From NCBI GenBank assembly GCA_017512905.1, contig JAFWEL010000060.1, positions 1-46,018 on the forward strand: DNA of 46,018 nt, read 5' to 3'. This document shows, piece by piece, positions 1-46,018 of the stretch. Position 1 is the first letter of the stretch. Each line of letters begins with the position of its first letter. The stretch is from Clostridia bacterium (lineage in GTDB: Bacteria > Bacillota > Clostridia > Christensenellales > Aristaeellaceae). Position numbers and translations under genes: made by a program. The notes beneath the pieces are model-generated. The model saw only the letters and a program-made list of their open reading frames with translations, did not search any database and was not told the DNA's origin.

Positions 1-140
1 CCTTGCAGATTTGCCGCCCGGAAATCGCCTGCGACGCGAAGCTAGTCCTTTAGGACGATTTCAGGCAAATCTGAGGAGGATGTATTGAAGGGGGACCTGT
101 CCCCCTTCAAACGGGCGCAAGCCCGCGACAAATCAGAATT
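1..140. repeat. Left copy of inverted terminal-type repeat, interrupted by a 24-bp module
   Basis: This stretch is the reverse complement of 45867-45981 with very few differences, except that bases 35-58 are extra in the left copy. It holds a perfect 12-bp-arm hairpin around the GGGGGAC-CT-GTCCCCC core at about 86-113 and a second small hairpin, CGGGC-GCAA-GCCCG. The extra 24 bases begin CGCGAAGCTAG and are bracketed by a CGA trinucleotide on each side. The segment ends in half of the CTGATTTGTCGC-type palindrome found elsewhere in the window. It sits just downstream of the leftward ATPase gene, so its hairpins may also act as that gene's terminator. Confidence 0.85.
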
Positions 141-146
141 GGCAGT

Positions 147-2567
147 TTACATCATCACCGGGAGCGGCTGGGTGAGGAGGGACTGGCTCTGGGGGAGGCC
201 CTCCAGCACGGCGGGGAGCATCACCAGGGCGGCGGGGGCGGCGCTGGCCAGCAGCGGAGGCAGGATGCGCTGGGCCACGGCCCGGTCCAGTACGGCAATG
301 GGGTCGGCGTTGTCACCCAGGGCCCAGAGCATCAGCGCGCAGTAGCGCCAGGCGTCGTCCAGGGCCCGGCGGGAGATGGGCGTGCCAAGGCGGTTCAGGG
401 CGGTGCGCAGGGCGTCCATGCGGCTTTCCATGGCGGCGGGCAGCGGCGCTTCCGGTACGCTGAAGCCCAGCCTCGCGGGAGCTTCCGGCGCGCAGGCAGC
501 CCTGGGGCGGGGCCGCCAGGGGGTGGCCGGCTTCGGGCTCAGGCGCAGGACGAAGCCCCGGTCCAGCGTGTGGGCCGCCAGGGGCATGCCGCTGTCCTGC
601 ACGGTCAGGCACAATCGCCAGTTGGGATTCATGCTGTTGTCGATGCCGTGGAGCGGGTCGGGAGCGGGGTGGAGGTTGGCGTCGTCCAGCAGCACCATGG
701 CCGGGGCCTGGGGCTGCTGGCGCAGGGCCTCCAGGCGGGGGTCGTCCGGGCCGAGCCTGCGGGCGGGGGGGATGACGGCGAAGCGGCCGATGTCCGCCCA
801 GCCCAGGGCTTCTGCCAGTATCCGCGCGGCAGCGGTCTTGCCGCTGCCCACCGGGCCGGTCAGGATCAGCACCGGGCACAGCGCGGCGCAGACGCACAGG
901 TTCAGCGCCTCCTGGCGGGTGATGGCGAAGCCAGAGGCGTCGAAGCGGTTCATCACCCGCACGGCCATGGCGTTCAGGTCGATGCTCTGCAGCGCGGGCG
1001 CGGCGGGGGGCAGGGGCTCGGCCTCTTCCCTGAGGATGCGCATGCGCTCGATCATGTGCTCGGTCAGGGCGAAGCGGGACAGGTACTGCTCCAGCGTTTC
1101 GCCGGTGAGCGCGTCCACGGCCTTGCGGGCGTCCTCTGCGGCGGCCCGGGCGTCCTCGGCCTGCTTCTCAAATTTAGCCTGCTCCGCCTTCGCGGCGTCG
1201 GCCTGCTTCACGGCCTGGGCCAGCTCGGCGTCGGCGTCCCGGCGCAGCTCCGCCTTCAGGGACTGGCGCACGTCGGCGTTCTTCAGCGTCAGGTGGTCCA
1301 GCTCGCTGAGCAGAGCCAGCCGACGGGCCTCGAGGCTATTGAGCTGCTGCTCGATGTCCGACTGGCGCACGGCCTCCCGGCATTCCTCCAGGGACGCGCC
1401 GAACTCCTCGATGCCGCTGAGGGAGCGCAGCAATTCATCCCGCAGGTTGGGCTGCAGCCACACCTGGCGCACGGCGTCCACGGCGCTGTCCACCGGGCTG
1501 GAGACGGGCGCGCCGGTGCGGATCGGGGCGATAGGCATGCCCAGCTGGTTCAGCCGGGACTGCTGCCACTTTTCGTCGATCAGCTCCTGGAGGCTGCGTC
1601 CCCGGCGGGGATTCAGGCCGCTCTGGGCGGCGAGATTGCGCTGGGCGGGGCTCAGTCGGGGGTCGATGGGCCGGGGGGCCATGGTGCTGTCGTGGTGGAA
1701 CCACGGCTTTTCGGCGGTGGCGTTGGCATTTTCTACCTCCAGTGCCTTCGGTGAGGCCGGCGCTTTCGGCGCGGCCGGTGTGGCCGGCTCGACGGGTGCG
1801 GGTGGTGCGACCGGCTCGGATGGCGCGACCGGTGCGGGTGGCGCGACCGGCTCGGATGGCGCGACCGGTGCGGATGGCGCGACCGGCTCGGATGGCGCGA
1901 CCGGTGCGGATGGCGCGACCGGTGCGGATGGCGCGGGCTTCGGCGCGGAGGCAACGGCGACCTGTGACATGCCGGTGGGCAGCGCGATGGCAAAGCTGAC
2001 GGTGTGGCCTCTGAAGCCCTCCAGCTCGAACAGCTGTACACTGCCCTCGGGGCAGAGCTGATCGGTAGGCAGCAGCTGGGTCTTGTCGTCAGAATCGGGC
2101 AGCACCTCCCAGCTGTAGCGCTCGGGGTGCAGTGTTTCGCCCTTGAGCAGCACATGGGTCGTGCGCGGGGGCGGCAGTATGGCGTCCCGGGCGGATTCGG
2201 GCAGGACCTGGAAGATCGTGTCCGGGGCAGGCTCCCGCACCACGTCGGAATAGATGATGAAGGCGTTATGCTCGGGGCCGTCCTCCCGGAAATTCTTGTT
2301 GGGGCGGATCTTGTCGTTGTCGTCGGGATGGGCGCGCAGATCCACCACGCAGAACAGCCCCATGCGGCGCATACGGGATTTGAAGTGATAGGATTCGTTT
2401 TTGTCCGGCACGATGCGTATGCCGCCCTCGACGGGGTAGTCCTCGTGCTGGGTGTAGGGGATATAGCGGCCGTCGGCTTCGACCAGCAGGGGCTTGAAGC
2501 GGAAATAGGATTTCAGCGGGTTGTCTTCTTCCAATATGCCGATACAGAGCTTTCCAGGCAGTGACAT
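147..2567 (-). CDS. AAA+ ATPase with N-terminal unknown domain, Pro-rich linker and coiled coil
   Basis: The 806-residue product has four visible parts. Residues 1 to about 205 form a globular N-terminal region that I do not recognise. Residues about 207-259 are a low-complexity linker repeating [12 protein letters not shown] units. Residues about 384-505 are a long Ala/Glu/Lys-rich coiled coil. The C-terminal AAA+ module has Walker A GPVGSGKT (571-578), Walker B MVLLDD (624-629) and an arginine-containing LDRGF motif further on. The Walker B with DDANL is reminiscent of McrB/MoxR-like ATPases (inference). The start was placed at ATG 2567 because GGAGGGA lies 8 bases upstream; the open frame extends 35 codons further but into the leader. 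No signal peptide is seen, so it is likely cytoplasmic. It diverges from the giant adhesin operon; a functional link is unproven. Substrate unknown. Confidence 0.8.
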
Positions 2568-2696
2568 TTTATCTTCCCTCCATTTTTGAACCGGGTAGTA
2601 CTTTATTTGGCCTGTATTGAGCGGATACGGGCCGGGAATTGCAGCCCAAGCTGCTTTATTTGACCCACTCATCGGACAAACATTAGTTCAATGTTA

Positions 2697-2725
2697 ATTT
2701 TAGCATTTTATGGGGAAAATGTCAA
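2697..2725 (-). promoter_or_regulatory. Predicted sigma-A promoter of the AAA+ ATPase gene
   Basis: On the minus strand a perfect TTGACA (2720-2725) and TAAAAT (2697-2702) are separated by 17 bp. Transcription would begin near 2690, giving a leader of about 120 bases. That leader holds a small GCAGC-TTGG-GCTGC hairpin and two copies of CAAATAAAG. The match to consensus is strong; use is inferred. Confidence 0.7.
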
Positions 2726-2915
2726 GGAAAAATGGGGATAAACCTCAAACGGATTTGCGGCGAACCGGGAAATGGGACATTTCTGTCAAAAACCGTATCA
2801 TAACGAAGCCCCCGGCACCGCTTTTTCACCGGGAACGGCCGGCTTTGGACTGTTTCACCGAACGGTTGCAATGTAAAAAAACCGTGGCTATTTCTTGCTT
2901 TTGGGTCATTTAATA

Positions 2916-2945
2916 TAGACATCTTTGCCTCTGTCGTGATATAAT
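2916..2945 (+). promoter_or_regulatory. Predicted promoter of the giant adhesin/pilin operon
   Basis: TAGACA (2916-2921) and TATAAT (2940-2945) are separated by 18 bp, and the -10 is preceded by TG at 2937-2938, giving an extended -10. It faces away from the ATPase promoter, and the two lie about 190 bp apart. It would give a leader of about 165 bases before the giant gene. Confidence 0.65.
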
Positions 2946-3046
2946 ATATATGGTATGGTAGAATCGTTATAAAAGGCGGGCTCTGCCGTGCCGCCGAATG
3001 GAACGCGTTGCGTCCCGGCAAAGTCAAAACAAGGGAATAAATGGTT

Positions 3047-3075
3047 TCCGCCTGCGGATAAAATGGGGCAGGCGG
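3047..3075 (+). promoter_or_regulatory. Possible alternative hairpins in the leader of the giant operon
   Basis: CCGCCTG (3048-3054) can pair with CAGGCGG (3069-3075). The overlapping TCCGC (3047-3051) can instead pair with GCGGA (3054-3058), so the two structures exclude each other. An upstream GGCGG/CCGCC pair is also possible. No T-tract follows and no known riboswitch class was recognised. The stretch from 2568 to 3118 otherwise holds only the two divergent promoters and leaders. Confidence 0.3.
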
Positions 3076-3118
3076 CATTGACGTATAAATTTTGTCTTCT
3101 GCTTTTTGGAGGCGCTAT

Positions 3119-6100
3119 ATGAAAGATTATCGAAATAATACATTGGACCGCGAGCCGAAGGCCACCGGGCTGATGCGGCGCGGCGACAGGCCGGGAAGGA
3201 TAGACAGGCGCTTTGCCAGGCGGCTGTTCAGCCTGCTTTTGGTCATCAGCCTGCTTTCCAACACCCTTGGCTTTGTGGCGGACGACGTGATGCCGGTGCA
3301 GGGCCGGCGGGCGTCAGCGGAGATCCTGGAGCTTGATGACGGCATCGGCGCAATGGAGCCCAACGAGATTTCCGACAGCCTGACGCTGGACGATTCCCTG
3401 GGGGATCTGTCCGATGACGGCCTCGACCACATCGACGACCTCTCCCTGTCCCAGGGACTGGTGTCTAACGGCCAGGGGAGCGAGAATACCTATGTCTATC
3501 ATATGCAGGCGGAGACCCGTCTGCTGCTGAGCGACCTGGTAAAGAAGCTGAACCTGCCGGTGCGGGATATGCAGTTCGTCGAGAATGTCATCGTGATGCC
3601 CAACGAGCAGGACCCCACCCTTGACATGTCCCTTTTTGTGCAGATCGTCGCGCTGGAAAAGGACTTTCTGTTTTGCCTGAAGCCTCTGTTCAAGGATGTG
3701 CGGCTGACCGTTTATACCGTTGACGGCACGTTCATCCTCCGACTGGTCAACGACATGACCCTGAAGCCGGAGGACGTAACCCTCGCGGCCCAGACACTGG
3801 CAGAGAACCCCATCCCCTTCGACGCGGTTTTCAGCTACGACTTTGCGGGCAAGCCCGCCAGGATCCGCCTCAGCTGGCTGCTGGAGCAGGTGGGCCTACC
3901 GATCAAACTCAGGAGCATCACCGAGGTGGGCGTGGTGGAGCACGTCGGCCTGGAGGGCCAGGTCCTCACCATTGAAAGGGCGAAGAATGATTATGTGCTC
4001 ACGGTCCGCCACCCGTTCAATGAGATTGAACTGGCCGTGTTTACCGGTACCGCGTCCTACAGCATCGCGCTGCTCAATGGGGGGGCAAAGGAAGGCGGCG
4101 ATGATTCAGAAATGCCTGCCGACATGCCCACCGATATCGGTGCTTCCGGCGTGTCCGTGTCCGGTGATCCGGATCTCCCGGATGACGGGGCCCAGGATCT
4201 CTCAGGGCTGGAGCTACTGGATATGCCCGAGCTGGATCAGGGCGTGTTGATCGACTCTGAACCCGAAATTGAACAGGTGGAGGAGCCTGTGACCGAACCT
4301 GAAATCGAACAGGCAGAAGAACCTGTCGCCGAACCCGAAATCGAACAGGCAGAAGAACCTGCTGCCGAACCGGAAACCGAACAGGCCGAGGAGCCTGTGG
4401 CCGAACCCGAAATTGAACAGACTGAGGAACCTGTGGCGGAGCCGGAAATCGAGCAGGCCGAGGAGCCTGTGGCGGAGCCGGAAATCGAGCAGGCCGAGGA
4501 GCCTGTGACTGAACCCGAAATCGAGCAGGCCGAGGAGCCTGTGACTGAACCCGAAATCGAGCAGGCCGAGGAGCCTGTGACTGAACCCGAAATCGAGCAG
4601 GCCGAGGAGCCTGTGGCCGAACCTGAAATTGAACAGGCCGAGGAGCCTGTGACTGAACCCGAAATCGAGCAGGCCGAGGAGCCTGTGGCCGAACCTGAAA
4701 TTGAACAGGCGGAGGAGCCTGTGGCTGAACCGGAGATCGAGCAGACGGAAGAGCCTGTCGTTGAACCCGAGATCGATCAGGCCGAGGAGCCTGTGGCCGA
4801 ACCGGAGATCGAGCAGACGGAAGCGCCTGTCGTTGAACCCGAGATCGATCAGGCCGAGGAGCCTGTGGCTGAACCCGAAATTGAACAGACTGAGGAAGCT
4901 GTGGCGGAACCGGAAATCGAGCAGACGGAAGTGCCTGTGACGGAGCCAGAAATGGAGCAGACGGAGGCGCCTGTGACGGAGCCGGAGATCGAGCAGGCGG
5001 AAGTGCCTGTGACCGAGCCGGAAATCGAACAGGCAGAGGAACCTGTGGCGGAGCCGGAGATCGAGCAGGCGGAAGTGCCTGTGACCGAGCCGGAAATCGA
5101 ACAGGCTGAGGAACCTGTGGCGGAGCCGGAAATCGAGCAGGCGGAAGCACCTGTGGCCGAGCCGGAGGTCGAGCAGGCGGAAGCACCTGTGGCCGAGCCG
5201 GAGGTCGAGCAGGCGGAAGAACCTGAAGCTGAGCGTGAAGCCGGGCAGGCTTGGGAATCTGAAGCAGAGCCTGAAAACGAGCAGGTCGAGGAACCGGAAG
5301 CGGAACCCGAACCCACGGCGGACACCATGGCAGAGGACGCGGTGAGCGCGCCAGGAGACGCTCCGGAGAAAGCGCCTGTGGTCGAGACCGAGGACGTGAC
5401 GTCGGATGAACCGACGGTCGCCGTCGATGATTTGTCTGCTGAGGAAGCGCCCGTGGACGAGCCGCAGGCCGAAATGGACGAAGCTCCCGCCGTCGCCTGG
5501 CCCGCCGCTACCTTCACGGCCCGGACCTCGGGCGTCAACGTCTCCGTGACGGCGGACGAGGGCGCGTTCCCTGAAGGCACCACCATGGCGGTACGGCGCG
5601 TGTGGGATGCCGACACCCTGTCCGACATCCGCCAGAGCGTAGCAGACGACTTCGTGAAGGTTCGCCGTGTGCAGCTGGTGGACATCACCTTTTATGACGC
5701 CGCCGGCAATGAGATCGAGCCGCGCATCCCCGTTTCCGTGGTCATCTCGGTCAGCGAGATCGAAGAGGACCAGAATGCCGTGGTCGTCCACATGGACGAC
5801 GTAGGCCAGACCGAGGTCGTCGAGCAGACCGACGCTGAGAACGGGGACGGCAGGACAAGCCTGAGTGTCGAGATGCCCGCGGGTGATACGGAACCGGCTG
5901 GAGTCGGGAACAACCAAACCGAAGTCTCCTTTGAAGCTGATAGCTTCTCGCTGTACGCCGTGGTGGTCACCGAGACCATCTCCACCCATTACATAGACGC
6001 CTCCGGCAACACCTATAGCGTGGAGGTCAGCTACGGCCCCGAGGCGGGCATCCCCTCCGGCGCGAAGCTGGCGGTGTCCGAGCTGACCGGCGCGGCGGTC

Positions 6101-9100
6101 GACGAATACGCCGTCCGGGCCGCTGAGGCGCTGGATACGGACGCGGACAACCTGAACTATATCAAGGCGCTGGACATCGCCATAAAGAAGGATGGCGAGC
6201 CGGTGCAGCCCAAGGCCCCGGTGAACGTCTCCATCCGGCTGAAGGACGCACCGGAGACGATGGAAAAAGACAATATCAACGTGGTCCACTTCGGCGATGA
6301 GCCGGAGGTACTGGACTGCGCCCTGGACGGGGATACCGTCGGGTTTGAATCGGACGGGTTCTCGGTGTATGTGATTGCGGGCAGCGACGCCATCGCAAGA
6401 TGCACGTATACGTTCTGGGTTCCGAGTGAGGGTCATTATTCAGAGTATCCGGCCAGAGGCAGCGATGGTTCACCTGTTTACAGCCAGACCGTCAAGAGTA
6501 TCGACGAGTTGGTTGTTCCTCAGCTTGTTTCAACAGACACTAAAGAATTTGCTGGATGGTATGCGGGCAAAATCGTAGACGGCAATGTTATTTTAGAGGA
6601 TAATGCGTATAGTTTTGACACCGCTACCATTCCGCAAGGCGAGGACAGCGCAGTCTATCTCTATGCTGTGTTCAAGGAGTATGCCTATGTATATTTCCAC
6701 GGGCAGTATGACAGCAGCTTCAGGACCTTCCCCGTATCTTCCACGGTTAGGGAGGAGCTTGTGACCACAACGGAAGGCGAAACCACTTCAAAAACCGCTG
6801 AGGTGGACATCGGCGATGTGACCGCCTCTTATTCCAGCACGGATGATACAAATATGGACTTCTATGGGTGGTCCTATACGCCTGTGCAGACTCCGGGTGT
6901 TACAGAAGACTCGAATGGGAATTCGTACGTCATCCAAGAGGATCCCATAACGATCTCTGGCGAGACACATCTCTATCCAATCTATAAGGAAATCCACTGG
7001 CTGACCTATTATGCGGCTCAGTCAGGGCTCAGTGCGGCCTATGTGGCGCCCGCCAGCTTTTATGCCGGCGATCCTGTGGAATATGATGGCAGTTTTTCTC
7101 TTCCGACGACAGCCCGTGACGGCTATACCTTCCTGGGGTGGTGGACAGGAACTCTGAACTCCACAAAAGTTGGAAATGACACTGTGGAAACCGTTGACTA
7201 CGGAACCCAAATAACAGATGCCCACGGAATTCTTGTGAACAATGCGGATGTTGAAAGCAGTGTTTACATTTCCCAGGGGAAACTGTATCTGCGAAGAAAT
7301 GTCACATTATATGCCAAATGGCAGGCGACGTATAATATTGTATACTGGAAGCAGAAGACCACGGAGGATCCTTCTGCGGCGGATAAAACCTATGAGTATG
7401 CGCAGACGGTTTCCAGGACTGCAGACATAGGGAATATGGTTGCCGTTGAGGAAAACGACAGGGCGGAAGACAGATATGCCGGTTATACGTTTGGGCATTG
7501 TGACCCACCCGCGGTGATCGGCAACACAAAGGCGCTGACGGTTCTCAATGTGTATTATGACCTTAGCGGGGCGTACAGTCCGGCGGAAAGCGGCTCCTAC
7601 ACGTTGACATTTGCTGATTCTGTAACAGGCAGCGGCGCCAGCGAGATGCCGGCCGCCGTGACGGGTCTTTCCTATAGGGCTTCGCTGGCAGGAAGTGCTC
7701 CTGTGGACCCGATTTCGTCACGCACGTCAGAATCAGGAAGGGCGATCTACAGCTTTGACAGATGGTATGCGGATAAGGCGGCCACAATCCCGGTGTTCTT
7801 CACGGCTCCGACTACAGAGGAGACAGAGTCTCTTGATAAATATGTTGTGGTTGACACCATGCCCGACCATGACGTGACGGTTTACGCAGGATGGACGCCC
7901 ATCAAGTTCAGAGTCGACATCGACCCGAATTATGGCGCCCTGTATTACTATGACGATGAAGGCGTCCTTCAGGGCACGGGCGCGACCTACTTTAACAGCA
8001 CCTACGATGCCGAGCCCATCGGGGAGTACACACATGTTACCCGTGATTACGAGGAATCCACTTCCGGGGCATACTTCTATGTGAATCATGACAGAGCGTA
8101 TGGCGGTTCGGACCGCTTTACCTACTACACTACGAAGCAAAGCGAAGCCACAGAGGATACGACTTTCGAGTATTCTCCGGGGACGTATACCTATGCCGGA
8201 TGGTATGAGGTGTATTCGGATGGATCCGAAGCCTCTGAGCCCTATGACTTCAGCCAGCATACGGACCATGCCACGACCCTGAGACTTCACTGGAAGAAGA
8301 GCGGAGCTTATTATCTGAAATACAACGCCGTGGTTGATGATCTCACAGGGACGATGGATGATGCCGACGCAAGCGCGGAGCTGTTTGCGGACGGCGATTA
8401 CGCCGACTATGCCGAGATCACCCTGACCCATTCCGCCGTTGCGCCGACCGGTTACACCTTCATCGGCTGGAAGGTGCGGGGAAGCGACAGCACCACGATC
8501 TACACCCCGGGACAGAGCTTCACCCTCCATGCCGATGACGCGATCCGCACCAGCGGCAAGGAAGTGGTATTCCTGGATGCCGTCTATACGAGAGTTGATT
8601 CGGCCAGCATCACCTATGATGCAAACGGAGGAACTGTGAGCGGCAGCCCTGATTACGGCAGTTATCCGAGCAGAACCGGAGGAAAACCGGAAGCAGCTTC
8701 CGGAACCGTTGACACGAATGCCGGAACAGCCACCGTTTCCGGGCTTGAAAACAACTCGGAGTTTATCCTCAGCAGCGGCACGGGATTCGGCTATACTGCC
8801 GAAGGTGTGACTTATACCCTGGCAGGCTGGAGCAACCAAGCCGACTATGATCCGGACGATCCGGATGCTGAATTGTACACTGTGGGCGGCACCTATGGCG
8901 TGGATTCAGAAGAACCGACCACGCTGTATGCGGTATGGCAGACTAAGGTGACCTATCATTTGAACAATACGACTGCGACCTGGGGTGGAACAGGCGCGGA
9001 AGGCGCGTGGGAATCGCCGTACACTTCGGAAGTGGTGAGTTCGGAAACCGTCTACACCTTGAACGCCTATCTCGGGAATGTGGTAGATGAGCCGCCCTAC

Positions 9101-12100
9101 ATTCCCAAATACACAGGAACCGATAATGTGCTGTTCAAATACTGGGCAACGAAGGGCACTGACGGTGGAACCGAAACATACATGCAATACGACTTTACGC
9201 AGGCTGTGACCGGGGCTCCCGACCTTTATGCCTATTGGAGCAAACCGAACACCGTCACGGTTCATGTGGTGGATGCTTCGACGGCAACACTGTCGGAGGT
9301 GGCCTCCGGAACCGGCGGCTGGACGATCGATCCTATCACTGTTGGCATGACTTCAATAGCACTGCCGGGCAGCGGTATTGTCACGGCTCCGTCCGACTAT
9401 GAGATCGCCTTCGTGGCCGCGCATGACAGCGCTGAAGGCGTGGCTGCCATCACCGAGGCGGAGGCGGTAAACGCCGTCGTCTATGATTCGGCGAAAAAGG
9501 GAATCTATGTAACCTATGCAGATGGGACCAGCGCGGCGCTCCCGGACGGGGCAGAGCTGTACTATGTCTGCTATCAAAAGAAAGCCCTGAATATTGACTA
9601 TAAGAGCATGGCGGCCAGCGGCGAGTTGTCCGCTGTCGAGACAACAGGAGCAGCGTACACAACTGGTGCTCTGGGTACCTATGATATGCAGAGCCAGATC
9701 ACCGGTCCGCTCAGCCTGGCCAGCGGGTTCTCTTCCTATGCTTTCGCCATCGGTAGCGCGTCCGCGGCGGATGCATCGGCTTTGAGCATCATGACAGATT
9801 CGTCTGATTCGAACGACACCCTGCCGGCACTGAAGCTTCGGAATACATGGCAGGGCTTCCAATATTCGGAAGACGGCAGCACCTGGGTAAGCTGCGGCTA
9901 TGACCCGACGCTGTATGTGATCTATTTCACACAACAGCCTACGACGATCATCCTCAAGGAGAAGACCGTCGGAAGCAGCAGTATCATGGATACCGGGTTC
10001 ATCTATAACGTGACGGTCACTCAAACGGTAGCAAACGGATCCGAAACCACAACGACCACTCTGTTCGACACCACCCCGGAGAGCGAAGGACAATCCTATC
10101 ATAAGGATCCTTATATTCTGATTAACGGTGAAGAGCAGTCTGCAATTCTGTTCTTCAGCAGCGCGGAAGACTCGACCACCACGCAGACGATCACCATCAC
10201 GCAGACAACAGATAATCATTTCGATACGGAAGTATCCTCTGAGGCGGGGACTGAGACCCAGCCGAATGAGTGGACCTATACCTCTGACGGTTCGGGAGGG
10301 TCACAGACAGTCACCTTTACCAACACGCACAAGGCGCTTCCCGTGGAAGTCCATGTTGCGATGGTGAGCAGCAATGGGCTTACCATTCAGGACAACCTCC
10401 GCAGCACGAAGGAGTCAAACTACAGCTTTGCTCTTGCCCTTGGGGCGCAGGCAGTCACCCTGACAACCCAGCTTCCTTCGGATGGGCTGTATGATCAGGA
10501 AAAGCTTGATCTGGAAGACTATGCATTTGGCGCTGTGGTGTACGGCACAAGTGAGCGCACAGACGGAAGCCCCATAACGCTGCAGGGCATGGGCGCTGTG
10601 TCAATCGCCTATGCGCAGATCGAAGACAATGTCTACGAACTGGTTCTGAAGGACAGCTCAGGCAGAACGATAGGGGAACTGGGGAGTAATAATCTCTATT
10701 ACCTCTATTATCCCATGCCAAAAATCAGATATATGAAAGCGGATGCAGATGGCAACCTGACGAAGATCACGGGATCTATCGTTGACTCGCAGACAGGCAG
10801 CGTCGTCGCGTCCGATTCCATTACCTATGACCATGAAGCGGTCGTTATCAACGGCCAGACAGTAGCATACGATCAGAGCATTGAGATCCCGCTGAGCGGC
10901 CTCACCATCAGCCAGAGCGGGAACAACTTCCGCATGCCCGCGGTGCTGGATGACGGTTTGCTGGAACGCTATCTGGGGTATACAAAGCTTGGCGCCGGAA
11001 GTACCGACATCACCACAGTCGGCGCCCTGGCTGACAGCACGGAAGACTTGACGATGTATCTGCGTATCTCCGACAATGCGCTGCAGTTCAGCATTGACAA
11101 TTCCACATGGCAGGATCTTCCGATGTCCGTGACACCGACCATTTACGCGATCTATGAAGAGCGCGGCTATGATCTGCAGATCAGCAAGACGGTGGATATG
11201 TCGAACAGCGGAACGGACTCGCTGTTCGCTGACAAAACCTTTACGGTGACCATCAGTTCAACCGCCATAACAAAGAGCAGCTACTCTGTGACAGGCTCGG
11301 ATACAGATACGATCACCGCGACGCCTGCCAGCGGTACCACTCCAGGAACGATTGTCCTCAATGATGTGATGGATGGAACCAGGATCAGGATCAAAGGCCT
11401 TGGACCAGGAGACTATACCATCACCGAAACGGAAAACGACAATTATATCCTGTCCGCAAAGACCGGGGCGATCACGGGAACCACTACCTCCACAGCAACG
11501 GTTACGGATAACAGCAGTTTGGAAATCAGCCTGACAGAGGGAACAAAAGTTGACCTGACCAATACACCGAAGGCGATCTGCAAGATCGGAGATGTGAAAT
11601 TCTACACACTCCGAAGCGCGATTGCCTATATCGAGACGCAAGGCTCCACGACGTCTATCGTCGAGATGTTGACGGATTATCTCATGCCCTCTGTGGATAC
11701 CGTGACGATTCCTTCCGGATATGCTGTCACGTTTACGACAGCAGAAGAAGGGTTTGAAGGCGCAGGTACCCAGGCAGTCATTACGCGCAGTGAAGACCTG
11801 GCGGATTCCATATTGTTCACCAACCAGGGAACCCTGGCCTTTACCAACATGGTGCTGGAGGGTAATTCCATATCTTCCAGAAAGCCGATGATCCAAAGCG
11901 CTGGCGACCTGACGATCGGGGCATCCGCAGTCGTGCGCAATGCCATCAACACTGGCAGCGGCGGCGTGGTCAGCGCGACTGCCGGCAATATCACGGTAAG
12001 CAGCGGAACCATCACCAGATGCAGCGCGGCAAACGGCGGCGCGATCTACAATTCCGGCAACGGAGAGATCACAGTATCCGGTACCGGAAAGCTTCAGAAT

Positions 12101-15100
12101 AACACGGCGACGACTGGAGACGGCGGCGCGATCTATACGGCAGCCGGTACGATCACCATTTCGGGTTCTGCCCAAATCTCCGGCAACAAGGCCGAGAGCG
12201 GCAACGGCGGCGCGATCTTTGCGGGAAGCGCGGTCATTGACATCAGCCAGAGCGGCAGCCTGACATGGAATACTGCGAAAAAAGGCGGCGCGATCTACGC
12301 GGAAACCGGTACGATCACGGTTTCCAATACGGCCACCACTTCATCCGAGGTGTTAAAACCGAGTGTTTCAAATAACACCGCTTCCGACGGTGACGGCGGC
12401 GCGATCTGGGTCGGCTCCGGTTCGATCACGGCGTCCGGCGGTACCTGGACGGGCAATAAAGCGGAAAGCGGCAAGGGCGGCGCGATCTATGCCAACGGCG
12501 CTTCCGTTACTGTATCCGAGGGTACGTTCGGCGGAAGCACTGACGAGGCCAATATAGCGAGAGAGGGCGGCGCAATATACGTAAATACCGGCACGGTTAC
12601 CGTCTCTGGCGGAACCATCGAATACAACACGGCCTCCGCCGGAAACGGCGGTGCGGTCTACGCGGGCAGCGGCAATGTGACGGTGTCCGGCGGAAGCATA
12701 GCCAATAACAGCGCCACGGCGAGCAGCGGCGGCGCTGTCTACGCCGGTACGGGCAACGTGATTCTGTCCGATGAAGCGGACCTGTCTGACAATACGGCAA
12801 AAACCAATGGCGGCGCGGTGTACGCCGGCGGCGGCAGCGTGACCGTGTCCTGCGAAAGCCTGAATGGGAATACGGCAACGGACGGCAAAGGTGGCGCGGT
12901 GTACGCCGAATCCGGCGCCGTTGCGTTCACGGGTGTAGCCGTGTCCGGGAACACCGCCGGAAGCGACGGCGGCGCGATGTATGCCGGATCGGGCACCATG
13001 TCGGTGACCGGCGGCAGCATGACCGACAATACTTCGGAAGCCGGAAACGGAGGCGCGCTCTGCGCGGGCTCCGGCAGCATCGCCCTCGATGGAGTCAGAT
13101 TCGGCGGCGTGGACGCAGGCAATGAGGCGACTTCCGGAAGCGGCGGCGCGGTCTACGCAGGAAGCGGCATCGTTTCGCTGACCAATACCGTAACCATGAC
13201 ATACAACACAGCCGGCACAAACGGCGGCGCGCTGTATGTCGGCAGCGGATCTGCATCGCTGGCATCGACGACTTCCATGGCCAATAACAGTGCGGTCAAC
13301 GGCGCGGCGGTATTTGTCGATTCCGGCAGAGCGACATTCACTGGCGGAACCTATACGACCAACACCGCCTCTGAGGGCGGTGCGGTCGGCATGGGCAGCA
13401 CAGACGCAAGGCTCTACTTCTCCGGGGACGTGAATATCTCCGGCAACACACTCTCCGATGACACGACCAAGAGCAACATCTATCTGGACCAGGATTCCAA
13501 GGACGTGCTCATCATGGAGGGCCTCGGAGGCAGCGCGAGCCTCGGTATCTATGTGCCTGACAGTATGACCTCGAAACGCGATGTGCCCGGCGCCAGATTT
13601 GCCACCTATACGAACGACAGCAACGTAACGACAAAGATTTCAAATGACCGCCGCGGCTTCAGTGTGCAGAAAGACGAGGATGCGAAACAGCTCTTCTGGG
13701 GTGCGAAGATCAAGGTTGAGGTGCGCTACCAGAAGTCCTTTGCGGAGAATATTCCGCCTGCAAGCATCGAAGGGACAGGAGATACCGATTATCAGGTGAA
13801 AAAAGCGGCGTTTGATTATTTCCCCGAATTTGACTCTGCGGCGATTTCGGAACTGGCTGACGAAATTAAAAACACCTATTCCCTCGGTCTTTCTTCGACC
13901 GCGGTTTATGCCATCGGTTTTGCAGGGGATGCCGCACAATACAGCGATTACGTCACGAATCTTGACTGGGACGATGCTTCCGAAACCTGGGAACTCAAAA
14001 AGCGGGACGGAAATACCGAGGCGCTTAACGGGCGAACGATTCTGATCTACTATGCAGAGCCGGCCTATATTTCCATCGAGAACAACGCCAGTTCGGCTCT
14101 GGAGATCAGCAGTCTTACTGTCGGAAATACCACGGTCGGACAGTTGGGCGTCATCAATACGACCACCAATGCCGGCTATGGCGCCGTATACGCAAAGAAC
14201 GGCTCGGTTCGCTCGGCGCTGCTTCCGGTGACGGAAGACGACCTGAACCTGGGGGTGAACGCAGCCATCACGATCCTGCTGCCTGGCGGGCAGGGCATGA
14301 CCTATCATCTTGACGGCGCATTTGGCAGCAGTGTCAGCGGTACCGTTCGTCTCAGGCGCGGGTCTTCCAGCCCGCTGCCCGAAGAAACGCTGACGGTAAC
14401 CAGCGGATCGTTTGCTCCCCTCACAGGGTCAACTCCGGGTTCGAGCGCGACCTATAAGATCATCTTCGGCAACGACAGATATGTCTGCAAGGTCGTTGAT
14501 TCTGCGGGTGGAGAGCATCGCTATACCACGATCAGCGGCGCGATCAATGATGTCAAAAACGGGACGATAAGCCTTACCACGGCAAAGACCGCCACGATCC
14601 AGATGCTGGTGGATTATCTGCTGCCGTCTTCGGATGCGGTTGTCGTTCCGGCGGGGTATGACATCACCTTTACTACGGCGACAGAGGGCACTTATACATA
14701 CAAGCCGGTTGATGCAGACGAACCCCGTGCCACCATCAGCCGCGACACCGACAATACCAACGCCATGATCTCCACGACGAGCGGGTCTGCGGCAACGGCT
14801 CTTACAATCAAAGACCTGGTCTTCAACGTCAAGGGCGTTCAGGGCAGCACTGAATACGGAGCCGTCGTTGCAAAAGGCAGCTCGGTAACCGTTGACAACG
14901 TGGATTTCACCGATCTTTACGCAAACAACGGCGGCGCTATTTTTGCGGAAACAACCTCCGGGGCAACAAATTCCTGGGTGAAGGTTAAAGATTCGTACTT
15001 CTACAACTGCCATTCCATAAGGGGCGGTTCCCGTGATGGCGGCGGGGCGATCCATGCGTACGTCGACAAGCTTAAAGTGGAAGGCTGTGAGTTTGATTCC

Positions 15101-18100
15101 TGCGAAGGAAACTGGCAGGCGGGCGCTGTTTTCCATAGGGTCGAATTCACCAATAACTATACGGAGTCCCTGATAACCAAATGTACATTCACCAACTGCC
15201 GGTCCAAGGCAGCCGGCGGCATGGAGCTTGGCTCACGCAACATCATCGTGAAAGGCTGCACCTTCGAGCACTGTTATGCCACTTCGCGTAACGGCGGCGG
15301 ATTCAACGTGTATATAATGACTACCGCCACTGGAGGAGGAGCACCGACCTTTGATTGCTGGACCAGAGTGGAGGACTGCACGTTCAATGATTGCGGCCTG
15401 ACAGCTGCCGGTGGAAGCAACGATGGCAACGGCGGCGGCTTCCGAAGCAGTTCAAAATATACAACGGTTGTCAACACCACCTTTACCAATTGTACGTCGC
15501 TCAAAAATGGCGGCGCGGTTGCTCTCTCCAACGGTAATGCCGTAAAGGCCGAGCTGATTGGCGTCACCATAAGCGGATGTTCGGCCGTAAACGGCGGCGC
15601 AGTGCACTCTGTGGGCAAACAGTTGGTCATCAGCGACAGCTACGATGTGGACGCAAACGGCAATCCGATCTTTGCAGACGGAACGGCAAAAGCTCCCGGC
15701 GGAGCTAACCTGTCCAGCGGCGTGAAAGCAGGAACGCACCGTGTCGGTGATATGAAGGTCGAAAACTGCACGGCGGCGACAGTTGGCGGCATTTACCACG
15801 ACAAGGACGATAACAGCGCCAAGCTGACCATTGCCAATGCCACGATAACAGGGAACACGTCAACCACCTCCACCGATGTAAAAAGCAGCGGCGGCGGAGT
15901 GCAAACGAAGGCAAGAACCGTCTCCATAACCGGTTCCAACATCTCGAACAATACCACAAAGGGAGTGGGCGGCGGACTGAATGCCTACAAATGCACCAAC
16001 CTGAATATTTCGGATACGACCATTTCCAACAACACGGCAGCAAGCAATGGCGGCGGTGTGTGGCTTGACGCGGATAGTGATACAAACCGCAATAACCAGG
16101 TGCTGACGATCAAGGGCAGCGCCATCGACGGAAACACCTCCGGCGGCAGCGGCGGCGGCATCTATACCCTGGCCAAGACGGTCACCATCGGTGCCAGCGA
16201 GACCAGGACAGACAGCAGCAGCGGCAAGCCCATTCGTTCCTCCGTTTCCCACAACACAGCAAAGACCAACGGCGGCGGCGTCTATCAGAGCCGGAATGTG
16301 GACGGCTCCAAGCTGGAGATCAGCGATGTCAGCATCGACGGCAACGGGGCCAACGGCGGCGCGGGCGGCGGCGTCTATGCGGGTGTGCGCACGCTGACGG
16401 CTACATCCGCGGAGATTTCCAGGAATACGGCGACCAGCGATGGCGGCGGTGTCTACTTCTATATTAAAGATAACGGGGATTTGATGGATCTGACCGTCGA
16501 GGGCTGCACGATGGACACCAACATCTCCGGCGGCAACGGCGGCGGCGTCTACACCATTGCCAAGACCGTAGAGATCAAAGCGCACACGGAAGGGACAGGC
16601 GAGGAAGCTGTAACGACCAACACGACGATCTCCGACTGCACGACGGCGAAAAACGGCGGCGGCATCTACCAGAACAGAGATGCTGAAGGCTCTGTGCTTA
16701 CGATATCCGACGCGGTTATCAGCGGAAATACGGCCAATGGCACAGGGAGCGAGCTTGGCGGCGGCGGCGTGTATGCCAATGTCTGGAACATGACCCTCAC
16801 GGCTTCGGAGGTCAGCGGGAATACCGCGGCAAAGCATGGCGGCGGTATTTACAAAAACAGCGCAAACAATGACCGTTATCTGAAGGTTGACAATTCCAGG
16901 GTGAAAAACAATACGGCCGGCAATCAGGGCGGCGGCATCTATTGCAGGTCTCAGCTGTACCTTCGCAACAACAGCGAGGTTTCCGACAACCACTTGACTT
17001 CCAGCACTGTGGACAACGCGGCTGGCGTGTTCCTTGAAAACAACCGCACGCTGTACGTGGGTCCGGAATTTACGGATGCGACGGCTGCGGCTGCGTTTAC
17101 GGATTCCTCATCTATCAAGGAGAACCACACGGCCGCAGGCACGGATTCCAACCTGCGTCTGTGGTGGGCGAGCAGTCAGAATGCCGCTGCCAGCGTGTAT
17201 GTCTATTGCCACCTGAACGGCAACATTGGCGTTACAAACGCGGCCAAGGTCGGCACACAGTTCGGCACGTCCTTCATTGCCAATCCGGACGGATTCCAGG
17301 ATGATGCTGCCGTATTCCAGGCGGACACCAGCACGCTGCACGGCATCATTGACAGAACAGACACAGCCGGGGTAAAGATCATCTGGGCGGGCCCGCCCAT
17401 TGCGAAGATCACCGGCAAGGATGCTGATGGCAACGACATCCTGCTCTATATGAAGGATAATGGTACCGGCCCGGCCATCTTTGACAAGCTGAACGCGGGC
17501 AACAATAGCAATTACGGCACGTCCAGCGCGTTTGGCATCCTGAACACGGCAAGCCCGACGCTGTACACGAAGGATGGCGAGCTTTATGAAGGCAAGACCT
17601 ACAGCATCAAGATGCTGGTGGAGAACTATACGTCCGAGACATACCTGATCGCAAATTACTATGAAGGCCGTGAATTGATCTTTACGACCGCAGGCGCTGG
17701 GGATACGGACGGCTATCCCTTCGAGGGCAGCACAGGCGGACGCGCCACCGTGACCCGCGGCGCCGGAACGGGCAACAACAGCTTCCTGAACGCGAATTGC
17801 AACCTCACGCTGACGAACATCGTCATCGATGGCGGCTCACAAAACGGCATCACCGCCCAAAGCAAAACGCGCAATCTGTATATCAATAACGCAAACGCGA
17901 AGGTCACGCTTGGCGAGGGCGCGATCTTGCAGAATGCGACCGTAAAGGAGGGTGACGGCGGCGGTGTGTATATCAATACCGGTTCCTTCGAAATCAATGG
18001 CGGCGTCATCCGCAACTGCGCCACGATCACGAAAGGTGACGGCGGCGGCGTGTATCTGAACAGCGGCACGTTCACGCTCAAAGCCGGTACCATCTACCAG

Positions 18101-21100
18101 TGTTCGGCGAATGGCGGCTCCGGCGGCGGCGTGCGTGACAAGGGTGGGAAATTCTACATGTCCGGCGGAACGATCCGCGGCTGCAGCGCGGTCAATGGCG
18201 GCGGCGTGTACCTCCCCGGCAGCGCAAGCAATTGCATGTACATGTCCGGCGGCTCTATCATCAACAACAGCGCCACAAAAGTAGGCGGCGGCATTGCGTT
18301 CTATGATGTAAATTCTCGGCTTTACCTTTCCGGCAAGGTGAACGTCTCGGGGAACACGGCGACCAAGGATGGGCAATCCGTTGCCTGCAACGTAGAGCTG
18401 AATCATGACAGGCCGACCGTGAAGAGTGGCAGTACTTATAATTTGAACTCTATTATCAACACGAACAACGGCGGCCTGAAAGGCGGCTCCTACATCGGCG
18501 TATATGTGCCTGACGATGCGAACTGCTACGACAAGCACGGAAAGGAGAAGATGCCGTTTGGTACATTCGCAATCGGCGACAATACGACGAACCTCTACAG
18601 CTTCGTGAACGACCGCAATGGCCTGAAGGGCGGCATAATTGAAAACCCGAGCCCCAATACGATTTACTGGATCCAGATCTTCTCACTGACGGTAAGCAAG
18701 GAGGTGCTGTCAAGCGCGTCCAATCCGGCGGACACGGATGAGACATTCAGCTTCACCGTTCATATCAGGGGCAATGCCACGGCAACCGGCCAGCTGAATG
18801 CCGCGCAGATCGACAGCAGCACCGGCTATTATGGTGGGATGACCTTTGAAAGCAACGGAAGGGATACCACCACGGCAACCTTTACCCTGAAAGCGGGAGA
18901 ATCCATGACGGCGGTGAACCTGTCCCAGGGACTTGACTATGAGGTCATCGAGAACCTGACCGACGAGCAGAAGACAAAATACGCCACCCTGCCGGCAACT
19001 GTTTATACAGGCACGATCGGCGAAAACAGGGGCAGTACCGGGAAAGATCCCTACACGTCGGTGGTAAAATACATCAACGTGCTGCCGGTCTGCAAGATTA
19101 CAAAGCCGAACGGGAACCTCCTGTATGTGAAGTATACCGACAGCGAAAACGGTGCGGCAAAGACCTTCTATGTGCCGGCGGTCTATACGGAGCTGACAGG
19201 GAATGGCGGCGCGTTCAAGGCGCTGGAGAGCGAAACGTTCTACCAGTCGGATTCCGGGAGCACTACCTATGCGGTGAGCGGCGATGCGCAGATCAAGATG
19301 TTGATTGCCAGTTACACGCAGAGAGAAGCCATTGAACTTCCGGGCACGGTGACCGGTACCGTGACGCTGACCACGGCGGGCGCTTCCGACGCCCGGTTCC
19401 CGAAACAGGATTCGGGTACTGCTGCTACCATTGCCCGCGGCGGGTTTACAAACGCATCCATGTTCACTGCCGGTGGAAAACTTGTGCTGACCAACATCAT
19501 TCTGGACGGCGCGAAGGGAATTTATACATCAACCGCGAATGGCGGCATCGTGAGTGTTCCCTCCGGTGGCAGACTGACGGTACAGACCGACGCGGTTTTA
19601 CAAAACTCAACCACCAGCGGCAACGGCGGCGCGGTATATGTGAACAACGGCGGTGCCATGACACTGACAGGAGGAAAGATATGGAAGAATGAAGTGACGA
19701 GCAATGGTGACGGCGCAGGCATCTATCTCGCGCATGAATCAACATCCAGTCACGGAACGCTCTATATCTCCGGTGGTCCATCGTTCGGCAGGGTGATGAG
19801 CCAGGGTTCCTTCTCAAACGAGGGCAACTATAAACAGGAGGAGCTGACTGCAAAGGGAAATGGCGGTACTTATTATCCAAAACCTCGTCAGGATATCTAT
19901 ATCGCCGGATATCAGAGCGATTCTGACGATGATACCTCCGCCGCTTCTCTGGTAGTCAATGGAGAAATCAGCTCTGACAATGGGAGCATCTGGGTCTGGG
20001 CGGCAGAATCGCCGCACTACTGGTCGACCCGTCAGTTTGCGAAGATCGAGGAGGGAATGAGCATTTCAGTGGACACCCTGGTGAACTCCCTCAAAGCCTT
20101 CCGAAATGCGCGGGATGACAAAGCAGCCAAGAATGATACGGGAAGCTATCTATACGGAATAACGAAGGATGGAAGGAATGCATTGTGGAACGGCAAACCG
20201 GTTTGCAAGCTGACAGACAGTAACAATGTTCTGCTATACGAACGCGTGTCTGTGGGTTCCAGATATGTTTTCAGTCCGGCGGTCTATTCCACGGTCGCGG
20301 AAGGATTCAATGCTACAACCAATGCATTGTACTACAACTCCGGCAGGACGCCCTATCCCGGAGCGCTGAAGCTGAAGATGCTTCAGGATTACGAATTGGA
20401 CAGCGGTGAGGCGAATATCACTTACGACACTGCCCGTGACCTGACCTTCACGACGGCGGAGATAAGAAGCAATAACAGTGATGGATATTACTATTCGCCT
20501 GCCACGGGTGCGACCGGCGACAGCCTGACGAATGCTACCCTCACAAAGGCGCAGTCTACGGCTTCGATGTTCACGGTGAACACAACGTCCAACAGCTTCA
20601 CGGTGAAAGACCTGATCTTTGATGGCGGCACCAGTGTGATGACCACGGAAAACGTAAACGGCGGCGCGTTCAATATCACGAGTGTGACTTCGGCGTCATT
20701 CAGCGGCGTGACAATCAACAAGCTGAATACGACCGGCGACGGCGGCGCAATCTACCTGGCCAAGGGTACGCTGAACGTAACCGACAGCACCATAGAGGGC
20801 TGCTCGGCGGTCAACGGCGGCGGTATCTGCGCGGATGGCAATGCCACCACAGTCAACCTGCTGGGCACGACGGCCATCGAGGGCAACACTGCCACTGTCA
20901 ATGGTACTGATGTTTCCACCGGCAACGGCGGCGGCGTTCACGTAAAGAACAGCGCGACGCTGAACATCGGCGGAAGCACCCGCATATCGAACAACATTGC
21001 CCAGGGACACGGCGGCGGCGTCTATACAATTTTGGGTGACAATAAGCTGACCCTCAGTGATGACGCCACGATTTCCGGCAATGAGGCCCGGCACAAGGAA

Positions 21101-24100
21101 GGCGGCGGCGGTATTTATCTGTGTGACGCGACGCTGGATATGACCGGCGGCACGATCTCCAACAACGTGGCGGGGACGGTCACCAGGGACGAAGACGGCA
21201 GCATCACTGATACCACCATAACGACCGGCGGGGGCGGCGGTGTGCGCCTGGCCAACCAGGGCGTGACCTTCACCATGAGCGGCGGCACGATCAGCGGCAA
21301 CAGCGCGGCCAACGGTGGCGCGGTGTACGTGGATACCGGCGCGAGCCTGATCATGTCCGGCGGTAAAGTCGGCAGCAGTGACTCTGCCAACACCGCGACA
21401 AACGGCGCGGGCGTTTACCTGAAGGGCAGCGGCGTGCTTACAGGCGGAACCATCAGCCATAACAGTGCCACCGGCAAAGGCGGCGGTGCGTATGTCGCGT
21501 CCGGCAGTTCAATTACGATGTCCGAAACCGCGGCCATCACCGACAACAGCGTTGGCAGCGTGGAAAACGGCGGCGGCGTGTACATCGCCGGAGAGAAGAC
21601 CACCGACGGCAATGGGAATGAGAGCGCTGTATCTGGCATCATCCATGTGCAGGGCGGCGTGAAGATCACCGGCAACACGGCGGGCAGCAGTGCCTCCAAC
21701 CTGCGTATCTCAGGTGATACCAGCCTGGTTGTGGACGGGAACCTGACCGCCAACGCGGCCATCGGCATCTGCACCGAGAAGGAAGAAGACATCGACCAGA
21801 TCGGCGTGGAGACGGCTGTCCGGGAGAACCTGGATGTGATCACCTATGACCGGAATGCCAGCATCTATGCCATCCCCTTCGGAACGAAGAAGGTGGTCTG
21901 GAAATTCGAGCCCGTGTGCAAGCTGACGGACGACAGCGATAAGCTGTTGTTCAAGAACGAAGACTTGGAGCCCGCGGTCTACATGACCCTGGCCGATGGC
22001 TTCGAGGCTGCAGCCGGTGCACTATACAACAAGAATGGTGGGGCCTATTCGGATTCCAGCACGGTCAAGCTGAAGATGCTGATGGATTATACCGTGCCGG
22101 AGCAGGTGAACAATCGTTCAAATCGCCCGATAATCTTTACCACGGCTGAGAACAACAAGAATGCATCTACATTGGATAAAGATGCAGGCGATATCTTTAT
22201 CTATTCTGGCATGAATGCTTCCAAAGCTACGGTCACCCGTGGATTTGACAACGTGGGCAGCATGGTTCAGTCCTACGGTATCCTGACGGTACAGAACCTG
22301 AAGCTGAATGGTGGCAACCAGTATAATCCCAGCAAAGAGCGGGATGCGGCCGAAGGTCAGACTGAGAGCCATCAGTATGGCGGTATACTGAATATACAGT
22401 CCGGAACTTTGAACATTTCTGCAGACGCGGAATTGGTGAACGGTAAGGCAAGGGCTGGCGGCGCCATCTATGCTGCCGACAGTTCGATTGTAAATATTTC
22501 CGCCGGTAGCATAACGGGCAACAGCGCAACCAACGGCGGCGCGGTATATATGGCTTCCGGAATGCTGAATGTGAATGGCAGCGCTTCGATCACCAACAAC
22601 GAGGTTACAGGCACCAACAGCCATGGTGGTGCGATCTTCCTGTCCGGTACTGCCCAGGCGAAGATTTCAGCAGGTACGATTTCCGGCAACAAGGCTGTCG
22701 CCAGCGGCGGCGCGGTGTATGCGGAAAGCCAGAGCGCTGTGTCGGTTTCCGGCGGTGAAATTACCAACAACCAGGCCACCGGCAACACCAGCCATGGCGG
22801 CGCGATTGCAGCCAGCGGCACGGGTGAATCCAACCATGCACAGGTCAATGTCTCCGGCGGCACGATCACCGGCAATACGGCTGTCATTGGCGGCGGCGCG
22901 GTGTATCTGGAATCCTATGCGACGTTTGAATTGAGTGGAACCGCGACCCTGTCGAACAATAAGACCACCGGTACACAGAGCTACGGCGGCGCAATCTTTG
23001 CCACAGCCAACAGCACGGTTACGGTATCCGGAGGCACGATCCGCGGCTCGACGACGCTTACCGAGCCCTGTGCCCGGTACGGCGGCGCGATTTACCTGGA
23101 GAGCTACAGCAGACTGAACATGTCCTCGGGTCAGATCATGGGTTGCAATGCCGGCAGTGATGGCGGTGCGATGTATGTGACGGATTATGCGACAGTTGAG
23201 ATGACAGGCGGAAGCATTTTGAATTGCACCGCTTCGAACTATGGTGGAGCAATCTACAACGCGAGCACGACTGTGCCCAATAACGGCAGTACGATAAGTC
23301 TGACCAACGCAACCATCGACGGGCATAACGAACTTTCGTCAGAGACGGCAAACGCTCGGAGCGGCGGTGGCATCTGTATGGCAGTCGGCACCCTTGCCCT
23401 CGGCGAAAGTAGTCGTATCGAGGATTGCACCGCTTCGCTTTATGGCGGCGCGATCTACAACCAGAGCGAGACTGTGCCCAATAACGGCAGCACGGTAAGC
23501 CTGACCAACGCGACCATCGACGGGCATAACAGCTTGTCGGCAGGTACACTAAACGCCAACAGTGGCGGCGGCATCTATATGCAGAAGGGTACGCTGTCGG
23601 TTGGCAGTGACAGCCGCATCGAGGATTGCACCGCTTCGATTTATGGCGGCGCGATCTACAACCAGAGCGAGAACGTGCCCAATAACGGCAGCACGGTAAG
23701 CCTGACCAACGCGACCATCGACGGGCATAACGACCTGTTGGCAGGTACATCGAACGCCAACAGTGGTGGCGGCGTCTATATGGAGAAGGGTACGCTGTCG
23801 GTTGGCAGTGACAGCCGCATCGAGGATTGCACCGCTTCGCTTTATGGCGGCGCGGTGTACGACAGCAGTGCCGGCAAGGCCGCTGAAGGGACGAATCCGG
23901 CAATTTGCGGCTTCACCATGACCGGCGGCACGATCACCGGCAATACCGCTTCGAACTATGGCGGCGCGGTGTATGTAGCGGCGAACGCGACGGCGGAGAT
24001 GACCGGCGGCGAGATCGTCGGTAATACCGCCAATACCAATGGCGCGGGCATCTATCTTGCGGAGAATTCGAAGCTGAAGCTGAAGGACAACCCGAGCTTC

Positions 24101-25585
24101 GGTGGAACGGATGTGAACGCCGAGAGCGCTATCCTGGGCGCGAGCGGTAACTTCGTGGAGAAAAAGGGTGCTGCGCCTTGGGTATACTCCACGACTGATG
24201 CTAACAAGCCAAAGAACGGCGATAAGGCCTACCCGGTTGACACCACTGCCCAGGCATATAAAGTTCGCCAGGATATCTTCGTGGCGGGGTATTCGGCAGA
24301 AGGCAGTGCCGCGAATTCCCTCGTCGTGACCGGCGCGATCAACTCGGAAGGACCTGGTTCCATCTGGGTATGGGCTGAGGCAGGGGAACACTATCGCGCA
24401 TCCCGGCAGTTTGCGGTGTTTGAGAGCGCTGAGGTCAAGTCTGGGCTCAGCACAACGGAATTACTCTCTACGATGGAAACCTTCCGCAACGCCCAAGCTG
24501 ATAAATCCACCGATTGTAGCGGCGAATTCCTGAGAGGCCAGGAGGGCGACGATATCAATGGATTGAAGTGCATCTACTGGTCCTCCAGTGGCTTTAATGT
24601 GGTGTTCCGCAAGATCGACGGCAACGGTAACCCGCTCCCCGGCGCGGCGTTCACACTTTATGAGGTTAACGCTGCAGGTACCGGCCCTGATACGACCAAG
24701 GCCGTGGGCGACCCTGTAGCCTCCGATAGCATCGCCGCTGAAACCCCCGCGACCTTCAATGTGAAGGTGACGGATAACAGCAAGACTCCGCCGGAGGACA
24801 AGCCTGATCCCCGGAAGGTCTATGGCGAAGGCTTGGTCGTGTTCGAGAAGGTTCCGCACGGAACGTACTTCCTGGTTGAGACCACTTTCCCGACAGGTGT
24901 GAAAAACGATGCCGAGGTGCAGTACAAGCTTGTAGTGGATCCCAAGGGCTGGTTCAACATCTATGCTGCCAGCGAAGATACCAACGGAAACACCGTGTAT
25001 ACCACCGAAGCGCCGACCACCAGCTTTGTGAAGGAGGCCACCGGAGACAAGTACTCGTTGCCGACGGGCGCGGTGAAGCCCACGGACACCACCCTGCCGG
25101 TCTATACGATATTGAACGAATCCCCGCTTAGCCGCAAAGTCATCCTGCGGAAGGTGGACGAGGATAATTATGCTTCACTGTCCGGTGCGCATTTCCACAT
25201 CCTCCGTGCCGACCTGTCGGAGTATACCGAGGGACAGCCGACGGGCAAGACCTGGTATGAATCCGGAGCATCTGCCGCGTTCTACATCGGCAAGCTGCCC
25301 TTCGGCACCTACTACCTGGTGGAGACGGTTGCACCGACAGCACCAGCTGGATACAACGAAAACACCGGGACAGGTCGCAACATTGGCAAGGTGTTCAAGC
25401 TGACGGTTGACAAGGATACGTCGACCTCCCCAGGAATATCCGTGGACAACACGAATTTGGTGCATCAGCTGACCTCAACCGGCACCGAGGACGTTATGAT
25501 CGCTGCCTTCAGGCGCTTCATGAACACGGGCAGCGAAACCGTGCCCGCCGGTGGGGGAGAGCCCCCCGCCGGGACGGGCGACTGA
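3119..25585 (+). CDS. Giant secreted modular adhesin with six beta-helix cassettes (7,488 aa)
   Basis: A basic N-terminus and hydrophobic core (about residues 38-56) ending in ASA (65-67) look like a long signal peptide. Order after that: two related small domains (about 124-319); 29 units of a 12-residue acidic EPEIEQAEEPVA repeat (381-728); two adhesin-type domains ending FSLYAV/FSVYVI (796-1091); Flg_new/InlB-like GYTFLGW...LYAKWQ repeats (1095-2041); an unassigned region; a Cna-B-like domain (2683-2815); six Pmp-like right-handed beta-helix cassettes rich in GGAIY and NN motifs (2820-7158), with a Cna-B-like insert at 5188-5323; two SpaA-like domains (7158-7461); and a Gly/Pro-rich tail. 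There is no LPXTG-like motif or final membrane segment, and no frameshift explains this. Start ATG 3119 has GGAGG six bases upstream. Probably a cell-surface or pilus-tip adhesin (inference). Confidence 0.9.
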   Translation: MKDYRNNTLDREPKATGLMRRGDRPGRIDRRFARRLFSLLLVISLLSNTLGFVADDVMPVQGRRASAEILELDDGIGAMEPNEISDSLTLDDSLGDLSDDGLDHIDDLSLSQGLVSNGQGSENTYVYHMQAETRLLLSDLVKKLNLPVRDMQFVENVIVMPNEQDPTLDMSLFVQIVALEKDFLFCLKPLFKDVRLTVYTVDGTFILRLVNDMTLKPEDVTLAAQTLAENPIPFDAVFSYDFAGKPARIRLSWLLEQVGLPIKLRSITEVGVVEHVGLEGQVLTIERAKNDYVLTVRHPFNEIELAVFTGTASYSIALLNGGAKEGGDDSEMPADMPTDIGASGVSVSGDPDLPDDGAQDLSGLELLDMPELDQGVLIDSEPEIEQVEEPVTEPEIEQAEEPVAEPEIEQAEEPAAEPETEQAEEPVAEPEIEQTEEPVAEPEIEQAEEPVAEPEIEQAEEPVTEPEIEQAEEPVTEPEIEQAEEPVTEPEIEQAEEPVAEPEIEQAEEPVTEPEIEQAEEPVAEPEIEQAEEPVAEPEIEQTEEPVVEPEIDQAEEPVAEPEIEQTEAPVVEPEIDQAEEPVAEPEIEQTEEAVAEPEIEQTEVPVTEPEMEQTEAPVTEPEIEQAEVPVTEPEIEQAEEPVAEPEIEQAEVPVTEPEIEQAEEPVAEPEIEQAEAPVAEPEVEQAEAPVAEPEVEQAEEPEAEREAGQAWESEAEPENEQVEEPEAEPEPTADTMAEDAVSAPGDAPEKAPVVETEDVTSDEPTVAVDDLSAEEAPVDEPQAEMDEAPAVAWPAATFTARTSGVNVSVTADEGAFPEGTTMAVRRVWDADTLSDIRQSVADDFVKVRRVQLVDITFYDAAGNEIEPRIPVSVVISVSEIEEDQNAVVVHMDDVGQTEVVEQTDAENGDGRTSLSVEMPAGDTEPAGVGNNQTEVSFEADSFSLYAVVVTETISTHYIDASGNTYSVEVSYGPEAGIPSGAKLAVSELTGAAVDEYAVRAAEALDTDADNLNYIKALDIAIKKDGEPVQPKAPVNVSIRLKDAPETMEKDNINVVHFGDEPEVLDCALDGDTVGFESDGFSVYVIAGSDAIARCTYTFWVPSEGHYSEYPARGSDGSPVYSQTVKSIDELVVPQLVSTDTKEFAGWYAGKIVDGNVILEDNAYSFDTATIPQGEDSAVYLYAVFKEYAYVYFHGQYDSSFRTFPVSSTVREELVTTTEGETTSKTAEVDIGDVTASYSSTDDTNMDFYGWSYTPVQTPGVTEDSNGNSYVIQEDPITISGETHLYPIYKEIHWLTYYAAQSGLSAAYVAPASFYAGDPVEYDGSFSLPTTARDGYTFLGWWTGTLNSTKVGNDTVETVDYGTQITDAHGILVNNADVESSVYISQGKLYLRRNVTLYAKWQATYNIVYWKQKTTEDPSAADKTYEYAQTVSRTADIGNMVAVEENDRAEDRYAGYTFGHCDPPAVIGNTKALTVLNVYYDLSGAYSPAESGSYTLTFADSVTGSGASEMPAAVTGLSYRASLAGSAPVDPISSRTSESGRAIYSFDRWYADKAATIPVFFTAPTTEETESLDKYVVVDTMPDHDVTVYAGWTPIKFRVDIDPNYGALYYYDDEGVLQGTGATYFNSTYDAEPIGEYTHVTRDYEESTSGAYFYVNHDRAYGGSDRFTYYTTKQSEATEDTTFEYSPGTYTYAGWYEVYSDGSEASEPYDFSQHTDHATTLRLHWKKSGAYYLKYNAVVDDLTGTMDDADASAELFADGDYADYAEITLTHSAVAPTGYTFIGWKVRGSDSTTIYTPGQSFTLHADDAIRTSGKEVVFLDAVYTRVDSASITYDANGGTVSGSPDYGSYPSRTGGKPEAASGTVDTNAGTATVSGLENNSEFILSSGTGFGYTAEGVTYTLAGWSNQADYDPDDPDAELYTVGGTYGVDSEEPTTLYAVWQTKVTYHLNNTTATWGGTGAEGAWESPYTSEVVSSETVYTLNAYLGNVVDEPPYIPKYTGTDNVLFKYWATKGTDGGTETYMQYDFTQAVTGAPDLYAYWSKPNTVTVHVVDASTATLSEVASGTGGWTIDPITVGMTSIALPGSGIVTAPSDYEIAFVAAHDSAEGVAAITEAEAVNAVVYDSAKKGIYVTYADGTSAALPDGAELYYVCYQKKALNIDYKSMAASGELSAVETTGAAYTTGALGTYDMQSQITGPLSLASGFSSYAFAIGSASAADASALSIMTDSSDSNDTLPALKLRNTWQGFQYSEDGSTWVSCGYDPTLYVIYFTQQPTTIILKEKTVGSSSIMDTGFIYNVTVTQTVANGSETTTTTLFDTTPESEGQSYHKDPYILINGEEQSAILFFSSAEDSTTTQTITITQTTDNHFDTEVSSEAGTETQPNEWTYTSDGSGGSQTVTFTNTHKALPVEVHVAMVSSNGLTIQDNLRSTKESNYSFALALGAQAVTLTTQLPSDGLYDQEKLDLEDYAFGAVVYGTSERTDGSPITLQGMGAVSIAYAQIEDNVYELVLKDSSGRTIGELGSNNLYYLYYPMPKIRYMKADADGNLTKITGSIVDSQTGSVVASDSITYDHEAVVINGQTVAYDQSIEIPLSGLTISQSGNNFRMPAVLDDGLLERYLGYTKLGAGSTDITTVGALADSTEDLTMYLRISDNALQFSIDNSTWQDLPMSVTPTIYAIYEERGYDLQISKTVDMSNSGTDSLFADKTFTVTISSTAITKSSYSVTGSDTDTITATPASGTTPGTIVLNDVMDGTRIRIKGLGPGDYTITETENDNYILSAKTGAITGTTTSTATVTDNSSLEISLTEGTKVDLTNTPKAICKIGDVKFYTLRSAIAYIETQGSTTSIVEMLTDYLMPSVDTVTIPSGYAVTFTTAEEGFEGAGTQAVITRSEDLADSILFTNQGTLAFTNMVLEGNSISSRKPMIQSAGDLTIGASAVVRNAINTGSGGVVSATAGNITVSSGTITRCSAANGGAIYNSGNGEITVSGTGKLQNNTATTGDGGAIYTAAGTITISGSAQISGNKAESGNGGAIFAGSAVIDISQSGSLTWNTAKKGGAIYAETGTITVSNTATTSSEVLKPSVSNNTASDGDGGAIWVGSGSITASGGTWTGNKAESGKGGAIYANGASVTVSEGTFGGSTDEANIAREGGAIYVNTGTVTVSGGTIEYNTASAGNGGAVYAGSGNVTVSGGSIANNSATASSGGAVYAGTGNVILSDEADLSDNTAKTNGGAVYAGGGSVTVSCESLNGNTATDGKGGAVYAESGAVAFTGVAVSGNTAGSDGGAMYAGSGTMSVTGGSMTDNTSEAGNGGALCAGSGSIALDGVRFGGVDAGNEATSGSGGAVYAGSGIVSLTNTVTMTYNTAGTNGGALYVGSGSASLASTTSMANNSAVNGAAVFVDSGRATFTGGTYTTNTASEGGAVGMGSTDARLYFSGDVNISGNTLSDDTTKSNIYLDQDSKDVLIMEGLGGSASLGIYVPDSMTSKRDVPGARFATYTNDSNVTTKISNDRRGFSVQKDEDAKQLFWGAKIKVEVRYQKSFAENIPPASIEGTGDTDYQVKKAAFDYFPEFDSAAISELADEIKNTYSLGLSSTAVYAIGFAGDAAQYSDYVTNLDWDDASETWELKKRDGNTEALNGRTILIYYAEPAYISIENNASSALEISSLTVGNTTVGQLGVINTTTNAGYGAVYAKNGSVRSALLPVTEDDLNLGVNAAITILLPGGQGMTYHLDGAFGSSVSGTVRLRRGSSSPLPEETLTVTSGSFAPLTGSTPGSSATYKIIFGNDRYVCKVVDSAGGEHRYTTISGAINDVKNGTISLTTAKTATIQMLVDYLLPSSDAVVVPAGYDITFTTATEGTYTYKPVDADEPRATISRDTDNTNAMISTTSGSAATALTIKDLVFNVKGVQGSTEYGAVVAKGSSVTVDNVDFTDLYANNGGAIFAETTSGATNSWVKVKDSYFYNCHSIRGGSRDGGGAIHAYVDKLKVEGCEFDSCEGNWQAGAVFHRVEFTNNYTESLITKCTFTNCRSKAAGGMELGSRNIIVKGCTFEHCYATSRNGGGFNVYIMTTATGGGAPTFDCWTRVEDCTFNDCGLTAAGGSNDGNGGGFRSSSKYTTVVNTTFTNCTSLKNGGAVALSNGNAVKAELIGVTISGCSAVNGGAVHSVGKQLVISDSYDVDANGNPIFADGTAKAPGGANLSSGVKAGTHRVGDMKVENCTAATVGGIYHDKDDNSAKLTIANATITGNTSTTSTDVKSSGGGVQTKARTVSITGSNISNNTTKGVGGGLNAYKCTNLNISDTTISNNTAASNGGGVWLDADSDTNRNNQVLTIKGSAIDGNTSGGSGGGIYTLAKTVTIGASETRTDSSSGKPIRSSVSHNTAKTNGGGVYQSRNVDGSKLEISDVSIDGNGANGGAGGGVYAGVRTLTATSAEISRNTATSDGGGVYFYIKDNGDLMDLTVEGCTMDTNISGGNGGGVYTIAKTVEIKAHTEGTGEEAVTTNTTISDCTTAKNGGGIYQNRDAEGSVLTISDAVISGNTANGTGSELGGGGVYANVWNMTLTASEVSGNTAAKHGGGIYKNSANNDRYLKVDNSRVKNNTAGNQGGGIYCRSQLYLRNNSEVSDNHLTSSTVDNAAGVFLENNRTLYVGPEFTDATAAAAFTDSSSIKENHTAAGTDSNLRLWWASSQNAAASVYVYCHLNGNIGVTNAAKVGTQFGTSFIANPDGFQDDAAVFQADTSTLHGIIDRTDTAGVKIIWAGPPIAKITGKDADGNDILLYMKDNGTGPAIFDKLNAGNNSNYGTSSAFGILNTASPTLYTKDGELYEGKTYSIKMLVENYTSETYLIANYYEGRELIFTTAGAGDTDGYPFEGSTGGRATVTRGAGTGNNSFLNANCNLTLTNIVIDGGSQNGITAQSKTRNLYINNANAKVTLGEGAILQNATVKEGDGGGVYINTGSFEINGGVIRNCATITKGDGGGVYLNSGTFTLKAGTIYQCSANGGSGGGVRDKGGKFYMSGGTIRGCSAVNGGGVYLPGSASNCMYMSGGSIINNSATKVGGGIAFYDVNSRLYLSGKVNVSGNTATKDGQSVACNVELNHDRPTVKSGSTYNLNSIINTNNGGLKGGSYIGVYVPDDANCYDKHGKEKMPFGTFAIGDNTTNLYSFVNDRNGLKGGIIENPSPNTIYWIQIFSLTVSKEVLSSASNPADTDETFSFTVHIRGNATATGQLNAAQIDSSTGYYGGMTFESNGRDTTTATFTLKAGESMTAVNLSQGLDYEVIENLTDEQKTKYATLPATVYTGTIGENRGSTGKDPYTSVVKYINVLPVCKITKPNGNLLYVKYTDSENGAAKTFYVPAVYTELTGNGGAFKALESETFYQSDSGSTTYAVSGDAQIKMLIASYTQREAIELPGTVTGTVTLTTAGASDARFPKQDSGTAATIARGGFTNASMFTAGGKLVLTNIILDGAKGIYTSTANGGIVSVPSGGRLTVQTDAVLQNSTTSGNGGAVYVNNGGAMTLTGGKIWKNEVTSNGDGAGIYLAHESTSSHGTLYISGGPSFGRVMSQGSFSNEGNYKQEELTAKGNGGTYYPKPRQDIYIAGYQSDSDDDTSAASLVVNGEISSDNGSIWVWAAESPHYWSTRQFAKIEEGMSISVDTLVNSLKAFRNARDDKAAKNDTGSYLYGITKDGRNALWNGKPVCKLTDSNNVLLYERVSVGSRYVFSPAVYSTVAEGFNATTNALYYNSGRTPYPGALKLKMLQDYELDSGEANITYDTARDLTFTTAEIRSNNSDGYYYSPATGATGDSLTNATLTKAQSTASMFTVNTTSNSFTVKDLIFDGGTSVMTTENVNGGAFNITSVTSASFSGVTINKLNTTGDGGAIYLAKGTLNVTDSTIEGCSAVNGGGICADGNATTVNLLGTTAIEGNTATVNGTDVSTGNGGGVHVKNSATLNIGGSTRISNNIAQGHGGGVYTILGDNKLTLSDDATISGNEARHKEGGGGIYLCDATLDMTGGTISNNVAGTVTRDEDGSITDTTITTGGGGGVRLANQGVTFTMSGGTISGNSAANGGAVYVDTGASLIMSGGKVGSSDSANTATNGAGVYLKGSGVLTGGTISHNSATGKGGGAYVASGSSITMSETAAITDNSVGSVENGGGVYIAGEKTTDGNGNESAVSGIIHVQGGVKITGNTAGSSASNLRISGDTSLVVDGNLTANAAIGICTEKEEDIDQIGVETAVRENLDVITYDRNASIYAIPFGTKKVVWKFEPVCKLTDDSDKLLFKNEDLEPAVYMTLADGFEAAAGALYNKNGGAYSDSSTVKLKMLMDYTVPEQVNNRSNRPIIFTTAENNKNASTLDKDAGDIFIYSGMNASKATVTRGFDNVGSMVQSYGILTVQNLKLNGGNQYNPSKERDAAEGQTESHQYGGILNIQSGTLNISADAELVNGKARAGGAIYAADSSIVNISAGSITGNSATNGGAVYMASGMLNVNGSASITNNEVTGTNSHGGAIFLSGTAQAKISAGTISGNKAVASGGAVYAESQSAVSVSGGEITNNQATGNTSHGGAIAASGTGESNHAQVNVSGGTITGNTAVIGGGAVYLESYATFELSGTATLSNNKTTGTQSYGGAIFATANSTVTVSGGTIRGSTTLTEPCARYGGAIYLESYSRLNMSSGQIMGCNAGSDGGAMYVTDYATVEMTGGSILNCTASNYGGAIYNASTTVPNNGSTISLTNATIDGHNELSSETANARSGGGICMAVGTLALGESSRIEDCTASLYGGAIYNQSETVPNNGSTVSLTNATIDGHNSLSAGTLNANSGGGIYMQKGTLSVGSDSRIEDCTASIYGGAIYNQSENVPNNGSTVSLTNATIDGHNDLLAGTSNANSGGGVYMEKGTLSVGSDSRIEDCTASLYGGAVYDSSAGKAAEGTNPAICGFTMTGGTITGNTASNYGGAVYVAANATAEMTGGEIVGNTANTNGAGIYLAENSKLKLKDNPSFGGTDVNAESAILGASGNFVEKKGAAPWVYSTTDANKPKNGDKAYPVDTTAQAYKVRQDIFVAGYSAEGSAANSLVVTGAINSEGPGSIWVWAEAGEHYRASRQFAVFESAEVKSGLSTTELLSTMETFRNAQADKSTDCSGEFLRGQEGDDINGLKCIYWSSSGFNVVFRKIDGNGNPLPGAAFTLYEVNAAGTGPDTTKAVGDPVASDSIAAETPATFNVKVTDNSKTPPEDKPDPRKVYGEGLVVFEKVPHGTYFLVETTFPTGVKNDAEVQYKLVVDPKGWFNIYAASEDTNGNTVYTTEAPTTSFVKEATGDKYSLPTGAVKPTDTTLPVYTILNESPLSRKVILRKVDEDNYASLSGAHFHILRADLSEYTEGQPTGKTWYESGASAAFYIGKLPFGTYYLVETVAPTAPAGYNENTGTGRNIGKVFKLTVDKDTSTSPGISVDNTNLVHQLTSTGTEDVMIAAFRRFMNTGSETVPAGGGEPPAGTGD
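4259..5302 (+). repeat. 36-bp coding tandem repeat (12-residue acidic repeat, about 29 units)
   Basis: Inside the giant gene, 27 well-kept and 2 worn units encode EPEIEQAEEPVA with substitutions mainly at the A/T, E/A/V and A/T/V positions. Many units are nearly identical at the DNA level, so slippage or recombination could change the number of units. The negatively charged Pro-Glu spacer would form an extended stalk between the N-terminal domains and the first adhesin-type domains. Confidence 0.95.
23222..23824 (+). repeat. 201-bp near-identical coding tandem repeat (3 units)
   Basis: The word at 23222, 23423, 23624 and 23825 (GATTGCACCGCTTCG or a close variant) recurs at an exact 201-bp spacing. 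Each unit encodes 67 residues with a GGAIYN rung, a PNNGST turn and a GGGIYM rung of the sixth beta-helix. Units 2 and 3 are almost the same base for base, unlike the other rungs, which implies recent duplication. Confidence 0.9.
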
Positions 25586-25640
25586 GAAGAACCCAATACC
25601 TGACCGACTCCAACCAATCAACAACCGGAGGTGATGGCGC

Positions 25641-26462
25641 ATGAACGCCATGAAAAACAAGATAAAATCCCACAGGGGTGCGTCCATCACCTTCGCGTTG
25701 CTGTTGTTTCTGGTGTGCGCCATTATCAGCAGTATCGTGATTGTGGCGGCGACGGCGGTCGGCGGTCGCGCAAGCAAGATGGCGGAATTGGACCAGCGTT
25801 ATTATGCCGTCAATTCCGCGGCGGAGCTGTTGCGGGATGTGCTGGAACAACAGACAGTAGTCGTGACGGCTGGAACCAAGACGGTTACTACTGTAGACCA
25901 GGATGAAAACCCTGTGCAGAAGAAGGATAGCGACAACAAGCCTATGCAGGATACAGATGGTAAGCCGATTTATGATCAATCGGAGGAAGCATTAGACAAG
26001 GTTGTCACTGTGAATGATGAAGAGACGACAGACACAGAATCGCTCATCACCGCGGCCGCTTTGTTGTTCAGTGGTACAGAGGAAAAAACGCTGGGATCAC
26101 TATCGTTGAAGGCTACTCTGTCTGGAGCGGCTAAAGAAGCAGATTCATTAAGTGTGACGATAACTCCAACCCCTGATAAGACGAATCGAAAGCTATATAT
26201 AACAGTCTCAAACACAATCCATGACAAAGGTACATATACCCTTGGACTTACCTTCAAAGCAGATATTGTCAAGAATGAAAACGAGCGTACCTCATACAGC
26301 GCACCGAAGCCGACGACGGAGGATGGAAGAATTGTTGAAGGTAAATACACACGTGTAAAAACCGTGTATAAGACCAAAGTTTCGACGATCCGATGGAAAT
26401 TGATCGACATGCAAACTGTGGTTGCCACTGCACCGTCTTCTACGGCATCAACTGGAGGATGA
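25641..26462 (+). CDS. Prepilin-like protein lacking Glu5 (PilX/GspK/ComGG-like)
   Basis: The 273-residue product begins with a basic stretch, then RG followed by ASITFALLLF and a hydrophobic helix of about 22 residues. This resembles a class III (type IV) prepilin with cleavage after the Gly. Position +5 is Phe, not the usual Glu; GspK-type tip pseudopilins and ComGG also lack Glu5. The rest is a hydrophilic domain with an acidic Asp/Lys-rich insert (about residues 88-115) and beta-rich C-terminal half. ATG 25641 is preceded by GGAGGTG at good spacing. It lies 55 bp after the giant gene and 5 bp before the next gene, so it is very likely co-transcribed. Function as a tip-complex subunit is inferred from the N-terminus and context only. 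Confidence 0.75.
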   Translation: MNAMKNKIKSHRGASITFALLLFLVCAIISSIVIVAATAVGGRASKMAELDQRYYAVNSAAELLRDVLEQQTVVVTAGTKTVTTVDQDENPVQKKDSDNKPMQDTDGKPIYDQSEEALDKVVTVNDEETTDTESLITAAALLFSGTEEKTLGSLSLKATLSGAAKEADSLSVTITPTPDKTNRKLYITVSNTIHDKGTYTLGLTFKADIVKNENERTSYSAPKPTTEDGRIVEGKYTRVKTVYKTKVSTIRWKLIDMQTVVATAPSSTASTGG

Positions 26463-26467
26463 GATCC

Positions 26468-26863
26468 ATGAGAAACAGAATATTTAAAAAGTTATCTTCT
26501 CAGATGGGCGAATCCATCGGCGAAACGCTGGTGGCATTGCTGATTTCTGCCTTGGCGCTTGTTATGTTGGCTGGTGCCGTTTCTTCAGGTATGCGCATCG
26601 TTACCAACAGCAAGGAAAAGATGGAAGTGTATTACAAGGTCAACAATGCCGTTGTCGCCCGAGCGACTACTGCACCGACAGTTAACGGAACGGCAGCGCC
26701 CGGTTTTATGGGAATGTTGACCGTAAAAATTAATAATCTGCTGCCATCCGGGACAATTCCTCCAGCGACCTACTGGAAGAATGAAACACTCGGTGCTGTG
26801 CCGGTCGTGGCTTATTCGATACCAACGCCAACGCCAGTTCCAGTTCCAACAACCGCTCCTTGA
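26468..26863 (+). CDS. Short prepilin-like protein with Pro/Thr-rich tail
   Basis: The 131-residue product has a basic leader, then MG followed by ESIGETLVALLISALALVML. Counting from the residue after Gly, Glu is at +5 as in true pilins and pseudopilins. The body is short, and the protein ends in a TPTPVPVPTTAP tail. The ATG at 26468 was preferred over upstream in-frame codons because it has GGAGG nine bases before it and gives a normal prepilin leader. The gene starts 5 bp after the preceding one. It resembles small minor pseudopilins of the GspI/PilV type in size and position; the family match is inferred. Confidence 0.75.
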   Translation: MRNRIFKKLSSQMGESIGETLVALLISALALVMLAGAVSSGMRIVTNSKEKMEVYYKVNNAVVARATTAPTVNGTAAPGFMGMLTVKINNLLPSGTIPPATYWKNETLGAVPVVAYSIPTPTPVPVPTTAP

Positions 26864-26902
26864 ATCTGAGGGGAAAACATAACAGACTCGGAGGCTTGCA
26901 CC

Positions 26903-27460
26903 ATGTTGATCAAGAAAAAGCTGAAAGCTAAATCCGGCTTTACACTGGCAGAAACGCTGCTGGCAGTGTTGATATTGTTGCTTGTCTCGGTTATTGTGGC
27001 CAACGGCATTCCTGTCGCTCGAAATGTATACAACAATGTCATCGTTGGGGCGAATGCGCAAATGCTGCTGTCCACGGCGGTGACGGCGCTGAGAAACGAG
27101 CTGGGAACGGCACAGGAAATCTCTTATACTGGAACCGATATCATCTATTACAAATCCAGCATCGGGGCGTATTCCAAGCTGAGCGTGGATGCATCAACAG
27201 GTATACAATTATTGGATTATGTGAAAAAGGAAGATGGGACTGCGATCCCGGTGTCGGGCAAGACGGGGACTCGCACATCGCACAATCTGGTGAGTTATGC
27301 CGCAGCCAACAAAAACCTGATTGTCACCTACGATGGCGTAAGTATAGACAATGATGTCATAACGGTCTCAAACCTTGAAGTGAAACAGGAGAAAGGGACT
27401 AAGTCTACTATAGTAAAGTTGGACAACCTGAATATCCGAGTTGTGCCCATAGCAGGTTAA
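26903..27460 (+). CDS. Prepilin-type N-terminal methylation domain protein (GspJ/PilW-like)
   Basis: The 185-residue product has a classic prepilin leader: lysine-rich MLIKKKLKAKSG, then FTLAETLLAVLILLL with Glu at +5. After the transmembrane helix comes a small globular domain with short beta strands, including a DIIYYKS motif common in PulG/GspJ-like proteins. GGAGG at 26890-26894 supports the ATG at 26903. It is separated by 39 bp from the gene before and 18 bp from the next. A minor pilin or pseudopilin exported and assembled by a type IV pilus-like machine is the likely role; the machine's core genes are not in this window. Confidence 0.8.
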   Translation: MLIKKKLKAKSGFTLAETLLAVLILLLVSVIVANGIPVARNVYNNVIVGANAQMLLSTAVTALRNELGTAQEISYTGTDIIYYKSSIGAYSKLSVDASTGIQLLDYVKKEDGTAIPVSGKTGTRTSHNLVSYAAANKNLIVTYDGVSIDNDVITVSNLEVKQEKGTKSTIVKLDNLNIRVVPIAG

Positions 27461-27478
27461 AAGTATAGGACGGTGAGC

Positions 27479-29965
27479 ATGATGAAAAGACAAAACAGAA
27501 AACGCGGCTTTACCATGGCTGAAATGCTGATCGTGGTGGCCATTATCGGCGTACTTGGTGCGGTGGCCTTCGTTGCCGTGAATCAACATCAGCGGTCTTT
27601 GGAAAGGCTCGAAAGGGATTCGGTTGCCCGCGAAATCTTCATAGCAGCGCAAAACCACCTGACCATGGCAGAGAGCCAAGGTTATTTGGGTGTGACTGGT
27701 GATAAGACTGATGATAATATTTTTGGCACGCAAGTAGATTCAACAAAGGGAACTTATTATTTTGCCGTCAACAAGGGAAGCGGATTTAGCTCAACCGGCG
27801 CACCCAAAAGCCTGCTTGACCTCATGCTGCCCTTTGGCTCGATAGACGAAACTGTGCGGGGAGGCGGCAGTTATATTATTCATTATCAGCCCAAAAAAGA
27901 ACCGACTGTAACAGATAACAAAATAATGCCTTCCGGAACTGTGATTGACGTGTTTTATTGTTCCACGGATGATCGGTATGGGGATGATTTAAGTGGTACA
28001 GATGTGGAGGGTTTGAACAGTCTGATAAGTAAATATGCCGGAGACGATAAAGCAGGAGATCGAAAGAACTACGGCAGCGCCGTTCTTGGTTGGTATGGCG
28101 GCGACGCGCTGGAGCCGATAACAACAAATGTACTCACTGATCCTTTGCTTTATGTTGAAAACGGCAATAAGCTCCGAGTCGGTGTAGTTGACAATAATAC
28201 CGGCGATTCTTTGCAGATCATCATTAAAGGCGTTACGTCCGGAGCGGAAAAAGTCATCGAGCTCAGGAAATCGACTGAAGCTTCCTTTACGCCGGATGGA
28301 ACACGAATAGACAGCGACAATAATGTCAATGAGCAAACCTGCAGCTATGTGATAATTCTGGATGATATAACCACTAAGGATCTGCATTTTGCGGATTTGG
28401 TGGCTGATAGTGGTAACTTCATTCCTGGCGAAGATATTACAATACAGGCCAAGGTTTTCGACAACACCAGGATTTCCAACATCGCCTACAGCGCAGAGGT
28501 TACGGTCAACAGTCTATTTGAAAAGGTTGAAGCAGGCGATAGGGACAATGCCGGTAATATACCTGTGACGGCTTATATCAATAATATTCGCCATTTGGAG
28601 AACCTCGACAAGCGTGTTTCCAATGTAACTGTTACGCGGGAAGCGGGTGTAGCGCCTAACAAGACTACCTATACCCTCAATAGCGCGAAGCAGACTTCGG
28701 ATATAAGTTGGAAGGTTTTCAAAGAAGACATCAATGGGAAAGATAATGCCGATACCACTGTAATCTATGAACACAAACCCAGTACAGATGATACTGCGAT
28801 AACAACCGCTGGCAATTATTTACCCGTCCGGACGGCAATCGGCACTGGCAGCAGTTATCTTACATCGTATGACGGGCAATATCATAGTATATCCGATATT
28901 AAGGTTGATTATGCAGGAAACGCGGGTCTGTTTGAATCAATCACAGGTGTTAGTGCCACACAAGCCGCGATTACCAATCTTGCTTTGATTGATTTTGATG
29001 TCTCGAACAGTGGTTCAGGCAATATCAATGCCGGTGCGCTGGCAGGTACATTGACATATGTCGATGTGACCAACGTCATTGCTTACAACAGCAAAGCAAC
29101 GATAACGGCAGGAATCGTCGCAGCCAGCGGCAATGCGGGCGGTCTGATCGGCTATGCCAACGCCTGCAATGTCACCAAGAGTGCGGCGTCGCTCTATGTC
29201 ACAGCCACCGCGGGCAATGCTGGCGGCCTGATCGGTGAAACCAACGACGGCAAGGTTTCCGGCTGCTATTCCGGCGGACACACCAACAAGGGAACCTACT
29301 ACAAGGACGACGGTACGGAAATATACAATGTGCAGGCGGCGGCGAAGAACGCGGGCGGCCTGGTCGGTGTTGCAAGCGGGACGCCCATTGATTACAGCTA
29401 TGCTACCTGCTCTGTCACGGGCGAAACCGCGGGCGGGTTTGTGGCCAGCGCATCGGCGACGATTTCCGATTGCTATGCCGTTGGTATGGTGAAGGGCACC
29501 GGGACCACCGGTACGGGCACGGCGGCTGTCAATAAAGAGGGCGCCTTTGCCTACGGCTCGACGACTATATCAAACTGCCGCTACTTGGAGATCATGAATG
29601 AACGGCCTGACAACGAACAATATCCATATCTCCCGGCGTTAGGCGACAAGCCTACGGATACCACCAGCGTGAAGATGATCGATGAGAATGCGGAAACGTA
29701 CAACACATTTTGCGGCGCAGCAAAAGACGAGGACGGCAATGACTTGTGGAAACCTGCCAGCCCCTACGATGCCAAGCTGATTGAATACTATGGCGGCAGG
29801 TTCAACCTCCAAACTGTAGCCCAGCTTGATACGGGCTCTAAAGTTGGCGTGAAGGAAGTGGCGACCACCGTGGGCAACGTCACCACCCCCGCCGACTTCG
29901 TCGCCACCCACTACGGCGACTGGCCTGCGCCGGAGATCTTTGTGGTCAATACGCAAACCAACTGA
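27479..29965 (+). CDS. Oversized prepilin-like protein with GLUG-type repeats (828 aa)
   Basis: The N-terminus is a canonical prepilin: basic leader, RG, then FTMAEMLIVVAIIGVLG with Glu at +5 and a helix resembling major pilins. The remaining roughly 790 residues are far longer than a usual pilin (about 150-200 residues). The middle part has beta-rich, adhesin-like segments. Residues about 540-690 carry GLUG-like repeats with GNAGGLIG, NAGGLVG and ETAGGFVA, expected to fold as a beta-solenoid. The start is ambiguous among GTG 27473, ATG 27479 and ATG 27482; ATG 27479 was chosen with AGGA eight bases upstream. It is the last of the four pilin-like genes, 36 bp before a YjcQ-type gene. It probably carries a binding domain on a pilus-like fibre (inference). 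Confidence 0.8.
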   Translation: MMKRQNRKRGFTMAEMLIVVAIIGVLGAVAFVAVNQHQRSLERLERDSVAREIFIAAQNHLTMAESQGYLGVTGDKTDDNIFGTQVDSTKGTYYFAVNKGSGFSSTGAPKSLLDLMLPFGSIDETVRGGGSYIIHYQPKKEPTVTDNKIMPSGTVIDVFYCSTDDRYGDDLSGTDVEGLNSLISKYAGDDKAGDRKNYGSAVLGWYGGDALEPITTNVLTDPLLYVENGNKLRVGVVDNNTGDSLQIIIKGVTSGAEKVIELRKSTEASFTPDGTRIDSDNNVNEQTCSYVIILDDITTKDLHFADLVADSGNFIPGEDITIQAKVFDNTRISNIAYSAEVTVNSLFEKVEAGDRDNAGNIPVTAYINNIRHLENLDKRVSNVTVTREAGVAPNKTTYTLNSAKQTSDISWKVFKEDINGKDNADTTVIYEHKPSTDDTAITTAGNYLPVRTAIGTGSSYLTSYDGQYHSISDIKVDYAGNAGLFESITGVSATQAAITNLALIDFDVSNSGSGNINAGALAGTLTYVDVTNVIAYNSKATITAGIVAASGNAGGLIGYANACNVTKSAASLYVTATAGNAGGLIGETNDGKVSGCYSGGHTNKGTYYKDDGTEIYNVQAAAKNAGGLVGVASGTPIDYSYATCSVTGETAGGFVASASATISDCYAVGMVKGTGTTGTGTAAVNKEGAFAYGSTTISNCRYLEIMNERPDNEQYPYLPALGDKPTDTTSVKMIDENAETYNTFCGAAKDEDGNDLWKPASPYDAKLIEYYGGRFNLQTVAQLDTGSKVGVKEVATTVGNVTTPADFVATHYGDWPAPEIFVVNTQTN

Positions 29966-30001
29966 ATTCAATACGGCAGGACAGGCAGAAGGAGGCTCAT
30001 C

Positions 30002-30337
30002 ATGGCGAAGGATGATTATCAGGTGGTTGTGTTTCGGATTCTGAAATATCTCTACCTGCAGCTGAAAAAGGGGCTGCCGGTCGAAGCGGAGATGCTGAGG
30101 CACGACAGCAAGATCTGCAAGGTCAATGAACCCTATTGGAGGTACATCATCACGAGCATGCAGGACGAGGGGCTGATTAAGTGCCTGAGTACGGAAGCAG
30201 GCCAGGCGGACGACGTGCCGCTGGAGGATCGGCTGGGGAATCTCCAGATCACGCCCAAGGGCATCGAGATGCTCAGCGACAGCAGGATGGCCGAAAAGGT
30301 CGACAATCTGCTCAGGGGCATACTCAGCATTGGCTGA
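30002..30337 (+). CDS. YjcQ-family winged-helix protein
   Basis: The 111-residue product starts MAKDDYQVVVFRILKYLY and contains NEPYWRYIITSMQDEGLI and a LQITPKGIEML segment, the pattern of the YjcQ family (small winged-helix proteins common in Bacillota and their phages). It follows the large pilin-like gene by 36 bp with a GGAGG-type site, so it looks like the last gene of the giant adhesin operon. DNA binding is predicted from the fold, and its target is unknown; control of the operon itself would be a guess. No terminator was seen directly after it. Confidence 0.75.
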   Translation: MAKDDYQVVVFRILKYLYLQLKKGLPVEAEMLRHDSKICKVNEPYWRYIITSMQDEGLIKCLSTEAGQADDVPLEDRLGNLQITPKGIEMLSDSRMAEKVDNLLRGILSIG

Positions 30338-30437
30338 TCGCTTGACTGAGGCTTCCCGGTCATCGGTGAACGGGGGACGGCTGTCGCGCCTGCCGCCGCT
30401 TCATTCAGGACGAATGCATAAAGTGAGGGTTTGTATT

Positions 30438-31220
30438 ATGAAGAAAATCATTGCGCTGCTGCTGGCCGTCATGGTGCTCTGCGCCACGGCCTACGCCTCG
30501 GACCGGTACGACCTGGACGACTTCGGCTACCGGACCGTCAAGACCTACGGCCGGGGGAAGCTGGTGTTCCAGACCAAGCCCAGGGGGTCCTTCATGTCGG
30601 AGCACAGCTTCAGCAACGGCGACCGTATTTACGTGAACCTGGACTGGCGTCAGGATGGCTATGCCATCGCCTATCAGGGCGGCGACTACGGCTATGTGGA
30701 TGCCAGCTACATCAACTGGGGCAGCGACGACAGCGATGACGTGCGCGACCTGGATAACTTTGAATACCGCACCGTGAAGATCAGGGGCCGCGGCGCGCTG
30801 GTGTTCCAGCGGTCGCCCCGGGGTTCGTTCATGTACGATTACAAGTATTATGACGGCGATCGGATCTTCGTGAATCCCTACTGGCGCAAGGAGGGCTACG
30901 CCCTGGCCTATTCGGACGGCGTGTACGGCTATGTGGACGCCAGCTACATCGACTGGGGCGACGACGATGATGACGATGATGACGACGACAACGACGACGA
31001 GCTGTGGGACCTGGACAACTTCAGATACCGCACCGTGAAGATCAAGGGCCGCGGCGCGCTGGTATTCCAGCGACAGCCCCGGGGTTCGTTCATGTATGAT
31101 TACAAGTATTATGACGGCGACGAGATCTATGTGAACGTGTACTACCGCGACCGGGGCTACGCCATCGCCTATGAGCGGGGCACCTATGGGTATGTGGACG
31201 CCAGCTATATCGACTGGTGA
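30438..31220 (+). CDS. Small secreted protein with three SH3-like repeats
   Basis: The 260-residue product has a signal peptide, MKKIIALLLAVMVLCATAYA, with likely cleavage before SD. Three repeats of about 70 residues follow, each with YRTVK, GRGxLVFQ, PRGSFM, GDxIxVN, GYAIAY and GYVDASYI motifs, the look of bacterial SH3-type domains. An Asp-rich linker (nt 30958-31005) separates repeats 2 and 3. Repeats 2 and 3 are closer to each other than to repeat 1. The ATG at 30438 was chosen because it gives the signal peptide; the open frame runs 36 codons further upstream with no signal. It may bind the cell wall or a surface polymer (inference). It lies 100 bp after the YjcQ gene; no clear promoter was found in the gap. 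Confidence 0.85.
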   Translation: MKKIIALLLAVMVLCATAYASDRYDLDDFGYRTVKTYGRGKLVFQTKPRGSFMSEHSFSNGDRIYVNLDWRQDGYAIAYQGGDYGYVDASYINWGSDDSDDVRDLDNFEYRTVKIRGRGALVFQRSPRGSFMYDYKYYDGDRIFVNPYWRKEGYALAYSDGVYGYVDASYIDWGDDDDDDDDDDNDDELWDLDNFRYRTVKIKGRGALVFQRQPRGSFMYDYKYYDGDEIYVNVYYRDRGYAIAYERGTYGYVDASYIDW

Positions 31221-31235
31221 CGCGCCGTTAGGATA

Positions 31236-31308
31236 AAAAAGATCCTTCGCCCTCGCCCGGGATGACATGGATACGCTTGTCATCCTGAGCGAGGTCGAAG
31301 GATCTTTT
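31236..31308. terminator. Long palindrome, likely two-way terminator between convergent genes
   Basis: An A-rich start, AAAAAGATCCTTCG, runs into a long imperfect stem whose right arm is CGAAGGATCTTTT, with TCATCC/GGATGA pairs near the loop. It has T-runs on both strands and sits between two genes that point at each other. The sequence CATCCTGAGCGAGGTCGAAGGATC is, from memory, a dispersed repeat seen in many gut Firmicutes, so it may be both a repeat and a terminator. Confidence 0.75.
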
Positions 31309-31319
31309 GTTGGGTCGGC

Positions 31320-33893
31320 TCATGCCTGCTCCGCGTCCGCGTTGCTGATGCCGATGACGATGTAGCGGGCGTCGTCGCCGCGCATGCGGATGACCTTGAT
31401 GTGAATCCAGTTCGCCGTGCCGTCGAACATCAGCCGGTAGCGGATGTTGAACGTCCGGCCGTCCTGCAATTCGGCGAGGAGCCGGTCCTTCTCCCAGGCC
31501 TGCAGCGCCAGCTTCAGGTCGTCCGGGTGCACCAGGCGGATCACGTTGCGGCGGCAGTCCTCGAAGAAGTCGACGCCGTTCTGCTCCACCTGGAGCTGCT
31601 GGTATTCGGCGTTGGAGCTGTATTCCACGAACTCGTCGGTCTCGGTGTTTACCACATAGAAGCTGTAGTAGTCCTGGGACAGCGCCTGGGCGATGCGGGC
31701 AAAGGTCAGCTGCGCCTCCCGGGCCTGCTCCAGCGCCTCCTGGCGCTTCATCTGCTCGTCGATGTTGTTGATGCCCACCACGATGCTGCCGGTGTCGTCG
31801 CCCATGGCCGTGGCCTTCAGGCTGACGTAGATCGGCTCGCCGTCCAGCACCAGCCGGTAGGTGAGGGTGAACGCGCCGTGCTCCCTGATGGTATGCAGCA
31901 CGTTTTCCCGGGTAAAGCCCTCCAGGATCGTGGGCTGGTCGTCCGGGTGCACCACGCGGAGGATGTTCCCGCGGCTGAGGTTGAAGAAGTCCTCGCCCTC
32001 CTTTTCGATGCCCAGCCCCGCGTAGGCGTCGTGGGAGGTGAATTCGGTGAAGCGGTCCGTGCGGGTGTCCACGTAATAGATGCTGAAATAGTCGGCGGCC
32101 AGGGCCTGGGCCAGTCGGGCGTAGGTCAGCCGGTTGCCGGCCCGCTTCATCGTGGTCGGCTCGGCCATCCAGGCCTGGCCCTGCCCGGTTTTCATCAACT
32201 CGGCCTTGGCCTCGATGAAGCGCTCGAAGTCCTCCGGGGGAACGGGCTTGGAGAAATAATAGCCCTGCACGTAGTCGCAGCCCATCACCTTCAGGGCCTC
32301 CATCTGCTCCCGGGTCTCCACGCCCTCGGCGATGGTCGGCACCCCCAGGTATTCGGCGATGTCGATGATCAGCTCGATCATCCGGGTGTCGCCCTTGCCG
32401 GAGAAGGCGTTGCGCACGAAGGTCATGTCCAGCTTCAGCGCGTCCAGCGGCAGGTGGGAGATCATGCCCAGGGACGAATAGCCGGTGCCGAAGTCGTCCA
32501 TCTCCACCCGCAGGCCCAGCGTACGAAGGCTTTGCACCGTGGAGATAATCAGCGACTCGTTGTTGGTGTAGGCCGATTCGGTGATCTCGGGGATCAGCTC
32601 CGCCGGGGCCAGGTCGTTGGCCTTCAGCAGTGACTGGAAGGTGTTGACAATCTCCGGGTCGAACATGTCCACCCGGGAAACGTTCACCGATACCGGGATC
32701 GAGAGCCCGTAGCGCTGCTTCCAGTCCCGCACCTGGGCGGCGGCCTGGGCCCAGACGTAGTGGTCCAGCCGCTGGATCATGCCGTTTTCCTCAAACAGCG
32801 GGATGAACACGCCCGGGCTCACCAGCCCCAGCCGGGGATGCTGCCAGCGGATCAGCGCCTCGGCGCTGGCCAGCACCGGGGTGTCGGGCCGGATGTCGTA
32901 CTTCGGCTGGTAGAATACCTTGAACTGGCCCTCGCTGATGGCCTGGTCGAAATCCTCCGTCAGCTGCTCGGCGAACAGCTCGGCCTCGTGGAGCTTGTCA
33001 TCGTAGATGGCGATGTTCTGGGTGTAGTTGCCGCGGATGCTGTCGGCGGCGGCGCAGGCCCGGTCGAAGCGCTGCTCGATCTCCAGCGCCTTGTCCACGT
33101 TGGGATAGACGCCCATGCGCAGCCGCACCCGGTTCACCGTGTCCCCGTCGTCGTTCAGCGCGGCGGAGAGCTTTTCAAACATCGACTCGCAATTGCCGCC
33201 GTGGGGACGGTAGACCAGGAAGGTGTCGGCCTCCCGGCGGCAGGCCATGCCCCCGGTCTCCCGGGCCATGGTCTTCAGCAGGCTGCCGATGCGACGCAGC
33301 AGCTGGTCGGCATAGGCCCGGCCGTAGCGCTCGTTGATGATGTGGAAGCGGTAGATGTCCACCACCACCGCGTCCATGGCCATGCCCTTGTGGTGCTGGT
33401 CGAAGCTGGCGATGTAATTGTAGAAGTATTCCCGGTTGTACAGCCCGGTCAGCGTGTCCCGCTCGGTGGAGCTGATGATCTGCCGGTCCTCGGAGAGCTC
33501 GATGATGCGGCGGACGCGGGCCAGAATCACGCTGCGGGAGGGGTAGGGCTTCGGGATGAAGTCGAAGGCGCCCAGCTCCAGGCTGGCCACCTCGGCCTCG
33601 TGGTCCGCCGTCAGCACGATCACCGGTATCCGCGACAGCTCCGGCGATTCCTTCAGCCGCCGCAGCACCACCATGCCGGACATCACCGGCATCAACAGGT
33701 CCAGCAGGATCAGCGAAACCATGTCGCCCCGCTTTTCCAGCAGCGACAGCGCCTCCTGGCCGTTGGCCGCGTAGAGCACGCGGTAATCGTTCTCCAGCGT
33801 CGTGCCGAGGATTTCCCGGTTGATCTGCTCGTCATCGACAACCAGTACGGTCCGCTTCTTCGGCGGATTCATTTCCATATGCATATCGTCCAT
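31320..33893 (-). CDS. Response regulator: REC, degenerate GGDEF, EAL, two PAS-like domains
   Basis: The 857-residue protein begins with a receiver domain holding the acidic pair D20/D21, phosphoacceptor D65, T95 and K115. A GGDEF-type domain follows, but its signature reads RREAD, so diguanylate cyclase activity is unlikely. The EAL domain keeps EALIRW, SVNVSR, PEITES, MDDFGTGYSS, LKLD and AEGVET, the residues needed for metal binding and c-di-GMP hydrolysis. Two related PAS-like domains with VHPDD motifs (about residues 610-730 and 745-855) lie at the C-terminus, an uncommon position. No membrane segment is seen. Start ATG 33893 has AAGGAG upstream. It probably lowers c-di-GMP on phosphorylation by an unlinked sensor kinase; no kinase is nearby. 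Confidence 0.9.
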   Translation of the reverse strand: MDDMHMEMNPPKKRTVLVVDDEQINREILGTTLENDYRVLYAANGQEALSLLEKRGDMVSLILLDLLMPVMSGMVVLRRLKESPELSRIPVIVLTADHEAEVASLELGAFDFIPKPYPSRSVILARVRRIIELSEDRQIISSTERDTLTGLYNREYFYNYIASFDQHHKGMAMDAVVVDIYRFHIINERYGRAYADQLLRRIGSLLKTMARETGGMACRREADTFLVYRPHGGNCESMFEKLSAALNDDGDTVNRVRLRMGVYPNVDKALEIEQRFDRACAAADSIRGNYTQNIAIYDDKLHEAELFAEQLTEDFDQAISEGQFKVFYQPKYDIRPDTPVLASAEALIRWQHPRLGLVSPGVFIPLFEENGMIQRLDHYVWAQAAAQVRDWKQRYGLSIPVSVNVSRVDMFDPEIVNTFQSLLKANDLAPAELIPEITESAYTNNESLIISTVQSLRTLGLRVEMDDFGTGYSSLGMISHLPLDALKLDMTFVRNAFSGKGDTRMIELIIDIAEYLGVPTIAEGVETREQMEALKVMGCDYVQGYYFSKPVPPEDFERFIEAKAELMKTGQGQAWMAEPTTMKRAGNRLTYARLAQALAADYFSIYYVDTRTDRFTEFTSHDAYAGLGIEKEGEDFFNLSRGNILRVVHPDDQPTILEGFTRENVLHTIREHGAFTLTYRLVLDGEPIYVSLKATAMGDDTGSIVVGINNIDEQMKRQEALEQAREAQLTFARIAQALSQDYYSFYVVNTETDEFVEYSSNAEYQQLQVEQNGVDFFEDCRRNVIRLVHPDDLKLALQAWEKDRLLAELQDGRTFNIRYRLMFDGTANWIHIKVIRMRGDDARYIVIGISNADAEQA

Positions 33894-33935
33894 GGCGCGC
33901 CTCCTTGTGACGATGAGCCTGCTTCTATAAATATA

Positions 33936-33964
33936 ATAATATCATAAACAGGTAGGATTAGCAA
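33936..33964 (-). promoter_or_regulatory. Predicted promoter of the REC-GGDEF-EAL gene
   Basis: On the minus strand TTGCTA (33959-33964) and TATTAT (33936-33941) are 17 bp apart, about 45 bp before the start codon. The surrounding DNA is AT-rich. The remaining 33965-34130 stretch up to the divergent promoter holds nothing recognisable. Confidence 0.5.
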
Positions 33965-34133
33965 CAGGGAGCGGCACATTTTCGGCTTATTTCAGGCCAC
34001 GGACGGGCGATATGCCTTTTCTTGTTCCTGCTTTATCGTATAATATTTAACATCCATAAAATGATTTTCACCTTTTTTGATTCGCGCCGTGAAAAATTCC
34101 AACCAAATCCAACCTTCTTCCAAAGCGATTCTA

Positions 34134-34162
34134 TTTCAATTCCGTAAAAGGGGGGTTATAAT
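34134..34162 (+). promoter_or_regulatory. Predicted promoter of the sugar ABC importer operon
   Basis: TTTCAA (34134-34139) and a perfect TATAAT (34157-34162) are separated by 17 bp. The start codon lies about 50 bases downstream. No operator was identified with confidence. Confidence 0.6.
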
Positions 34163-34213
34163 ATTACCATCGACGGCGAAGCATCGCCGCAATAACGAAT
34201 GGAGGTACTTATC

Positions 34214-35185
34214 ATGAAGAAGATTCTCGTTCTGGCTCTGGCACTGATCCTGGCGCTGAGCTGCTGCGCCGCCCTGGCCGACGGCATCAAGGTTGGCATC
34301 ATCAACCTGGACCCCTCCGAGTCCGGCTACCGTGAAGCCAATGTCAAGAACCTGACCGATACCTTTACCGCCGAGAACGGCTACGACGCCACCTTCGTCA
34401 CCGCCCCCACCGCTGACAAGCAGCTGGAGGCCGCCAACGGCTTCATCACCGAGGGCGTTCAGTACATCCTGGTTTCCGCCGCTGAGGCGACCGGCTGGGA
34501 CGAGGTCCTCGAGGCCGCCCAGGAAGCCGGCGTGAAGGTGTTCCTGTTCGACCGCATGATCGACTGCGATCCCTCCCTGTACACCGCGGCTGTGGTTTCC
34601 GACATGCGCCAGGAGGGCGAGACCGCTGTGGCGTGGCTGGAGAGCCTGGGCCTCGACGAGTACAAGATCCTGCACATCCAGGGCCAGCTGGGCTCCGCGG
34701 CGCAGATCGGCCGCTCTGATCCCCTGACCGAGAAGTGCGAAGCCACCGAGAACTGGACCATCGTGCGTGAAGGCACCGGCGGCGACAGCTGGGATCCCAA
34801 CGAGGCCCAGAAGATCGCCCAGGCCGCCATCGACGCCGGCGAGGACTTCAACATCGTATACGCCGAGAACGACGGCATGGCCGGTGGTGTTGTGGCCGCT
34901 CTGGACAAGGCCGGCATCACCCACGGCGTGGACGGCGACGTGATCGTCATGGGCTTCGACTGCAACAAGTGGGCCCTGCGCGAGCTGCTGGCCGGCAACT
35001 GGAACTACGACGGCCAGTGCTCCCCCTTCCAGGCCGCGGTCATCGATGAGATGATCAAGACCCTGGAGAACGGCGGCGAGATCGAAGGCCTGAACGAGCT
35101 GAACCAGATCATCTCCGAGGAGAAGGGCTTCGACGCCCGCACCATCACCGAGGACGACATCAACACCTACGGCCTGGGCGAATAA
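34214..35185 (+). CDS. ytfQ: YtfQ-like furanose-binding protein of ABC importer
   Basis: The 323-residue product is a periplasmic-type sugar-binding protein with a signal sequence of about 22 residues. It may be cut before DGIKVG or lipidated at one of the two cysteines in LSCCAAL; the lipobox is not canonical. It matches YtfQ in its main blocks: SGYREAN near the N-terminus, FITEGVQYILV, ATGWDEVL, FLFDRMI, GSAAQIGR, YAENDGMAGG and GFDCNKWALREL. YtfQ in E. coli binds galactofuranose; relatives in bifidobacteria bind fructose, so the exact sugar is open. ATG 34214 has GGAGGT seven bases upstream. First gene of a four-gene importer operon, followed by a strong hairpin that should favour its expression over the membrane parts. 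Confidence 0.88.
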   Translation: MKKILVLALALILALSCCAALADGIKVGIINLDPSESGYREANVKNLTDTFTAENGYDATFVTAPTADKQLEAANGFITEGVQYILVSAAEATGWDEVLEAAQEAGVKVFLFDRMIDCDPSLYTAAVVSDMRQEGETAVAWLESLGLDEYKILHIQGQLGSAAQIGRSDPLTEKCEATENWTIVREGTGGDSWDPNEAQKIAQAAIDAGEDFNIVYAENDGMAGGVVAALDKAGITHGVDGDVIVMGFDCNKWALRELLAGNWNYDGQCSPFQAAVIDEMIKTLENGGEIEGLNELNQIISEEKGFDARTITEDDINTYGLGE

Positions 35186-35204
35186 TCCCCTGAAAGTCTG
35201 ACAG

Positions 35205-35251
35205 GCGCGGTATGAACGGACGGTAAAACGCGCGTTCATACCGCGCTTTTT
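35205..35251 (+). terminator. Hairpin terminator/attenuator between binding protein and ATPase genes
   Basis: A perfect 14-bp stem (35205-35218 with 35233-35246), 14-base loop, and TTTTT immediately after. It lies inside the importer operon, 19 bp after the ytfQ stop. Partial read-through here would yield excess binding protein, an arrangement known from other sugar importers. Confidence 0.85.
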
Positions 35252-35319
35252 CATGACAGAATATCCCGACCGAACCATCCCAAATGATCGTGACAACCCC
35301 TTCGGAAGGAGCAACCCAG

Positions 35320-36825
35320 ATGCAAAATGACGCGATTTTGACGATGCGCGGAATCACCAAGACTTTTCCGGGCACGATAGCGCTGAACAAGGTGGATTTC
35401 ACGCTGCGCAAGGGCGAAATCCACGCGCTGATGGGGGAAAACGGCGCGGGCAAATCCACGCTGATCAAGGTGCTGACGGGCGTCTATGAAAAGGACGAAG
35501 GCAGCATCTGGGTGGTGGGCGGCGAAGCCGAGGCCCACATCCACTCGCCCCAGGACGCGCAGAACATCGGCATCAGCACGGTGTATCAGGAAATCACCCT
35601 CTGCCCCAACCTGACGGTGGCGGAGAACATGTTCATCGGCCGCACCAGCGGCCAGACGGTCAACTGGAAGGAATACGAGAGCCGGGCCACGGCCATCCTG
35701 GACAACCTGGGCATCCCCGCCCGGGCCAAACAGCAGCTGGGCAGCTGTTCCCTGGCGGTGCAGCAGATGGTGGCCATCGGCCGCGCCGTGGACATGCAGT
35801 GCAAGGTGCTGATCCTGGACGAGCCCACCTCTTCGCTGGACGACAAGGAGGTGGCCATGCTGTTCAAGCTGATGCGCGAGCTGAAGGGCCGCGGCGTCGG
35901 CATCATATTCGTCACCCACTTCCTGGAACAGGTCTACGAGGTCTGCGACCGCATCACCGTGCTGCGCAACGGCGAGCTGGTGGGGGAATACGCCATCGAG
36001 GACCTGCCCCAGGTGGAGCTGGTGGCCAAGATGATGGGCAAGGACCTGAACGACCTGGAAAGCCTGGAGCAGGTGGGCCACAAGAGCGCAGGAGCCGACG
36101 AGGTCGTCTATGAGGCCGAGGGGCTTTCCAGCAGTGAGGCCCGCCCCTTCAACTTCAAGATCCGCAGGGGCGAGGTCAACGGCTTCACGGGCCTGCTGGG
36201 CTCGGGCCGCAGCGAGAGCGTGCGCGCCATCTTCGGCGCGGACCGGGTCACCGGCGGCAAGGTGCGGGTGAAGGGCAAGGACGTGAAGATCACCAATCCC
36301 CGGGAGGCCATGAAGAACGGCATCGGCTACCTGCCCGAGGACCGCAAGCGGGACGGCATCATCGCCGATCTCTCCGTGCGGGAGAACATCATACTGGCCC
36401 TCCAGGTGATGAAGGGCTTCTTCCACCCGATGAGCAAGGCCCAGATGCGCCAGTTCGCCGACGAGTACATCAAGGCGCTGCAGATTAAGACGGCCAGCCA
36501 GGATACCCCCATCAAGTCCCTCTCCGGCGGCAACCAGCAGAAGGTGATCCTGGCGCGATGGCTGCTGACCCACCCGGACTACCTGATCCTGGACGAGCCC
36601 ACCCGCGGCATCGACGTGGGCACGAAGCTGGAGATCCAGCGGCTGGTGCTGAAGCTGGCCGAGGAGAACATGAGCGTCACGTTCATCTCCTCGGAGATCG
36701 AGGAAATGCTGCGCACCTGCTCCCGGCTGATCGTCATGCGCGACCGCAAGATCGTGGGCGAGCTCACCGGCGACCAGCTGACCCAGGGCTATGTGATGAA
36801 GACCATTGCGGGAGGTGAACAGTGA
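35320..36825 (+). CDS. ytfR: YtfR-like double ATPase of sugar ABC importer
   Basis: The 501-residue protein has two fused ABC ATPase halves, the usual size for ribose/galactose-type importers. Half 1 has Walker A GENGAGKS, Q-loop region VYQEITLCPNLTVAENMF (typical of YtfR), a degenerate signature CSLAVQQ, and Walker B VLILDEPTSSL. Half 2 has GLLGSGRSES in place of a full Walker A, LSGGNQQK signature, and YLILDEPTRGID. ATG 35320 is preferred over the in-frame ATG 35284 because GGAAGGA lies before it. The stop is one base before the start of the first permease gene. It powers uptake at the inner face of the membrane. Confidence 0.93.
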   Translation: MQNDAILTMRGITKTFPGTIALNKVDFTLRKGEIHALMGENGAGKSTLIKVLTGVYEKDEGSIWVVGGEAEAHIHSPQDAQNIGISTVYQEITLCPNLTVAENMFIGRTSGQTVNWKEYESRATAILDNLGIPARAKQQLGSCSLAVQQMVAIGRAVDMQCKVLILDEPTSSLDDKEVAMLFKLMRELKGRGVGIIFVTHFLEQVYEVCDRITVLRNGELVGEYAIEDLPQVELVAKMMGKDLNDLESLEQVGHKSAGADEVVYEAEGLSSSEARPFNFKIRRGEVNGFTGLLGSGRSESVRAIFGADRVTGGKVRVKGKDVKITNPREAMKNGIGYLPEDRKRDGIIADLSVRENIILALQVMKGFFHPMSKAQMRQFADEYIKALQIKTASQDTPIKSLSGGNQQKVILARWLLTHPDYLILDEPTRGIDVGTKLEIQRLVLKLAEENMSVTFISSEIEEMLRTCSRLIVMRDRKIVGELTGDQLTQGYVMKTIAGGEQ

Positions 36826-36826
36826 T

Positions 36827-37903
36827 ATGCTGAATCGCAAGAAACTGACGGCCAGGCTGGGGCAGCTGCTGATCCCGCTGATTGCCCTGGCGCTGCTGCT
36901 GCTGTTCAACCTGCTGCGCGACCCGGGCTTCTTCGCCATCAAGGTGGCGGAGAACAGCATGGGCGGCAAGGTGCTGACCGGCAACCTGATCAGCATCATC
37001 GACAGCGCCAGCGAGCTGGCCATTATCGCCATGGGCATGACCCTGGTCACCGCGGCCTGCGGCGGACAGGACATCTCCGTGGGCGCGGTGGGCGCCATCT
37101 CCGGCGCGGTGTTTGTCAAGGTGCTCCAGGGCATGGGCGCCATCACCGGCCCCTCGGTGCTGTTGGGCCTGGTGGCCTGCTGCCTGGCGACGATCTGCTT
37201 CAAGCTGTTCAACGGCACGCTGGTGGCCGTGTTCAGGATCCAGCCGATGATCGCCACGCTGATACTCTACTCCTGCGGCCGTTCCATCGCCTACTGGATC
37301 AACGGCGACGCCACGCCCCAGCTGAACAGCCCCATACTCTCCGCCATCGGCATGACCATCCCGGGCATCCCGGTGCCCACGCCCATCTTCGCGGTGCTGC
37401 TGGTGGGCCTGCTGCTGGCGCTGGTGTTCCGCTTCACCAACATCAGCCTGTACACCCAGTCCGTGGGCATCAACCAGGGCGCGGCCCGGCTGAACGGCAT
37501 CAACCCCACCTTCATCAAGCTGCTGAGCTTCGTGTTGCTGGGCGTGTGCGTGTCGGTGGCCAGCGTCATCGGCATCAGCCGACTGGGGCAGCTGAACCAC
37601 AAGACCCTGCTGGTGGACATCGAGATGGACGCCATACTGGCCGTGGCTATCGGCGGCAACAACCTGGGCGGCGGCAAGTTCAAGATCAGTGGCAGCATAC
37701 TGGGCGCTTACATCATCCAGATGCTGACCACCACGCTGTACGCCATGAATGTCAGCCCCGTCAATGTCAAGGCCTACAAGGCCATCGTCATCATCATCAT
37801 TGTGGTCGCTGGCTCCCCGGTGGTGAAGGAGAAGCTGGCCGGCCTGTTCAGGAAAAAGCGCTCCGGCGGCTTTCCCGCCGCGGCGAAGAAGGGGGTGGGC
37901 TGA
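36827..37903 (+). CDS. ytfT: YtfT-like permease of sugar ABC importer
   Basis: The 358-residue, strongly hydrophobic protein belongs to the BPD_transp_2 (RbsC-like) permease family. It has about eight to ten membrane segments, the GQDISVGAVGAISG block near residue 85, and the late AVAIGGNNLGGGKFKISGS segment that contacts the ATPase. ATG 36827 has GGAGGTG nine bases upstream, overlapping the end of the ATPase gene. The two permeases would form the heterodimeric channel of the importer. Confidence 0.9.
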   Translation: MLNRKKLTARLGQLLIPLIALALLLLFNLLRDPGFFAIKVAENSMGGKVLTGNLISIIDSASELAIIAMGMTLVTAACGGQDISVGAVGAISGAVFVKVLQGMGAITGPSVLLGLVACCLATICFKLFNGTLVAVFRIQPMIATLILYSCGRSIAYWINGDATPQLNSPILSAIGMTIPGIPVPTPIFAVLLVGLLLALVFRFTNISLYTQSVGINQGAARLNGINPTFIKLLSFVLLGVCVSVASVIGISRLGQLNHKTLLVDIEMDAILAVAIGGNNLGGGKFKISGSILGAYIIQMLTTTLYAMNVSPVNVKAYKAIVIIIIVVAGSPVVKEKLAGLFRKKRSGGFPAAAKKGVG

Positions 37904-38962
37904 GTGACGGGCGCGAACAATGCTTCCAGGACACGGCGCAGGGAACCCCTCACCGATGCCCAGCTGCTGACCACCATCAGCATTTGCATCTTCGTGGTGA
38001 TGTACGCCGCGGCCATGGTCTTCCTGGGCGGCGGATTCCTGAAGGTGCAGCAGATCTTTGATCTGCTCAACGACAACGCGGCGCTGATCATCATCTCCTG
38101 CAGCCTGACCATCGTCATGATCGGCGGCGGCATCAACATCAGCGTCGGCGGCGTAATCGGCTTCACCGTCATGAGCTGCGCGCTGTTCCTGAACGCCCAC
38201 GAGGGCGGGCCGATGACCATCGTACTGACGGTGCTACTGGCTCTGGGCATCGGCCTGGCCTTCGGTGTGCTGGAGGGCTTCCTGGTTTCCTACCTGGAGA
38301 TCCAGCCCTTCATCGTCACGCTGGCCGGCATGTTCCTCTCCCGTGGCCTGACCACGATGCTGTCGGTCAACCCGGTGAAGGTGACCCACGAGGGCTTCCT
38401 GGCCCTGGTGAAGGCCAAGATCAAGATCCCGTGGCTGGGCTACATCGCCCAGAACGGCAACCTGATCCCCGCCAAGCTGGAAATCGGCGCGGTGGTGGCC
38501 CTGTGCGTGGTGCTGCTGGTCTACCTGATGCTGCGCCACCTGCGCTTCGGCCGCAACATCTACGCCCTGGGCGGCAACCGCCAGAGCGCGCTGATGCTGG
38601 GCATCAACGTCAAGTCCACCTGCTTCTGGAGCTACGTGCTCTCCGGCCTGCTCAGCGGCCTGGCCGGCCTGGTGTTCATCATGCACAAGCCCGCCGGCAA
38701 CGCCAGCGTGGCCATGCGCAGCGAGATGGACGCCATTGCGGCCTCCATCATCGGCGGCACGCTGCTGACCGGCGGCGTGGGCAACGTGGTCGGTACCCTC
38801 TTCGGTGTGATGATCCTGGCCACGATCCAGAAGATCATCGCCCTGAGCCCCTTGAACGCCTCCTGGTGGCAGGAGATGGCCAGCGGCGCGATGCTGGGCT
38901 TCTTCATCATCCTGCAGAGCGTGGTGCTGTCCAACCGCTCGAAGCACAAGAAGGCGAACTGA
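37904..38962 (+). CDS. yjfF: YjfF-like second permease of sugar ABC importer
   Basis: The 352-residue protein is a second BPD_transp_2 permease with GGGINISVGGVIGF and ASIIGGTLLTGGVGNVVG blocks. It begins with GTG directly after the TGA of the first permease gene, so translation is probably coupled. Having two different permeases with one double ATPase is typical of YtfQRT-YjfF systems, which supports that assignment over ribose or galactoside systems. A GC-rich hairpin follows 17 bp after the stop. Confidence 0.9.
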   Translation: MTGANNASRTRRREPLTDAQLLTTISICIFVVMYAAAMVFLGGGFLKVQQIFDLLNDNAALIIISCSLTIVMIGGGINISVGGVIGFTVMSCALFLNAHEGGPMTIVLTVLLALGIGLAFGVLEGFLVSYLEIQPFIVTLAGMFLSRGLTTMLSVNPVKVTHEGFLALVKAKIKIPWLGYIAQNGNLIPAKLEIGAVVALCVVLLVYLMLRHLRFGRNIYALGGNRQSALMLGINVKSTCFWSYVLSGLLSGLAGLVFIMHKPAGNASVAMRSEMDAIAASIIGGTLLTGGVGNVVGTLFGVMILATIQKIIALSPLNASWWQEMASGAMLGFFIILQSVVLSNRSKHKKAN

Positions 38963-38979
38963 CCTCTGGCGAAGCAATC

Positions 38980-39004
38980 CCCCCGATCCCGACGGGGTCG
39001 GGGG
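38980..39004 (+). terminator. Hairpin at end of sugar importer operon
   Basis: CCCCCGATCCC (38980-38990) pairs with GGGGTCGGGGG (38994-39004), with one G-T pair and a 3-base loop. The following sequence has only a mixed A/T run, so it is a weaker terminator by sequence rule. Confidence 0.6.
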
Positions 39005-39034
39005 CGATTATTATCCCAATATTGACATCACGGG

Positions 39035-39063
39035 TTGCATTAATTGAAGAGATATGTTAAAAT
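39035..39063 (+). promoter_or_regulatory. Predicted promoter of the DtxR/MntR-type regulator gene
   Basis: TTGCAT (39035-39040) and TAAAAT (39058-39063) are 17 bp apart. A perfect TTGACA at 39022 has no -10 at a proper distance. The gene start is about 25 bases after the -10, so the leader is very short. Confidence 0.5.
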
Positions 39064-39090
39064 GGCTTTGAACTACATGAAAGGAGACAA

Positions 39091-39510
39091 ATGGCCGGCG
39101 GCACCCGCGCCATGTGGAACAGCACCATGAGAATACACAAATCTGCGGAAGACTATCTGGAGATGATCCTTCGCCTGACGGAGGAGAAGGGCTATGCCCG
39201 TTCCGTGGATATCGCTATGGGGTTGGGCGTCAGCAAGCCCTCGGTGAGTGTGGCTATGAAGCAGCTGCGCGAGGGCGGCTACATCGTCATGGATAAGGAC
39301 AATTACATCTCCCTGACCGACACCGGCATGGAGATCGCCCATCGCATCTACGAGCGCCACAAGGTGCTCACCCGGATGCTGACGATGATCGGCGTGGACG
39401 AAAAGACCGCCGAGGACGACGCCTGCAAGGTGGAGCACGACATCTCCGTGCAGACCTTCACCGCCCTCAAGGACCAGCTTGAGAAGATGGAGGCCAAGCG
39501 GCAGCAGTAG
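39091..39510 (+). CDS. DtxR/MntR-family metal-dependent transcription regulator
   Basis: The 139-residue product has an N-terminal winged helix with RSVDIAMGLGVSKPSVSVAMKQL as recognition region, then LTDTGMEIAHRIYERHKVL and a C-terminal VEHDIS dimer and metal region. D21 and E24 (in SAEDYLEM) and the VEH motif correspond to MntR metal ligands. It lacks the third SH3 domain of DtxR, so it is of MntR size. ATG 39091 has AAGGAG upstream; an internal ATG at 39127 gives a more standard N-terminus but has no ribosome site. No metal transporter is adjacent, so manganese or iron dependence is inferred from family. Confidence 0.85.
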   Translation: MAGGTRAMWNSTMRIHKSAEDYLEMILRLTEEKGYARSVDIAMGLGVSKPSVSVAMKQLREGGYIVMDKDNYISLTDTGMEIAHRIYERHKVLTRMLTMIGVDEKTAEDDACKVEHDISVQTFTALKDQLEKMEAKRQQ

Positions 39511-39523
39511 GAGAAGACGACAG

Positions 39524-39560
39524 ACCAGGGGGAGCGCGAATGCGCTCCCCCTGGTTGGTT
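39524..39560 (+). terminator. Terminator after the metalloregulator gene
   Basis: A perfect 14-bp stem (39524-39537 with 39542-39555) has a GAAT loop and is followed by TGGTTT. The 39556-39728 stretch holds an imperfect TGATTTAT/ATAAATCA hairpin (39690-39715) related to the dispersed CTGATTTGTCGC repeat. Confidence 0.75.
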
Positions 39561-39728
39561 TGCAGGATGGATTATACTATCATGCGCCGCATCGCCTCCC
39601 TCCGCTCGACTTAGACAGAACGAAGGATCTGCTCCGCATATGGTTGGTTTTGGATTGAGCTTGGAATAAATATCTGTATCGACGGCCTTTGATTTATTAC
39701 GGTGGCGATAAATCAGGATTTCTATACC

Positions 39729-39757
39729 TTGCATTTCCCGACGGATTGGTTTATATT
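39729..39757 (+). promoter_or_regulatory. Predicted promoter of the cardiolipin synthase gene
   Basis: TTGCAT (39729-39734) and TATATT (39752-39757) are 17 bp apart in AT-rich DNA, 42 bases before the start codon. Confidence 0.6.
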
Positions 39758-39799
39758 ATATAGGGATATTATTCCTCAAACCAATTTTTCGAGGCAGGT

Positions 39800-41410
39800 A
39801 TGGGCGACAGCAACAGAAATGGCAGGCGAAGCGGGCAGGGCAGCGAGGAGCGCCGGCTTCTGAAAAAAGGCAAGCGGGGCATACTGAACGTCATCTTCGG
39901 GCGCACGATGCTGGTGGTGCTGACGATGGCGTTGCAGATTGCGCTGCTGATATTCATCTTCAGCTCGCTGCAATCCATGCAGTCGATGCTGCCCATCTAT
40001 TATGTGCTGATGATTTTGCTGTACGGCGCGATGATACTGCACCTGGTAAACAAAAACACGGAGCCTACAAGCAAGATCACCTGGATTCTGCTTGTGGTGC
40101 TGGCCCCGCCGGTGGGCCTGGCCCTGTATTCCTTTGTGGAGCTGGACATTGGCCACCGGGTGCTGAACCGCCGCCTGGGTGAGCTGATGGAGGAGACTGC
40201 CATGCTGATGCCCGAGCCCGTCGAACTGCCTGAGCGGGCGGCGCTGGCCGCGCCCGAGCTCGCGGGCCTGTCCCGGTACACCTGGGAGCACGGACGCTTT
40301 CCCCTTTACGGCAATACCGACGCCCGCTACCTGTCCAGTGGCGAAGCCTCGCTGGAGGCGATGCTGGAGGACCTGCGCGCCGCGAAGGACTTCATCTTCC
40401 TGGAATTCTTCATCATCGACGAGGGCTATATGTGGGGCCGGGTGCTGAAGGTGCTGGAGGACAAGGCCCGGGAGGGCGTGGAGGTGCGGGTGATGTACGA
40501 CGGCACCTGCGCCCTGTTTCGGCTGCCCTACCGCTACCCGGAGATGTTGGAGAAGCTGGGCATACGCTGCAAGATGTTTTCGCCCATACGGCCCGTGATC
40601 TCCGCCCACTACAACAACCGCGACCATCGCAAGATCCTGGTGATCGACGGGCGCGTGGCCTATACCGGCGGCGTGAACCTGGCGGACGAGTATGTGAACA
40701 GGATCGAGCGCTTCGGCCACTGGAAGGACGTCTCCCTTCGACTGGAGGGCGCGGCGGTGCGCTCCTTCACGCTGATGTTTTTGCAGATGTGGAACGTGAA
40801 CGAGTCCGGCGACCGCTATGCCCATTACCTGGACGCCCCCGCCGGCGGCCCGGTGGCGGCTCCCGGCTGGGTGCTGCCCTACGGCGACAGCCCCGTGGAC
40901 AACGAGCGGGTGGGAGAGCTGGTCTATACGGACATTCTCAGCCGCGCCCAGAGGTATGTGCACATCATGACGCCCTACCTGATCCTGGACACGGAGATGC
41001 TCGCGGCCCTGACCTTCGCTGCCAAGCGGGGTGTGGAGGTCTGCATACTGCTGCCCCACATCCCGGACAAGCGCTATGCCTTCGCCCTGGCCAAGACCCA
41101 CTATGCCGAGCTGCTGCAGGCGGGGGTGCGGATATTCGAATACACGCCCGGCTTTGTCCACGCGAAGACGTTTGTATCCGACGACTGCAAGGCGGTGGTG
41201 GGCACCATCAACCTGGACTACCGCAGCTTCTATCTGCACTTTGAATGCGCGGCCTACCTGCGGGATGTGCCCACCGTGGCGGACGTCGAGGCCGATTTCC
41301 AGGCCACCGTCGCCCAGAGTCAGGAGATCTTCATCGGAGATCTGAAGCGCATCCCCCTCATCACCCGCCTGGCGGGCTGGCTGCTGAAGGTGTTCGCGCC
41401 GGTGATGTGA
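39800..41410 (+). CDS. cls: Cardiolipin synthase (phospholipase D family)
   Basis: The 536-residue membrane protein joins two phosphatidylglycerol molecules into cardiolipin plus glycerol. A basic cytoplasmic start is followed by two to three membrane segments (about residues 34-110), then two PLD catalytic motifs: H276-x-K278-x4-D283 in the DHRKILVID block and H454-x-K456-x4-D461 in the VHAKTFVSDD block. The GGVNLADEY and GTINLDYRS segments after each motif are typical of bacterial Cls. Length is slightly above the usual 480-510 because of the hydrophilic N-terminus. Start ATG 39800 has GAGG upstream. It appears to be a single-gene unit. Confidence 0.92.
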   Translation: MGDSNRNGRRSGQGSEERRLLKKGKRGILNVIFGRTMLVVLTMALQIALLIFIFSSLQSMQSMLPIYYVLMILLYGAMILHLVNKNTEPTSKITWILLVVLAPPVGLALYSFVELDIGHRVLNRRLGELMEETAMLMPEPVELPERAALAAPELAGLSRYTWEHGRFPLYGNTDARYLSSGEASLEAMLEDLRAAKDFIFLEFFIIDEGYMWGRVLKVLEDKAREGVEVRVMYDGTCALFRLPYRYPEMLEKLGIRCKMFSPIRPVISAHYNNRDHRKILVIDGRVAYTGGVNLADEYVNRIERFGHWKDVSLRLEGAAVRSFTLMFLQMWNVNESGDRYAHYLDAPAGGPVAAPGWVLPYGDSPVDNERVGELVYTDILSRAQRYVHIMTPYLILDTEMLAALTFAAKRGVEVCILLPHIPDKRYAFALAKTHYAELLQAGVRIFEYTPGFVHAKTFVSDDCKAVVGTINLDYRSFYLHFECAAYLRDVPTVADVEADFQATVAQSQEIFIGDLKRIPLITRLAGWLLKVFAPVM

Positions 41411-41518
41411 AGAAGCGGCAAGTGAGAATCCGTCAGGAGGTTGACACGGAAGCGGGAGTATTGCATACGCGTGTCTATTCAGTCAGTAGTATCTGGTGGT
41501 TAGTATTTAGTGATGGTG

Positions 41519-41540
41519 CAAATCCCTACGGGATTTGTTT
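41519..41540 (+). terminator. Small hairpin with T-run, likely terminator of cls
   Basis: CAAATCCC (41519-41526) pairs with GGGATTTG (41530-41537), followed by TTT. It lies 109 bp after the cls stop and resembles the AAATCC-GTA-AGGATT hairpin at 41595-41610, so it may be a repeat module rather than a dedicated terminator. Confidence 0.5.
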
Positions 41541-41899
41541 GATTCATTGGAAACGACAGTGATTTCAACGTTTTTCGGCCCTTTATTCAAAAGAAATCCG
41601 TAAGGATTTTCGACGCGAAGCTAGTCCTTTAGGGCTCCTCCACGAACCACTAAATGCTAAATACTGAATCCTGATTTGTCGCAATGCGACAAATCAGGAT
41701 TTGCCCGTCTCAACAGTTGCCTGAATTTTCGATTCTCCACGTTTCTTTGGGGATTCCTCCTCTCAGTCACGGTTACGCCGTGCCGGCACACGGGGTCTAC
41801 CGGCCCGGTCTCACTGGGCGAGCCAGGCGCTAATATTATTTTAGACTGAGAAGAGTATTATTACAGCGCCGCGGGGCGGGTTTGTCAGGAAGGCGATTG
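41541..41899. repeat. Gene-free stretch made of short palindromic repeat modules
   Basis: No gene is visible. In order it holds: an AAATCC/GGATTT hairpin (41595-41610); the 23-bp module CGACGCGAAGCTAGTCCTTT-AGG (41611-41633), identical to 32-54; a perfect 17-bp-arm palindrome with core TTTGTCGCAATGCGACAAA (41667-41701); a CACGG/CCGTG hairpin preceded by CCTCTCAGT (41758-41782); and an AT-rich stem with GGCGCT/AGCGCC ends (41826-41870). The stretch lies between two convergent genes and so tolerates repeats. Confidence 0.75.
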
Positions 41900-42526
41900 T
41901 CAACCGAGGGTGCCGGCATACCACGTCAGCCGGTCGGCGAGGGTCCCCATCACATACCACAGGGTTTCATAGTGCATGAACTGCAGGGCGTTTTCGTCGA
42001 ACAGGTATTTGATATTGGCGGGAAATTCGTCGTCACCGTCCCAGTACTGGAACAGGATCTGGAAATCCCGGAACACGGGGATGGCGTAGCCCACGTCGGC
42101 CTTGCCGGTGGGCACGCCGCCCAGCCGCCGGCAGGCGGCGGCCAGGGCATCGCACCGGTCCTGGAACCGGGCGGCGGTGCCCTCGTGGCTGAGGGTGCGG
42201 TCGTGGCCTGCGCCGATGATGCCGCCCAGCGTGCTGATGCTGCTCCAGCGGCCCGTGGGCACGGGGCGGACATCCGAGCGGGTCAGCAGGTCAAACAGCG
42301 CCATGCCCTCGTTGACAAAGCCCGGGGCGCGGTATTCCCCCTCGGCGGGCGCACAGGCATAGCCCACATCGCCGGTGCGCCGGTCGATGCGCAGCTTCTG
42401 TCCCATGTAGTCGGCATACAGAAAGCCGTCGTCGTGCTCCAGCGCCCAGCGCCGGATCATCGCCTCCTGGTCGTAGCCCAGGAACAGCGTCTGGGCCTGG
42501 GCGAGCATCCTGTCGTAGTTGGACAT
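41900..42526 (-). CDS. DUF3786 domain protein
   Basis: The 208-residue product matches the DUF3786 pattern: an N-terminal stretch with the internal GQKLRIDRRTGDV block, then GGVPTGKADVGYAIPVF and the conserved WDGDDEFPANIKYLFD segment. No signal or membrane segment is seen. Members of this family occur in anaerobic bacteria, at times near corrinoid or redox genes, but no such gene is here. The start codon lies two bases after the stop of the thrH-type gene with a weak ribosome site, so it is probably translated by coupling. Function unknown. Confidence 0.8.
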   Translation of the reverse strand: MSNYDRMLAQAQTLFLGYDQEAMIRRWALEHDDGFLYADYMGQKLRIDRRTGDVGYACAPAEGEYRAPGFVNEGMALFDLLTRSDVRPVPTGRWSSISTLGGIIGAGHDRTLSHEGTAARFQDRCDALAAACRRLGGVPTGKADVGYAIPVFRDFQILFQYWDGDDEFPANIKYLFDENALQFMHYETLWYVMGTLADRLTWYAGTLG

Positions 42527-42528
42527 CT

Positions 42529-43137
42529 CTACAGCGCCTCGAATATCGCTTCCTTCAGCCCGTCGAAGGTCTCGAAGTGCCGAAGGTCCGGGTTGTCGGC
42601 GATGATTTGCTCGGTGGAGCGGAACAGGAAGCCGGCCTTGCTGGCGCGGATCATGCCCAGGTCGTTGTAGCTGTCGCCGCAGGCGATGGTGTCAAAGCCC
42701 ACCGACTGAAGGGCCTTCACGGTGCTCAGCTTCGACTGGGCCACGCGGATTTTGTAGTCCGCGATCATGCCGTCCGCGCCCACCTCCAGCGCGTTGCACA
42801 GCAGCGTGGGCCAGCCCAGCTTTTCCATCAGCGGTTGGGCGAACTGGGTGAAGGTGTCGCTGAGGATCACCGCCTGGGTGCGGGCGCGCAGCGCGTCGAG
42901 GAATTCCTTCGCGCCGGGCAGCGGGTCGATCCTGCGGATCGTGGCCTGGATATCCTTCAGCCCCAGGCCGTGCTCCCGCAGTATGCCCAGCCGCCAGCGC
43001 ATCAGCTTGTCGTAATCGGGCTCGTCCCGCGTGGTGCGCCGCAGCTCGGGGATGCCGCTGGCCTCGGAAAAAGCGATCCAGATCTCAGGCACCAGTACGC
43101 CCTCCAGATCCAGGCAGACGATGTTCAGTTCGCTCAT
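42529..43137 (-). CDS. thrH: ThrH-type phosphoserine phosphatase/homoserine phosphotransferase
   Basis: The 202-residue HAD-family protein closely follows Pseudomonas ThrH: CLDLEGVLVPEIWIAFSE at the start (nucleophile D10), TTRDEPDYD, VILSDTFTQF (motif II Ser), PTLLCNALEV and CGDSYNDLGM (motif IV). ThrH removes phosphate from phosphoserine, and can transfer it to homoserine, so a role in serine or threonine synthesis is expected in the cytoplasm. The ribosome site is weak. It lies 64 bp after the EamA gene and directly before the DUF3786 gene, suggesting one leftward unit; a possible internal promoter TTGTAA-17 bp-TAAACT overlaps the end of the EamA gene. Confidence 0.9.
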   Translation of the reverse strand: MSELNIVCLDLEGVLVPEIWIAFSEASGIPELRRTTRDEPDYDKLMRWRLGILREHGLGLKDIQATIRRIDPLPGAKEFLDALRARTQAVILSDTFTQFAQPLMEKLGWPTLLCNALEVGADGMIADYKIRVAQSKLSTVKALQSVGFDTIACGDSYNDLGMIRASKAGFLFRSTEQIIADNPDLRHFETFDGLKEAIFEAL

Positions 43138-43201
43138 GTTCTACACTCACTTTCGCTCGTAATGGAATCAGTTTACCACATTATCCCGGGAATTACAAGG
43201 C

Positions 43202-44032
43202 TCATTCGCCGTCCCGCGCGGGCATCAGCGCATAGACGGTGGCGGCCGCCAGCACGATGGACGCGCCGACGACGGTCAGCCTGCCGGGCCGTTCGCCCAC
43301 CAGGAGGAAGGCCCACACCGGGTTCAGGATCGGCTCCAGGTTGGACAGCAGCGCCGCCGATACCGGGGAGACGTTGCTCATGGATTTCGAAATGAAGAAA
43401 TAACCGCCCGCCAGGCAGAAGCCCAGAGCCACCGCCGTCAGCCAGTGCACGGGATTCGCCGTGACGCCGGGGTCGAAAAAGGCGTTGAGCGCGAAGGGGG
43501 CGCAGAACACCATGCCCAGGTAGGAGTAGTCCCTGGGATCGGCTCCGGGCATGCGCGCGCAGAAGAACACCAGCGAGAAGGTTACCGCCGCCATCAGAGC
43601 GATGACATCGCCCAGGACGTTGCCTCCGGCGAGCCCCTCCCAGCTGCACAGCACCACGCCGGCCATGATGCAGCCGGCGATGACCAGCTGCCGCAAACCG
43701 GGCCTCTGGCCGTAGAAGATCCACGAGAACAGGATCACGAAGGCCGGCATCGCGTATTGCAACACGATGGCGTTGGCCGAGGTGGTCAGCTTGACCGCGA
43801 CCATGTACAGCACGCCCGTCAGCGCCGTTCCCGCCGCCCCCAGCAGCGTCCCCTTCGTCAGCCTCACCCTTACCCCCCGCCGCGCAAAGGCCAGCAGCAC
43901 CGCCGCCACCAGCGAGCGCATGCCGTTGATGGTGAAGCTGTTCCAGGGCAGGGATTTACTCAGCGCGCCGGCAAAGCTCCAGCTGATGGCGGCCAGCGCC
44001 ACCTGCAGCGCGCCCAAACGGGATCTGGTCAT
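43202..44032 (-). CDS. EamA-family (DMT) membrane transporter
   Basis: The 276-residue protein has about ten membrane segments in two EamA halves; half 1 begins LAAISWSFAGALSKSLPWNSF and half 2 includes LLSNLEPILNPVWAFLLVGE, the typical PxxA/E-rich signature. Such proteins export amino acids or other small metabolites or take up nucleotide-sugars; the substrate cannot be read here. ATG 44032 is chosen over an upstream frame extension of 22 codons, which would cover a palindromic repeat, and because AAGGAAG stands before it. Adjacency to a ThrH-type enzyme makes an amino-acid substrate plausible (inference). Confidence 0.88.
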   Translation of the reverse strand: MTRSRLGALQVALAAISWSFAGALSKSLPWNSFTINGMRSLVAAVLLAFARRGVRVRLTKGTLLGAAGTALTGVLYMVAVKLTTSANAIVLQYAMPAFVILFSWIFYGQRPGLRQLVIAGCIMAGVVLCSWEGLAGGNVLGDVIALMAAVTFSLVFFCARMPGADPRDYSYLGMVFCAPFALNAFFDPGVTANPVHWLTAVALGFCLAGGYFFISKSMSNVSPVSAALLSNLEPILNPVWAFLLVGERPGRLTVVGASIVLAAATVYALMPARDGE

Positions 44033-44060
44033 GGGAAAGCACTTCCTTTTTGGAGAGGTA

Positions 44061-44095
44061 AATTCTGATTTGTGGCTTTGCGACAAATCGGAATT
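44061..44095. repeat. CTGATTTGT-type palindrome in the leader of the EamA gene
   Basis: AATTCTGATTTGT (44061-44073) pairs with ACAAATCGGAATT (44083-44095), with one G-T pair. It is a diverged copy of the palindrome at 41667-41701. Because it lies between promoter and ribosome site, it would be a stem in the mRNA leader. Confidence 0.75.
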
Positions 44096-44103
44096 CACAT
44101 TTC

Positions 44104-44132
44104 ATTATCGCATCATCGACGCTTTTCGTCAA
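44104..44132 (-). promoter_or_regulatory. Predicted promoter of the EamA-thrH-DUF3786 unit
   Basis: On the minus strand TTGACG (44127-44132) and GATAAT (44104-44109) are 17 bp apart. Transcription would start near 44097, giving a leader of about 65 bases that holds the palindrome at 44061-44095. Confidence 0.6.
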
Positions 44133-44145
44133 TCCCCGCGCATCC

Positions 44146-44183
44146 AAAAACGACCGGCACCCTGCAACGGGGATGCCGGTCGT
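44146..44183 (-). terminator. Terminator of the sugar transferase gene
   Basis: On the minus strand ACGACCGGCA (44174-44183) pairs with TGCCGGTCGT (44150-44159), followed by a TTTTT run (44146-44150). It starts 15 bp after the stop codon. Confidence 0.85.
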
Positions 44184-44197
44184 CTGTCCTTGTCCCT

Positions 44198-45658
44198 TCA
44201 TGCCGCGGGCTTGCGGTCGTCCTCGCTGGCGGTGGTCTGGCCAGGGGCGACGCCTTCAGTGCTCTCCCGCCGGAAGAGTATGGCCAGCGTGGCGAAAAGT
44301 ATCTTCAGGTCATCCACGATGCTGGGCTTGGATATGTACATCAAATCCATCTGCAGCTTGTCGTAGGGAGTGGTGTTGTACTTGCCATAGACCTGGGCGT
44401 AGCCGGTCAGCCCGGCCTTGCACTGCAGGCGTAGGGCGAATTCCGGCATCTCCCGCTCGTACTCGTCGGCAATCTCGGGCCGCTCGGGGCGGGGCCCCAC
44501 CAGGCTCATGCTGCCGCCCAGGATATTGAACAGCTGGGGCAGCTCGTCGATGCGATGGGCGCGCAGCACCCGGCCTACGCGGGTGATGCGGGGGTCGCTG
44601 TCACCGGTGGACAGTCGAGCCACGCCGTCCTGCTCCGCCGAAACCACCATCGACCGGAATTTCAGCATATTGAATTCCCGACCGTCCTTGGTCAGGCGCA
44701 CCTGCCGGTAAAACACCGGCCCGCCATCTTCCAGCTTGACGGCAATGGCGGCCACCAACAGGATCGGGCTGAACAGCAGCAGCAGCAGCGCGCCGAGCCC
44801 GATGTCCAGGGCCCGTTTGGCCAGCTGGTATTCCGGCGGCGGACAGTAGCGGTCCACCCGCATCATCGGCAGGTGGAACATGGGGATTTTCTTCGCGCCG
44901 CTCATGATCACGTCGCCTACCCTGGGAATGATGTACACCACAATGCCGTTGGCTACGCAGTATTTCAGGATGATGTTGCGCTCGTGGCTGTGAACGCCGC
45001 ACAGGAACACCGCGTTGAAGTCCGAAAGCGCCTCCAGGTTGCCCGCGAGGCACTCCTCCACCGTGCAGACCATCTGTACGTCAAACTTCTGGTCCATGCC
45101 GTAGCGGCCAAACAGATCCTCCACGCCCCGACGCACCTCGTAGACCACGGCGGTCTTCTGGCCGCCGTAGTGGGCGAAATACCAGCGGTTCGCCGCCCAG
45201 CACCAAAGCCCGCCCAGCACCAGCTGGGCCGCCAGCGCCCCCAGTGCCGGCCATATGTTGGGAAACGCGCCGGACATCAACCACAGCACCAGATACATGA
45301 AGCCGTCGGCAAAGAATATGCTCAGCGCCTGGGCGTAGAACATCTCCGATATGCGCTTCAGCGAAACCAGGAAGGCGTCGTAAGCCCTGCCGAAGAACGT
45401 ATACAGCACCACGAACATCAGTATGATGCCGCCGCCCCTGTAGATCGAGGGGAAGATGACCACCGTGTGCACGTAGTAAAGCAGCCACACCAGCGCGAAG
45501 GGGAGTGTGACCAGCAACACGTTCGCCAGCTTGATCAGTCGCAGACCATAGTCATGGCGCAGGTTGACGACGCGCCTGGGCTGCCGGGGCAGGGTCCATG
45601 CGCCCCCGTTGCCCCGGCCCGGGCTGTTTTGTCGCCGCCTCTGAGCCTTCATCGTCAT
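44198..45658 (-). CDS. Polyprenyl-phosphate sugar-1-phosphate transferase (exopolysaccharide initiation)
   Basis: The 486-residue protein has a basic N-terminus, four to five membrane segments in the first half (about residues 40-165), a Rossmann-like middle region, then a final membrane helix (LDIGLGALLLLLFSPILL) and the catalytic bacterial sugar transferase domain. The domain shows DGGPVFYRQVR, FNMLKFRSM, RAHRIDELPQLFNIL, MSLVGPRPERPE and AGLTGYAQVYGKYN. This class (WbaP/CpsE-like) moves a sugar phosphate from a UDP-sugar to undecaprenyl phosphate and starts capsule or exopolysaccharide units. ATG 45658 has AAAGG six bases upstream; a second in-frame ATG at 45652 is possible. No other polysaccharide genes are in the window. 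Confidence 0.9.
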   Translation of the reverse strand: MTMKAQRRRQNSPGRGNGGAWTLPRQPRRVVNLRHDYGLRLIKLANVLLVTLPFALVWLLYYVHTVVIFPSIYRGGGIILMFVVLYTFFGRAYDAFLVSLKRISEMFYAQALSIFFADGFMYLVLWLMSGAFPNIWPALGALAAQLVLGGLWCWAANRWYFAHYGGQKTAVVYEVRRGVEDLFGRYGMDQKFDVQMVCTVEECLAGNLEALSDFNAVFLCGVHSHERNIILKYCVANGIVVYIIPRVGDVIMSGAKKIPMFHLPMMRVDRYCPPPEYQLAKRALDIGLGALLLLLFSPILLVAAIAVKLEDGGPVFYRQVRLTKDGREFNMLKFRSMVVSAEQDGVARLSTGDSDPRITRVGRVLRAHRIDELPQLFNILGGSMSLVGPRPERPEIADEYEREMPEFALRLQCKAGLTGYAQVYGKYNTTPYDKLQMDLMYISKPSIVDDLKILFATLAILFRRESTEGVAPGQTTASEDDRKPAA

Positions 45659-45730
45659 TCACGACCTTTTTCGTATATTCAATCCAGCCGCGGCACAAAC
45701 GTGCCGCCGTGTATAGTATGACTCATTATC

Positions 45731-45759
45731 ATTTTATATGCCCCCGCCGGGATTGTCAA
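45731..45759 (-). promoter_or_regulatory. Predicted promoter of the sugar transferase gene
   Basis: On the minus strand a perfect TTGACA (45754-45759) and TAAAAT (45731-45736) are 17 bp apart, 72 bases before the start codon. Nothing else was recognised between 45760 and 45866. Confidence 0.7.
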
Positions 45760-45866
45760 TCTATTTACCATCGTTTGACAATTTGTTGCCAAAAAATACA
45801 ATTGAAGTCACGATAAGGACTAATTTAATGCTCTCAGCGATGACCGGGCTATCGTGAACGTCATGG

Positions 45867-45981
45867 AAATACTGATTTATCGGGCTGACGCCCGTTTGAA
45901 GGGGGACAGGTCCCCCTTCAATACATCCTCCTCAGATTTGCCTGAAATCGCAGGCGATTTCCGGGCGGCAAATCTGCAAGG
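45867..45981. repeat. Right copy of inverted terminal-type repeat
   Basis: This is the reverse complement of 1-140, without the 24-bp insertion. It holds the TTGAAGGGGGAC/GTCCCCCTTCAA hairpin and the CGGGC/GCCCG hairpin, and begins with an AATACTGATTTATC half-palindrome. The last 37 bases of the window beyond it have no counterpart at the left end. Confidence 0.85.
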
Positions 45982-46018
45982 AAGCCTTTTTTGCTCTGGT
46001 CGACAGGCTCCCTGCCGC

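Follow-up and report, generated by a model that had tools for sequence, protein, structure and literature searches.

We describe a locus that we read as encoding the tip of a monoderm type IV pilus, in which a giant protein would act as the tip effector on a complex of four minor pilins; we give this reading a probability of roughly 0.7. The window, by which we mean the whole 46,018-nucleotide stretch of DNA that was analysed, is one entire contig (G000:C91) of a draft genome from a rumen-type bacterium, and it carries the gene for the giant followed by four prepilin-like genes, g1 to g4, which we refer to as the tetrad (Table 1). An initial annotation of this DNA had proposed that the giant is held at the cell surface or at a fibre tip by the pilin-like proteins rather than by sortase. 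Gene order and its conservation, the co-occurrence of giant and tetrad, the fusion of giant and g4 in one genome and the missing anchor all speak for this proposal, while the physical attachment itself is what we infer from them. Of the two outcomes named beforehand as refuting it, neither was seen within the searches made. The fusion, a terminal domain common to the giants and the retention of giants elsewhere in tetrad-bearing genomes go beyond what had been claimed.

Table 1. Features of the giant–tetrad locus, in window coordinates
Feature	Position	Strand	Basis
Giant (7,488 aa), candidate tip effector that is not a pilin	3119..25585	+	ORF; homologous giants beside or with the tetrad
Giant, N-terminal export-signal-like region	3119..3319	+	Hydropathy; hydrophobic residues 36-54
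Giant, Glu/Pro-rich tandem repeats	4259..5302	+	Repeat counts, off-diagonal matches, positions
Giant, region of GG(A/G/V)-type repeats, probable beta-helix	12035..23983	+	59 motif occurrences; Chlam_PMP 17.1 bits, below cut-off
Giant, DUF7601 domain	18683..19036	+	Pfam PF24547, E 5.9e-13
Giant, penultimate SpaA/CnaB-like domain region	24593..25132	+	Two Pfam SpaA stretches; predicted model
Giant, terminal SpaA/CnaB module, free C-terminus	25133..25582	+	Common to giants
g1, prepilin-like, without Glu5, K/PilX-like position	25641..26462	+	ORF, Glu5 count, predicted model
g2, prepilin-like minor pilin	26468..26863	+	ORF, conservation in mates
g3, prepilin-like minor pilin	26903..27460	+	ORF, N_methyl 18 bits (below cut-off)
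g4, 828-aa modular pilin	27479..29965	+	N_methyl 29.5 bits, PDB pilin chains, alignment of 15
g4, conserved C-terminal end	29909..29962	+	Alignment of g4 relatives

A giant protein without a sortase anchor

The giant ORF opens with an ATG preceded by GGAGG, and the most hydrophobic stretch is the one at residues 36-54. The protein is apparently exported, as judged from the hydropathy of this signal-like start; the export asserted by the initial annotation thus stands as far as hydropathy can carry it. The beta-helix of the same annotation is better called probable, because the label depends on the GG(A/G/V)-type repeats, 59 of them across residues 2973-6948, together with a Chlam_PMP match that falls below the cut-off. 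Apart from that match, the Pfam scan recovered two SpaA stretches and DUF7601, and most of the length is left without an assignment; neither a wall-binding domain nor the PilY1 domain (PF05567) appears in the Pfam listing of the window giant at E up to 0.01. A search of genomes for the PilY1 domain returned 0 of 60, with the positive control likewise undetected in the same search.

Motif and hydropathy scans found neither an LPXTG motif nearby nor a hydrophobic stretch at the C-terminus, and the sole LPTTA lies 6,161 residues ahead of it, in agreement with the earlier description of a 7,488-residue protein that has no sortase motif or membrane anchor. Sortases are nevertheless available, with four matches in the source genome and matches in all 27 genomes sampled from the same genus (genus mates), so that the absence of LPXTG is not explained by a lack of sortase; the argument that another anchor is needed because sortase is absent was accordingly rejected.

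A second contig of the same draft, C87, is 100% identical to window positions 19-30976 over 30,958 bp and ends inside an SH3 repeat gene. It is either an assembly duplicate or an exact duplication, and given its identity over that length we left it uncounted as a second cassette.

Four prepilin-like genes

As originally described, the four small genes follow the giant directly, with intervals of 55 bp between the giant and g1, then 5, 39 and 18 bp between successive members of the tetrad. The accompanying claim of type IV prepilin N-termini fared unevenly across the set; g4 exceeds the Pfam N_methyl cut-off, g3 matches below it, and g1 and g2 have no N_methyl match. A profile of 15 g4 proteins matches PDB pilin chains across the N-terminal 35-80 positions. 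The Gly-1 of g1-g4 and the Glu5 of g2-g4 were set by our search patterns and are not evidence, but the Glu5 position of g1 was left free; in the pattern-caught set (53 g4 and 64 g1 sequences, with 29 g4 and 11 g1 matches lacking the motif dropped), Glu5 is absent from g1 in 64 of 64, residue 5 being F, M, Y, V or L. The predicted model of g1 (pLDDT 88.9) has a long helix at 14-70 plus a sheet, and fold searches with this model gave no clear pilin match.

The g4 protein carries a pilin N-terminus and an effector module in one chain, as modular pilins do, and its relatives range up to 2,110-3,752 aa. Those of L069 (7811-14143) and L072 (4354-10695), each about 2,110 aa with g4 regions repeated, are unusually large type IV pilins.

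The pilus machine in the source genome and the genus

The source genome is a 3.53-Mb draft of 209 contigs, 92% complete, in which PilB, PilT and a PilC homologue lie together on a 5.7-kb contig (C74). PilM is represented by one match below the cut-off, and neither a major-pilin-like match nor a prepilin peptidase domain was found in this draft. Motor, platform and peptidase genes had been predicted to lie elsewhere in the genome. That describes PilB, PilT and PilC here, and fails for 14 genus mates, in which pilB comes directly after g4; the peptidase, not found in the source draft, is present in 24 of the 27 mates. The simplest reason for its absence is an assembly gap, because C74 ends about 165 bp past X166, the gene that pilD follows in mates; a real loss is possible. 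We rejected the inverse argument, that a genome with no peptidase has no pilus, on the same grounds: the genome is a draft, and C74 breaks off just beyond X166, at the place where pilD and pilM lie in mates.

X166 itself (L003 166-870, G000:C74), of about 230 aa, lies between pilC and pilD in the genus and is a conserved pilus-operon gene. Between X166 and pilD, G020 encodes a 991-aa protein (L055 7075-10050) with a VWA-like match of 25.7 bits against a cut-off of 27, possibly a further effector.

Among the genus mates, g4 is present beyond its N-terminus in 22 of 27, that is, in 22 of the 24 with a peptidase and none of the 3 without. G008 and G018, which give only weak N-terminal g4 matches, have the machine and no cassette, and a pilus can therefore exist without the cassette. 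The fullest loci of the genus run giant-g1-g2-g3-g4-pilB-pilT-pilC-X-pilD-pilM-pilN-pilO-major pilin; G014:C36 spans the series through to the major pilin, a gap of about 0.9 kb with a short ORF lying between its giant and g1, and G019:C4 and G002:C10 extend from giant to pilO. The order in G012 is giant-g4-g1, and the cassette is separate from the machine in G000, G009, G010 and G006. Genus giants measure 5,847-9,143 aa where they are uncut by a contig end, some of their starts being uncertain. Pfam was run on ten pilus-locus proteins, eight of them from the G019 operon, and named T2SSE twice, T2SSF, A24 and PilM_2, as well as N_methyl for the major pilin of G026; T2SSM reached 26.8 bits (cut-off 27.8), and the proteins at the PilN position and X166 had no Pfam match. 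Given an operon shared with the machine in mates, we discarded the view of the locus as a lone giant with stray pilin-like genes.

In G006:C21 (L065 2203-4300), genes that look recombinase-like by eye replace the giant, of which a short C-terminal remnant stays.

Tetrads and giants beyond the genus

An early hint that the cassette is confined to the genus (0 of 8 family mates and one weak match in 24 order mates) was overturned by a scan of a genome collection with the g4 alignment, which yielded 143 relatives and 79 loci that were kept. Eighteen of these match contigs of the sampled genus mates, and some of the other 61, here called outside loci, may belong to the genus; the titles describe 78 of the 79 as MAGs or uncultured bacteria. 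All four genes are present in 56 of the 61 outside loci and 15 of the 18 genus loci. A giant ORF adjoins the tetrad in 33 of the 61 outside loci, upstream in 17 and downstream in 16, and in 28 of the 42 that have at least 3 kb on both sides; as a background, 7 of 522 other genes in the genus regions reach 900 aa. Length and position were the criteria for calling the 16 downstream giants, of which nine were read to the end and seven run off the available stretch. Among the names that depositors gave these loci are Lachnospiraceae, Oscillospiraceae, Erysipelotrichaceae, Coriobacteriaceae and Denitrobacterium, and Oribacterium sp. NK2B42, which is not labelled a MAG, has the cassette. The expectation that this gene order would recur in other genomes is thus borne out, the tetrad adjoining giant ORFs not only in genus mates but also where the depositors' label is Erysipelotrichaceae or Coriobacteriaceae.

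Fourteen outside genomes with both flanks visible have no adjoining giant, and in 11 of them a search with the terminal module described below located a giant elsewhere, on the tetrad's contig in 3 and on other contigs in 8. These 11 are large or contig-cut ORFs that end in the module (60-117 bits, 0-32 aa before the stop) and have no LPXTG. In G176 and G181, which have the tetrad, only anchored SpaA proteins (20-34 bits) were seen among the ends read, and in G061, which has a tetrad with a g4 of 3,237 aa, the whole-genome search for the terminal module gave nothing. On the g4 tree, the upstream or downstream position of the giant needs two changes across the 42 rows labelled up or down, and 17 changes are needed with all labels.

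The giants of L188 and L190, labelled Coriobacteriaceae, carry Leu-Tyr-Gly-Cys after the signal-like stretch, which is near a lipobox, and on this motif may be lipoproteins. Similar frames of 540-580 aa stand beside the cassette in L100, L112, L121 and L174, with a C-terminal EFKR-type motif and an ATPase- or nuclease-like appearance by eye; they are possibly mobile.

A common terminal module that co-occurs with g4

Of 37 giants read to the end, 36 finish in a SpaA/CnaB domain (about the last 150 aa) that lies 0-28 aa from the C-terminus; in the 37th, the Coriobacteriaceae giant of L188, the module ends 151 aa before the C-terminus. A hydrophobic tail or LPXTG-plus-anchor end was found in 0 of the 37, with a control LPXTG protein detected. 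The giant of G012 is not among the 37, and its end was viewed separately. The terminal HMM was built from an alignment (A3) that took in 30 of 34 C-terminal pieces; the four excluded, L098 and the genes downstream in L106, L107 and L114, are not giants. An independent test of the module is therefore possible only with giants that are not in A3, and among these it closes 7 of the 8 downstream giants and 11 of the 11 strong matches of the outside-genome search. A further alignment, A5, used 25 of those pieces. AlphaFold2 modelled the last 330 aa of the window giant with a mean pLDDT of 81.5, the final 80 or so residues scoring 41-69, and Foldseek matched this end to domains of the CnaB type from sortase pilins, BcpA and SpaD among them (E in the 1e-5 range, overall TM low).

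Across 60 relatives, module matches of at least 60 bits occur in 18 of 23 genomes with g4, the source genome included, and in 0 of 37 without, where the best matches are 42-48 bits. The association gives a Fisher value of 3.6e-11, and within the genus (18 of 23 versus 0 of 5) a P of 0.0026, both of which ignore kinship. The match of G006 counted among the 18 is the remnant, and five g4-bearing mates (G003, G004, G011, G017 and G022) have no strong match to the terminal module. G001, G007 and G026 have no giant beside the tetrad, and in each a separate contig carries the module at a free end.

A natural fusion of g4 and giant

In L138 (MAG SIG462), g4 and the giant form one uninterrupted ORF of 2,853 aa. 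Residues 1 to about 706 match g4 and those from about 713 match giants, the switch to giant lying some 20 residues or less from the conserved GDWPAPE block; there is no second export signal at the junction, and the protein ends in the terminal SpaA domain. Between the giant part and the window giant, the alignment covers 1,369 columns at 34% (E 7.6e-164). Searched against 14 other genomes, the portion up to about residue 706 found its g4 counterpart in all 14, and in 10 of them the giant portion had a match past the end of g4 on the contig that carries it. Fusion of proteins that are elsewhere separate neighbours is a classic sign of acting together. The L138 protein also shows that the N-terminal side of a giant can join g4 while the terminal module stays free. 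The fusion comes from one MAG contig in a single assembly, and no second case was found in 99 genomes around L138, among at most three scored places per genome. Three other lineages have g4-like frames of 1,383, 2,149 and 3,752 aa, followed by g1-g3 and adjoining pilus machine genes.

A proposed tip complex and its known counterparts

Excerpts of the literature describe several comparable tips. Clusters of M. xanthus encode PilY1, with a type I signal peptide, and four minor pilins, the five forming a complex for priming and for the tip in which PilX has no Glu5, like GspK (PMC7541494). For S. sanguinis, minor pilins are described as forming a tip complex in which modular pilins are the effectors, and the excerpted text states that monoderms lack PilC/PilY1, a tip adhesin of very large size that is not a pilin (PMC9934059). 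Carrier and effector modules have been described, the most extreme multi-domain case given in the excerpt being a protein of 860 residues (PMC8179133); Gram-positive type IV pili were surveyed in 2011 (PMC3244431), and a review of monoderms is available (PMC6916266). Among the matches listed from open-licence PMC papers, no title or abstract start describes a giant-plus-tetrad locus.

By analogy, the giant is most likely a tip effector that is not itself a pilin and that stands in functionally for PilY1 while having no PilY1 domain. Like the sets of PilY1 with FimU-PilV-PilW-PilX in Myxococcus xanthus and Pseudomonas, the locus combines four minor pilins, one of them without Glu5, with an adjoining gene for a non-pilin whose start resembles an ordinary export signal, and like PilY1 the giants combine a variable region with a common C-terminal module (PMC7541494 and PMC8179133, in part). 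The window giant differs in having no PilY1 Pfam domain and in ending in SpaA/CnaB rather than a beta-propeller, and the giants, at 3,083-9,143 aa (some start codons being uncertain), occur in monoderm-labelled groups, for which excerpts state that PilC/PilY1 is absent (PMC9934059). The PilA-PilB-PilC system of S. sanguinis is also a monoderm pilus in which large modular pilins act at the tip (PMC9934059 and PMC8179133, in part), and g4 is a modular pilin; there, however, the effector is part of the pilin, whereas here a second, separate giant is present, fused to g4 in one genome, and g4 relatives of 2,110-3,752 aa exceed the 860-residue extreme of that excerpt. GspH-I-J-K are likewise four small pilins that serve as a priming tip set, with a K that has no Glu5 (PMC7541494, in part), but in mates the tetrad shares its locus with a major pilin and a PilT-like ATPase, and no outer membrane is expected. 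The C-terminal domains of the giants match the CnaB fold of sortase pili and LPXTG proteins, yet 37 of 37 giants have no LPXTG-plus-anchor end despite the sortases in the genome.

From these comparisons we infer pilus assembly, a tip position for the giant, docking by its terminal module, and adhesion. In the mechanism that we propose, g1-g4 would assemble into a complex of four minor pilins, comparable to HIJK/FimU-PilV-PilW-PilX, which primes the filament and forms its cap, with g1 filling the Glu5-less K/PilX position and g4 itself being a large modular pilin. The giant would leave the cell by Sec through its own N-terminal signal and would dock on the tetrad at the filament tip, in place of sortase anchoring, so as to turn its long repeat region towards a surface, a food particle or another cell. 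With the fibre extended by PilB and retracted by PilT, the giant would probably be the sticky tip of a retractable pilus. The terminal SpaA/CnaB module would be the best candidate for joining the giant to the pilins, its role being either pilin docking or target binding.

A bolder version would have the giant joined covalently to the pilus without sortase, the terminal CnaB taking a missing strand from a pilin in a natural SpyCatcher-like manner. Loose patterns detect in the terminal CnaB of giants a Lys in 29 of 30 and a Glu in 29 of 30, which from CnaB chemistry we take to be the bond formers, and a last strand with Asn in 8 of 30; for the penultimate CnaB domain the corresponding counts are 27, 25 and 25 of 30. 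The first candidate donor is the short C-terminal strand of g4, which by a loose pattern bears Asn in 53 of 53 examined. We regard covalent joining as unlikely, because the same Pro/Asn spacing also begins an inner domain of g4 (P222/N228); the g4 of L143 counts against it too, keeping the Asn strand in a genome where the only SpaA protein found is anchored.

Alternative interpretations

One may postulate instead that the pilin-like set operates as a pseudopilus and drives the giant, as a secreted substrate rather than a pilus component, out across the wall. An excerpt likening PilY1 to type II secretion substrates (PMC7541494) lends this scenario some weight, as do the export-signal-like start and free C-terminus of the giant. 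We nonetheless consider it unlikely; the operon of mates pairs a PilT-like ATPase with a separate major pilin, as in true pili, and fusion to g4, as in L138, would be needless for a substrate that is to be released. Monoderms, moreover, have no outer membrane to cross.

It is similarly improbable that the giant acts on its own as an adhesin of the surface or matrix and merely shares an operon and regulation with the pilus. The genomes do hold sortases and other SpaA-type proteins, and the giant does not adjoin the tetrad in the 11 outside genomes discussed above; yet giants away from the tetrad still co-occur with it, strong module matches number 0 of 37 in relatives without g4, and the giants have no anchor of their own and in L138 are represented by a fusion. 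A non-covalent wall-binding region within the giant could also hold it on the wall, and the long stretches without a Pfam assignment leave room for one, but this is very unlikely, as the Pfam listing of the window giant contains no wall-binding domain at E up to 0.01 and such a region would give no reason for the tetrad. Assembly accident or chance we dismiss: nearly all loci are MAG or uncultured by title and C87 duplicates the window, but this order recurs in tens of separate assemblies as well as in Oribacterium sp. NK2B42, and such repetition already refutes it.

Returning to the giant as tip effector on a four-minor-pilin complex, a giant without a PilY1 domain seems to fill the tip place in many gut and rumen bacteria labelled as families of Firmicutes and Actinobacteria. 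If true, the design in which a four-pilin tip carries an exchangeable non-pilin effector has more than one origin, and the locus names candidate adhesins for rumen bacteria. The natural pilin-giant fusion and the defined terminal module provide handles for testing tip loading.

After the cassette, the window encodes on the minus strand (31320-33893) a response regulator with GGDEF, EAL and PAS domains; c-di-GMP signalling often controls pili.
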